A program made the position numbers and the translations under genes. DNA of 64,000 nucleotides, from positions 24,623,167-24,687,166 of the forward strand of contig OY987246.1 in NCBI GenBank assembly GCA_963920765.1, in the 5' to 3' direction. Origin of the DNA: Ulota crispa (lineage: Eukaryota > Streptophyta > Bryopsida > Orthotrichales > Orthotrichaceae). Positions 1 to 64,000 of this stretch are shown here, piece by piece. Under the pieces are notes generated by a model, which saw nothing but the letters and a program-made list of their open reading frames with translations, did no database searches and was not told the origin of the DNA. The first letter of the stretch is position 1; every line of letters begins with the position of its first letter.

Positions 1-238
1 ATGTTTTGTGTCCCAGCTATTCATATGGTATTCCATGTCCCAGCTGTTCATATGGTGTTCCATGTCCCAGCTGTTCATATGGTGTTTTGTGTCCCAGCTA
101 TTCATATGGTGTTCTATGTTCCAACTGTTCATACAGTGTTCCATGTCCCAACTGTTCATATGGTGTTCCATGTCCCAGCTGTTCATATGGTGTTCTATGT
201 CCCAGCTGTTCATACGATGTTCTGTGTCCCAACTCTGC
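1..238. repeat. 27-bp minisatellite, cut by the window edge
   Basis: Eight full 27-bp units lie at 12-227, with parts on both sides; the core unit contains cccagctgttcatatggtg. The unit is a multiple of three with no stop in any + frame. All three + frames therefore stay open and give false repetitive peptides (VFHVPAVHM and similar). There is no start context, splice signal or similarity to suggest a gene. The array probably continues to the left. Confidence 0.9.
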
Positions 239-299
239 AAGTTCCAGTGTCAATATCAATTGCCAACTTTGTTGGACTATAAACTATTTTTTTTCTTAA

Positions 300-682
300 C
301 CCTTAAAGGACCTCTGGGTAGCCGTGGCTTGCCCACATTGTAGGTTCAACAGTACTTTTATTGTATCTTCAATAGCGTTTTGGTTGATGGGCACCAATAG
401 TATTGCTTCTAAAAGTTTCAAAAGTCAATAGTGCATGCTGACCTCATGAAAATTGCAATAAGGGCAGCTTGGGACTCAACACCATGATTTTGAGTTTTCT
501 CACAATTTGGATTACCTAAACATATGAGCATATTTGATAAGATGATTTTTTGCCTTCTATGATGAATCATGTGTTTACGGTCACTTTGGAAAAAAAAACA
601 GATGAAAAACAACTTTTTTTTGTTGTACATAATTTTTTTTCAGGGCCAAAGGACAATAATTGTCCTCGTGGGCGTTTAGGGG
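300..682. mobile_element. TTAA-flanked MITE, short subfamily A
   Basis: TTAA lies at 296-299 and at 683-686. The left end starts CCCTTAAAGGACC and the right end finishes GGCGTTTAGGGG. The interior is shared with the elements at 60761-61114 (opposite orientation) and 62236-62594. No coding capacity. Confidence 0.8.
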
Positions 683-686
683 TTAA

Positions 687-1198
687 CAAAGGTGGTTTTT
701 AAAAGTAAAATTTGCTTGAACTTGTCTCCCAAATTGAGTTCCCATTTTGTTGTATCTAACTTTTGCAAAGTTTCATATTAGGGGGCTTCAAACATCAATT
801 TTTTGTAGTGACTCACGTCAAGATACACCTCAATGAATTCATTAGTGAACATTGGGGTGAGTCACCTTTGGAATTCACTACTAACGTGATTCACATTTGG
901 AGTGCACTTCAAAAACTCACTTTTGTGCGGCTCATCCTTACGGGTATCTCACACACTTGGACCCCTACTTGTGCATAAAACCCTAATCACAAACTCACGG
1001 GTATGTCAAACTTTGGGCATGCAAGTGAACAAAAATAATTCACTAGTGAGCTAGGATCATGTGAGGTGAGAAATTTGTAGACCAAATTTTATGTTTGAAG
1101 CCCCTTGTTATCTCTAAACTTTCAAAAGTGATGTCATGTAGGCACCTCTGAGTGAATTGGGACTTGAGAGATGTTATGAAATAGTAAGTTTTGATTTT
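687..1198. mobile_element. Intergenic stretch with a TIR element at about 781-1104
   Basis: GGGGGCTTCAAACAT at 781 is mirrored by ATGTTTGAAGCCCC ending at 1104, giving a 323-bp element with ends of about 15 bp. It is flanked by TTA on the left and TTG on the right, perhaps a worn PIF/Harbinger-type TTA duplication. The short open frames here show no coding features. Confidence 0.5.
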
Positions 1199-1200
1199 TA

Positions 1201-1620
1201 CTCCCTCTGTCCCAATATAAAGCTCCAAATTAGGCATAGTTCTTGTCCCACTAAAAAGCTCCTTTTTGCTAATTTCAATTGTTGAGAAAGTGTTTGTCAT
1301 GTCCAATGATCTCATGGGGGCAAGTTAAGCAATTAAAGAGCATTCCTCTTCTAACAAGCTTGGCCTTGCCCATATGAGGTACCATTGTTGCTACTAATCT
1401 TTAAATAATCAATAATGAGGAGCTAGCAACAGGTACAAATATGATACTTTTGCATGAAATTTGGGTGTTTAAAAGGCAACATAAAAACTTGAGATTTTAC
1501 AGATATTTGGTAGGTGGTATATTGATTCTAGAATGCATTTATCACTAGCATAATGAATAAAAATATAGTTAATCCCTCATGGAAAAGTTTTTTTGGAGCT
1601 TTATAATGGGACAGAGGGAG
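1201..1620. mobile_element. Stowaway-type (Tc1/mariner) MITE
   Basis: The element begins CTCCCTCTGTCCC and ends GGGACAGAGGGAG, with TA on both sides (1199-1200, 1621-1622). These termini match the CTCCCTCCGTC type known for plant Stowaway MITEs. At 420 bp it is longer than most. The inverted repeat runs inward to about AATATAAAGCTCC / GGAGCTTTATAAT. Confidence 0.85.
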
Positions 1621-1622
1621 TA

Positions 1623-2940
1623 ACTTTCTACTTTACTTCAAACTCTTGTGATTTTAGTGGCACTTGGTACATAGAACATAGTCTAAATTGCCTCTCTAAG
1701 CTAAGGATAAGATATATAACAAGAGTCACATGTAAAATTTAGGGTCTTTGATTGTGTCCTTAATAGAGATTTTTATAGAATACTTTATTCAACAATACCA
1801 TCTATTTCATCTCAATCCTTTTTAGGTTTATCTTAAGTTATTAGTAACGGCATGTTCTCTTCAAATTTATATCAGTTTCTATCAAATTCATAATTTTTTG
1901 ATTTTAGCATCCGTATAGCAAGTCGTATATCAGTCTTTTTTTTATGTTTAACCTCGAGTTAACCTCGAGTTAGAGTACATTGATGTGTTACCACCAAATA
2001 AGCTTTTCAGCACAAAAACAATAACCAATGACTATTTTTAATAATTTTAGAATCATTGCAATAAAGGTTTCATAGGAAGACTTTTAGAAAAGCAAGCATT
2101 ACTCTTTGAATAACTCCTAATATCTTATGGGTTGCCCCTTAATGTTTTGGATCAACACTTTACGCACAAAGTTGAGCCAAATATCAACCTCCAATAGGAA
2201 TGTTCAATTCTTGACTCAGCTCCTTATTCCCCAACTTTAAAAATGCAACCATTGAAGATTGTACATAAAATATAGGCCAAGGTGAATCTTGACACGGTTC
2301 TATGATTTGAACATCACTCCAACTCAGATACTGCTCAATGTTGACATGTAGAAACGTCCATGAAGGGGATCACTTTCAAAGGACAAAGCTATTCTTAGTA
2401 TCAAGGGCACATTGGGATGAACGATGTGCCATATGTACCCATCATAGCGTTTCACGTACCCGTCATAGTGTCTCATGTCTCCACGGAACTTGGATGCGTG
2501 GCAAACGTTTGGAGACTCAAAGCATTGCATGTACCCTAGCATGCATTCAATGCTCACTCACTCAGATGTACTCATGTACACAACTTGTTTTATTTCTCAA
2601 AGTCATTAGAGCAATTTTGGGGCTTCAACCAGGTAATGAGGTGACGAGCAGGGAAATGGTGAAAACAATAGAAAGTTAGCCAAAAGAAATGGTAGAACAA
2701 ATTGGACAATGATTGAATCTATTTGTTAAAAACTGTCCAAACAATTAAAAAAGTGTTCAATTATAGCCTAAAATATAGGCAATATTTGATGCATGCACTC
2801 ATTAAACCAATTGAAAACAAGAAATGTCAATTTTTGCTGGTGAAGTTCAAATCTCCTAGCTTGACCCTAAAAGAGATTGTTGCTTTGTTATTATTTTGTC
2901 ATTTTGTTTATGGAAACATGGAAAGTGATGGAAAAACACT
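1623..2940. other. Intergenic, no gene seen
   Basis: AT-rich sequence with short unsupported open frames (for example 2338-2679). I see no recognised element or RNA gene. Confidence 0.5.
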
Positions 2941-2944
2941 TTAA

Positions 2945-3877
2945 CCCCTAAAGGCCCAGCTATTCCCGGGGATAGTTGAGATTTCAGGCATGAACCTATA
3001 GCTAATGTATTTTTTGTGATTTTTTGAAACTTTCATTGAAAGTGGGGAATTCCAACACCTACCTGGGAATCTAATTTTTTTGTCATTCTGACATTTGACA
3101 AAGAAGTTATACAAGAATTTTTGCTGCCTGACGGAGGGAGGGCAATCCAGGCAGCCCAAAAACTTCTTTAAAAATTGCATTTTCTAAAAATAGCAATCTG
3201 AAATTGGTTCTTTAGATTTTTCTATTTTGTGGGAAGCTTTGAATTGTTCAACTTCAATCAATGAGATGAAAGTTATGAGATGTTTTAGTTTGTGGGTAGT
3301 TATGGATTCTCTACTCTAAAATAAACTTTGAAGTCCTTTATTTTCCACAATTTTTATTATTTTGGAAAAAAAACTAAACCTAAGGAAGTAGATTGTTTAT
3401 CACAACATTATAACCGTTGGAATTCTCATTTTTTCATTTTAATAATTAAATTCTTAACAATTTAGTGATTTGACTCATTCTCAACTTCTTTTTACTTACT
3501 ATTTTCCTCCATGTGTTGTATAATTACAATTGATTTGAAAATTCTCCCACACATACCCAACTTGGTATGCTACATGGAAAAAATATACCTCAACTTTGTG
3601 TAGAGTAATTTTTTTCATGTAAGTGTGGACAAAGACTTTTGAAATTTTTTGGACACCACAAAAAGAAACCTTTTTTTTCCACTTTGGATGTAAATATCTC
3701 CCTCCTCTCCATCTAGAATGACCTGATTTTTTCCCACAAGTACCTCTTCTAGTCTAAAGCAAGATCCTATGGTTGGATTTGCAAAACAAACTTTATTTCC
3801 TACTTTTCTACTCATTTCTCCCAAAGTGGTAGTTAACAATGACTTTCACTGGAGAAAACTGCTTGGAACTTTAGGGG
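2945..3877 (+). mobile_element. TTAA-flanked element, long subfamily B
   Basis: TTAA flanks at 2941-2944 and 3878-3881. Left end CCCCTAAAGGCCCAG, right end CTTTAGGGG. The 933-bp interior is shared with 22231-23186 and 59182-60104 in the same orientation, and with 34802-35717, 51815-52745 and 61119-62059 in the opposite one. Strand is assigned only to record orientation. No transposase frame. Confidence 0.85.
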
Positions 3878-4352
3878 TTAAAGAAATGTAAAAAATATTG
3901 CAAAATACTTCGGTAACTTGTTTGAATAAAGTAGAAACTTTGTTATTACATAGAATGTATAGCCGTTAAGTAACCTCATTTTTCCCTTGTGGAATGTGCA
4001 AAATAATTATATTGTACGCAAACAGCAATTTCACTACATCTAGCATGGATAATTAATAATTTTCACAAAATTTAGCATTAATAATTAATATTTTCACAGC
4101 ATCAGATTTGATCACTTGGAACTTTCTCTAAAACCCTTTATTTTCCTTCGTAAGCTTTTCTTTGTACTCGACAAAACAAATTCTCACTAATTTCACCACC
4201 TACTTTATGGAGAGATTTTCTTGGCAAAACTCTTGTTTACCTATGGTTGACTTCAGTAATAATACACATATCATCAGGATGATGCTATGTCATTTAAGAA
4301 TACACTTGTGAAAACCTTTGTGGAGAAGAATTTTAGAGAAACAAGTTGTTAA

Positions 4353-5303
4353 CTTTTTAAATGCCTAAGGCACCAGAATCTGGTGTCCAAATTTTTTCAA
4401 AAAGCTTTGAAACCTTGTTGAAGTCACAAATTTTATTTTTTTGAGGATTATTTGGAAAAGTTGCGCATTGAAGTTAGCTTCACCATTCAAATTCAACTTC
4501 TTCCATATCTTATTTCATTTGTTTATGGTGAAAGGTTAATTACAAGCATACATTTTCTATCATGAATAGTGTTGTGAATAGTGTTGTGAACAGTGTTGTG
4601 AATAGTGTTGTGAATAGTGTCATGAATAGTGTCACAGAGCCTATGAGAAATTGTCACATTGAAAAGGCGGGCATCAAGTTGAGCAAGAGGTGAAGATTTC
4701 TCTTTCTCTTGGGCACTCCTTTGGACACTAAGGGCCTTTTTTTACAATTTTGACATCTAACAAAATCTAAAAAGTGCTTTTGGGCTGATTCCCCTTGGAA
4801 TATCTTTGTTATACTAATTAGAATCTATTCACTGTTGAAAATTCTTTCATTCATAATGATTTTTGGTCAATAATTGAAGTTGAAAATTTTCTTAGTATTA
4901 GACGGTTGCGTTTCGATAGCTGCGTTGCAAGCTCATTTGTGAAATTGTGGTCATGGATTTGGAAGAAGGGCCATTGGTTTTGAAGTAACAACAATAAACA
5001 CTAGAACACCCTAAGCAGTTGTTTCCCAATTTTGTATCCAAAAGTCGCCAATTTGCATTAGAAGTTTTGGGCAGCTCCAAAAAAAGCAAAAAATTCCATA
5101 CTCATCATCATTCAATCACAAATATCTTAAAATCTGCGTGACCGTTTTGGATTCTTTTGGGTAGTGCCATCTAGAAACCTTGAAGTTCAAGATTAAACGG
5201 TTACAATTTTGTTTTGATGTTTAATAATGATCTTACAAGGACAATTCAAAAACATCAAAACTACCTTTTGAAAACAAGAAAAACACCCTTGGGCATTTAG
5301 AGG
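4353..5303. mobile_element. TTAA-flanked element, subfamily C
   Basis: TTAA at 4349-4352 and 5304-5307. The left end is worn (CTTTTTAAATGCCTAAGGC) but aligns with the left end of the 71-bp element at 9631 through the shared text caccagaat...tggtgt. The right end is GGGCATTTAGAGG. It carries an internal 12-bp tandem array at about 4561-4630. Confidence 0.65.
4561..4636. repeat. 12-bp tandem array inside a TTAA element
   Basis: About six copies of gtgaatagtgtt or variants (gtgaacagtgtt, atgaatagtgtc). It lies within the element at 4353-5303. Confidence 0.85.
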
Positions 5304-5526
5304 TTAAAATGTTGAAAATTTAAGATTTTTTTAATACTATCTGAGGAGTTATGGATGGTTAATTTTACATTTAGGAACAAAGAAAAACAAGTGCAAATGG
5401 AAGATATATATGATCTGAAGATTACAATCTAAATTTTTTTATTTAAAGGCCATCATTTCTTGACTCTTCCAAATTGCTCTATATAGTATAAGCTTACAAT
5501 TTTAGGAATCCTGAGTAAGGTATGTA

Positions 5527-5822
5527 CACCCATAAGCACCACTGTCCCTATAATCGTCTCCTGTGAAATCTTGGAAAACTTGTGGAAGTGAATAGATGTA
5601 GTGACAAGGATGTACAACATGTGAACATGAAATCTTAATAGTGGTTATGGGTGCAATGGCGGTTTGCTCTTTAAAAACTCACAACTTATTCTCATGGTAT
5701 CCAAATAATACATTTAAAAGTGCAACCTCATTATTTTTTTGTTTGTAATAGGATCCTATAATTTGCTAGTTATTTATTGATATTTATCATGTTCAAAACC
5801 CTTAGTTTGACGCTTATGGGTG
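5527..5822. mobile_element. TA-flanked MITE with CACCCATAAGC ends
   Basis: CACCCATAAGC at 5527 is mirrored by GCTTATGGGTG ending at 5822, with TA on both sides. A diverged relative lies at about 36650-36940, sharing for example ggatgtacaacatgtgaac. Confidence 0.7.
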
Positions 5823-5914
5823 TACACAACTTACCTAGTCAAGCTTCTTAAGGGATTAAAATATTACATTGGCTTTCCAAATGCTTTCTCACACTTACTC
5901 ACACTTACTGACAA

Positions 5915-6065
5915 CGTAAATGTTGCTTGAACAATTTTTTTGCATTATTAGTTGCCCTTATACTTGTGAACACAACAAAAATTATAAAGTGGTGTTATGC
6001 TACGAAATGTCAATCTCGCTAATAAAAAGCATGCATGACAAAAATTTCTTCAAGCAACATTTACG
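5915..6065. mobile_element. Small terminal-inverted-repeat element
   Basis: CGTAAATGTTGCTTGAA at 5915 is mirrored by TTCAAGCAACATTTACG ending at 6065. A relative with the same termini lies at about 35988-36213. Target duplication not resolved. Confidence 0.6.
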
Positions 6066-7628
6066 CAAGCTAATGACCTCATGTCCAAACAATCTCATGT
6101 TTGTGCCACTAATTACTTGAAATTTATCCTTGTTCCTAATGACTTAATTAAGAATGCCCTTGAGTGAGACCTTATCCTACACTTCACATGTAAAAGTTAT
6201 CCAATTAAATATATGCACAATATGACAAACCTATTAATTTCAAAATCTCGACACTGAATGATTTGTTTTTAAAAAAGAGTTGAAGTTTTGTTTGCTCTCA
6301 AAGGTGAAACAAACTTTGACTTCAGTGATTAATACTTAACGACTGTTAGTCAGGTTCGAAGTTTCTAGACTGTATTGCAATTTTTGAGAAAAGTGTGTGT
6401 ATGTATGTGTGTATATATATATTCTTCTCTTTGAGCACTAAAGGCATTGTGTTGCTTGCTTTGTTTCTTAAAATTGAATTTTATATAAATATGTTTGTTT
6501 TTGCAAAAGTATGCAAATGTTTCAAGATTTGTTTTTGGAACTTTAAACAATACAACACTCTCAATGCTCAAGAGATAAAATAGATTACATGCTGAAGTTT
6601 TTGTTTCAAAATTTGGCTAAAGTTTGAAATGACAAAGTGAGGAAATGTGGAATGCAAACCTCATGAGCAATGGCACAACGGACTTAAGAAGCGCTAACTT
6701 GTGACTATGCTCAATATTTTGCTAAAAATATTGTTAACATTTGTTAATTTAATTGTTTCATGATTACAATGTTGGACTTTGTATGTTGCTCAAACCTAAT
6801 TGTGGGTCCTAATGGAAAAATTTAGATTTTTCACCTTATAGAACACATCATGCTTTACAGCTTTAGAAGTTTACCGCCAAAAAGTTTGAGTTTTGAAATT
6901 TGGATTCCATGTTTGAATTCAAAACCATAATTTTGTTGAGAGCCACAAAAGAAGGTAAAACCAACAAACTCCAATATAGGGGCAAAATTTCCTTTTGTTT
7001 CTTGCATGTAAAACATATGAGTTTTTCCATCTAAAAACCACAAAAACATATCAAGCCACAATGTTGTACACATATGAGACATTGCAAGCTTCACAAAATT
7101 TGAGAAGCCAACATAACCATAAACAACTTTTACCACGTCTTTGCCTATCTAGCGTATTGTAATTCTCAAAAATATAATGGATTTACATACAAAAGTGTCT
7201 CATGAGAGATGGTTGCTTGTAAGGTGGAAATACTTGTGTTTGATAACTTGAGCAATTCTGCTACAAAAAACAAAGAGTTTGAGGCAAAATAAATTTTTTC
7301 CATGCAAGAAGAAAAGAAATATTGGGATTGTATATTTTTCATAATTTTATTTGCAAAACTGAAATTATTATGAATTTTAGGAGTCAGAAATGTTCCAAAC
7401 CCATAGCCAATGTGGAGATTCATGCAGTTCAAATAACAACCAAACTACTTTTAGCTCATTACTTCTTGCTTTACGTTAGGACATGTGACATGACTTACTT
7501 GTCCCAACCTTAAAAAGGACAAAAGAATGCATTCCAAAGCACCTATCCTTGCTCATGTTAAAAATATTTCACAGTATTGGTTGGATAGGGGGTGTTGGTA
7601 GCTATTCGTGCTTCCACCTTACTCACAA
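6066..7628. other. Intergenic, no gene seen
   Basis: AT-rich sequence with a short TG/TA microsatellite near 6391-6422. Short open frames on both strands have no recognisable domain. Confidence 0.5.
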
Positions 7629-7630
7629 TA

Positions 7631-7971
7631 AGGTCGGAGGCTTGAACTCCGTTAGGGCACTAATTCCGCTCATCTCCCCATATGATCTCTGTCAGTACAT
7701 GTCTTATTCATAACCTTTCCATAATGTACAGTGGACGTACATTTGAGGGGGTGCACCATTTTAGAGCCCTATGACCTTTCCACTTCAAAATTTCATAACT
7801 AATTCCACATTAACTAATTCCACATTACTCTACAAAATACAAAATAACTTGAATTAGATGCCAATTCCTCTTGTCTTTCAAGGAAAATTTACTGAAAAAT
7901 CTTTCAACAAGTTCCACCACCCCAAAAGTCAGTTTCAGCTCTTAGATGGTCGGTTTATGAGCCTCTTACCT
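7631..7971. mobile_element. TA-flanked MITE, AGGTAGGAGG family
   Basis: Starts AGGTCGGAGGC and ends GCCTCTTACCT, with TA at 7629-7630 and 7972-7973. Same family as 27214-27539, 37236-37535, 55243-56468 and 56842-57241; the shared inner motif is cttagatggtcggttta or its complement. Confidence 0.75.
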
Positions 7972-7973
7972 TA

Positions 7974-8786
7974 ACTAAGGACTCCATCAATCCCTTTCGT
8001 ACCCCTTCTAACTTGCTACTTAACCAAGGGTTGTCAGGCCGTGATTAGCCTCAATTTGTGACTTTAAACTGAAGCTTGTGGACGGTGGTACACAGTTACA
8101 CACTATACAGTAAGCAATCTCTTCACGTTCATTGTCAGATTGCGGGGTGGAGATTACAATTCCTTCCGTCAGTGCGTTAATAATAATGTACCTTCCTTTT
8201 AAAAAATAGTTGCTTGTATGTTTCAATCTCTCTCTGAATTGCCTTTGCTATATGCGTAGAGCTGTAGAAACGTCTTGTGGGTGAAGGGGTCAAATTTTGA
8301 GATTAAATTTTTCCACCTACGTCTGATTTTTCAAAGTATTTTGAAATCAAAGGTCGTAGATTAGTACAAGTGACAATCGTCAACTCCAATTTCCATTAAA
8401 ATTTTGATTTAATCGAACTCATTTAGCCATTTACTTACAACAATCGTCCATTTAAGTCCACCCAACCGTATGAATAGATGGTTTTATTGCAAACACAAGA
8501 TGCCTTATTCCATTCAACAATAGAATGTCTCATCCTAAAAACTAAATAGAAAATCACATACTCAAGTTTGCAACACTACGACAACAAGAGCAACAAATGA
8601 CACTAAGCAACAAACATACTTGTCATACACGTTGTTTATCATGATTGGTTCAAAGAAAACTATAGTTGCTTGTGGTAAGCATCAAACAACAACAATATCT
8701 TTCAATCATACTTGTATATAGAAAAGAGAGCTAGTCATGCTACAATAAGCTGCTATAATTACTCATATACTAGGCAAAAAACATGG
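7974..8786. other. Intergenic, no gene seen
   Basis: No supported coding region or element ends. Confidence 0.5.
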
Positions 8787-8787
8787 A

Positions 8788-9042
8788 ACACGATATTCAT
8801 TAAAAAGGGAAAAAGCTTATAAAGTGGGACTTTTGAAGGATTAGGGTGGTCACCTAAATCTGAGCTTTAATGTTTTTTTTGGTACATGTGGCCTCTCCTG
8901 AGAGGAGGAATATGAGAGGGAAAAAAATTTAGTGGCTCAGACTAAATCTGATACCTTTGAATTTGGTTTAAGGTGGCTATTTTGGATTAAGGTGAAATAC
9001 AAAATGGTACACATGTTTTTCCCTTTTTAATAAATATTGCAT
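8788..9042. mobile_element. ACACCATATT-family MITE carrying an empty TTAA site
   Basis: About 255 bp with worn inverted ends (ACACGATATTCATTAAAAA / TTTTTAATAAATATTGCAT). It is homologous to 18799-19052 (254 bp) and to the 59000-60179 copy once its TTAA insertion is removed (about 253 bp). TTAA at 8968-8971 marks the unfilled site. Confidence 0.7.
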
Positions 9043-9151
9043 TATGGGCAAATTGATACAAACTCTATTTTGCTAGCATACTCATGATTACGTTCTTGAT
9101 TTGTAATAGACTGTAGAACGTGATGTGAAGCCAATAGACTAAGCCCCTTAT

Positions 9152-9435
9152 TGAGGGTATGTTCACACTTGGTGTTAAAAGTGGTAGTAGCTAAGAATAA
9201 GTAAATGCATTTGGACACACCTTTAGAATGCATTCATAATAACTGCTAATATCTTTTCTAGATAACACCAAGCACTAGAAGAAAAAAAATATCCTAAACA
9301 ACTAATTCACAACTATTGCAAATGTCCTAAGCAACTACACAATGACTCAATTACAATCATTTAGAATATTTGCAGTTGTTGTAAACTAGTTACTTATTGC
9401 AGGATTTCTTCTAGTGAAGTGTGCAAATGCCCTTG
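9152..9435. mobile_element. hAT-type MITE with a nested mini-CACTA
   Basis: An 8-bp duplication CCCCTTAT lies at 9144-9151 and 9436-9443. The left end is TGAGGGTATGTTCACACTTG. The right end, read outward to inward, is CAAGGGCATTTGCACACTTG. The 8-bp duplication and YARNG-like tips fit hAT. Its right terminal repeat is split by the element at 9273-9416. A relative is at 56741-57269. Confidence 0.75.
9273..9416. mobile_element. Mini-CACTA element (144 bp)
   Basis: Starts CACTAGAAGAAA and ends TTTCTTCTAGTG, with a perfect 3-bp duplication AAG at 9270-9272 and 9417-9419. It sits inside the right terminal repeat of the hAT MITE. Removing the element and one AAG restores TAACACCAAGTGTGC, the mirror of the hAT left end. 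Confidence 0.85.
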
Positions 9436-9630
9436 CCCCTTATCAGTAGACTAATTTAGTCCAACCCCTTACTAGTAGACTAATTTGTTTTTCCAGCAGA
9501 AATTAGACAAAATCTTATCCTAATAGTTAAAGTTTCTACTCGTTAAACAAAAGCCAAGTCAGACAGTTCAGTACTAAAATTATAATTTTTTTCTTGTTCT
9601 TCAAGTTCCGACCAAGCCAAATTACTTTAA

Positions 9631-9701
9631 CCCCTAAATGCCCATGACACTAGAATGTGGTGTTTTTAACACTAGAATTCAGCAGCGTGGGCATTTAGGG
9701 G
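9631..9701. mobile_element. 71-bp TTAA micro-element
   Basis: TTAA at 9627-9630 and 9702-9705. The ends CCCCTAAATGCCCA / TGGGCATTTAGGGG are a perfect 14-bp inverted repeat. It is an internally deleted relative of 4353-5303, about 0.6 kb upstream of the GH31 start codon. Confidence 0.85.
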
Positions 9702-10204
9702 TTAACTTATCAATTATTACCTTTTTATCCTTCTTTGTTTATCCACTTAAACATGTTCACAACACACCAACTGCCAGTTCTCCCCAAACATTGCTTGAGT
9801 TGCTTTCTGTACACAATTGATGTGCAGCGCTGGGACAGAGTACAAATAGCATACACCATAGCCACACATGCGAGTCACGGCTCTGCTTTCATCAGTGCAA
9901 AACTAAAAATCTGCTTGCGTAGAAAGAGAGATTATGACACCATGTGACAATGAAAGGAGTTTCAAAACAAACAAGGTGCGCATGGAAGTGCCATGAACGA
10001 GCCATTCTTCTCCCTCACAAAGGACGATTAAAACCGGGAGTATAACGCCACAACAGATCGAGGAGTAGTCTAAAGTAGTCTACCAGTTCGCACAATCACA
10101 CAGGACTTGACAGAGAGAGAACAGCAACTCAATTTCTGCACGTGTTTACCCAAAACTCATCTTTTGTAATTTTAGAATTGACGATTCTCACACTTCACAA
10201 CGCG

Positions 10205-10212
10205 TATATAAA
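10205..10212 (+). promoter_or_regulatory. Probable TATA box of the GH31 gene
   Basis: TATATAAA lies about 67 bp upstream of the ATG at 10279, leaving a 5' leader of about 40 bp that is rich in purines (gagggagagagaag). Confidence 0.6.
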
Positions 10213-10278
10213 CAGTCACAGCCTTTCTTTCTTTATCGGTGCATACAGCAGAAGAGGGAGAGAGAAGCTTTGATCGAA

Positions 10279-13200
10279 ATGGTCGTCATGAGGAGCTTGC
10301 GGTGGATCTTTACGTTAGTAGTACTCCTTGGAGGTTTGCAATGTGAGGCGAGCCGAGGCTATCATTTGCATTCTGTAGTGGAGTATGCGAATCGACAAGG
10401 TTTTGAGGCGAAGTTGGCGATAATTTCGGATTCCGGAAATGACACACTTGGAGCTGACATTGCGCCGCTCAGCTTCGTTGTCAGGTGAGCTTGCTTGATT
10501 CCTAATTCTGTATGTCGTGCTTTAAGTAACTAGCAGCTGTGAAAGAGAGAGAGAGCTCACGGATTTTTTAAATTAAGCCGGTGATCAAGAAACGAATAAA
10601 TTCTGCTCTTAGGCTTTGGTAGCTGCGTGTAAAGATCGGTAGTGCAAGTACATGAGCGTTTAAAAGCTTACATACAGTCTTGTCGCATAATGATTCCTGT
10701 TGTTTGACCTTTCTTGAAACGCGCTCCTCGTTTCTAGCTAAGGCTGCCTAATTTCCATCCTCAAGAGATGGCCTGCACGGATCTCAAATTAACACCGAAG
10801 TTCACTGAGTGTGTGATTTGAAGTTTGAAGTAACACACGCAAAGAGTTGGACGGCATTTACTACGTTGTAATTTCCTGAGATTTATCGAGGTACCGCACA
10901 CTAGTAAAACGTAGCTGTTACATTAGTATCAACTGGAGTACCACATAAGCCTCTCCACGCTTCTTGAGCACAACGACGTTGTGGAATGGTTGAATTTCAA
11001 ACCTTTTCAAGTCCACTTTCTTTGTTGAGTTTTGTGCATATTTCTGCTTGTTTGTTTGTATAGACGTGTTTACGATTTATCCGATTTTATCGAAGTTCAT
11101 GAGAAAGAAAGGTTGATTTTTAAAGGTTTTAAGTGTGGCGAGGTTACTTGTACAAAGCACACTTTGGAGGATAAATGATAGGCATTTACAACCGTCTTTC
11201 ATTTTGCTACCTCGTTGATAGTGTCAGTATTAACATGATGTTTTTGGTGATAATATGAAATTTGTTACTGAATATTTCCATCATGTTAATTGGCTATCAC
11301 TGCTTGCTTTCAGGATTGAGAAGAGTGCGCAATTGCGAGTGTATGTCTCCGACGCGTTAAGTAAAAGATGGGAGGTCCCGCAGAGCATGATTCCCCGGCC
11401 TACAGTGACTTCAAAACTATTGCCGCTCAGAGAGGTTCCCCCGCTGGCGGTCTCATACACCGCGCAGCCCTTTGGGTTTGCCGTGACGAGAGTAGCCACT
11501 GGCGATGTCTTGTTCAACTCCACACCACCCGATGGTGGTGCGTTCAACCCTCTGGTGTTTAAGGACCAGTATATCGAGATCTCCACGCAATTGCCCCGCT
11601 CGTCTGCTCTTTACGGGTTGGGGGAGAGCAGCAAGCCGGAAGGATTGAAGCTCAAGAAGGGCAAGGTTAGTGTTCTTGTTTCATTCAAAATTAGACTTGG
11701 ACTTGGCAAATGAACTCGACTGTAATTTGGAACAATTTTTGTTCATTTTGGCATGAAATCCTACTTGTATTATGAAGCCAGTCGAGAATTTTCTCTCTTC
11801 TTGTCAATTGGCTTTAAGTTGTGCAAATCTGTGAAGGTGTACACGCTCTGGACGACGGACATTTCGGCCTTGTTAGTGGACATCGATCTGTACGGAGCTT
11901 GGCCATTTTATGTGGATGTGCGAGACGGAGGAATATCGCATGGCGTGCTGTTGATGAATAGCAATGGCATGGAGGTCACCTACGGCAATACATCTCTCAC
12001 ATTCAAAATAATTGGCGGCGTCTTGGATTTCTACTTCTTCCCTGGTCCCACTCCATTGGATGTTGTGGATCAATATACCCAGCTTGTTGGCAGGCCTGCT
12101 GCGCAACCCTATTGGGCGCTCGGTGAGTGAATCATGCTTGAGCTTGGGATCCATGATCTTTTAGAAAATTTCTAGAACCAACTAGGGCGTCATAGGTTCT
12201 GTACTCTATAGTCATTTAGTCCCTAAGACTTTGTTTTTCTTGCATTCATTGTTGCACAATCACTCCCTATTACACAAAAACTACTATTGCTCAACCTTGC
12301 GAGAACTTTGATTTTCCATTGTGAGTAATGCAATACGTGATACATGATGCTGAACTAGTCGGGTATTAGTGGCGACCAAATTCACAAAGTTTGTTCTCTA
12401 GTGTTGGTTTTAGCAATTTTCCTTCCTTGTAGCCCTTAACTCACGTGATTGTGTTGATAAATTTAGGCTTCCATCAATGCCGATGGGGATACCGAAACAT
12501 AACCATTGTGAAGTCGGTGGTGGAGAATTTCAAGAAGGCGAAGATCCCGTTGGACACAATGTGGAATGACATTGACTACTCGGACAGGTATCTGGATTTC
12601 ACTCACGACGAAGAGAGGTTTCCATTGCGTGAATGGCGAGCCTTTGTTGATGAGCTGCACGCCAACGACCAGCACTACGTCATCCTTGTTGATCCGGGTA
12701 AGAAACACTTCTGTGTTCTAAAATAATTCAATAATCACTTTTGCAGATTTTGAACTGGTCTTGTCGCATTTTTTTTGCAAAAATTAGGTTTGAAATTAAT
12801 TAACACCTTTTCCGCATCAGGCATTGGCTCTGCGTACAGCGATTACGAAACCTACACACGAGGATTGGAGCAAGACATCTACCTAAAGAATGCCGAGGGT
12901 GAGCCGTACATGGGGCAAGTGTGGCCAGGGCCGGTGGTGTACCCGGATTTCTTGAACCCAAAGGCGACCGCGTGGTGGACAAACGAGGTGCAGCTCTTCC
13001 ACGACCAGTTGCCCTTTGATGGAATGTGGATCGACATGAATGAAGTATCCAACTTCTGCACCGGAACGCACTGCAGTTGGAATGGCACCATTCTCGGCGG
13101 GGCGACGGCCTGCTACCTGCAATGCTCCAATACCACCACCAAGTTCGATAATCCCTTATTCAAGATCAATCACTTTAATAATTATTCGCCTCTAGGGGTC

Positions 13201-14385
13201 CTGACGGCCGCCATGACCGTCCAGCACTATGATGGCACTCTGGAGTATGACGCGCACAGCTTGTATGGCCTGGCGGAGTCCATTGCCACTAAGGTGGCTC
13301 TCACCGTTGTGCGGAAGAAGAGGCCATTCCTGCTGTCTCGCTCAACGTACGTCGGATCGGGTGCACACACAGCTCACTGGACAGGCGACAACAAGGCAAC
13401 CTACGCCGACCTCGCCTATTCCATCGTCACAGTGATGGACTCAGGCATAGCTGGGATTCCAATGGTGGGAGCCGACATCTGCGGGTTCTACGACATGGCT
13501 CCCGATGAGATGTGCAGCCGATGGATTCAAACGGGCGCGTTTCACCCCTTCTCACGGGCTCACTCCGTCAGAGACAACGCAGGCAAGGAGCTCTACTTGT
13601 TTCCCAAGACCACGGTCTCGGCGAGGAAAGCCCTCGGATTAAAATACCAGCTGCTGCCATACTACTACACGTTGAACTACGAGGCGCACACCAAGGGCTA
13701 CCCCATGGTTAGGCCTCTCTTCTTTGCGTTCCCGGCCGACCCCAACACATTGGAGATTTCGTACCAATTCCTAGTCGGAAATCACATTCTCGTGTCTCCC
13801 GTGATCACCGCGAATGCAACCTCGGTGGAGGCATACTTCCCCGCAGGCACCTGGTACAACATGTACGACCATTCCCAAATTGTCAGCACCGGTGGAAACT
13901 TCACTCTGCCAGCACCGTGGGACACCATCAACTTGCACGTCCACGCAGGGGCCATCATTCCCATGCAAGAGAGCGCTTTGACATCCGCTGCGGTGCGCAA
14001 GACGCCCTTCACTCTGGTGGTTGCTCTTCCCGGCAACTCCGTGCTGAGCTCTGCATCAGGGTATGTGTTTCTCGACAACGGAGAGGAGATTGACATGATC
14101 CTGCACGCAAACCAGTCTAGTTATGTGAGCTTCAACGCCAGGGTGGCAGGCAACGGCGGTACTCTCAAATCACATGTTTTGCACGGGGAATATGCTTTGA
14201 AGGAAGGTTGGATTGTGGATCATGTTGTGGTCTTGGGCGTCGGCTCTGCTCCTAGTTCTGTACATGTGAAGCAGAGTCTGCACAAGCCACTGGTGAAAGT
14301 CTCGCACAACAATCATACGCTGGAGCTCTCAGATCTGGGGCTTCTCATGGGGGAGGATTTTGAGCTAACTTGGACTTCCGTGTAA
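10279..14385 (+). CDS. GH31 alpha-glucosidase / alpha-xylosidase, secreted
   Basis: Hydrolyses terminal alpha-glucosyl or alpha-xylosyl residues; plant members act in the cell wall or vacuole on xyloglucan or malto-oligosaccharides. Exons read from GT-AG sites and phase: 10279-10484, 11314-11665, 11837-12122, 12467-12697, 12821-14385, giving 879 residues, near the usual 900. A signal peptide is visible (MVVMRSLRWIFTLVVLLGG). The N-terminal beta domain is followed by the (beta/alpha)8 barrel: MWNDIDY at residues 313-319, the nucleophile D430 in GMWIDMNEVSNF, and the acid/base D548 in HWTGDN. Both catalytic aspartates are intact, and C-terminal beta domains follow. ATG 10279 was chosen because it opens the signal peptide. 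The first intron is the longest (829 bp). It converges on the ENTH gene. The sequence does not separate glucosidase from xylosidase. Confidence 0.93.
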
Positions 14386-15259
14386 GACGTCCTCGGCTTT
14401 TTTGGAGCTTTTTGTAAGCGATGTAGGCAAGTTTTATTTCTGTAAGAACCAACATTATCCTGGTACAAATTATTTGTATGCATGCATATTCAAATGCTGA
14501 GCCTTGAGGGTTGAAATTAAAACCGTGATCATGTTACAAAACTCTTTTCTTGCCTTCCAACTAATTCTTTCGATAAAAACTACAAATGCTGTCCACTGAT
14601 AAGACTCACATCCTGGTACGCAAGTTATGGTAACCGTTCGTCCGGCTTTCTCACGTGAATCTATTGCTCATCCAGAGAGACAGCAGAGAGCTTTGTGTGA
14701 GTCTTTGTTTTCGCTTTGCTGCGGCGTCTGTGATGTTAAAATTCTAGGCTTGTATCTTAAACTTCCGCAGTGGCCGCCTAAAGATTTTCACCCTGCCGAG
14801 CTTTCCTCGGGTATCTAATTCGGAACTTTTTGATTTAATTTACATGGCGTGACATGTTTAGAGATGAGGAAACTTTCCCCGGATGATCGACGTTGATTCC
14901 AACTCTGCTATTTTGCTCTTAGGAGCCAAGCCAGAAAACTGATCCTCATGTCACCGCATCGATATTACTTTGTGTTATTGCTTGAAAGTCCGGCTTGCGA
15001 TGATGATTTGAAAGTTTGCTGAGAGTTTCTGATTTGGCTGACGCCATCCTGAAGAAACTGCTTTGTCTCTTTGAGCTCATACGGTCTGTTGATGATCTGT
15101 CAGTCAAGGCAAGAATTAGAAAAATACCCGCGCTTCTGAGGGGAAAGTCAATGAAGTACAAAGGGATAACATGGTTGAATTTCTTCAGATGAGCATCTTT
15201 TATGTTTAGGGTTTCGATACCGGCATGTTCGCGGTGATGACATGAAAATTTCGTCAAGC
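14386..15259. other. Convergent 3' region between GH31 and the ENTH gene
   Basis: This 874-bp gap should hold both 3' untranslated regions. An open frame on - at 14946-15263 directly follows the ENTH stop, but has no recognisable domain. Confidence 0.5.
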
Positions 15260-18200
15260 TCAACAGACTTGATACGGGGACCGGAACTCAGTTCTGGAGC
15301 TCATATGATAGTTAACCCGCTGATCTGAGCGAACATCGCCGTTTATTATTTCTATTTCAAATTCAGATTGCAAAGATGTCCCGCCGGGAGTCAGTGATGA
15401 TACAATTTTAAGCTTGAACATTCTCAAACATTCGCAGTGTCTTACTGGTACGTTATCCTGTGCAATCACCATGCGCAACGATAACTGACCATAACAGTGA
15501 GAATACCATACAATCTAAAAACATACAGGATTCGCAACCTATCGTGTCCTTAAATGGGTTTGAGGAGGATTTGATAACGAGTGTAAGAAAATGTACACAA
15601 GCTACTCACATACTGCTCTCAATGAACTGCACAACATCAATGGCCTCGTGCAGTAACGTAGATAAAGTCCACCTAGAGTCAAATTACGGGTATCAGAGCT
15701 TGCAACTCGTGCTACTACCTCGTTTCAAACTTGGTCCCACGAGTTTTTGAGCCTTGTCTCCAAAATACTCTTCCCTGCGTAGAATTTGCGAGTGGTTTTT
15801 GGATCCAAATGCTGGAACGCTGACGCCTCAGTTGTCTTCAGTGGGTTAAGATAGCAAGAAGCTATCTGCACCTAAGTCTTGCGATTGCCTAGGATCTTTC
15901 TATGATAGTTATCCAAGGAATCTTTAAAGTTTGTAGTTCAAATCAGATGCTGATGAGGTCAGGTGCACTTACGTGTACCCTTTTCCCACTCTCCAGGTGT
16001 TGCTTACTCCGCACTCTCAATTCACGGGGCATAACTCCTTTGTACCCAGCTACTGGCGGAGGAGGTGGCAACCTCAGCATTGTCGGAGTCCTCCTGTTCT
16101 TCTCAATTTCAGAGGCAACGCTATCCATGTTCAAAATCTTCGCGGTTTTCGGGAAAGACGAAGTTTGTGCAAGCGATTCTTCGTTCGCGCTTAAATCACC
16201 GCACGTGGAACACGTTAAACGACCACTTGCACTTGGGCTCCTCTCAACCGACGAACCCTGCGGCAAATATTGCAATTGTAGGTGTTGAGATATCACTTTT
16301 TGGTCAAAAAAATAGCTAGGCTGAGCGATGTAATCTCAAACCTTGGTCAAGTAAATGCTTTTTCTAGGAGGTAATCCACAGATTGATAACGTTTATGAGC
16401 TGAAATGGCTTTCTATCTGGAACTACTTCTCTCTTGAGCATGCAAGACAACCAATTAAAAAGTAGGGAAAATTTCATGGATACCCCTGCTTTTTCATAAT
16501 TTACACAAATACCCTTGGATCAAAATTTTCAGGCGTTTGTTTTGTTGTGCAATGCCACTTCCCTTCTTCCTTTGTACGCAGGTTGCTTCTTTTTTGTTTC
16601 ATTAATTTCCCTTCTTCAACATTGGTCATGAAGGAAGTACGAGCACATCAAATAAATGCCTACAAACTTCAGGGGTATCCATGAAATTTTCCCTAAAAAG
16701 TATGTCTTCAACCGCTCAACAGCAAAATGCTGGCATTGGTGATTAGAAATAAATGGTTGGCATGCAACTGTGGACGTGGAGATCTCATTTGTTATATAAT
16801 CGGAAGTTTCACAACAAAAATTGCTAGGTTCTAACACACAAACCCTAACAAACCTTAGAAATCCAAACCCTTGCAAATCCTAGCAAATTGCTACTAAGCT
16901 TGTGTGAACGATTGGCATGCAACTATGGACACTGTGATCTCACGTTTTGGATAATCAGAGGCTCTACAACAAACGTAGCTAAGTTGAGGCACACAAACCC
17001 TAGCAAAACCTAGCAATCCTGTACTGCGCATGCAGGAGAATTATATGCAAGAGGCACTCAAACGATATATCCTTGGAGCTGGCTCAACAAACTGGGCAAA
17101 AACACAAGCATGTAGGCACGCTTACCGAATAGGTTCGCCAGCTGGAGGCTCCGCTTGTGCTCGACGAGAAGCAGTCGCTGTCGAGCGACTGTACGCTTCT
17201 GCAGGATTCACCGACATTCAATTCACTATGGAACTGGTCGTCTTCATCTCCCTGCAACAGCGATATCGAGTCTCCAGCTCGTAGGCCGCTCTCTGAGAAG
17301 CTGTAGGCTGATTGACTGCGAGGAAGAACAGCACTGTGAAGAAGCTCAGACCGAGATGCTTGGTAATGGTGATGTTGCAAGGATTCGCTACCATGACCCG
17401 AAATGCCACTGGAGATTCTCTGAGCTTGCGTGCGCTCCTTCTTGTAGAAGGCCTCGTCCATCAGAATGTGCAAGACATGCTTCGCTCTTCTTTGCAGCAC
17501 CGATGCCCTGTCTCTCCTGCAGCACATACTTGCATTTAGGGCTATAAAAGAACTTGGGGGCGGCTCACACTATGTCCCACATCCCTTTGAAATTTGACAA
17601 ACTTTTGTTATAAAACCGCCTATGACAGGTGTAGGGACGTGACCACTAGTAGCGTAACAAGGCATATATCTCATTGAAATTTGAGAATCTAATTGGCCTA
17701 AAGTCAAAAGTTGAGCCTTGGCGCTTCACACTACATCCCAAGTCCCACAACTTGGCTTGTTGCATTTTGCTCACATGTCAACAATTCTGGAAGTTTTGGC
17801 ATCAAAAAAGCGAAATATCTTAGTCTCTATACAACGTCGTTTTTTGCCACGGTGGCTACTAGTGATTGGCAAAAGTAATTATGTCGAAGTTTTGACAATG
17901 GGCTTTGACTATGTGCATGATATCATCAAGTATGCACACCAAAAAGAGAAGAGGATTGGAAGCGTATTGTTGCACTTTGTGTGGGTATTTTGGGATCTCA
18001 AGACAAACAAACTGCTCGAACTTACTAATATGAAGATTGTGTTAGGTGATGGCAAAGCAAGTTAGGTCAAGAACAACAACGCAAATCAAAATTTCTCTTT
18101 CTAACTTTTGTTGCTTGTTGATAAGTCCTTCCTTGCAATCATTCTTTGTGATTTGGCATGCTATGCCATAAGGAAAGCAGGAAACTTACCCATCTGATTC

Positions 18201-20394
18201 CGAATGCGCAAACCTTGTAAACTCCTCAATAGGAACCTTATCTTGGCGAAACTCCATTACTAAATGCTCAGGACCATGGCATAATAGATACTCTAGAAGA
18301 ATTAGAGACTTGTGAATCTGCCTCCGAAACTTTTGAGGGTTGAGTGCAAATCTGTATCATTAGCCAAAATGTCAATCCTTCAGCCAAGAGTAGTGTTGTG
18401 GCACAAGGACTCTTGTGAAAAAAATTACAAGGACGTAGTTATAACATCTTATTGCCCAAATTTAAAATACATCTCCAAAAATTGGGTAAATTTTTATTCT
18501 ATTCCAGTTTTCTCTAGTATCAAAGAGCGGTTCACACTAAATCCCATGTCTTGTTTGTGGAAGCCCCCCAATCAGCGGGGAGATCAAAAAAAATATTAGA
18601 AAGTCATCTAAACAAAATGTAAAAAAAATTGGTTGAAATAGGTATTGACTGAATAAAAATTGGTTAGATTTATTGGAAATGTCTAATTCCAATACAAGTG
18701 TGTAGGCAATATCCAATGCACGCACTAAAAATGAATTGAAATTGAGAAATGTAAATTTTTTACCAAGGGAGCTTAGTAAACGATGATCCAACCTGAAAAC
18801 ACCATATTAGGCAAACCGGGAAAAACGGAGGGATCTTTTTGTAATCCACCTTAATCTTATGTACAATAAATGTAGGCATAGCTATAGCTCAAAGTTGTAA
18901 TTATTTGAAATTCTTGGAGGCAATCATTGAGACTTCACTATTGTACAAGAAAGTGCATGCTTATTTTTTTGTAATATGTTAAATTATACATAATGGCAAA
19001 ATAGTGAAAGTCCCAGAATGTACTGTTTTTCCCAATTTACCTAATATGATGTTTCAATGCTAAACCCCTACTTAGTTGGATTATAAAGGACAAACTAAAA
19101 AAAACCATGCGTATTTTATACAAAAAGATACTTGGACTAAAAGTTGGGTCTAAAAAAAGCACTTGATCTAAAGTTTGAGCAAAGTCTAATCCTTGGCTCC
19201 AAATCTTTCAAAACGTGCTACCGCAAAGTGCAGTGAACCAAACGTGGAACATATTCTGAATTGCAAAGTCCCAACTTTGAACTCTTCACCAATCAGATTT
19301 TGGGATTTTAGTGGGACTGGTGTGAACCACCCCTAAATATCATCTCAAAAATCTCATGAGAGTTTCCATTAAAAGGTTTGACAACTTGAGCTACTTAATG
19401 TTGTGGTTGTTGGCAAAGAAGTATTCCTAATTACAATTATTGTTCCTAGTTTGCAATACTTACCTCTTATGGAGGACGTGCACAATACGGAGATAATCCT
19501 CGGAATTATTGGTACTGCGTGAGATTTCAGCCATCTGCTTTGTGGTGGGTCCCCATTCATCAGCATTTGTTGCTTCTTCTGTCATCCTACACGACCAGTC
19601 ATTTCAAGTTTTCAGCTCCAAAGGTGATTTTTAGGAACAGCTCAAACTGCTAATTAAAGCAGTTACATGTGCAAAAATTCAAATTTTAGACAAAAACAAA
19701 CACTATTTTATAGCAATAAATAGTATTTAACACAATAATGTTTAGAAGCTTTGAATAAGGTCAATGTATTGGGCAAGAAAAAAAAGTTTGACCATATCCA
19801 GGCATTTTGATTGTAAACAAACACTTCAAAACACAAAAAAGAGAGTAAGACCTTGACACTATCCAAACGTTTCTCTTACAAAGTTTGATCTTATTCAAGC
19901 ATCACTATAGAATCTTTGCCTTCTGCTGCCCTAAAACATGCTCTGCTAATAGCCAAGACTCTGTCACTGGAATTTAACCGAGAGGTACGTTCTGGCCACA
20001 AATTGATTACCTTAACTCTTAACCACCCCCAAAGTTCTTACTTTGAACAACCAGAAAAGTGGTGATATTCCCTTTTTTAAGCATTCGTTCATGCCTAATT
20101 CTTTAAGAAGCATGTAAAAAACCTTCCTTTATGACCAAAATCGTGAAACTGAGAACCAAAATTAAACTTGTAAAAAAATTCAAATTCATAATAGAATGGA
20201 CTTGAGCGTTGAAGGGTTAACTCAGTAGTTGAAATTTAGGGTTAAGTACGGAAAAGGAGGGCTTACAGTTCAGCAGTGCTAACGTCTACCAAAGCAAAAC
20301 GAGCAATTTTGAAGCTGTCCTTGAGCAAGAAAGTAGCTTTGGATTTCAGGCTCTCTAGATGGCCCATTCCGAAGCCAGTGCGAGTATTTGCCAT
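15260..20394 (-). CDS. ENTH-domain epsin-like protein
   Basis: Epsin-type ENTH proteins bind phosphoinositides and clathrin machinery during vesicle budding. Coding exons on - : 20394-20267, 19586-19464, 18351-18190, 17516-17126, 16257-15973, 15457-15260. The phases join exactly, giving 428 residues. The ENTH domain fills residues 1 to about 160: KIARFALVDVSTAEL, MTEEATNADEWGPT, LRIVHVLHKR, HKSLILLEYLLCHGPEH, RRAKHVLHIL. It resembles the diverged plant ENTH/VHS type with the MTEE-TN signature more than canonical epsins. The tail is Ser-rich (SFSESGLRAGDSISLL; a run of five prolines in exon 5), with no NPF, DPW or clathrin-box motif seen. The start MANTRTGFG is chosen by family length; the frame stays open upstream within its exon. 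Introns 2 and 4 carry MITEs. The domain is certain; the last two exons rest on phase and splice sites only. Confidence 0.78.
16465..16693. mobile_element. Mutator-type MITE in intron 4 of the ENTH gene
   Basis: Begins GGGAAAATTTCATGGATACC and ends with its inverse. The perfect 9-bp duplication TAAAAAGTA at 16456-16464 and 16694-16702 is diagnostic of Mutator-like elements. 229 bp, no coding capacity. Confidence 0.85.
16745..17028. repeat. Diverged tandem duplication in intron 4 of the ENTH gene
   Basis: Two adjacent copies of about 130-155 bp both start near ggcatgcaact and contain cacacaaaccctaacaaa or cacacaaaccctagcaaaa. The copies are about 80% alike by eye. Confidence 0.65.
17556..17760. 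repeat. Fragments of a GGTTCACACT-ended element
   Basis: ggcggctcacactatgtccc at about 17560 and ggcgcttcacactacatccc at about 17719 are two direct copies of the terminus seen inverted in the element at 18524-19334. They lie in intron 3 of the ENTH gene. Confidence 0.5.
18524..19334. mobile_element. TIR element in intron 2 of the ENTH gene
   Basis: AGAGCGGTTCACACTAAATC at the left is mirrored at the right by GTGTGAACCACCCCT. The tips resemble hAT ends, but no clean target duplication is left. It contains the nested MITE at 18799-19052. Confidence 0.6.
18799..19052. mobile_element. ACACCATATT-family MITE nested in another element
   Basis: 254 bp between ACACCATATTAGG and CCTAATATGATGT, homologous to 8788-9042 and to 59000-60179. 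Confidence 0.7.
20016..20216. mobile_element. Possible decayed TTAA element in intron 1 of the ENTH gene
   Basis: TTAA at 20012-20015 and 20217-20220. The right end GAGCGTTGAAGGG is good; the left end CTCTTAACCACCC only roughly mirrors it. Confidence 0.35.
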
Positions 20395-21981
20395 CCCTTC
20401 CACCTCCGTTGACAGTCTAGGTTCAATCCAGTATTTCAAAGGTCTGCCTACAATTGATTCAGAGAAAACCCCATCGACACAAGTACGAAAGCCTGGAACA
20501 CCTTCTTCAAAACCTTCAGTGGCCGAAGCAATATTACTAGCAGATTACATGCAACCTGCATCACAACATCCTTCACATGCTCAGTAATCTACTAAAACTC
20601 TAACCTAACTTACGACCACTCAAGCAGCTACTTTGCATACCTTTTGTCAAAGCTACCCTTGCAAGGTCCGTAGAGTCCAGAGAAGTTTATATGACGTCTT
20701 CTAGTATACGAAATTAGCACATTTATTAGGCCGGAAAACAAGTAATAAACTCTGTACAAGTGAGCCATTCACTGCGACGTAAGATCTACCAGAGACGTCA
20801 TACTCGGAACGCAGATTTCAGCAACACAAACAGTGCTGCACACAAGGGTTGGCTGGGTTGCCATGTCATCTCATCTCTAAAGCTAAGTACACAAACAAAG
20901 AGGTTCCGCACACACAGCTCCTTGGCTTGCTGCAGGGAAATTAAAGCACCACGGCAGAGGATACTAAATTGAAATTATGCAGGGTATGATACTGACCCTT
21001 ACCAACTGAGGGGACTAAGGAGCAAGTGTTGTAAGCATGACTTGAAAGAATATAACTTTTAGAGAAAAAAATAGGGTTGTCTACTGTCACTTACTTACAA
21101 TGCTCTAGACCACTCCCACTTTGGAGTTGCATAAATAAAATCATCTAGTTCGATTCTCTCGGAGAAGAATGGATTGGACTCCGGCGCGGGATGGCTTAAT
21201 TCTGAAATCACCGGACGAGTTTTACGGTTTGAGCACCGGCTCGCAAGCTGGACGTCCTCCTGTGGTGCCGAAGTAGTTCAGTCTCTGCTTCAGACCATAG
21301 CTGACGCACGAGAGCACTCAGGCGAGCTCCAGGGGTAGTCCACGGACATGTAACTCATCGACATCTAGCTTCAGTCCTGAAGAATCAACCTACCTTGGAC
21401 TGTTCTCTCTCTCTCTCTTACAGCAGCAGCAGCAGCAGACAGAGAGAGAGTCAAGGCCGGAATGCGAGGCTGTCGTGCACCAGGGCTGCAATGCTGAAGG
21501 AGAGCACAGGTTGCGATGCGATTCTAGCTCTGGCATTAGTGGCATGCGTGCTCCGGAGTTCAGGCCACCTGGTCAAGAAAGGTGGTTGACTGGTTGGGGT
21601 GATGCCTCATGCCTGCCCTTCCGCGATCAAGTTGCGGCGTCGGACCGAGTCGCGAGGGCAGGCTCGCCAGTAAAATGCGAGTGCGGGCGACGGAGGCGGC
21701 TCCGGCGTGCGAGCTTCCACTTGGCAATTTTGATCTCTTGCTTCCAAGGGGAGTTGGTGGGCTCAGTTTCCTGCACATAAGCTATGTGTTTGTGTTTGTG
21801 GGGCCAGGGTGGGAAAAGCTCTACTTTTGCACATGCCAGCAAAACACAAGAGTTTAGAAACTTACCATCCGGAGATTGACTTTAGGAGTTCTGAATTTAT
21901 GTTTGAGACCCTGACGCAGTACAGTACTTTGCTTGAGGATAAAACCGACCAACTCTCATTCAAGGAATTTAGAATTTTAGA
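20395..21981. other. 5' flank and probable leader of the ENTH gene
   Basis: Richer in GC around 21200-21780 than the surrounding spacer. It contains a CT run followed by CAG repeats and AG repeats (21406-21450). A good donor on - (ccaag|gtaggt, about 21390) suggests a non-coding first exon. Open frames here are short and unsupported. Confidence 0.45.
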
Positions 21982-23340
21982 AAATGCAATTGAAGTTTTA
22001 TTATTTTGCATCCTTCATATTTATTTCTTACTAGCAATCCTAATCAAGCACACCAAAAATCAACTTCAAAAAACCAAAACCCAATTTTTGGTGAATTGTT
22101 TGTGTAACAACCATGGTTTTACAAGAAAATTGATTGAAAAACATTGGTAATGACTTTTTGAGATTTGATTGTATGGGTATGTAGGAAACATCCATATGCA
22201 TTTATTTCATGCTAAAAAAGAACCCCTTAATCCCTAAATGCCCAAGTGGTCCCTCAAGGGCCAAGTGGAGTTTTGAGCATGTACCTACATCTAAACTAAT
22301 TTATGTGATTTTCTGAAACTTTTATGGAATACAAGGATTTAAATATCTACGTTGGCATCTAATTCTATCTTCATTCCAACATTTATTGAAGAAGTTATGC
22401 ATGAATAACAGAAAAACATGGGAGAATCAAGCAGCCCAAATAAAATTGCTTTTTTTATAAATAAAAAATTGAAATTGGTTCTTTGGATTTTTATTTAAGT
22501 GGGAAGCTTTGAATCATTCAATTCCTATAGATGAGATAAAAGTTATGAGAAGTTTTAGTTTGCAAGTAGGTATGGGACTCCCAAAGCTCCATTTCTTTTG
22601 CCCCTTGTAAAATTTGGTGCTTTACTTTTTTGTGATTTATGTATTTTTTTTTTACTTTTTTTTCCCATGTAGTAGACTAAGATTCCTTGGTTCTCACCAT
22701 TTGGATCAAAATAATTCATATCTCTCAATTTTACATAAATCCTCCAATTTTGCCTAGTGTATATGCAAATTTCATGACCTTCAGGCATTGCAAGATTTTA
22801 CAAAGTATGATTCACACCTCGGATTCATTTGGAAATTCACACACACATGCCTAACTTGGTCTTCTACATGGGAAAAGAAAACCTCAATTTTGCATAGAGC
22901 AATTTTTTTGATATAGGAGAGGAGGTCAAAGGCTTTTGAAATTTTTGGGCAGCACATTAAAAAAATAAAAAAAATAAAAATCTTTTTTTCACTTTAGATG
23001 TCAAAATCTCATTCCTCTACATCTAGAATGAAATGATTTTTTTCCCACAAGTACCTCCCATAGTCTTGGGCAAGATCTTACGGTTGGATTTATGAAAAAA
23101 CTTTTTTTCCTACCATTCTACTCATTCCCCCAAAAGTGGCAGTTTTGAGTGACTTTCACAAAAAAAAGGGCTTGGGCTTTTAGGGGTTAAGTAACAAAAT
23201 TTTGATCTACAAAAAATTCAATGCTACCTCTAATGTGTCCAAATTTTGTAAAATGTATATCTTTATGTTTTAACTAGCTTTTCAATAAGAAACATAACAC
23301 CATGTTCAAAAGTACAAACTTAATCACAAAAAATGTCTAG
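21982..23340. repeat. Third copy of the 55501/56360 repeat arm, split by a TTAA element
   Basis: 21982-22226 and 23191-23340 together match one arm of the long palindrome at 55501-56360 (for example ttttgagatttgatt and ttaactagcttttca). The join falls exactly at the TTAA element at 22231-23186. Confidence 0.7.
22231..23186 (+). mobile_element. TTAA-flanked element, long subfamily B
   Basis: TTAA at 22227-22230 and 23187-23190. Ends TCCCTAAATGCCC / GGCTTTTAGGGG. The 956 bp are homologous throughout to 2945-3877. Confidence 0.85.
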
Positions 23341-23744
23341 GTTAAGATGTCATGCCATGTGGTGGGATTGGAGAGGCAAAATCTTATTGTTTTTACTAAA
23401 ACCCAATGTAAGAGTAATAATTTATCCCCTATTTTGGTATTGTTCAAATGGTATCCTCCTCTGGAATTTTAGTCTAAAACATGATCTCGAAATTCAAAAT
23501 CTAAATTCAAAATTCCCAAATTTGATATCTTGTTGGTAAATATTTAAACATTCACATTTTTTGGCAGGTGAAAAAGCTGAAAATTTCAATTGTAGCCCTA
23601 CATAATGGCATGACATTAACCTAAGCCCTCCAAAATAGGAGGTACTCCAGATAATTAGTCTAATGGCAACTTTCTTTGTAAAAAAAAGGTGAGATTTTCC
23701 TGCTTGCCCTTACAAACTTGTCTTTGTAATTCACTAATGCCATG

Positions 23745-23994
23745 TGGGGAATGCTATTTCGTGAGCAGGGATCTGTGAGTTGTGAGCAGTGAGCCTAGAT
23801 TTTTTGTCAAAATACTCAATTTCACCTATAACCATGTACGTAGGGTTCAATAATTGTGCATTTTAAACTTATATCTTTTGAAAAAGTTTGAAGTTTTTTT
23901 TGTTGATTTTGAGATCAAAGTTGACTCATGCTCACCAAATCTTGGCTCATTGCTCACATGCTCACCATTTTACGCTCACAAAATAGCATTGTCC
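23745..23994. mobile_element. MITE with 9-bp flanking direct repeats
   Basis: The inverted ends GGGGAATGCTATTTCGTGAG / GCTCACAAAATAGCATTGTC continue as a diverged inverse for about 60 bp. The direct repeat AATGCCATG lies at 23736-23744 and 23995-24003. The size of the duplication suggests a Mutator-like element; hAT is the alternative. Confidence 0.65.
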
Positions 23995-24310
23995 AATGCC
24001 ATGCCAAACATACTAAAATAGCTAGTTTGAATCAAAGGAGGAAGTGACTTGTATTTTTGGAAAATCAGGGACAATTACTTTTTCAGAATTTCATCTATTG
24101 TTTTACTAAAGACAAGTAACATCCCCAACCTCCACCATCCTAGGGCAAGATGTTTGAGATGCCATATTCAAACACTTAAAACCGGCTATTTGGAACAAAT
24201 TTAAAAGTGAGTGTACAAAACCAAAGAATTTACTTTTCCACAATGAAGTAAATGTTGCCACTTCTTTTTTACAAAATGCCAATTTATTTTGGTGTGGCAT
24301 TAGGAAAAGA

Positions 24311-24726
24311 TTGAGCCCTCCAAGAGCCCCTTAAGATTTGACAAACCAAGGTACTAATTGGCTTGCAAGAGTACAAGAAAAGGGCACTCATCCCCAAAGC
24401 TACCTTGTATGAAGGACCTAAGCCACATGCACAATCCAAAATAATATAAAAGACATTGCACTCATAAAATACACAAATGTACTCACTAGTCATTACCCAA
24501 GTATTTCACTCATCTATTCAAACATAGTAAAGTATAATTTTTGGTCCTATTGTAAGTTTGTACCCATAATTTTTGTTCAATTGAGATAACATAATAATAT
24601 AATTTTCATGATTGTATTGAATTCAAAGGGTGAGCAAAAACAGGGGATTGGTGATTTATTTGTTGTAGTAAGTACATGTTTTAAGACCCCTTTAGAGACT
24701 TTGTAGAGGACTCTTGGAGGGCTCAA
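24311..24726. mobile_element. TIR element with a perfect 16-bp inverted repeat
   Basis: TTGAGCCCTCCAAGAG at 24311-24326 is mirrored exactly at 24711-24726. No target duplication identified, no coding capacity. Confidence 0.55.
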
Positions 24727-25192
24727 AATTTTGCTATTAGTAATAGCATTTAATCAAATTGGACACATCCATTAAGATAAGAAAAGTTTTGTTTTTAGCA
24801 TATTTGTTCAGAAACTCTATTTCAAAGCATGTACTTTGAGGAGTGATCAACATTCACCCGTTTAGCTAGATATTTGCCTCCTAATCCTTTCTCATACCTT
24901 AAACTACTGGAGCAACTGTTAAAACTTTTGGTCCAAATGTTGATCTTGATGCTTTAATTGCTTCCCATTCGAAAAAAAAAGAAGTCATATTGCAAATTAA
25001 CTTTTGAACCACAGCTTGGACTACAGCAAGTTTACGATCCTTAAAGCTAGCAATGAAACACGTGTCTAGTCTTATTTTGCAAGGATCCAACAAATATTTC
25101 ACCGTTTAAAGCCTACTTAAAAGCAAAAAAAATGACTTGAAATTTTAGTTTTGTCCTAAACACAGTGGATTTTTTTGTGAGACACACCATTT

Positions 25193-25294
25193 CTACACTA
25201 TCCCTTGGTACTGAGGGGCACAAGATCTACACTATCCCTTGGTACTGTGGGGCACAAGATCTACACTATCCCTTGGTACTGTGGGGCACAAGAT
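25193..25294. repeat. 34-bp tandem repeat, three copies
   Basis: Units at 25193-25226, 25227-25260 and 25261-25294, each beginning ctacactatcccttggtact. They are nearly identical, so the expansion is recent. Confidence 0.95.
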
Positions 25295-26434
25295 GTTTAG
25301 GGCAATTTTATATTTCAAGTCTAGGTTGGTTTCTAGTGTTTGGTACACCCAATATTAACTTTCATTGGTTGATTTTCAAACAATAACCTTTGGGCCATTA
25401 CACTATGAGTCAAGTTTAGATATTTAGAACACATTTTATTGTTTAGAAAACAAGATTTGATAGGCCCCAACTTCAAAAATTAGGTTCTTGAAAAATGGGA
25501 ATCCAATTCTTGGCCATAGGGCCATCATCAAATCTTATTGAAATATGATTACACAAATAAAATATGTGATTTTGAGACAATCAACATCATAAGGTGGAAT
25601 AAAAATATCAATGTCTCTACTTGATCTCTCTTTTTTATCCCTTTTCTCTTGAAATTTTCAAGATTTGCACTTCAACTTTTTGGCTTCAAGGCTTTTACAC
25701 ACAAGGGAATTGTTCCCTATTATACTAATACTGAGTGTTTGGGGTGAGACCATTTGAGCTTAAATTTTGGTGAAAATTACCCCAAACTTTCATGACCTTG
25801 ACTCCCAGTGTAAAGCAGACATTAGAGAAGAATTCCAAAAGAGTACAGTCACAAAATGTGTGATATGTTGTACCATGGGTGGCAATATGTCACCACTCCT
25901 GTCAGCCATGCCGTGATACTAGAAATCAAAACTACGAATGATTTCGGAAACTCTGCCACGTGGTGCCAGCTTTGGTATCAGGAGGGTACTGAAAGGCTGG
26001 TTCAAGAAATTGCCAACAGCAACAATCTATATTTCTACTTACATTAGACGATCAAACTGTTACAAATCACACACACTTGTAGGAAGGAAAAATAAAAATC
26101 AGCAACTCAGTATTTAGTATGGAATTGCTAAATCACATAACATTCAGTTGTAGCGCCTGGTGGCGCTGCCCTCCCTCCAGATGAAATGGTATGGAATATT
26201 TGACACCCATCTTTAGCTATGGGGATACTTGGCTGAATTTGTCATAGAGTCTATGAAAGGGAGGCTCAATTTAGTGCACATACATTGACGTGGGGCCAAC
26301 CATGTCAGAATTTTTTTTTTTTTAAAGTTTTATTTTATTTTATTTTGTCAAGATGAAGTTCGTGGATGATACTTGAAGAGAGGGAAAGGCAGCCTCTCTT
26401 CAGGCTACTGAATGTTATGCAACCACCATATGGC
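25295..26434. other. Intergenic, no gene seen
   Basis: No recognised element ends or coding signals. The open frame at 25856-26047 has no supporting feature. Confidence 0.45.
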
Positions 26435-26692
26435 ACCATGTTTAGGAGTTCCAAAAGAAAAAGCAAATTTCATATATATTGAATGAATGTTTAATTATGA
26501 TGCCAAGATATATTTATTCCAAAATTATATACTCAAGGTTATGGGAGTTAAGCCAAATAAAATAAAGAATTAAGGAAAGAGTTGACAAAAAAATGAAAAA
26601 ATGAAAGGTAAGTACTTCTACCATCATTATTAAACAATCATTCAATAAATATGAAATTTGCCCCTTTTTTAATATGGAACTCCTAAACATGG
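26435..26692. mobile_element. MITE with CCATGTTTAGGAGTTCC ends
   Basis: The 17-bp inverted repeat CCATGTTTAGGAGTTCC is mirrored at the right end. The interior is AT-rich. Target duplication not clear. Confidence 0.6.
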
Positions 26693-27213
26693 TTTAATGT
26701 GGTGGATTTGGCAAAAAGAGGTGGGGGATTTAACAATTTCCATTTTATATCCATACATTGGTAGCAATAGTGGTAGTCACGGTTGGTGGGAGATGGAGAT
26801 TTATGTGAAGATTGAGAAATGGCTGAGCGATTGTAGGAGCCAATGGAAGCACTTCTTCATGGAAGGAGGTGTGACACCCCTTTTGTGGGTGATGGAGGAT
26901 GAAGAATGAAAGAATGGAGAATGCTTTACTTAGAGGAAAGGCAACACGGCCACCAATTGGAGGAGCAGAAAAAGCAAGGGTTAAAAGTAGTTCACAAGCA
27001 AGTAAATGGTAAAGTTTTCACACAAAAAAAATTCTCAGGCCATTTCTCCACGCTTGGGAGACGAGAATTTTTTTTCTCAATCTTCACAGAACTGGCCTCC
27101 CACCAGTCGCAGATAGCTCAGCATGTAGGTTTTCCATGAAGATTGAGAAAACGGAAACTCAACTGTAACTACCACTAATGTTAGTAGCACTATGGTTGCA
27201 TTATCTATTAGTA

Positions 27214-27539
27214 AGGTAGGAGGCTCATGAATGGACCATCTAAGGGCTGAAACTAAATTTTGGGGAGGTGAAACTTCTTGAATTATTTTTTTGTAAATTT
27301 TCCTTGAAAGACAAGAAGAATTGACATCTAACCCAAGTTGTTTCAAATTTTTTGAAGCTTTGTGGAATTAGTTATAAAATTTTGAAGTGAAAATGCCATA
27401 GGGCTCTATAATGGTTCACCTTCTCAAATGTACATTGCTTGTACATTTTTGAAACCTATGAAAAACAACATGTACACATGAAATACATTTGAGAAGGTGG
27501 ACCAATTTTGAGCCTGAGCAGAATATGAGCCTCCTACCT
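27214..27539. mobile_element. TA-flanked MITE, AGGTAGGAGG family
   Basis: AGGTAGGAGGCTCAT and ATGAGCCTCCTACCT form perfect ends, with TA at 27212-27213 and 27540-27541. 326 bp. Confidence 0.8.
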
Positions 27540-27541
27540 TA

Positions 27542-28186
27542 GTGGTGATAGCAAACCAAATATATTTCAAAGGCAAACCAAATTTAACCCAAAGGGTAAC
27601 TTAAACCAAATGCCTGCCTAAGACTCTCTACAAGATTTTTTAATGTTACAAATAATAAAAGTCTTCATTTTATCCACTGAGTAGCTATTGCGAAGCTTAT
27701 TGAAATCATATAGTTGTGGCTGTCCAAACACAAACTCCGTTTACAACAATCCACTAGAGAACCAGGAATTGAAGCAAAATTAGAACTAGCTATTTCTTTT
27801 AAGTGGGTACCTTCATTTTGTCAAAGTGGAAGTAGAGTCACTTGACATTTTGAGCCATCCTTGTATTTTTCAAATTTCTTATCAAAGTAAACCGCCTCCC
27901 CTTTGTTTTTGTCCCCCACGTGGGGTATTTACGTTAATACAAACGCTAAAATAGATACAGTACTCTTGTAACAAGCAAAAGCAACATGAAGTTGCAAACC
28001 ATTCTCACCTATAGAGATTGAATACAAATCATTCTACTTTCTGACAGAGGAACAAACGATCTGCAAATATTATACAAGAAACGTGTAAAGGTTCACAGAT
28101 TTTTCTATTTACAGTAAAAGAAGTGACGAAATAATCAAAATACAACATTAAGAAGTAAGAACAGACGCAGGACGCCGCAAGATGCT
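27542..28186. other. 3' flank of the NPH3-family gene
   Basis: AT-rich; probably holds the end of the 3' untranslated region. No other gene seen. Confidence 0.45.
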
Positions 28187-28311
28187 GTGAGGTCCCGCTC
28201 AAGCTTCTTCCCGGACGCCGCAAGGTGTCGCGAGATGCCGCAAGGTGTCGCGAGGTGCCGCGAGGTGTCGCGAGGTGCCGCGAGGTGCCGCTCAAGCTTC
28301 TTCGCGGACGC
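28187..28311. repeat. GC-rich 10-bp minisatellite and duplicated coding end
   Basis: About eight 10-bp units of the type cgcgaggtgc/cgcgaggtgt lie at 28205-28290. They are bounded by two near-identical copies of gctcaagcttcttc, at about 28188 and 28290. The second copy is the end of the NPH3 coding region with its stop; the first is the same text repeated about 102 bp further into the 3' region. Confidence 0.8.
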
Positions 28312-30758
28312 TGCTGCTTCGCCAGGGCAGAACAGGGAGACGCGAAGCGCCGCCGAGAGACGAGGTAGCAGTACTGTCGGAGGCCTCGGATTCTTCGGTC
28401 TCGCTCGTGAGCACAATCGACGCAGCTCCGTGATGGCCATGGCCGCTGTCGACGCTGTGCCGTCGCAGCAAATCCACAATGCCATCGTGGTCCAGCATCT
28501 GCGACCGGCACCCCAGCAGCTCCTCGTACTGCTTCTGCAGCTCCAGAATCTCCCTCGACCGCCGCGAGTTCTCCTCCAGCAGCCTCAAGCTGGCGTTGAT
28601 CACCTGATTTTCGCTCATCCCACATCAAAAAAACGAAACCGGAACTGCAAATCGGACAAATTTTGGAGGCACATTTCAAAAAAAAAAATTGTGGAAAATC
28701 CGATCGATCACCTTCTGCATGATGTGCCGCAAGTGGCGCCCGTCGTCGCCGTCGTCCACTTTGGCGAGCTCCTGGCTGTGGTGCTGCAGCACGCTCTCGA
28801 GAATCTCCGGCTGGCTCAGGAACGCGGGGTTGTTGAGAGCGCGCTCGTTCACCGCGGGGCCGAGCTTGCAGTGGTCGATGAGACTCCAGAGCTGCTGTTG
28901 CTCCTCGTGGGAGCAGTCCGGAATGCTGGTTAGAAGCTTTTCCACGGCGCCGTAGACAGTGTCGTGGGAGGAGCGTGATGACGCAGGGAAGGCTCGGAAG
29001 AGGTTGAGGAAAATCTCCGGGGAGATGGAGCCCTCGCCGGCGTAGAAGTAGAGGAATCGGTCGACGTCGCCGGCGGTCTCCTCCAGGGATTGCTCCGTGT
29101 GCACGTCGTCGCCCATGCTGCTGTAGTAGTCTACTAACGACATGAGCGTTTCCGGGGAGAATTTGTAGTCGCGGAGGTACTCGTCCATTTCTTCCAGGCT
29201 TTCGCCGATCTTCTCTTCCAGGATCGCTTTCACCCCCATCAACCTTTCCTGCATGCACACACATCTCTTGCGTCACCTCGGGATGTCGCACTGGCCTTAA
29301 CCACTAAGGCAGAATCCTCTATCGCCAGAAAATATGCTGATGAGTTACAAAACTACAGGTTTTACATGGATTTCATATGGGGTTACCTTGATGTAGGACT
29401 GGCTTTGGTCCTCCACATTGGCACCTTCAGAAGAACGTCGATCCGTCTTGCATATACCAAAGAATTACATGATTAGTGTTCAGCACCGACCGAATGGAAT
29501 CGCCATTCACAGATTGACGATTGAAAAGGGAGGGAGGGAGGCATGAGTACCGAGAGAGGCGGGTCGTCCAAAAGAGGCAACAACATGTCGGCATGCTCCA
29601 GCAAGCTGCACCAGTACTGCGAAGAGAGCTCCATCCAAGGCCGCTTGGCCGGCGCACTCTTCAACAGCATTCTCGACAAGCACAAGATGACCCAACATCT
29701 GGAGCGATCATTGCTACACTCGTCCTCCATTACGCTCTCCAGCCAGCTGCGCACACTCCGCCCTTGCCGGCACTTAAGGCTCAGGTTCACGTCCGAGTCC
29801 ACCAGGGTGTTGATAATCTCCGCCGCGTGCCGATCGGGCAAGGAGCACACCGCTACGAGAAGCTCCGTCAAGCTCTGGCACGCCGACGACGAGGGCGGTT
29901 TGAGCGGAGCGGCCGGCGTGAGGGGCCCTGAGATGTACGTCGAGGGCGCCGAGACGTGCTTGATTTCGGTGAACGCTTTGACGCACGCCGTGACGACCAC
30001 CTTGTAGCACCGCAACTCCACGTACTCGTCCACCGGAGCGTCCATGCGGTGGTAGTGTTGCAGGAAGCCCGTGCACTGGCGCCAGTGCGCGAAGATGTGC
30101 GCGTGCATGAACCGTTTCGTGGTTTCCGTGATCTCGTCCATGTCGAGAAACTCCGCCGCCGCGTGCACCAGCACGACGTTGTACAATGTGAAGCTGGGTT
30201 TCAGGAGGTAGCACATGTCCGCGGCTATGGCGAACCCTTCCACTCCACCTAAGCCATTGCGACTCAACACACGTTCAGGCAAAATCTTGGGCACACAAAT
30301 GCAAGCTCCTCTCTTCTTTTCTCTCATCAACATTCCCGGTCTATAGTTGGATTTCTAGTAGTTCCTCATGCTACTTCAATGTAGCTTCAATGTAGCATCA
30401 GCCATGAATTTATCGCTATGCCATAAACTGCAGCATTTGAGATCATATTGAATACAGGAACACTTCGAACTGGAAAGCAATCTAAAAACTGGTTCTCTCA
30501 GTTGATGAACGTAAGCCGGAATAAGTTAGTACCTGGAAGGTCATGGACTGTGACGATGTTGCCACGTGAGGAGGGGTCATGAGCTTGCGCACCCCCGCTT
30601 GAGCTACTGGGCAGATTCCGGAAGTAGCCGCTGGCGTTTCGCAAGGGCAGCATGTGCAGACGAAACTCTTCGCCGTTCACTCTCACCACCACGTCGCTGT
30701 AGTCGCCCGTTTTGCGCACTCGTTGCAGCCATCCGTTGAGCCCATCTTTCTTGGCCAT
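28292..30758 (-). CDS. BTB/POZ-NPH3 family protein
   Basis: NPH3/RPT2-like proteins are plant-specific plasma-membrane-linked CUL3 adaptor candidates acting with phototropins or in auxin transport. Exons on - : 30758-30533, 30248-29551, 29446-29387, 29248-28712, 28603-28292; phases join exactly, giving 610 residues, the usual family length. The BTB domain is at about residues 18-105 (DYSDVVVRVNGEEFRLHMLP, HDLPGGVEGFAIAADMCY). The NPH3 domain follows: ESVMEDECSNDRSRCWVILC, TLMSLVDYYSSMG, and FRAFPASSRSSHDTVYGAVE, the conserved HD-x-x-Y block. The C-terminus has a predicted coiled coil (LLEENSRRSREILELQKQYE) and a Ser-rich tail. An in-frame TAG upstream favours ATG 30758. Coding exons are GC-rich against an AT-rich surround. 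Which subfamily is not resolved. Confidence 0.93.
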
Positions 30759-31577
30759 GGACGGTTCCAAGCTCTATGCTACCGTTACCTCTCCTTACCC
30801 TAATCTAAAAAGCTTCAGAAACGTCTCACAAATGTCTCAGAAATGAAACCTCGAGAAGCTCTGCATTCAACGCTAAGCTCGGAGTTCGTCTCCATCCATT
30901 GCCACGCCGGTTTAGCAAAAATGTCACGCTTTCAATTCGCAACACGCAAGAGAGAATTTCGAAGCTCTGGTTTCAGCATTTCGAAGCTACATGACAATCA
31001 AACCTGAGCTAGCAAGCTAGTTAGCTGCTGTTTCTTCGTCAAGTGGGCGAACAACGCTCACGAAACTAGACATAATTTCAAAACAAGGCTAAATCAAAAC
31101 GCATGAAGCTTATAAAATGTCTACATCTCCGAAAGCAGCTTCTACTTGAGCTATGCACGTGAGCTCCTCCATATGACCTGGAATTTGAGCTGCAATCGAT
31201 CAACTGACAAGAGGTCTTGGTAGCAATGGTGGACACCATTCAACTATCTCTTGAGGAAACCCTTCATCGAAGAACTTGACAGTCTCATATACTCCAATTG
31301 CGCAACCCCAAGGAGCTGCGAGTTGAGCAAGCTCCAGCAACAGCAGACGAGAGAAGAATATTCTACACAAGGCTTGGGTTTTGCAAAGCTGGACATGAGA
31401 AGAGGCTCGTGACGTGAAGATCGTTTAGCTCCTGGAATCCGTGCATTGGCACCAACGGAGGCTGCGTAGTCACTCGCTGGTACGACATACTCCGTATCTC
31501 ACTTTCTCACAAGTTCATTGATCTTCCAGGTCTTCCAGTTGCACAGATCTTGTCACGCATGAAAACCCACATTATTA
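30759..31577. promoter_or_regulatory. 5' flank of the NPH3-family gene
   Basis: Mixed-composition sequence without repeats or open frames of note. It probably contains the 5' leader and promoter. No clear TATA box picked out. Confidence 0.4.
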
Positions 31578-31581
31578 TTAA

Positions 31582-31812
31582 CCCCTGAGCGCCCAGGCCA
31601 TATTCACTCAAATTCATACCCTTGTGTACTTAATCCATTACCTAAATAGAGTCAAATAGCTTGAATTTATTTTGAGTGGTAGTAGACACATGCCTAAAGG
31701 TACATGAAAAATACAAATCCTTTGACTTTACCATTAAGAAGAAGAGAAGAGACAAACGTGGACATTTTTCAAAACTGAGCGCCCCATTTTGAGGTCCTGG
31801 GGCACTCAGGGG
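31582..31812. mobile_element. TTAA-flanked MITE, subfamily D
   Basis: TTAA at 31578-31581 and 31813-31816. Ends CCCCTGAGCGCCCAGG / CCTGGGGCACTCAGGGG. 231 bp. The tips differ from CCCCTAAAGG at the same places as in the other subfamilies. Confidence 0.8.
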
Positions 31813-31816
31813 TTAA

Positions 31817-34428
31817 CCCTTGGTCCACCATTCTATGGTTGATTTTTGCACAGTTTCTCATCCACACTAACTAAACCATATGAATGGGATAAGTTTTCCA
31901 AAGAAAATTTCCAACAGAAAGTGTGCTCCATGTTCACACACTACTAACGTTGCTGCACCTGTTCTTTGGATCACTCTTTTATCTAAACTAAAAAAAGACA
32001 TGACAACATAAAGTGCAAAGTGGGTTTATCTTAGCTTCTCTAGTCTGGAAATTAAGATTTACATTCTTGTGCAAAAACTATGACCAACTTTTGTCCTCCA
32101 ATGAAGCAAATTAGCCAAACCCACCTTGTAAGAATTGAGGAAGAAAGTGATATGCACACTCTAACTTGGGCGCCAGTTTGTTTCCTTAGAGGTTCAACAC
32201 CTCCATATCAACAAGTACCTTGTGGGATGAAGCAACACATCCTCAAAATCCAAATGGTGGAAGCACTCCATCATTTGACTACATCATAGTTATCCTCTAG
32301 CACATCAAAGTGCATAGTCCAATTTCAGGAAACTCCCACCTAACTTGTAAACAACGTAGAACAAGAAAACGCCCCTCTAAGTAAACTATTCTCCAATTCA
32401 AACCAGAAACCTCAAATCTATTATTTCTGTCAGTGATTTTAAATATCACAGGCTACACTATGCACACTTGGGCGACAAGGACTTTTTTTGGGCAATTTTT
32501 TGCTCAAAAAATATATAATTTTTTTGAGAGAGTATTAGGCAACATATTCTTCCTTTTGCAGTGGATGAAATCTCTTGAGAATGTATTGAATTTGAACTGT
32601 TATTGACGAAGACATGAGTTTTCATCCGTATTTTGAATGTGGCATCCATGTCCATGGATGTAAATAGTCTTTGGCCTTTTCTGCACTACCGAAATTAAGA
32701 AGGAAATCCTGCCTGCACCAGGCCTGGGGGAGATCAGGCACCAGACTGTAGGCAGTGCAGGAGCAGCAAGACACTATCCATGTCTGCAGGTTTGGGGATG
32801 GGCTCTGATCTCCTCTTGTAACTGGCTGCATCTGCATGGGGGCCAGAGCTAGAAACATACATGGCAGTGTTTGGAAAGAAATTTTAATTTCAACGGTCAA
32901 AATCCGGCCTTTTCCATTTTCAACCTGTTTTCACAAACGTGCAACTGATATTTCTTACAGTTATATTTTGTTTATTCTACAACATACAGTATTTAATTAC
33001 TTCTGAAAAATCAAGCCGATTTTTCGTTTGATAATTTCTGATTTCAACAGATTTTTATTGCTATTTCAACCGGCTGACAGTACACTAAATGCCGGTTCTC
33101 CCTGGACCCTGAATCAGGGAATGATGAGCCTGGAGCCCTTGACCTCCTCGCTGGGCATGTGAAGAATGTTTGACCCCAGAAATGGGGGACTTTGCTTTGA
33201 ATCCAATCCTGGGCTCTGATCTTCACGTTTTCCTCCGGAGGCAAATTCCATGTGCTTTTTGGTGTGGTGAGAAAGCTGATGCTTGCTTTTGTGCATGGAT
33301 GTCTAGTGGATTTGATTAACACATGTGTTGTGTTTATTTGCTATCCATGACAAAGCGTTGTCTCCGTTGACGGTTTCTAACCTCAGGGGAAAAACTTATT
33401 CAGGGAGAACATAGTTTTTTTACGATTTTACCCTGTGAAAACTGCATTTTTTTCATGTAATGTGAAGTTTTCTCATGATAAGACTAAAGGAAATCTGTGC
33501 ACTTACCAAGATGTGCCAAAACGTAAGCATGGGCTCTTGTGCTGAAGAAAACAAGGAAAAAGACATAAACATGGACTTGAAACCAACGGTGAGGTGCAAT
33601 GCGCTGGAAAAACCGGCTGCTAGTTCAAAGGTAGCCGGTGGAATTGGGAAAAAACAGGTTGCGTTTGAAATTATTGGCAAAAAAATCAGTCAATTTTATT
33701 AAAATTTATAAATATAGAATATTATAGTGTAAATTTAGAACAATATTCGATTCAATCTCGCAAAATATTGGTTGAATGCAAAAAACACTAGATTTTAGTT
33801 GGGGATATAAAAAAAACCCTGTACATTGATGAGGTGTCGTGTTCTTTCTCTTAGTTGCTAAAACTAATGAACAAGAAAATAAATTAGCTATGGAATATTG
33901 GAATGTGTTGAGATTTGAAACTTCCTACTGTCTATGCCAAATAGGCTCATTATGTTGCCTCATACTATGTTAAGTAATTATTTTATTAATAATGCACAAT
34001 ATTGATACCTTTTGTACAATTTTTTTCTAAGCACTTACCATGAATAACAATTTTTTTCTTAGCACTTACCATGAATAAAGCCAAAGAGCCAATAAAAGGA
34101 CCGCTAATTTGGTTTGAACTATCATACGTAATTTGAATTGAATCATAAAAGTTAACCTATTACAAACCCTGATTTCATATCATCATGTGGCAAACTCCCA
34201 CTTGTCATCCACATGTTATGAAAACAGTTCCTGTTGCACCCAAGGTACTTCCGTAAAAGCAAGGTAACCTAAATTGAAAGGCAACTCACTACCAAACTAC
34301 GGCCATGGAGGGACACACCCATAGCCCCCTAGCAGCAGCTTTGCAGGGTCCAAGGTGAGTTCACAGTTGCCTTAAGAATTTTAATTAAGAAGTTTTGCTT
34401 CAAAATAGTAATTTTAAATATTGAAATG
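31817..34428. other. Intergenic, no gene seen
   Basis: Contains moderately GC-rich islands (32690-32840, 33060-33260) whose open frames have no recognised domain; these could be captured fragments or old repeats. A direct repeat of about 29 bp (agcacttaccatgaataa) lies at 34021-34078. Confidence 0.45.
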
Positions 34429-34432
34429 TTAA

Positions 34433-34797
34433 CCCTTAAAATTCCTTTGTGTTTACATGCTCAAAATTCTCAAATGGCTTGAAACTTACCTCTCTCAATA
34501 AAATGATTAATGGATCAAGTTTTTTGAAACTTTTTCAATAATTCAACCATAAGACCTATTTTGATGCTTACTTATGTACACTCTCTCAAAATTTCAAACT
34601 TTGTAAGAGCATTTTTTAGTACATAATAACAATCAAAGTAGGATCAAAACTTTTTTTGAAGCTTCTCTAAAATGTCAATTATTATTTTGGTCATCCAAAA
34701 TGATGTCTTCCATTTTATGGATTTCTTGTGCAATTTGATTTTCTTGTAGATCATGAAGTTGGCTATATGCCTCACAAATTTCATGATCATCCAATGC
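34433..34797. mobile_element. Possible TTAA element, right end not matching
   Basis: TTAA at 34429-34432 followed by CCCTTAAAATTCC gives a fair left end. The next TTAA (34798-34801) is the left flank of the neighbouring element, but the sequence before it lacks the GGGG tip. Confidence 0.3.
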
Positions 34798-34801
34798 TTA
34801 A

Positions 34802-35717
34802 CACCTAAAGGACAAGGCCCTTTTCTTTGTGAAAAGCACTAAAAATTGCCACTTTTGGGGGATGAAAGGAGTGGTGATTTTTGTATTTTTTGAAATCTAA
34901 TTGTAAGATCTTGCTCTTGACAGTATGAGGTACTTGGGGAAAAAATGAGCTTATTCCAAATGAAAGGGAGTGAGATATTTACATGTGAAGTGAAGGAAAA
35001 AAATTGTAACTCCCAAAAATTTCAGAAGCCGTTGACCACTCCTATATCAAAAAAATTGCTCTATGCAAAGTTAAGATTTTTTTTTACCATATAGAAGACC
35101 AAGCTAGGTATGTGTGGGGGAATTTTCAAATCAACTGGAACTATACAACACATGGGAAAAAATAGTAAGTAAAAAAAGTAGAGAATGAGTCAAAACACTA
35201 AATTGTTGAGAATTTATTTACTAAAATGAAAAATGCAAATCTCAACGGTTATAATGTTGTGATAAACAATCTACATCCTTTGGTTTTGATTTTTTTCCAA
35301 AATAATGAAAATTGAGTCAAATAAAGGACTTCAAAGTTTAGTTTAGAGTAGACAATCCATAATTGCCTGCAAACAAAAATTCCTCATAATGTTCATGTCA
35401 TTGATTGAAATTGAATGATTCAAAACTTCCCACATATAAAAAAATAATAAAAGAACCACTTCCAAATTTTTACTTTAAAAAAATGTGAATTTCAAAGAAG
35501 TTTGGGTTGCCCGGACTAGCAGTCCTCCCCAAATTTTCATGAATTCTTACAAAACTTCTTTGTCAAATGTCATAATGAAGAAAAAATAAATACCGGCATA
35601 GATCTTTCAATTCCCCACCTTCAATAAAAGTTTAAAAAAATCACACAAAGTAGTTTAACTATAGATACATGCCCAAAATCCCATTTTTTCCCGGAAGGAA
35701 CAATGGTCCTTTAGGGG
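34802..35717 (-). mobile_element. TTAA-flanked element, long subfamily B, reversed
   Basis: TTAA at 34798-34801; right flank TTCA (one change). Ends CACCTAAAGGACAAGG / TGGTCCTTTAGGGG. The 916 bp are homologous to 2945-3877 in the opposite orientation. Confidence 0.8.
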
Positions 35718-35987
35718 TTCAGTTAGAGTGCTATTAAAACAACTTTGGAGTGCCAATGTATAAGCAACTATCTAAGAGAAACTTTGTCCCTATAGCACAT
35801 TGACACTTACCAGCTTTATAAACAAGATGCTTACTCAAACTTTTTTCAACGTAGCTTCTCTCAATTCAAAAGCACCTCCTAGCAATCCAAAAATGAGGTG
35901 GAAACTTGTAATATAGTTTGAAAATTGCTTATGTTGATATTGTACAGTATAGTGGTATCATGTGTATCATGTGTATCCTATGGGAAC

Positions 35988-36213
35988 ATAAACGTTGCTC
36001 AAACAAAATCCTTTGCATTTTTGGTTACCTTAGACTTGTGAATCCTAACTTGTGAATCCTAACTACATCCTAGAGTAGGTGAATTATGCAATAGAACATA
36101 ACCAAAAATTGTGAAGTAATGTCACTTTTGCTAGCAGTTTTTCATTCTTGAAAAAAATTGGGACCCTCTTAAAAAGGACATGGGACAACATTTTGTTCAA
36201 GCAACATTTATGC
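35988..36213. mobile_element. Relative of the 5915-6065 element
   Basis: Ends ATAAACGTTGCTCAAACAAA / TTTTGTTCAAGCAACATTTA mirror each other and match 5915-6065. The interior includes a short direct repeat, cttgtgaatcctaa. Confidence 0.55.
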
Positions 36214-36649
36214 AGGATAAAATTCTCAAACACTAGCAATTGCGTGAGGCCCTTACCCTACACATGTAGAATCATTGTAGACTACCTGAGTGTGTTGCAA
36301 AGTAGCTTGTAATTATACCCCTGTCTATACTAGAGGGTCATGGGCGAGTCATTGCACATACCAAAGCCTGTGTGTAATTCACATCAAATGAATACAGCAA
36401 AGCATCGCTCGTCTGGGGAGTGGAGACGTGCCCTGTTTTTCCCCACAAGGGGTTTTTACCATGGGTGAGTCATTGCTCACAAGGTATTCATCCTCCTATA
36501 CATAACATCTATCACCAAGCTTTTTTTTGGTTTTCTATTGGTCAAGTGTCACACACTTTACAATGCATGGAGGAAAGAAAAAGATGGATACAATCATCCA
36601 TGCATGCATATCATCCATAAAATCCGCTAATATTGCGAACAAATATTCA

Positions 36650-36940
36650 TAAGCATTAGTGTCCCCATAATTGTAATCTCTAAAATTTTGAAAAATTTGT
36701 AAAAGTAAATAGATGTAGTTATAAGGATGTACAACATGTGAACATGAAACCTTAGTGTTTGTTATGGGTACAATGGCAATTTTTTCTTTAAAAATTCACA
36801 ACTTATTCTCATAATACCTAAATAATACATTCAAAAGTAAAAACTCATTATTTTTGTGTTGCTAACATGATCCTATAACTTGCTAAATATTTTTTAATAG
36901 TCATCATGTTCAAAACCCTTAAACTAACGTTTATGGGTGT
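36650..36940. mobile_element. Relative of the 5527-5822 MITE
   Basis: Long homology to 5527-5822 (atgtacaacatgtgaacatg; catgttcaaaaccctta). The right end, acgtttatgggtgt, is preserved; the left end is worn. Confidence 0.65.
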
Positions 36941-37235
36941 TCCTACCTTAAGTTTTGGTGCCCCAAATGTTTAATTAAGAGGGATTTGATAATTTCATCC
37001 ATTTTTTCACCCATTTTTATATAATGGTGACATAACTAGTGTCAGAATTAATTAAGATTCACGTGAAACTTGGTCCCAAGAAAGTTCCCTAGGGATTGTT
37101 GTAGCACAACAAGTAAACATCTGCGTCATTTATGATGCCAGGGCCACATAGGCCACGGATGAAGAAGTAGAAATTTGTTTTTGAAGTAACTTAAGTACAA
37201 GAATCACTTTGCTCAAGGTTCCATGAGTTTTTCTA

Positions 37236-37535
37236 AGGTAGGAGGCTCAAACTCCGTCAGGCATTAATTCCGCTCACCTCCCCAAATGAACTCTGTCAAA
37301 GCATGTTCTTATAAACGTACATTTGAGGTGGTGAGCGGTTTTAGAGCCCTATGACCTTTCCACTTCAAAATTTCATAACTAATTCCATCAAGCTCCAAAA
37401 TATATGAAAAAACTTGGGTTAAATGCCAATTTCTCTTGTCTTTCAAATAAAACTTACTGAAACTATTTCAAGAAGTTCCACCACCCCAAAATTTAGTTTC
37501 AGCCCTTAGATGGTCGGTTTATGAGCCTCTTACCT
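37236..37535. mobile_element. TA-flanked MITE, AGGTAGGAGG family
   Basis: AGGTAGGAGGCTCAA / ATGAGCCTCTTACCT, TA at 37234-37235 and 37536-37537. 300 bp, closest to 7631-7971. Confidence 0.75.
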
Positions 37536-37537
37536 TA

Positions 37538-38559
37538 CTCAGGAGAAACCTTTCCACCATTCAATGGCAGAAGTTTGGAGAAGCCAGTTTGTGAAACTGA
37601 AAATGGTCATTTTAAAACTAACGAAAAAAGATGAGTGTAAAAGTTTGAGGGATTTATTCTTACATAAAAAAGTAAGTAGTAAGTACTGCCACTTGTCTTC
37701 TACAAAACTCCGGTTAGAAAAGCTAATTTTGCCTTGGTTTGGCCTGGCATTGATCCGTTATTGCAAAGCCTGTCGAAGGGAACAGAAATGAGAAACTGGG
37801 CACTCCAATCCGTGCCACCTGTGCGGACTTCAAAATCCGACCTATGCCAAGCACTGATCCCATGTGTAATTTTCATGACTTGTCTCAAGTGGTTAAAATC
37901 ATTGCTGAAGTGTGCCCAATCATCAAATCTAAATCATTTAGAATTCCCATTTTTACCTTTTTATAGTTGTCTTAGTAATTTGGTAAAAGCTTTAGTAGAA
38001 ACTTCGGTAAATCTTTTGGTAGATTTTTGGGTAGATGTAGTCACACATGTGAACACTGGTAGCGGCCTTGCTAAGCTTACCCACTCATTGCAACATGCCC
38101 CGAAAACAGAAATTACACGTGTGCAGGGGGACTCTGGCACATTTAGGACTTGTATGTGAAATAAAGTATAAGGATTTCAATTGCGGTTGAGACAAGGGTT
38201 CCAGGTTTAATCATTCACAGGTCTGCCAGATCTTGTATAACTTTTCTGTCCTTTTTAAACCTTTAAAAATTTCTTCTCTTATTGAAACCAGGTGACTGAA
38301 GCAGATTGCATTGCAGGCTCTCCCCTGACGTTCGGTAGGGCCGCTTTACATATGGAGGTCGGGCCAATTTGGCTAGGGGCTGATTGCCTCAAATTTCAAC
38401 CCTCATTTTGTTTAAGGTCGGCCTCCACTCCTAATTAAAATTAGATTATAGTGTGAGCCAATTACCTCATATGTAAAAATCTTGAGGCCAAGGGTGTGGG
38501 CCAATTCCATATAACCAATAGATTTTAGCCCTCCTCTCTATCTTTTCATTGCCATTTGC
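37538..38559. other. Intergenic, no gene seen
   Basis: Short open frames at 37564-37791 and 37734-38159 without recognised domains. The stretch ahead of 38560 may belong to the Harbinger element, but I could not define its ends. Confidence 0.4.
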
Positions 38560-39884
38560 TCAAAATGAATGAATGAAGACATAAGGTCCTAGTGGCTCTT
38601 GTCTTCTTCATGGCCATACGGCATGTCATTGTGATTGTTTTCATTTTGCAAGAACTTGCTATAAGCCAGCATAATGCTACCATGGCATTGGATTTTGCTA
38701 TGGTGGTTGGGATTAGAAAGAAGGGGGCTTCAAGGAAGGCATGGAGCATTTGGATGTATGATCGAAGCACCGGTTTTGTGGACCCGCAATTATTTGGGTG
38801 TTATTCAGATTAGTTATTCAAACAACATACAAGGTTACTTCCTTAAACTTTTGATTATTTGTGTGGCGTTTTAACTCCATCTCTAAGCCAAATGAATACA
38901 AAGTATAGATCAATCATTCCTCTTAGAAATCATATTGTTCTTTCTATGAATAGATTGAGTAGTGGTAATTCATTATGTGGTAATGTCAAAACCTATGGGA
39001 TTCATGAAAGTACTGCATTTATCATTATTAGGGAGTTTTGTGCTATAGTTGAGAAGCATTTGAAACCACTAGTGATAGAAAAACAATATGGTATCATTTT
39101 GAAGAGAATAGCAGCTGAAGTTAAAGAGCTTAGGAGGTTACCTTATGTGATTGGAACGGTTGATGGAAGTCACATATCTATTATTGTTCCTTCTCTAGGC
39201 CCTACTTCCTACTATTGTAAAAAATGTTTTTTTTAGCTCTACTTCAAGGTGTAGTGGATAGCAAATGTAGATTTTGGTATTATGATTTTGGGCAAGTCGG
39301 GCGCTGTTATGATTGGACTTGTTCCAAAATTCAAATATTGAGAAGGGAATGATGAAAGGTGAATTATTATCTTACAAACTTGTTGGTGATGCTGTTTATT
39401 CAATGAAGCCATGGTTTTACTCTCCTTTCAAAGATGAGAATGATGATTTATCTAAAGCAAAGGCACATTAGAACTTCATTGAGTCTTCTACAAAAATGGC
39501 CGTGGAGAGAACTTTTGGTATACTAAAAAGGAGGTGGATGATCATTTTGAAGAAGGTTGATAGGCCTCTCAAAAATGTATCAAATCTGGTTACTACATCC
39601 ATTTGCCTTCAAAAATTGTGCATAATTTAAAAAACAAGTTTGATGAAGAGTGGGCAAAAGAAAGAAAGAAGATTGTGCAAGGAAAAAGTGCAAATCAATT
39701 TGGAAAATTGGGGAGGGCAAATATTTTCATGGCAGCTACACAAATGGCAAAGGAGATGAGGAGGTACTTGAAAATGGAGGAAGTTCATGTTGGAACTATA
39801 CAAATTGAAAACATTGAAGACACAGTGATAAATGACATGAAAAATATAAGGCATGATGTGAGCGCTCGAATCTCTACCCTATAG
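38560..39884 (+). pseudogene. Broken PIF/Harbinger DDE transposase
   Basis: Cut-and-paste transposase of the plant Harbinger nuclease type (DDE superfamily). The catalytic triad is recognisable: D in GTVDGSH (39162-39164), D in VGDAVYSMKPW (39388-39390), and E in VERTFGILKRRW (39505-39507). The N-terminal part reads IHESTAFIIIREFCA, the usual helical DNA-binding region. The reading frame is broken by a shift in a T run near 39225-39240, a TAG at 39469-39471, a second shift near 39630, and stops before 38859. The C-terminal part FDEEWAKERKK persists to 39884. It could not supply active transposase. Element ends not found. Confidence 0.85.
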
Positions 39885-40986
39885 AGATGGGCAAAGACAA
39901 TTGGGTTCTAAGCTAATCCACAAATTTTTATAAATAGCTAGTTAAGGTGGTGCATTGTAGATTTCAAGTCTTTGTCTTCCAAGCAATGGATCTTTTAATT
40001 TTGATTTTAAAAATCTAAAAAGTACAAGTGATCATACAATAAGTGAGGAGTGAATTAATAGTCTAAGCTAAAAGGATTTCACACAACAGATCAAGGAATT
40101 GCACTAACTAAAAAGGCAGATGTGGGCTAGGGGAGACATCATTTTACCTCATCCGGAAGAGGGTTTTGCCAATCCAGTCATATGCTACCTCTATTCTCAG
40201 TATTGTTGGCTTTGCATTGTCCCAAAATCCCTACCAACAATTCAAAAACCTCTAGTACTTGTTATTTTCCTCAAATTGGCTAATTTTACATACTAGTCTT
40301 AGCTGTTGAAACTTTTTCTAATATTGACTCCGTACTCTAGATGAAAAAGTAAATAAAAAGTCAACTAAAATAGAAGGAAGAAAATCATGAATCCTCAAAT
40401 TCCCCAAACTACGGTTGCCGGTGCAAAAAAAACTCCAATAGCTAGCTAGTTTTTAAAAGTGTTTTATATTTTTATGGATTTTTTCAAAATTGGATTTACA
40501 TAACAGCTGTTAGTTAAAAAGGTCTCAAAGGATATCCAATTGTCTACTATATTCCATTGGATCTAATCCTATCTCTATAAAAATACTAGAAATAGTCCTA
40601 AAATCTTGAAAGCAAAATAGAAAAACTACCTCAATCCCCCTTTCTACTCTAAAGAAATCATTTAACTTCATTAATTTTGTTTTGCAAATTTTTAGAAGAA
40701 GGCAATTATAGAATAAATGGAAACCCTAGAAAAGAATATTAAACATGAGAAGAAATATTAAAAAGAACCCAAGAATTAATCCAAGACCAAGAAGAAAAGT
40801 AAAGAGGGAATTGATGGAGTAATCTAACAAGAAGAGAAAAGAGGGAGAAAATGAAGGAAAAAAATGAGAAATTAGAGGTGCCTAGTCCCCTAACCTAAAA
40901 CCTGGTGCTCTATTGCTGTGCTTGGGGCCGGATCTGCTGCTGCCAGGCCGCTGGACTGCTTCCGCGGCTCTGTGGTTTGGTTGGGG
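39885..40986. other. Intergenic, no gene seen
   Basis: AT-rich, with short A-rich and GA-rich tracts (40740-40880). Part may be the 3' side of the Harbinger element. Confidence 0.45.
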
Positions 40987-40987
40987 G

Positions 40988-41118
40988 GACTACAAGAAAA
41001 AGACCATATTTTGACTAAGCACTATGACTATAGTGAGTCATTTTGGACACAAAATATGTCCAAAATGACTCACGGTAGTCACGGTGCTTAGTAAAAAAAT
41101 GGCATTTTTCTTGTAGCA
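40988..41118. mobile_element. CACTA-like hairpin mini-element
   Basis: The ends GACTACAAGAAAAAG / TTTTTCTTGTAGCA resemble the CACTACAAGAAAA tip of En/Spm-type elements with one change on each side. Almost the whole 131 bp is one inverted repeat (gagtcattttggaca, then tgtccaaaatgactc) around a 7-bp loop. No clean 3-bp duplication is left. Confidence 0.6.
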
Positions 41119-41124
41119 AGCTTG

Positions 41125-41445
41125 TGAGTGCCGGCTGCTATAGAAATACAGCAGCGCCTCCTCTTTCTTTGTCACCAGACTGGGAGTCAACTGCCGTAGC
41201 CATACTTCTGCGCTGGTGCCTTCGGGTGGCGGGCGTAAAGTCATGGGTTTGAACTCTAGCGCCTGCGCTCCGTTTGCTCGGGAGAAGTGGGGTGCGAGGT
41301 AACTATTGTATAAATACAGTAGTGCTTCTCTCCCTCTCACAACACTAGGTTGGGTATTGGCTTGATAGTTGGCCTTGTGTAGTAGAGCGTTGTCTTTATA
41401 GTCATGAGGTTTGGGTTCGAATCCCCCCTCCAACACTGTTCTTGT
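41125..41445 (+). repeat. Dimeric tRNA-like SINE candidate
   Basis: Two diverged direct units start at about 41125 and 41305 (each near tatagaaatacagcag or tataaatacagtag). Each carries a B-box-like site: gtcatgggtttgaactc near 41240 and gtttgggttcgaatccc near 41410. The second unit also has an A-box-like stretch (tagtagagcg). The second unit pairs poorly as a real tRNA, so a tRNA-derived retroposon is more likely. Confidence 0.5.
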
Positions 41446-42479
41446 TTGATCTACTGATCCAATCGCTGCGGCCTTGCACTCTAACAACTCTAGTAAGTTC
41501 GTTCATTAACTCTAGCAGCTCTCAAACGTCTAAGGTGGGTTCAATTCCTTAATTGGATCAACTTTTTGACAAAGAAACTAAAACCCACTATACTCTTTTA
41601 AATTAACTTTACTCACATTCTCTTTTTCTTTCTTAGAATTTAAAAGACTTAATCACTACAAAATATTTACTTTATTGTGACAACTTTGGAGGGACTAGGA
41701 CAATAGCTCAATTGTTTAAGATGGAAAAAGAATAACTATTTATGACAATTGTGACAATAACTTTGCCGTATGAAGATAGTAAACAACTAATTTAATAGTT
41801 TAATCTCGCCTTAGAGGAGATGCCAGTCTCTATTCCTTCTACAAAGCGTGATTATCAAACTGCAAGCGCTTATAAATTTTTGCAATAATTTAGATTAGCA
41901 TAGCTCACAATTTTAAAATAAGCTTTTACTTGGAGATCTTTGATTATTCACAAAATGGTGCAATGGCTCTAAAAAAATGAGGGAGAAGAAGCTCCTTATA
42001 TCTAGTTTTGCCTTGGTCCTTCCCCTTTTAATGTTTTACGTCATATTCAATGCGTCATGGCGTCATACTACGTCATAGTGAATACGTCATTTTAATTACA
42101 AAAACAATTTGAAGTCAAGCAATAAAGTTCGGAAGACAAGACATGAAAAGTGATGATGGCCACATTGCGTCTCATAAAAACGCGAAGCACTACTGTGGGC
42201 AAGTGATGATAAATTGATGCTGATAGTAATTTGCTACACAGATCATGTAGTAATTCTAAAGCTAACATGTGCACGAACTTTTGCCTACAATTTTCACCTT
42301 GCAGAAATGACATATTTATTAGAGAAAATGTTGGTGTGGGGTTGCTCCTTTGTTAATTGTTTTTTAGGATTGTTATTGATTGATTTTGGCACCTAGTATT
42401 GTTATTGATCAAACCAATTGTGACGGTGGAGTATATCACCATACTCCATTACCACGGTTTACAAGAAATTGTCACAATT

Positions 42480-45400
42480 CCTTCAAAAGTTGAGTTTCCA
42501 ATGTGGCTTTTTTTTTTGGTTCTTAATAGTTATGCAAAAGTGTTTCCATAGTGATGCGCTAGCATGAACTGTGGCCACCCTTGCAAGTTTAAGAATTTTA
42601 TTATGACTAACTAGTTGGTTGCATTGTTTCAAGTTGTATCGGTCAATGCATAGATACCAAATGATGAAAAATCTCAAAATATTCCACGGTTGTGAAAAAA
42701 AAACATATTTTTGATTTTCCATGTATTTCTAGGTGATGATGGCATATGAGGGCCGCAAGAGAGTTTAAAACTCTTGATTTGTTGTAAAGGTCAGCTAATG
42801 CATCATATTTTCTCCACAACTCTCAGGTGCTCCCTCATTCGAAGAAAAGATGTACAATTGTTTCCAAAGAATTTAGTTACAGTTGGTCTTTATAACTCAT
42901 TGCGCAAAACTTTGTTAATTGCTTTCAAAAGTCATTACGACTATAGCAAGGACGCTTGGTCCATTCTTATTAATAAATGAATTGGTTGATTTTCTGCATG
43001 AATTTATTAGCTTGTACTCTAATAAGTTCATGTGAGCATTTTGTACAATCAAACATATGTCAAGGGTGCTAATACTAGCTCAGCCAAAGGAACCATCCAT
43101 TGTCAAATGCTAATATGATGAAAAGTAAATAGATTGAAAGTTGAATACAATAATGTAATGTGCTTACTCTAGGCTCCTGATCTGTATAGATTTAGGTATT
43201 TCCTAGTCTTAGTCCAAGGTGCTTGTAGAAATAGGTGTGAAGTGGAAAAGTGTAAGTTGGTTCTATTTATAATATCACTTCTATTCTATGGTACATATGC
43301 ATATAAATATGTTTCCACTTGATTAAGTGTCCGAGCCCAAGGTGCTAGACAAAGCAAATTGCAAAGATGTATAGTGTTTCTATTGATTCTTGTGAGTTGT
43401 TTGATCGTCAAGGGGGTTGAGTGTAGTTCCATACCTTGGTTTTGAGGTCGATGAACATAAGAGACCATTCTTCTATAAACGCCATGGAGAAGACTTTCTT
43501 CTTTTCTGATTTTTAAACTTCACGTTAATGGACCTTCATACCGCCGCTTTGACATGTATTGTTGCCACCTAAGTCACTTTTTATGCTCTTTCATAACTTG
43601 GCGCTTGGTCTCCATATTTAGTGTTACACGGTTCTATCCAGGTGTACCATATCAAGAAAGATCTCATTAAATCAAAAAATTGATTTTTGTACACTTGTTT
43701 TGTTTCTCTATCTTTATTGTTGTTTTCTAAGTGAAACCCTAATACTTGTGTAAAACTTAGGACTTTTTTACCCCTCCATAGTCTTGCTAAAGAGTTAAAA
43801 TTATCCCACATCTTCTTCACAAACGGTAATCTAAAAAAAGATTAGTAGTTATTTTGATGGAGTATGGGCAGAATACGCAGCTAACTTCCGCAATATGTGC
43901 CCTTCTGCTTAGCCACGCTCTAGTTCCTATTCCATTGTTCAGCAATTGCCACAAAAAGTGGCATGTTTAACAGGTCTCGATGCATGTCATAGAAGTTGCA
44001 GCATCTTATTCAATTTTGCTACTTCTATTTCTGTTTTCTCAAATTCTTTAACTTTTTTTGCTTTGACTCCTAATTTTAATATCTGTCGCATGTATCTATG
44101 TCTTGAGGAATATACAAAGAATGGTGAGAGGATGGATAAATCATTTTTGGCTATATTCTTCCACCTTCAGTTTTTTGGATCCCATAAAAACTTGTCAATG
44201 GTATTTTTTTCTATTGCCTACATAGAATTTGGGTATTCAAGAAGTTCCATCGAGTTGCACTTTTGAAAGGCTTGGTTTTTTAGCACTTCACGTTACGATC
44301 CTTGCGGATTTGGCAGCTTTTGCTGCCAGAAAGTCCAACCCTTTAACTTTGTTGAGGATGCCAAGTTGCTCCAAGTTCTGGTACGTGAACACTCGTGGTC
44401 TGATAATCTCATCTTTTGCAATGGTTACTAGGTAGTGTCTTTCAAGATTGTGACTGTACAGCCACTCTCATTTTTAAAATTTTCCTATAGATTGCATTGG
44501 GTCCCATGAGATATGTGATATTGTAACTAATCTTCTAAATACGGTATTTTTTGATACTCCTCTTTGTCAAAAAAATTTAACTTAGATCTCTTCCGCGGAG
44601 CACCAGTTGTCTATCTCTGAGTTCCATAGATTACACACTTTCTGGATACTTGCTATAGCCCATAGATGGAAGCTGAGTTGATTTTCCTTACACATGCCCA
44701 TCGGTGTCAATTCGTCCTCCAATACTAGCTGATTACCATAGATCGGCTGGTGCAATACTTTTGCCGCAGTCTATGATTTGATTCAAATTAGGTCCGACTT
44801 GACCGCATTAAATGCTTTGAAGCAAGCTAGCGTTAGTAGTGACAGCTAGAGGTTCCTGACCCTTGGCTTTGCAAAAGACAACTAGTTAATTGAATCATGT
44901 CATTTAGAATCAGCTAATGGTCTGCAGCCCTCTAGATTATTTCTCATTTGAACTTTCTAAGATTCCATGGCCAAAACTAAGCTTCTCACGATCTTTTTTG
45001 CTTGTGCTTGCAATATGGGGTTGGTGATTTTGATCTCGTCATCGTTGCGTAGACAAATGCATGCATTTCAATCTATCCGTGCCGAGCATCGACCCTCTTC
45101 GTATCTCACCCATATGTATGTCTTAATAAGCTTCATGACGACTTTGCAACATCTGGAAGACATGCCACAACATAAAGTTTTATACCAACACATCAATAAT
45201 AATACTTGGTTACAAATAACAATATGTCTTCTTAGAGAAATCATTTTGGTAGCCCAAGATCAAATAGTTTTTTTTATATTTTCCAATGCTGCTCTTCCAT
45301 ACGCGTTGCTTCATCGGTTGACGGAGTTGTGCTCGTCAATACTACATGTATTGTTTGCGTTTATGCAAATGCTGGTTCAGCGCGTGAGGCATTCGGTTTA

Positions 45401-47200
45401 GCGTATATGGTTGCTGGTTTGCATGGTAGGTTTTGCCTGACTTGTCATTTTTTATGAAAGCCGTCATACTCTCTTATGTTTCTTTTGTCTGCTGTTTTTT
45501 ACTTTCAGCCTCATCTTTTTCTTCTATCCTTGCGTGATTATTGACCTTCTTATTGCATGGCTTTGAGAATGGGTTTAGGCCGGGTTACTAGTTCTGCATT
45601 ACTTTCATCACCCAACGCGCGTTTGTCATTTCCTTTTTTTCCATGGTCATGTTGTTGTTTTTCATTGTATTGATGTTTGAACTGCATTCCTCCGAATGAG
45701 CTGAGTTTGGCCTCCCTCCTAGATGTGCTATGTACATCTTTATATACCCATCATGTTTATACGGGAGTGGCTTTCTATTGAACTCCGCGTTTAATCTTTC
45801 TTTCAAGTAAATTAAAATTTATGGTACTCTTAAAAAGTTCTCTCTTAGCATAGGCTTTTTAGATATGCAGTTGGTATTTATCACTTTGTCCTCTAAGTTA
45901 TATGTCTTCCATAATGTTAATCCCTTATTGTTCCACGATTTTCCAGATCGCTTGTGACTAGGAGCCATCTTGGTCAAGAATCAGCTGTCTCTGATGAAAT
46001 GACCCGCCACCCGCCATGTTACCATTGTCACCGTTACCATGCTTTTTTCCAATTTTCTGTTGTCACACAGTTTTCCCTTTGCTCTAGTTTAGTGTGTTTC
46101 TGAGTTTATTTTGTGGCGGTTTTTCTTTACTATGGGTCGTCAAAGGACACGCCTAAACTTTGTACCCAAAATTCCAGCATCTATTGCACTGATCTGGTAA
46201 ACCAGAGTATTAGATCAATTGCTCAATGTCTACTAATTTGGTCTACCACATTGATATAAAAAAGATGCTCAAGGATCTAAGTAGTGCTAAGCAATCTTTG
46301 ACGAAAATATTCACAATAGAACCTGCTATGTATCTACTAGCTGTAGTCGGTGGCTCCACTGAGTAAACTTCCTCTGTCATTTTGGCCATTGTGAGCAGCA
46401 TATTTATTGTCTGTAGCTGAGAGTCTAAATCAGGAAACTGCATGTGGATTGTAATTCTTAGTTGCTTATGTGGATATGTCAACGCTGCTACAAACTTATC
46501 TAGTTATTTAAAAAACTAGATTGACATATCCTCTCATTCTAGGTACGATATGTTTAACCACTTATAAGCTTCTTCTGACGTAGAAAATTATATTCTGAAG
46601 AAGTCTTTAGCCAACAACTGAATGGAAGAGAACGCTTCACGCTTGTATTTCAAAAAGAATTTACAAAGGGGGATGAAGTCCATAGCTATCGTACATGAAG
46701 TACGTCCCAAACTCAGTCAGCTTATCTTTTCAACATTTGTATGTCTCAGCACCTCGAGCTACTCTTGTAGGATCTCAAGCCTGAGTTTTTACTTGGTGCT
46801 GACTATTGTTCTTTTGCCGCCACCTACTGTGCTCTGTACTAACTTCTACTGCGTCTGCAGCAAAAGATCCGACATTGCCCCTGCATTTCTGCTTAACGTA
46901 GGTAGTTGCGTCTGTAACAATGGCTCCGGAGTGACTTTCAACTCCTTGCTTAATGTTGGCAACGCGTCCAGCATGTCCACTTCACAACCTTCTTTTATTT
47001 GATACTGAATAACTCCCGCCATATCCATAAACTGTGTAAACAATTACAATTAAGATTTGTTCTCACACTAACTTGTTCTTGGGTCTCTGCAGCTGTTCTT
47101 GCTGAAGCGCTGCTTCTAAACTTGGGTGGCACTGCTCTCTGTCATCTACCAAAAGCTTTAGCTTTAGCTGCGGCTCGTCTCTTTTTAACGACCGTGACAC
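42480..47200 (-). pseudogene. Decayed LINE (non-LTR retrotransposon)
   Basis: Peptides in order on - match the parts of a plant L1-type element. A gag-like ORF1 with DUF4283-like text is at about 46700-46240 (CKFFLKYKREAFSSIQLLA; VEPPTTASRYIAGSIVNIF). A reverse-transcriptase C-terminal part is at about 45420-44960 (RRHIVICNQVLLL; NDDEIKITNPILQAQA). A zf-RVT domain is at about 43980-43580 (NNGIGTRAWLSRRAH). Tail peptides occur twice (SFLIWYTWIE near 43650; FFIIWYLCIDRYN near 42650), so either two overlapping fragments or a tail duplication is present. The central polymerase core seems deleted; stops and shifts are frequent. The open + frame at 44967-45401 is its antisense shadow. Ends uncertain. 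Confidence 0.65.
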
Positions 47201-47489
47201 CATCGCAGTTTGCTAAAAAAACCGTAAAAACTTTAGAAAAAATTGCAAAAAACTTTTCTACTCCTACTCGTTTCTACCACTTGTATTACTGCTCATGATT
47301 TGGTTAGTATCGTGCACTTTTAACAAGAAGTGAGTTATTAAAACGACTTCTAGGACTTTGAGATCTCAAATCTGTAAAAAACAAGGCCTTTCCACTATGC
47401 ACCATTGTAAACCTTGAAGTACTACGTGGACTAAGGGATAAAGAAGTCTCTGTTGATTGCTACTTGAATAATTGTAGTAATCATTGAGC

Positions 47490-49030
47490 TACTATATATA
47501 TTACTTTTTATTTTTCAATAACAACTTTTTATTTATATAATCAAAGAAATTTTGAAGTTATATGTTCTTAAATCCATAATAAATGAATTTTTTATAATTA
47601 AAAACTATTTTTTATTTTATTCTATTTTTTAATAAACTTGTTGAAATTTGATTATTTTATGTGTTAATTTAAATATTTTTTGCCAAAAATATCAAAAGTA
47701 ATATATGCTTTATTATAAATATCATAAATTCCATTTTATGTATTATTACAGGGTTATATTTTTCTTATGCAAACCTTTTATTCAATATTTATTTGAATTT
47801 GTTTTGCTAATTATGTTTTAAATATTATTCTTGAAGCTTTACTTTTTATCACAACAAGATTTTAATTCTAATTTATATGGTTTCTTTATTTCAAAACCAT
47901 TCTAAGCTAGATTTGGCTTCTATTAGAAAGTAAAACTTAATTACTTTTATTTTTATATCCAAAAGATGTATTTGAAAAAGAAATCTAATACTTTTTTGTT
48001 TATTCAAAAACGTAGTATTTAGACATTTACTGTGGTTTTTAATATAATCTAAAAACATTTTCATTGTTTTTTTTTGAATTTATTATTGATTTGGAATCTT
48101 TTGTAAATTTTGTAAAATTTTAACCATTATTTAAAAACAACACAAAATTTTATATATGTATTATTGAATGGATTAATTTTAAACCACCACAATTCTATAA
48201 TTTTGTCACATGATATTTGTAAAAATATGAATTATCAAAAAGTTCCTTCTTAAATATTAGTTTGTAGTAAAATAAATAAATTCCAAACATAGTAGTAAAA
48301 ATTAATTAAGACTTATATTTGAAAACATGACACAATTTTTTAGATTTTTATTAATCATATTTTAAGACTTGCTCTTGTTATATCTCTACTTAGTTTTGTT
48401 GTACCATAAGACTTGAGCTTGTTAGATCATAAGACTTGTGCTTGTCAAATAATTAGATCCAATTGTATTATTTATTTTTATGATATGTCTACTTTGAAAT
48501 TTATAAAAAAGAATATTTGGATTTATTTTCATTGTATACCGAAACAATTTCATCCTGAATGTAAAACCTTTACATAAGTTTTTAACAAATAATAGTAAAG
48601 AACAATGAAAGTAAACTCTAAATAAGTAAGTGATTATTGGGTTTTAGAATTTGCTTGAGGCATGTTGATGAAAAAAATGAATAATAAAAGGAAACAAATT
48701 TTTATTATAACCTCCATTCACCTTGTTTAGTTTAGAAATAAAATAACAATGTTTTATTATATAGGTTTTAATCTTGTTAATGTATCATTGTTTGTAAATA
48801 TCTCATACAATGTTTTCTTAAATCTATGTTTGTATGTAATATAAACATTGAATCTATATTCAAAATTTCTTATCAAACAACCTATTTTGTTAATATTTAT
48901 TTACATCTATTTATCCAAATGTGCTAAATAACGAAAGTCTAAAAAAAACCTTAAATTTGTCATTGACAAATATTTTGATAAAAAAATTTAGTTCATTCCA
49001 TTTTAAATTTATTCAACAAAACATATATAA
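47490..49030. other. Extremely AT-rich block
   Basis: About 1.5 kb dominated by A/T runs, clearly more AT-rich than its neighbours. No coding frame, repeat unit or terminal repeat seen. Confidence 0.6.
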
Positions 49031-49122
49031 AACAAATGATTTTTTATTACAAGAAAAACTGTCCGCAGTGACATGTCCAAATTGACACTACTCCCTTGTA
49101 GTGAATTTTAACCAAATTTGCA

Positions 49123-49128
<6 letters not shown>

Positions 49129-49155
<27 letters not shown>
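49129..49155. repeat. (TA)n microsatellite
   Basis: About 13 uninterrupted TA units. A small CACTACAAG-like stretch (ttacaagaaaaactgtcc...cttgtagtg) lies just before it at 49048-49103. Confidence 0.95.
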
Positions 49156-49252
49156 GGTTAAATTGTTGTCATACCTTTTTAATTTGTTAAAAATCATGTT
49201 TAGAAGCAATGTTTCATAGTCCTAAAGAAATTGCTGTAGATTATATCTACAA

Positions 49253-49365
49253 GAAAATCATAGTCAAATCTACAAAACGTTGACAAAGATTGTGACCTAA
49301 TCTACAGTATATTGTAGATTAGGTCACAATCTTTGTCAACTTTTGTAGATTTGACCATGGTTTCC
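49253..49365. repeat. Near-perfect hairpin, about 53-bp arms
   Basis: The left arm at 49253-49306 (contains gttgacaaagattgtgacc) is mirrored at 49313-49365 (ggtcacaatctttgtcaac), with a loop of about 6 bases. Only a few mismatches. It could be a foldback MITE or a small-RNA precursor. Confidence 0.85.
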
Positions 49366-49662
49366 TTAATGGTGCTCCACTTAATGAACTCTTTAATTAT
49401 ACGCATTTATTCAAAAGTTGCCAAATGAAAATTGTTTACTTTCTTGGTCTTGTTGAATGTTAGAAAAAAATAGTGAAGCAACTTAATTTAAAAGTTTCAA
49501 TAGCTTTAATTTTGCATCTCATGCACACAATTTGAGACTTTGTTTGTGCCAAAAAAAGACATTTACATCTACATCCAAAGGTTTATAGGGAATATAAGAT
49601 AATGAAAGCCACGTGAGATTTTGCCAACATTGTTTTGTTTTATTTTATACAAAGTCTTTTAA

Positions 49663-49886
49663 CCCCTAAAGAGCCTTGGGCTTTGGAGATACAATACCAA
49701 ATACAATTGCAATTAACATTCAAAAGTTTGAATTAGTTAGAAATTAAGTGTTACAACCATATATATTGGAGGGTTGTATGATGGTGGGTGCATAATTTTT
49801 TTCTAAAAAGCCCTTAGAGCAGCTCAAATACATCTGTACATACAACCATACATACAGCCGCAAAAGGCTCTTGGGCCGTTTAGGGG
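49663..49886. mobile_element. TTAA-flanked MITE, subfamily E
   Basis: TTAA at 49659-49662 and 49887-49890. Ends CCCCTAAAGAGCCTTGGG / GGGCCGTTTAGGGG. 224 bp. Confidence 0.8.
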
Positions 49887-49890
49887 TTAA

Positions 49891-51810
49891 CTAGTTTTCC
49901 AAGTAAGTCCAAACTTAATTTTGAGGAATGGTTTTATATTCAAAACTACGGTTAAAAAAAAGATTCATACTAATTTTTTTTAAATACCACATAAACATGG
50001 CTAAAAAATATTGTCAGAAACTGATTACGTATGCACGTTTAAAAAAATGATTATTGTGTTGTTATTATAACAAAATCTTGTAGCCATTTGTTGTTTGAAT
50101 TTTAAATCATCATCAAAATAGAAGTATAAGTTAACATAAATATTTATGTATATTTTATTTTTTAAATATGATCTGACGTGCCTCATAGATTGTGTATAAC
50201 AACCCATCAACAATTTACTTGCTTTTTTATTTCCATTGAACCCTGTTGTGAATTTATTTTATGTTTAATTGGTGAAAAATTAATCCTCAATGTCTTTACA
50301 ACACAGATTTGAGACTCTTGATATTCTCCCTTGAGCTCTCAAATGAAGCCTAAATTTTATACTTAAGCCTATGAATGTGTCAAATTCTTCCGCAATGTAC
50401 GGATTCTCAAACAAGAATCAATACAGTATGTGTTTAGTACTTTGAAATGCTACTAAATTAAACTGTTTCAACAAAAAAAGAAAGCTTTGAAACGCACACC
50501 TATTAAAATTGGAAAATTATCTTTTTTGGTTTTTTGATTGGAATTTATCTTAGTTGGCAAAAACTGTCATTCCGCATCTTTCACGAAGCAGCTGAGCAAA
50601 TTTTGTGTTGCACCTAAGCGTTCCATATCTTTGTTTCTAAATTAAAATGATCAGTCACTAACTTTGAAAGCCATGTTTGCATTTGTGAATGCGGATTAAT
50701 TAATTTGATTTTTTTTCGTAAATAGAAGTATACAGGCCGCAGGTTTTGCTCTTAATTCACAATGACCGTAACTATACTCTATTTCTCACAAATGATTTCG
50801 TAAGGGTCAATTTTTTTGTCTGTTTTGCGTTGGTGGAAACTACAATATGCAATCATATATCGACACGTTGCAAAAAATACTTAATTGAAAATTATAATTT
50901 TACTAGTCAGATTCATATACTTTGCCGTTCAATTATAGAGCTGCTTCAAGAGGAAATCCATTGCATGTTTAGTTTATACATAAAAAATTCTTAAAAATTC
51001 TTAGTATTGACGTTTTCTACTTTTAGAGCCTATTTCAGGTCAACACCTTTTTTTATTGTATGAAGGTTTTGGTTTTTAAAGATATCTAGATTGCAAACGC
51101 TTTGATCTAATTAACTTTTGAAACAAATATAGTGCAAAACATGTTTTATACTTGATATGCATTTCATAAGTTGTTTGATTTTTTTTATAAATATAAATAG
51201 ACATCATCTGTATACGAAGCATTTAATACTATTTATCTCTTTAGATCATCAAAGCTTTTCAGCTGGTATTTTCAGTTTTTCTAACAAGTACTTCAAATGA
51301 TCAAGTGCAATAATAGAAATAAAGAATTAGAAAGAATAACCTTAAGGAATCAAGCGGGTTAATACCAAAAAAATCCATTTTATTGTTTACTGAGACAGTT
51401 GAAATAGAATTTACATGGAGTATGGCTACTTCATAGTTGAAATCTGTGTGGAACCCTGGTTTTTTTTTTACTTGCTTCAAGCATGGCCAACTTACCATGT
51501 CATATTCCTTTAAATAAAAAAAGAGGCAATGTGAGATCTTGGCTTAATACCCTGACGTGGTGCATGTCTTTTCATACCAAAAACACATTGTCAAAAAAGA
51601 AAAAAGGACAAAATTTGTTTGATTGAATCAAACTATACCAGGAATGAGGTCTTGAAAACAATTTGTAAGCATTTGGCTATCTGCTTGTAAAACGCTCTTA
51701 ACAATGCAATTGGTTAAAACTTTGATATTGAGGTGGTGAGTGCTGACTTCTCTTTTTGGTTATTGAAATAATAATCCACTAATTGTAATTTTTGTTATAT
51801 TGCTCTTCAA
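49891..51810. other. Intergenic, no gene seen
   Basis: AT-rich spacer with unsupported short open frames (50746-50994, 51301-51498). Confidence 0.5.
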
Positions 51811-51814
51811 TTAA

Positions 51815-52745
51815 CCCCTAAAGGCCCAAGCCCTTTATTCTTTGAAAGTCACTTAGAACTGCCACTTTTGGGGGAATGAGTAGAAAGGTAGGAAAACATG
51901 TATTTTTGAAAAATCCAACCGTAAGATCTTGCCCTAAACTATGACCGGTACTTGTGAAAAAAAAACCAGCTCATTCTTAACGTAAATGAGTGAGATATTC
52001 ACATTTGAAGTCAAGAAAAATGTTTTTTCCCTACTGCCAAAAAAATTCAGAAGCCTTTGACCTCTCCTATATCAAAAAGTTTGCTCTACTCAAAGTTGAA
52101 GTTTAATTTTCCCATGTAGAAGACCAAGTTAGGTAAGTGTGGGAGAATTTTCAAATGAATTGGAGGTGTGATACATACTTTGTAAAATCTTGCAATGCCG
52201 AAAGGCCATGAAATTTGCATATACATTAGGCAAACTTGGAGGGTTTATGTAAAATTGAGAAATCTGAATAACTTTGATCCAAATGGTGAAAACCAAGGAA
52301 TCTTAGTTTACTACAACTTGGAAAAAAAGAGTCAAAAAAAAGTCAAGGACCAAATTTTACAAGGGGCAAAAGGAATGGAGGTTTGGGAATCCCATACCTA
52401 CCCAAAAACCAAAACTTCTCACTCATATATCAAAAATTGAATGATTCAAAGCTTCCCACATTTGTAAAAATCTAAAGAATCAATTTCAGATTTTTAATTT
52501 TGAAAAACAAAATTTTTAAAGAAGTTTTTTGGGCTACCCGGACTGCCTACATTCCCCTGTTGTTCAAAAATTCATGCATAACTTCTTCAATAAATGTCAA
52601 AATGAAGAAAAAATTAGATGTGCACTTACATCTTTGAATTCCCCACAATCCTCAAAAGTTTCAAAAAATTATAAAAACAAGTTTAGTCATAGGTACATGC
52701 CCAAGGTCCATTTGTCCCCGAAGGAGACACTTGGGCCTTTAGGAG
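51815..52745 (-). mobile_element. TTAA-flanked element, long subfamily B, reversed
   Basis: TTAA at 51811-51814. Left end CCCCTAAAGGCCCAAG, right end CTTGGGCCTTTAGGAG with the right flank lost. 931 bp, homologous to 2945-3877 in the opposite orientation. The short open frame at 52195-52440 is element sequence. Confidence 0.8.
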
Positions 52746-52761
52746 AGATCGCTTGAACAAC

Positions 52762-52828
52762 TTGCAAAAAGTTGTTTTTGCAAGAAGTTGTTTTTGCAAG
52801 AAGTTGTTTTTGCAAGAAGTTGTTTTTA
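52762..52828. repeat. 16-bp tandem repeat
   Basis: About four copies of tgcaagaagttgtttt, immediately after the worn right end of the preceding TTAA element. Confidence 0.9.
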
Positions 52829-53282
52829 ATGTTCTAAAATAAGTGGTGAAAAATTTGAAAGTAAATGCCATCCACTTATAGGGATTTCCTTTTACTTAGT
52901 GCCTTGATGATTTTGCCTAAATTCCAAAAGGTTGAATGCCAAAGTTAGTACTTGACTTGTTATGAATCTCAATTACCACTTTTGACACGCTCGTAAAAAC
53001 TTCAAAATAAGCATTATGCACGGGCACGTCTTTTTTAGATTTTTGTGTAGAATTTGTATTAAATTTAGTGATTGTTGTGGCTTTTATTATTTGCAACATA
53101 AGTTAAAGATCAGCTGAAAAATGTTGGATTTTTTCTAGTTTCTCTACACTCTAGAAAATCCTTTGTACATATGTTGTCCTTCTAGAACCACCGCGCAACT
53201 ATTACGTGGAGTTGGCTAGTAAGGATGCAAGAAATGAATTTGTGCAGGTTTGTCATAGATTTGTTGAAGCAATTGATTGCTT

Positions 53283-53506
53283 GAAAGTTGCTTTATAGGG
53301 CATAGTATATACGTTGTTGTATAATTGGCATTGCTACCAATAAGAAATTTTAATCTGGGATCTCAAGCAGCTCACTATAACTGCTTTGATCTATTCTTCA
53401 ACTTCTTTGTTGATCTCAAATGTGGTAAATGTGTGATTCTGTTCCAAATACAAGAAATACACCTCACATTGTATTGATCCCAACAACATGCTTAGACGTT
53501 TAGGGA
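53283..53506. mobile_element. Worn relative of the 58226-58459 TTAA element
   Basis: Diverged homology to 58226-58459 (accaataagaaattttaat; caaatacaagaaatacacc). Right end GACGTTTAGGGA followed by TTCA. Left end not clear. Confidence 0.5.
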
Positions 53507-53653
53507 TTCAAATCCCAAAGGTAGAACTCTAGTTTATTATCCATCTTAGCACATTTCTTTTTTTTAACATATTTCTCATATTTACTTTCTTTATTAGAGC
53601 GCAACAACTCCTTTAAAATTCATTATTGGATTGTTAATATCCAGTTCCTTTAA

Positions 53654-54290
53654 CCCCTAAAGGACCAAGGCCTTTTTGAGCTTCTTGGATTTTTCATGAA
53701 ACTGAACAATCAACCAACTTTTTCATGAATGTCATCTAGTTTTATTGATTGTAACTATACAAATCTAAACTAGACATGTTGAAAATTACATGGAAAAATA
53801 AAACACAATAATATCATTTATAGTTTGAAAGATTAGAATGTTTGAACATGAGTTTGTTAAAATTGCAAAAGTGACTTGAAATTTTCCAATCTTCATTTCA
53901 CATGTGAAATCTCAAAATTTGATCACCAAAAAAATATGAAGTTTAAGGTCATTACACGTCTAACTTTAATAAACTTATGGCTTTCAAACTCTTACAAATT
54001 TTTTAAATGAATTTCTAATGTGAATTGTTGTCCGAGCTGTAATGTATGTGAGGCTCATTTTCAAGATTTTCTAACACCAAAAAACTCAAGATTGCAATGG
54101 ACGCCCTTGTACAAATTCTTGAGTAAAAAAGCCATGAGTATTCATTTTCAAAATCAAATTTTTGATGTTGAAAAAAAATTTCAAAACAAACTTGTATTGA
54201 AATTTTTACTAAAAATAGTAATTTGATAAGGCTTTATTCATCTTCAAAGTTTTGTAAAGATCCAAATTGGGTGCCTTGGGCATTTATGGG
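53654..54290. mobile_element. TTAA-flanked element, subfamily F
   Basis: TTAA at 53650-53653 and 54291-54294. Ends CCCCTAAAGGACCAAGGC / GCCTTGGGCATTTATGGG. 637 bp, interior not shared with the other subfamilies by eye. Confidence 0.75.
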
Positions 54291-54475
54291 TTAATATAGT
54301 CTTGCAAAGCTGCGAGCTTTTTAAGTTTGTAGTGTCATGTTTGTTTAAAAGCAAGCCTCTCATTGTTTTTTTCTTTTTTGTAACCTTGATTGCTGCTAAC
54401 ACAAGAGTTTTTGCTTGCCGCCTCCTGTATCTCATTTTCCAATCCACGTGATAGTGTCATATTTAGCTAAATTAA

Positions 54476-55239
54476 CCCTTAAGTGTCTTTGCTAAGAAAA
54501 CTTGGCATAACACCAACATAAAATCTTCAGCACATTCTTCTATTTTTTGGAAAGTTGGACAAGTAATCACATAATCTAAACTAGTCATTCGATACCCAAC
54601 AATAAATCAAATGTGCAAAATCAATCTGATTTCAAATCCAAGTAAATTTGCAAAATCCCACAATTGAGAATCCAATTTTTGTCGCTTTGAGGAGCAGTTT
54701 ACAATATGAATTTTGGACTTTGATGTAATTTTTTCCCAAAAAAGAGATTTGTCTAATGGCTGATTCCATGAGGTTAAGTTTAGATATACTTGATGGAAAA
54801 AAAAAACTCCACAAATGGAAAAAAAAAACTCAAAAAATATGGTCACTCAATGTTATTGGATTCCACTAGCTCTTTACTTAGAGTTACAAAACCCTTGTTC
54901 AAATCAAGAAAAAAAAAGTGACACATCACCAAGTTTCTCCCTTTTACAATACAAGACGTGGGAGCACCCATTCCATCTGCTCTCTTTCCCTTTGATTGCC
55001 CAAAGACATTCTTCTCCTAGTTGTTGAAAAAATAAAATATTCTTCATATTCTTGATAGAATCTAGAGCAAAGTAGTCTCTTCAAGGAACAAGAAGCTGAT
55101 TAGTTTTTTTTTGTTGAATTAGCAACTCCATTTGCACTTGAGTGGCAAACCAAAATTTGAGCTCAAAATGCCTCTTTTGTCTACTTTCACACCTCCAAGC
55201 ACCCCTGTGGCCATATTGGGCTCTTTGGACGCTTAGGGA
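54476..55239. mobile_element. TTAA-flanked element, subfamily G
   Basis: TTAA at 54472-54475; right flank TTTA. Ends CCCTTAAGTGTC / GGACGCTTAGGG. 764 bp. Its right end abuts the TA-flanked element that starts at 55243. Confidence 0.6.
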
Positions 55240-55242
55240 TTT

Positions 55243-56468
55243 AGGTAGGAGGCTCATGAATGGACCATCTAAGGAGGCTCAATGGCTCATGAATGGACTG
55301 TCTAAGGGTTGAAACTGAATTTTGGGGAGGTGTAACTTCTTGAAATATTTTTCAAAAAAAAATTCCTTGAAAGACAAGAGGAATTGGCACTAACCCAAGT
55401 TGTTTCATAATTTTTGGAGCTTTGTGGAATTAGCTATGAAATTTTGAAGTTGAAATGGCATAGGGCTCTAAATTGGTGCACCTCTTCATATGTACAACAG
55501 GGTACATGGTGCTTACCAATTGCCCATTTCAGCCATTCACTATTTCTAGTGAAACATGGAGTAAAATTGGAGTGTTTTTGTAAAAAAAATTATCATTGCA
55601 TCCTTATGCAATATCAAGGAGTTATACCAAATTTCAGTTCCTAAAACCAAAACTCCATTTTTGATGAATTGTTTTATAAGAAATTCATGGTTTTACATGA
55701 TAATTTATTAATAAACATTGGTGATGAATTTTTGAGATTTGATTCCATGGATAATGTAGGAAACACCATATGCACATCTTCCATGCTAAAAAAAACCCTG
55801 TAGGTAACAAAAACTTTATCTACAAAAGATTCAATGAAACTTGTGAGAGGCCCAAATTTTGTAAAATATGTCTTTTTTTTTTTTAACTAGCTTTTCATCA
55901 GGTAAACAAAATATCATGTTTAGGGATACAAACTCAGTTACAATATCTGAGTCAATCAACAAAATTTGATTTTCAAAGAAAAATATATATTTTACAAAAT
56001 TTGGGCCTATTACAAGTTTCATTGAATCTTTTGTAGATAAAGTTTTTGTTACCTACGGGGGATTTTTTTTCTAGCATGGAAGATGTGCATATGGTGTTTC
56101 CTACATTATCCATGGAATCAAATCTCAAAAATTCATCACCAATGTTTTTCAATAAATTATCATGTAAAACCATGAATTTCTTATAAAACAATTCATCAAA
56201 AATGGAGTTTTGGCTTTTAGGAACTGAAATTTGGTATAACTCCTTGATATTGCATAAGGATGCAATGATAATTTTTTTTACAAAAACACTCCAATTATAC
56301 TCCATGTTTCACAAAAAAAACTAAATAGCTGAAATAGGTAATTGATAAGCACCTTGTACCCCACAGTACATTACCTACACATTGTTGAAAGGTTATGAAT
56401 AACAACATGTACAAACAGAGTATATTTGAAGAGGTGCACCACTTTAGAGCCTACACCACCTCCTACCT
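55243..56468. mobile_element. AGGTAGGAGG-family MITE with a large palindromic insert
   Basis: Outer ends GGTAGGAGGCTCATG / CACCTCCTACCT with TA on both sides (55242-55243, 56469-56470). The outer part aligns with 27214-27539. The middle (about 55499-56362) is an extra inverted repeat absent from the other copies. Confidence 0.75.
55501..56360. repeat. Long inverted repeat, about 370-bp arms
   Basis: The left arm at 55501-55869 is mirrored at 55988-56360 with few differences over about 370 bp, around a spacer of about 118 bp. Outer tips read GGTACATGGTGC / GCACCTTGTACC. A third, single arm is at 21982-23340. The transcript would fold into a very long duplex. Confidence 0.85.
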
Positions 56469-56740
56469 TAGAAGGCTTTACAAAAAATTCTTCTAGGTAT
56501 TTGCATGTGTTAGTAATTTTGAACCTTTTAGTTGACATGATTCAGAGATATGTCAAGAAAAAACTCACTACAACTGGCAAATCTCTAAGATTGCTTCTTT
56601 GTACTCAAATAGCAGCAACTTGTCACAGTTCCTTTCCTTGCATAACATAAACTAAAATGTTATAAACTTGTGCTTGATAAAGTTATTTTTATTTTTTTGT
56701 GTTGAAAGTCGCTTCCTCTAAAGTTAAGGATTTCCAAAAC

Positions 56741-57269
56741 TAGGGTATGTTCACACTTGATGTTAGAAGAGGAATTAGCAATATGAATGCAATCTAAACG
56801 TGTGTCCAAACACATCTAATTTTCCTTTGCTACTATCACTAAGGTAGGAGGCTCATATTGCTTGCAGTCATTTTCAACCGCCCATGTAGACTCCATCAAA
56901 ATAAACTTGAGGTGGTTCTAAAATTATCCACTTACGGTCATTGAATGCATGGGAGAAAAATTGTAAGAGCCAATCATCCTCCTTGATTCCCCAAATTTCT
57001 TCACAACTTGACAAGTGAATAATTTTTGAAAGGTCTAAGTTCATAAATAGAGACCTATGACACATGCCCTTTGAAAATTCATAAGTAACTCAAAAATGCT
57101 TCAAAAAATTTGAAACAACTTGTTTTACAATCTGCATCTCTTTCTCCTTTTCTAAAAAATGATCTAAAAATCCTCCCATCCATGGAAGACCCTGAAAAAG
57201 GGGATGAGCCCTTAGATGGTCGGTTTACGGCCCTCCTACCTTAGTTACATCAAGTGCGAACAAACCCTG
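56741..57269. mobile_element. hAT-type MITE split by another MITE
   Basis: Ends TAGGGTATGTTCACACTTGA / TCAAGTGCGAACAAACCCTG, related to 9152-9435. The 8-bp duplication is no longer recognisable. Interrupted by 56842-57241. Confidence 0.65.
56842..57241. mobile_element. AGGTAGGAGG-family MITE nested in a hAT MITE
   Basis: AGGTAGGAGGCTCAT / GGCCCTCCTACCT, TA at 56840-56841 and 57242-57243. 400 bp. Confidence 0.75.
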
Positions 57270-58221
57270 AGTGTGTAGAATTTCTTTCGAGTTTTTTTTT
57301 TTCTTGAAACTAAAATTGTGCTTCTATTAGAAACCAGCTAGTTTTGTGTGACAACTTTTCCTGCTGCTCCCTTGTCCTACGGTTTGGTATCAATTGGTGT
57401 TGCAATTGATTCAGTTGTGAAATAGAAACCCAATGTTGTATTGACGAGGAGTTTCTTACCTAAGTATTTTTGTTCATTCATAGTGCCATCTGCCATAGTA
57501 ACAGGATTTGGGCTATTGACGGTGGGCCTAAAAGAGATTGGTGTAGACTTTTTTATAATCCACATTGTCTTTGTTGGTAGGGAAAAGTAACATGCTAAAT
57601 GTTGTCAATTTTGGATTTGAGCAAATATTAAAACAATACATTTGAAGCTTACACATCTAGTATAAATTTATGGAACCAGCTTTCTGATTGGCATGGCATA
57701 CATGAAAACCAAGCCCTATAATCAAATTACTTTCACCTTTGGATTTTTTTAAGATTTGCTTATGAGGATCAACCTCATCATTTTTATTAATGATTATGGC
57801 CTAATATCATATATGGTTTCAGTTGCTTTCAATTACTTCTGACAACTTTCAATATTATCCCAACTGGCTTTCAAGCTTGTGTCTGATTGCAATAAGACAT
57901 TCTATTTCTCAAAAACTGTTCGCAAGTGGAGAATGAATTGTAGTAAAATTTTAAAGTTAAGTCATATTAATTTGTCATTTGTAAGGTTTGGACTATTGAT
58001 ACATGAAATTTAACTTTTTTCATCTAATTATCCATGTCATTTTTCAGAAAATTTCTTCATTCAAATCCATTCTCCATGCTAGTTTTACATGGGTATCATG
58101 GTAAAATATTTGTTGTGTACCACATAAAAATTATTAAATTTTCTTTCATTTTCTACCGTTAAACTTGTTTTTATTTTTGTTTTATATGTAACCTCTTTGG
58201 CAATATATTTTCCGTTGCTTC
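57270..58221. other. Intergenic, no gene seen
   Basis: AT-rich spacer without supported features. Confidence 0.5.
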
Positions 58222-58225
58222 TTAA

Positions 58226-58459
58226 CCCTTAAAGGACTGAGCTACTATAATACATAGTATGCATGTTGCTATATAACTGGTATTTGCTACCAACAAAAAG
58301 TTTTAATTTGGAATCTTACCTACCTCAGTAGAACACCATCGATTTATATTCTAATTTCTTTGTAGAATTCAAATGTAATAAAGGTGTGAATGCACTCCAA
58401 ATACAAGAAAAATACTCCGTACTGTAGTGGTCGCAAAGGGTTGTTTGGTTGTTTAAGGG
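58226..58459. mobile_element. TTAA-flanked MITE, subfamily H
   Basis: TTAA at 58222-58225 and 58460-58463. Ends CCCTTAAAGGACTG / GGTTGTTTAAGGG. 234 bp. A worn relative is at 53283-53506. Confidence 0.75.
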
Positions 58460-58463
58460 TTAA

Positions 58464-58999
58464 TTACTTCTTTAGCTAGTATCTAAACTATTTTAATCAT
58501 GCAAGATTTTTTAACCCTTCTAATTATGCGCTATTTTTTGTAGAAATCAAAATCTACAATATGTTCTAGTAAGGATTGTCTAAAATTGATTTACTTCTTG
58601 GTTTGAATTTTTTTTCTTCACAATCTCCTCTATGCTCTTTTCCACATGATCGATCGCAAGACATCACAACATTAGCCCATCTTTATTTATATTTTTTTAA
58701 ATTTAAAAATAAATATACCTCTTAGCCAATTTTTGACAAAATTGGAATTAGTCTAAAATATACACCATATAAAAGCACGCCACTCAACTATTGAATAATG
58801 TGAAACATTTCACCAAAGATGACATCCACATATTGAAAATAGTTGTAACTTTGCAATTCAAATACTAAATACTAACAAATAAAAAACATCATCCAAAATA
58901 CCACCATGTTAATCCATGTTCACAATGTGAAAACAAATACTTCCAACAAATGTGGAATAGCAATAAAATTACCATACACTTGAGGCACTTGTATATCTA
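58464..58999. other. Intergenic, no gene seen
   Basis: AT-rich spacer. Confidence 0.5.
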
Positions 59000-60179
59000 A
59001 CACCATATTTGTTAAATTGGGAAAAAGAGTACATTTTGGGACTTCTAAAGGTTTTAGGTGATCTAAAAATCAAGCTCGCATCGTATTTTTGGTACACATG
59101 CCTTCACATGAGAGGAGGAATTTGCAACGGAAAAAATCTTAGTGGCTTAGACTGAAACCGATCCCTTCAAATCTGGTTTAACCCCTAAAGGACCAATGTC
59201 CCCTCGGGGGACAAATGGGATTTTGGGCATGTACTTATGGCTAAACTACTCTGCGTGATTTTTTGAAAATTTTATTGAAGGTGGGAAATTCAAAGATCTA
59301 CATGGGCATCTAATTTTGTCTTCATTCCAACATTTGATGAAAATGTTATGCATGAATTTATGAAAAATGGTGCTCCTCGGGCAGCCAAAAACTTCTTTAA
59401 AATTTTCATTTTTTTCAAATAAAAATCTGAAATAGGTTCTTTAGACTTATATAGACGCGGGGAGCTTTGAATCATTCAATTTTGATAGATGATTTGAAAG
59501 TTACGAGGGGTTTTTGTTTGCGGGTAGTTCTAGATTCTCTACTCTAAAATAAACTTTGAAGTCCTTCATTTTACTCCATTTTCAATATTTTGAAAAAAAA
59601 ACAAAACCAAAGGATGTAAATTGTTTATCACAACATTATAACCATTGGGATTTGCCTTTTTCATTTATATAATTAAATTCTTAACAATTTAGTGTTTTGA
59701 CTCATTCTCTACTTCTTTTTACTTACTATTTTTTCCCATGTGTTGTATGGGTTCCAATTGATTTGAAAATTCTCCCACACATACCTAACTTGGTCTCCTA
59801 CATGGGAAAAATAAACCTCAACTTTGTGTAGAGTAATTTTTTTGCTCTAAGAGTGGTCAAAGCCTTCTGAAATTTTTGGGCAGTAGCAAAAAGAAACTCA
59901 TTTCCGCAATTCAGATGTAAGTATCTCACTCATTTTTGTGTAGATTGAGCTGAATTTTTTACTACATGTACCTCATGTAGTTTATTGTAAGATCTTATGG
60001 TTGAATTCTTGTAAAAAACTTTTTTTCTTACCATTGTACTTGCTTCCCCAAAAGTGGCAGTTTTTTGTGTTTTTCACAGAAAAAATGGCTTGGTCCTTTA
60101 GGGGTTAAGGTAACTTTTTGGATTAAAGGTGGAGTACAAAACAGTACCTCCATTTTTCCCAATTTAACAAATATGGTGT
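59000..60179. mobile_element. ACACCATATT-family MITE filled by a TTAA element
   Basis: The ends ACACCATATTTGTTAAATTG / CAATTTAACAAATATGGTGT form a perfect inverted repeat with TA on both sides. Without the insert it is about 253 bp, matching 8788-9042 and 18799-19052. Confidence 0.85.
59182..60104 (+). mobile_element. TTAA-flanked element, long subfamily B, with readable empty site
   Basis: TTAA at 59178-59181 and 60105-60108. Ends CCCCTAAAGGACCAATG / TTGGTCCTTTAGGGG. 923 bp. The unfilled version of its target is at 8968-8971. Confidence 0.9.
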
Positions 60180-60181
60180 TA

Positions 60182-60756
60182 TCTGTCTTGCATTGAAGGT
60201 CAAATTTGGCAACTTGTTTGTATTGAATATAAATTCTCTCTTATATAAACGCTTATGTTGCACCATATAAGTGCTTATATGGTTTGACAAAACAACATGT
60301 ACTTTTTAACTAAATTCAAAATATCCAGAATAATAAATGATAAAAAAAATTTGGAATTACTTGCAAATCATTGAGACATCTCCCAATATTTTGCTTATGT
60401 TATACCCAAAAGATTGAGAGATCTATGCCCCTCAACATCAAAAAATCTTCCCAAATTTTACAAACATAGTTTGAAATTGTTCAAATTGTCCAAAATTATG
60501 CAGTATGGCACTAAACACCTCGAAAGGTGTTTATATGATCATATACATATTTTTTTGAGCAAAGACTTATGCCTAGCCATATTGTTCACACACCCAAATT
60601 CCTTATCTCTCTACCAAGCCATCCTTAACCCTTTATCCTTGAACCAAGGGACGCCGCAAAATTGCCATTGCAACCCAACAGCTAGTTGCTTCAACTCCAT
60701 GTCTGATAGTGTATTTGGTGTCAATATCATGTTTTATTTTTATTTTTAATTTTTTG
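60182..60756. other. Intergenic, no gene seen
   Basis: AT-rich. The open frame at 60414-60749 has no recognised domain. Confidence 0.45.
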
Positions 60757-60760
60757 TGAA

Positions 60761-61114
60761 CCCCTAACTGGTAACGTCCTCTAGCTCTGAAAAAAGATTA
60801 TGTTAAAAAAAAAAAAAAAAAAGTGGTTTTCATCTTTTCTTTTTTTTCAAAAGTGATCATAAACACATGGTCAATGGAAGGTAAAAAATTTCCTCATCAA
60901 ATGCATTCATATTTTTAGGTAACTCAAATTGTGATAAGATTTAGAAACAAAGTGTTAGGTCCCAAGCTGCCCTTCTTGCACTTTTCATGAGGGCACCATG
61001 TACTGTTGACTCTTGCAATTTTAAAAAATTCCATTATAATTGCTAGGCACTAAGATGAACAATGTAAAGTATTGTAATCGGGCTGGTCACGGTGACCAGC
61101 CCAACATTTAAGGG
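60761..61114. mobile_element. TTAA-flanked MITE, short subfamily A, reversed
   Basis: Left flank TGAA (60757-60760), right flank TTAA (61115-61118). Ends CCCCTAACTGG / CAACATTTAAGGG. Inverse of 300-682 and 62236-62594 (shared text caagctgcccttcttgcac). It holds an 18-base A run (about 60806-60823) and a perfect palindrome GGGCTGGTCAC-G-GTGACCAGCCC at 61080-61102. Confidence 0.7.
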
Positions 61115-61118
61115 TTAA

Positions 61119-62059
61119 CCCCTGAAGGACCAAGCCCTTTTTTTTGCTAAAATCACTAGAAAATGTCACTTCTAGGGGATGAGTAAGAAGGTAGATTTCT
61201 TTTTTATTTTTGGAAATACAATAGCATGATCTTGCCTTAGACTAGAAGGGGTACTTATAGGAAAAAAATCAAGTCATTCTAGATGGAGAGGAGGGAGGTA
61301 TTTACATCTGAAGTGAAGGGAAAAGGTTATTTTTCCTTGCTACAAGTAACAAGTAAATTTCAAAAGCCTTCAACCACTTTAACAGGAAAAAAATTGCTCT
61401 ACTCAAAGTTGTGCTTTTATTTTTTCATGTAGGAGATCAAGTTAGGTACATGTGGGAGGATTTTTAAATTGATTGGAATAATACAACACGTGCAAAAAAT
61501 TAGTAAATAAAAAGATATAGAGAATGAGTCAAAACACTAAATTGTTAAAGATTTAATTATTGAGATGAAAAATTCAAATCCCAACAGTTATAATGTTGTG
61601 ATAAACAATCTACTTCCTTTGCTTTAATTCTTTTTCCCAAGATATTGAAAATCGAGTAAAACAAAGGACTTCAAAATTTATTTTAGAATAAAGAATCCAT
61701 AACTGCCTGCAAACAAAAACTCCTCATAACTTTCATCTCATTGATTGAAATTGAATGAATCAAAGCTTCCCACATATGAAAAAAATCTAAAGAACCAATT
61801 TCAAATTTCTATTTTTAGAAAACACAAAATTTTAAGAAGTTTTTGGGTTGCCCAGAGTGCCCTCCCTCCCCCGGGCAGCAGAAATTCTTGCATAACTTCT
61901 TTGTCAAATGTCAAAATGAAGGAAAAATAAGATGCCCACGTAGGTCTTTGAAATCCCCATCTTCCATAAAAGTTTCAAAAAATCATACAAAGTAGTTTAA
62001 CCATAGATGTATGCCCAAAATTGCATTTGTCCCCCAAAGGACCAATGGTCCTTTAGGGG
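61119..62059 (-). mobile_element. TTAA-flanked element, long subfamily B, reversed
   Basis: TTAA at 61115-61118, shared with the element before it, and at 62060-62063. Ends CCCCTGAAGGACCAAG / TGGTCCTTTAGGGG. 941 bp. Confidence 0.85.
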
Positions 62060-62235
62060 TTAAATGACACAAACAAGGGGCTTGAACTTAGCAATAGTTG
62101 CATGGGATAACTTCCATAACCATATTTCAAAAATATGAAACCATATAAGCCATAAATCTCTCCATGTCAAAGTTTGAAACCCCGTGAGATGACCCTACTT
62201 ATCATGGTGAAAGCACCCCTTTGCACAAATTTTAA

Positions 62236-62594
62236 CCCTTAAAGGTCGGATAGATCACTGTAGCTTGCCCTGCTTGTAGCATTCTACAGTGTCTTGCACA
62301 TGGGCACAAGTAGTATTGCTTCAAAAAGTTGGAAAAGTCAACAGTGCATGGTGCCCTCATTAAAATTGCAAGAAGGGCAGCTTGGGAGCTAACACCATGT
62401 TTCTGAATCTTATCACAATTTGGGTTACAAAAAAAATGAATGCATCTTAGGAGATAATTCTTTGTCTTTCATGATGGATCATGTGTTTATGGTCACTTTT
62501 GAAAAAAAATCATATGAAAAACGATTTTTTTCTAAATCACAGAATCTTTTTTCAAAGCCAAAGGATGTTTTTTGTCCTCCTCAACATTTAGGGG
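62236..62594. mobile_element. TTAA-flanked MITE, short subfamily A
   Basis: TTAA at 62232-62235 and 62595-62598. Ends CCCTTAAAGGTCGG / CAACATTTAGGGG. 359 bp, same orientation as 300-682. Confidence 0.8.
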
Positions 62595-62598
62595 TTAA

Positions 62599-63291
62599 AC
62601 CACAAATCTCAAGTCAAGTCCCAAGTCAAGTCCCAAATCAGGTCCTGAATCAAGTCCTGATCGTAGTCCAAATCTTGCACTAACTGGGTGTTCATCACAA
62701 GAAAGCGCGAAAGGAGCAACGATGGGAGTCAGCAGAAACCCTAATTCCACTCCACCCAGCGCCACTCTTTCGTGCCTGCCCTCCCCAGCACAGATTGGGC
62801 TTCTTCCTACCAGACACGGGTCTCGGCACTCCATTCCAACAGTCTGCCAGTAGAGAGGAAGTCTTGTATAGTACATTCAGAATCGTCATCTCGCAGCGAC
62901 GACAATCGAGATGCTCCGAATATCGTATTTTTTAGGGCTTGCTCGATCGTCCTGCTGTTCTCTGAACTTTGACAGTCAGCAGTCGTATTGCTGTTGATTT
63001 CCAAGGCAGGAACTGGTACTGCGTTGACGTAGACTGGGCGATCCTTTGTTTTAGGTTTCTATTTTGAGCCTCTGCACTCGAGCAGGGTGGTATTTCAGTT
63101 GCCCAGGGGATTTCTTGGGATGGGTTCCTAGACTTTGATTTTGTGTGTCGGATAAATTTCTGGGTTAGCTCGTCAATGCGAGTCTTATGTTGGCACTCGA
63201 GGTGAGCTGTCGCTGTGGATTGGAGGAGCATGGCGGGAGTTTAACGTAGCGGAGGAAGAAGTCTTCTTCGGGTGAGTGTCTGTTTTGATCG
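62599..63291 (+). promoter_or_regulatory. Promoter and 5' leader of the DRT111/SPF45 gene
   Basis: Short direct repeats (caagtcccaagtcaagtccc, 62609-62670) follow the last TTAA element. Composition then shifts to the GC content typical of the gene. No convincing TATA box. A donor-like ggtgagtg at 63271 lacks an acceptor before the ATG. Confidence 0.45.
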
Positions 63292-64000
63292 ATGCTGGGA
63301 GGGTTGTATGGGGATCTGCCGCCCCCGTCTGCGGCAGGGGACGATGAAAGCATGGGCAAGAGTGCGGGGTTGCCGTTGAACACGCCTCTCGGGGCTTCCG
63401 TGTGGAGCAACAGCAAGCTTGCTCCGTCGAATGTGCGGAAACCGAGTTTCTTCGCTCCTCCGACCTCGGTTCTGCGCAATCAGGGGTCTGCGGCGAAGCC
63501 GAAAGCGTCGCTAGCAACGCCAGGGTTGTTGGCGGCTTCGCGATGGACGAGTGAGAATGTGCTCGCCACGCCGGAGAGGCCACAGTCCCCGCCGGCGATA
63601 CATCATCAGCATCATCATCCGGCTTTGGTGGCAGTGAGTAGCAGAGTGCTGGAAGAGTACGATCCAGCGCGGCCGAACGATTACGACGAGTATTGCAGGG
63701 AACGGAGGCGACGCAAAATTGAGGAGGAGATGCGACTGGAGGGGGAGAGGCGGCGCCAAGAGGAGGAGGAGCGCGAGGAGGCCATGAAGCAACGAGAGTT
63801 GGAGAGGGAGAGAGAGATCGAGCGCGAGAAGGAGCAGGGTCCCGAACAGCGGCCGGCGTTGCGCATCAGTGGCGAGGAAGCTTGGAAACGCCGGGCCATG
63901 CTGTCGGCAGCTCGGGAGAGCCCCAGTCCCGCTCGTGCACGCTCGCCATCGCCACCAAAGAGTGGCGAAGGGTTTAGTGCGAGCAAGCAGAGCCCCATGA
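63292..64000 (+). CDS. DRT111: DRT111/SPF45-type splicing factor, 5' part
   Basis: SPF45 (DRT111/RSN2/SFPS in Arabidopsis) is a nuclear splicing factor with a charged N-terminal region, a G-patch and a C-terminal RRM. It acts in 3' splice-site choice, abscisic-acid and light responses. The window holds the first 236 codons with no stop: MLGGLYGDLPPP at the start, EEYDPARPNDYDEY at residues 121-134, a long Arg/Glu-rich coiled region at about 135-180, LRISGEEAWKRR at 190-201, and a Ser/Pro stretch after it. These are the family's conserved N-terminal blocks in order; G-patch and RRM must lie to the right. The start is chosen because MLGGLYGDLPPP is the conserved family N-terminus. No intron in the part seen. 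Confidence 0.95.
   Translation, partial: MLGGLYGDLPPPSAAGDDESMGKSAGLPLNTPLGASVWSNSKLAPSNVRKPSFFAPPTSVLRNQGSAAKPKASLATPGLLAASRWTSENVLATPERPQSPPAIHHQHHHPALVAVSSRVLEEYDPARPNDYDEYCRERRRRKIEEEMRLEGERRRQEEEEREEAMKQRELEREREIEREKEQGPEQRPALRISGEEAWKRRAMLSAARESPSPARARSPSPPKSGEGFSASKQSPM

Follow-up and report, generated by a model that had tools for sequence, protein, structure and literature searches.

PiggyBac-like miniature transposons with TTAA flanks and transposase-encoding relatives in Ulota crispa

A 64,000-nucleotide stretch of Ulota crispa DNA (the window) contains sixteen short elements that are almost certainly non-autonomous, internally deleted piggyBac elements (MITEs). The piggyBac-like assignment made in the first-pass annotation is supported by the tips of these elements, by their TTAA flanks, and by relatives that have the same ends and encode PF13843, the piggyBac transposase domain. 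We directly observed the tips, the TTAA target, a single TTAA at empty sites, transposase genes, tips around them, and homology to MITEs at both ends. PiggyBac is a transposon family best known from animals; the superfamily is already known, and the surprise is its abundance in a plant.

Tips, target sites and families

TTAA-flanked elements with CCCCTRARNG-like tips were recovered at the positions first reported (Table 1), far above chance. Allowing up to two mismatches, TTAACCCCTRARNG occurs at 34 sites in the window, relative to a mean of 4.96 and a maximum of 12 in 100 shuffles, and exact CCCCTRARNG scored without its flank occurs at 16 sites (shuffled mean 1.03, maximum 4). That all sixteen elements share the tip motif is accurate for most of them but not for the left tip of the element at 4353 (CTTTTTAAAT), which is backed by homology to a longer element, L033. 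Several other window tips deviate from the motif by one or two bases. Reading all sixteen agreed with the earlier count of twelve with TTAA on both sides and four with one altered flank, the latter being TTCA at 34802 and at 51815 as first drawn, TTTA at 54476, and TGAA at 60761.

The interval 51815 to 53506 had been described as one element, which proved wrong. Family A homology covers only ~51815 to 52745, where the right tip is decayed and TTAA is absent, and the tip at 53506 is part of a relic related to the element at 58226. The estimate that the elements make up about 15% of the window nevertheless holds, because with the trimmed 51815 element they still total 9,808 bp (15.3%).

Grouping by BLASTN (E ≤ 1e-5) among the sixteen elements identified family A (~930 bp), family B (~360 bp), and a ~234-bp family comprising the element at 58226 and the 53506 relic, while those at 4353, 9631, 31582, 49663, 53654, and 54476 had no match within this set. 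None of the seven window open reading frames (ORFs) of at least 150 amino acids overlaps any element. The elements are MITEs in being short, lacking a large ORF, having many copies, and having ends in common with a coding element, the last being observed for family A and the element at 4353 and partly for that at 31582. The element at 59182 has at least 39 other copies genome-wide at 90–93% identity. The element at 54476 is the least supported of the window set.

Table 1. Elements in the window, with positions counted from its first nucleotide.
Element	Position	Strand	Flanks and relatives
Family B MITE, 383 bp	300..682	+ (strand arbitrary within family B)	TTAA both sides; 81% to 62236 over 270 bp
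Family A MITE, 933 bp	2945..3877	+ (as L034 transposase)	TTAA both sides
L033 piggyBac deletion derivative (probable), 951 bp	4353..5303	+ (as L033 transposase)	TTAA both sides; left tip decayed
Near-palindromic element, 71 bp	9631..9701	.	TTAA both sides; relative in L040 (71 bp, 84.5%)
231-bp element, CCCCTGAG tips	31582..31812	.	TTAA both sides
Family A MITE, 956 bp	22231..23186	+	TTAA both sides
Family A MITE, 916 bp	34802..35717	-	Right flank TTCA
224-bp element	49663..49886	.	TTAA both sides; 200 kb sampled elsewhere held two matches, at up to 83%
Family A MITE, ~931 bp	51815..52745	-	TTAA on left; decayed tip and flank on right
Relic of 58226 family	53274..53506 (start approximate, from alignment)	.	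Sole recognisable tip is the right, TCCCTAAACG, flank TTCA
637-bp element	53654..54290	.	TTAA both sides; full-length relative in L041, 74% over 647 bp
764-bp element	54476..55239	.	TTAA left, TTTA right; one 70% match in 200 kb sampled elsewhere
234-bp element	58226..58459	.	TTAA both sides; full-length relative in L038, 83%
Family A MITE, 923 bp	59182..60104	+	TTAA both sides
Family B MITE, 354 bp	60761..61114	-	Left flank TGAA; right TTAA common to next element
Family A MITE, 941 bp	61119..62059	-	TTAA both sides; directly adjoins 60761..61114
Family B MITE, 359 bp	62236..62594	+	TTAA both sides

Across the genome there are 15,411 exact copies of the 14-base tip TTAACCCCTAAAGG (7,719 and 7,692 on the two strands), and the reversed pattern, used as a control, occurs once on one strand and never on the other. 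The 16-position tip CCCCTAAAGGNCCAAG has 5,668 matches (none for reversed controls), of which 4,960 are preceded by TAA and 4,746 by TTAA. The outer T is therefore present at 95.7% of TAA-preceded tips, which indicates that all four bases of TTAA are constrained. In 264 kb including the window, TTAA lies beside 34 of 40 CCCCTRARNG sites, flanks having played no part in their selection, and the base at -5 is free; these 34 sites give an exact-tip density of ~1 per 15 kb per orientation. The terminal inverted repeat (TIR) is ~16 bp, and C occupies its first three bases in 81, 84, and 82 of 88 aligned ends, which were picked by the motif with up to two mismatches allowed. Short TIRs starting with CCC and a TTAA target duplicated on insertion, both features of piggyBac, are accordingly present. 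Tip-bounded elements make up 5.3–10.6% of 200 kb sampled, and perfect tips alone 0.1%.

These target data bear on two superfamilies that are more familiar in plants. PIF/Harbinger elements have a three-base TWA target. It is scarcely conceivable that the elements are PIF/Harbinger or Tc1/mariner (Stowaway-like, TA) MITEs whose TIR starts near TTAA by chance: both are common sources of plant MITEs (as surveyed in PMC12550479), but the outer T in TAA-preceded tips and the free base at -5 contradict this explanation for the CCCCTAAAGG tip class. Neither the TA-only target of Tc1/mariner and Stowaway, which the first-pass annotation had named as evidence against its reading, nor the three-base TWA target of PIF/Harbinger and Tourist was seen at the tips counted.

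Empty sites were sought with 65 joined-flank queries, which yielded 33 junction-spanning alignments for 14 elements; five that run into another element were dropped. One intact TTAA is present in 13 of the 28 usable alignments (6 of 9 elements), and in the other 15 the four target bases are changed or partly missing. The element at 59182 has one TTAA in six of eight alignments, and that at 22231 has five related empty sites with TTAA intact in one.

Transposase genes and their link to the MITEs

A genome search for PF13843 found the domain 120 times, in every case above the cut-off (best E 1.3e-73), and 116 candidates were scored; the domain was detected in none of 14 control genomes. With the L030 frame as protein query, 19 hits were obtained (22–90% of the query covered, 29–71% identity), and the same frame matches the solved transposases of T. 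ni piggyBac (E 3.6e-20) and piggyBat (1.4e-16). Most of the transposase frames are disrupted, with stops in 47 of the first 50 among the matches listed. By eye, using motifs, PDB alignments, and the residues D268/D346/D447 as given in PMC7351741, three catalytic aspartates are visible in the L029, L031, L032, L033, and L034 frames, whereas the L030 frame is without the third and L035 without the second. A cysteine-rich C-terminus is likewise visible in L029, L031, L032, and L033; in L034, L030, and L035 it is degenerate or could not be discerned. Viral contigs scanned with the relative P0002 yielded no relative.

Tips bracket four of the eight transposase loci retrieved (L033, L037+L034, L038+L032, and L039+L035). 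No convincing tip pair was found within the ~2.5 kb read on each side of L029, L030, and L036, and L031 is ambiguous at 14 kb, where a nested 717-bp foldback of family A left ends and a 53654-type element leave its own ends undecided. Given how frequent tips are, bracketing by itself is weak evidence, and the case is carried by L033 and L034 because their ends also match MITEs. The L033 element spans 5.74 kb with exact tips at 71 and 5808, and the element at 4353 to 5303 matches it over 551 bp on the right (84%) and 133 bp on the left (70%). The L037+L034 element, 8.8 kb with exact tips and ~110 kb from the window, matches all six family A members at both ends, including those at 59182 (left 175 bp, 89%; right 356 bp, 76%) and 2945 (left 176 bp, 76%; right 355 bp, 74%). 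The longer same-tip relative encoding DDE_Tnp_1_7 that had been predicted was therefore found twice with homology at both ends. In addition, the transposase-bearing L039+L035 element shares 35 bp at its left end with the right end of the element at 31582 (91% identity).

It is very improbable that transposase genes merely lie between separate MITE copies by chance. Tips are dense, and many surround one transposase in the L031 and L032 regions, but in both L033 and L034 the two outer ends correspond to the left and the right end of a single MITE family, correctly ordered and oriented, and the homology breaks off within the MITE rather than at a second tip. Chance bracketing is rejected for these two on end order, orientation, and homology break.

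The L033 and L037+L034 elements contain seven internal ORFs of at least 110 amino acids, of which four match PF13843 above the cut-off (one also DUF5958, below cut-off) and three match no family. PF13843 is thus the only Pfam family above cut-off in these ORFs, and the non-piggyBac transposase in a linked relative that would have spoken against the original reading was not seen among them. Kolobok-superfamily MITEs also duplicate TTAA (as described in PMC9587614), but the Kolobok ends given there are 5'-RR and YY-3', which the 5'-CCCC and GGGG-3' tips of the window elements do not match, and the two best-linked elements encode PF13843; a Kolobok origin consequently has next to no credibility. 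Sola3 uses TTAA. Assignment to Sola3 or another TTAA-using superfamily, for which the target alone speaks, is very improbable, and it is contradicted for family A and the element at 4353 by both-end homology to PF13843-bearing elements.

Several lineages and a proposed mechanism

The first-pass annotation had proposed a shared transposase encoded elsewhere. PiggyBac transposases are indeed encoded elsewhere in the genome, but not a single one: those compared are ~33–55% identical to each other and thus belong to several piggyBac lineages. Among linked cases, the CCCCTGAG-tipped element is associated with lineage L035, and CCCCTAAA-tipped elements with L032, L033, and L034.

In the mechanism that we propose for piggyBac-derived MITEs, a piggyBac-type DDD transposase from longer elements would recognise the ~16-bp TIR CCCCTAAAGGMCCAAG and adjacent end sequence, excise the element, and insert it at TTAA, which would be duplicated. 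Such transposases probably mobilised the MITEs in trans, and by analogy with known piggyBac, cutting may be of the hairpin type and excision footprint-free. Several piggyBac lineages, each with its own deletion derivatives, probably generated thousands of copies that later decayed. The piggyBac reading would by extension apply to family B and to the elements at 49663, 53654, 54476, 58226, and 9631, which have no linked transposase.

More tentatively, and less likely than not, piggyBac may be a leading DNA transposon superfamily in this plant lineage, ancient coexisting lineages having seeded tens of thousands of MITEs (~5–10% of the genome) and left multi-exon, open-frame transposase genes that may be domesticated. 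Two examples of such candidate genes are C1:1180709-1181995, where the sequence read around it showed no tip pair, and C8:19570986-19572215.

Comparison with known elements and implications

Animal piggyBac-derived MITEs are short deletion derivatives that share ends with a longer relative. The same end-sharing is observed here, whereas the host and the several transposase lineages per genome differ. Stowaway and Tourist plant MITEs are short, AT-rich, and without a large ORF, reach thousands of copies, and have a TA or TWA target and other transposases; the window elements are similarly short, AT-rich, ORF-poor, and high-copy but do not share that target. Like T. ni piggyBac, piggyBat, and animal elements, those described here combine TTAA, short TIRs starting with CCC, a PF13843 DDD transposase, and a C-terminal cysteine-rich domain; CCC-starting tips and TTAA are usual in the animal piggyBac elements covered in PMC10813416. 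Unlike those animal elements, they reside in a plant genome at very high MITE copy number, and the bracketed transposase-bearing elements are 5.7–8.8 kb, compared to the 2,472 bp given for T. ni piggyBac in PMC10140906.

Recent treatments of plant transposons disagree on whether to include piggyBac. The word is absent from the main text of a 2022 review of land-plant elements, and neither piggyBac nor TTAA occurs in the main text of a 2025 MITE survey of 207 plant genomes (PMC12550479), whereas a 2024 review includes piggyBac. If piggyBac-type MITEs make up ~5–10% of the sampled DNA, annotation schemes that recognise five or six plant superfamilies can overlook or misclassify a major component. 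Such a genome would further let TTAA-specific transposition be studied in a native plant setting and allow the entry of piggyBac into plants, and its persistence there, to be investigated.

Tips, flanks and families of the window elements

The window lies at C5:24,623,167-24,687,166 of a genome of 274.8 Mb in 157 contigs. The first-pass annotation had claimed at least 16 elements with CCCCTRARNG-type tips and TTAA flanks, and all 16 listed could be read out, with TTAA on both sides of 12 and one altered flank at the other four. Tips of this type next to TTAA are well in excess of shuffled sequence: TTAACCCCTRARNG is present at 34 window sites when two mismatches are allowed (shuffles: mean 4.96, maximum 12), and the exact tip without its flank occurs at 16 sites (1.03 in shuffles). 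The listed elements were grouped into families by BLASTN against one another, which left six singletons. The stretch 51815-53506, previously taken as a single element, had to be divided, as family A homology stops at about 52745, where the right tip has decayed. The corrected sum of the elements is 9,808 bp, or 15.3% of the window. None of the seven open reading frames (ORFs) of at least 150 aa in the window overlaps an element, and the elements are depleted in CpG (observed/expected 0.12-0.44).

Among 88 ends of paired elements, the consensus is CCCCTAAAGGMCCAAG, with information to about position 16; ends were chosen on positions -4 to 10, and positions 11-16 and -5 outward are independent of that choice. 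Some elements stand back to back around a single common TTAA, as if one had used the flanking TTAA of the other as its target. A tandem repeat adjoins the element at 300, and two ORFs of the window have matches, one to a GH31 glycosidase and the other to the NPH3 family (PF03000, E 8.4e-10). The latter is in keeping with a plant source, as NPH3 is known as a plant-specific family.

Coordinates of elements, loci and neighboring features. L-handles are stretches of the same genome, joined handles being one extended locus, and C8 is a contig; other positions are those of the window.
Feature	Location	Description
Family A	2945, 22231, 34802, 51815, 59182, 61119 (starts)	MITEs, ~930 bp
Family B	300, 60761, 62236 (starts)	MITEs, ~360 bp
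~234-bp family	58226 (start)	plus relic ending at 53506
L033 element	tips at 71 and 5808	exact tips; 5.74 kb; transposase between
L037+L034 element	~110 kb from window	exact tips; 8.8 kb
L038+L032 element		exact tips ~8.0 kb apart
L039+L035 element		tips CCCCTGAGCG and CCCTTGAGCG, one with mismatch, ~7.0 kb apart
Open frame upstream of transposase	L033:4099-5349 (-)	416 aa
~400-bp repeat	L033:1073-1498; L037+L034:3063-3493 and 4576-4961	once in L033, twice in L037+L034
Transposase-like gene	L036:948-4141 (G000:C1:1180709-1181995 and around)	three open ORFs
Two-part transposase match	C8:19570986-19572215	from genome listing
Foldback	L040:2534-3250	717 bp; two inverted family A left ends
Shared TTAA	61105-61128; L039:1219-1242 and 1897-1920	back-to-back elements
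Tandem repeat	2-234	27-bp unit, ~8 copies
GH31 ORF	12775-14385	
NPH3 ORF	28676-29260	

TTAA as target and empty sites

In 264 kb of sequence including the window, CCCCTRARNG occurs at 40 sites, chosen without regard to the flank, and TTAA precedes 34 of them. The four TTAA bases are all constrained in this set, unlike position -5, which is free. Across the whole genome, CCCCTAAAGGNCCAAG has 5,668 matches, of which 4,960 are preceded by TAA and 4,746 by TTAA. A requirement for TA or TWA is ruled out for this tip class, as 95.7% of the TAA-preceded matches also carry the outer T.

The search for empty sites started from 66 pairs of tips separated by less than 1,500 bp. For the 65 with room for 80-bp flanks, the two flanks were joined with one TTAA between them, and the retrieved stretches were searched with the product. 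This yielded 33 junction-crossing alignments for 14 elements; leaving out five alignments (five elements) that ran into another element, 28 alignments for nine elements remained. The unjoined target carries one intact TTAA in 13 of these 28 (six of the nine elements) and a changed or partly deleted site in the other 15. For 59182, six of eight empty copies keep TTAA, as do all three empty sites of an element in stretch L010, located in 4353 itself, L033 and L012.

By analogy with Trichoplusia ni piggyBac (PMC7351741, PMC8086355), cleavage at the tips would be carried out by a dimer of the transposase via hairpin intermediates, the cut ends would bear TTAA overhangs and join a new TTAA, and the donor TTAA would be restored after excision. 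The present data address the target and the end structure of this scheme.

Transposase-bearing relatives and their lineages

A six-frame profile search of the genome with PF13843 (piggyBac DDE_Tnp_1_7), in which 116 of 528 candidates were scored, gave at least 120 matches, all over the curated cut-off (best E 1.3e-73); none was detected in 14 control genomes. Eight loci were fetched, mostly the best-scoring or least broken together with that nearest to the window, and four were extended. The first-pass annotation had proposed a search for a longer, same-tipped relative encoding this domain, and two such elements, L033 and L037+L034, share end homology with window MITEs. Homology between the element at 4353-5303 and L033 covers 551 bp (84%) at one end and 133 bp (70%) at the other; 59182 matches the L037+L034 element over 175 bp (89%) at the left end and 356 bp (76%) at the right, and both of these ends are matched by all six family A members. 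At L038+L032, homology to family A spans 54-55 bp (80-84%) of the right end, and the left end is alike by eye. The left end of L039+L035 matches 31582 over 35 bp (91%). Extended L031 has ambiguous ends of its own, and no convincing tip pair was found in the stretches read at L029, L030 and L036. Collectively, the TTAA target, the tips and the PF13843 elements with matching ends support reading the window elements as piggyBac-derived MITEs, and membership of this superfamily is near certain.

By eye, L029, L031, L032, L033 and L034 retain all three catalytic D residues, and all of these but L034 also have a cysteine-rich C-terminus. The third D is missing from L030, and L035 is without the second. 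Among solved transposases, piggyBac (E 3.6e-20) and piggyBat (E 1.4e-16) are matched by the L030 frame. Nineteen proteins from public assemblies (P0001-P0019) carry PF13843 and are at most 71% identical to this frame. All seven ORFs of at least 110 aa inside the L033 and L037+L034 elements were screened for other enzymes: four match PF13843 above cut-off, and the remaining three match no Pfam family. A Q-, E- and K-rich frame without Pfam match lies upstream of the L033 transposase on the same strand. A near-palindromic repeat of ~400 bp, which aligns in both orientations, is present in both elements and may add to their length.

Several subfamilies with the same tips had been taken to imply one shared transposase encoded elsewhere. 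A piggyBac transposase is indeed encoded elsewhere; a single enzyme is not supported. Transposase frames are about 33-55% identical in pairwise best-match lists and group by best match as L032/L033/L034, L031/L035/L029, and L030 with metagenomic proteins. CCCCTAAA tips accompany the L032/L033/L034 group in all three bracketed cases, and CCCCTGAG tips accompany L035. Because both frames and tip types divide in this way, a single transposase is a less likely explanation of the common motif than recognition across the superfamily combined with several partner enzymes.

Stops interrupt 47 of the first 50 frames listed among PF13843 matches (104 TAG, 57 TGA and 25 TAA), and such an excess of TAG and TGA would be expected from C-to-T change at CAG and CGA. 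Judged from sequence, this bias and the CpG depletion fit methylated, silenced elements. At L036, a piggyBac transposase-like gene has apparent introns between its ORFs and a stop-free matched domain, making it a candidate domesticated gene; a similar match lies on C8.

Abundance in the genome and in plants

TTAACCCCTAAAGG occurs 7,719 times in forward and 7,692 times in reverse orientation genome-wide (reversed control: 1 and 0). Coverage was sampled at round-number coordinates on seven contigs (20 stretches, 10 kb each), and pairs of tips separated by less than 1,100 bp were counted. Perfect-tip pairs (n = 1) cover 0.12% of these 200 kb, pairs allowing up to one mismatch in each tip (n = 15; reversed control 0) 5.3%, and pairs allowing up to two (n = 30; control two pairs, 0.26%) 10.6%; 15,806 of the 200,000 bp are homologous to the window's elements.

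A genome search with 59182 gave 10,261 first-look candidates, of which the best 40 were scored. These comprised the query and 39 further near-full-length copies at 90-93% identity, distributed across ten contigs (C1-C10); one partial match (78%) was also among the matches scored. Since no scored copy is closer than 93%, the best candidates being those scored, sequence divergence suggests an old burst of this subfamily rather than present activity. A foldback of family A ends was also observed, and tip-pair lengths of 716, 716, 718 and 723 bp hint at a foldback subfamily.

Plant piggyBac-like elements are mentioned in general terms, without plant detail, in passages of PMC8086355, PMC10140906 and PMC10813416; 1,230 PiggyBac copies totaling 122 kb appear in a repeat table for a fern (PMC6890710), and a listing in a 2024 review places PiggyBac among plant superfamilies (PMC10794571). 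Neither a 2022 review on land plants (PMC9033089) nor a 2025 survey covering the MITEs of 207 plant genomes (PMC12550479) names piggyBac in its main text. PMC10619864 was rejected as a piggyBac report, the word there being only 'piggybacking'. Among the open-licence papers listed, none, judged by title and listing, describes piggyBac MITEs in a land plant. The superfamily itself is already known; its high abundance in a plant is the part that would surprise.
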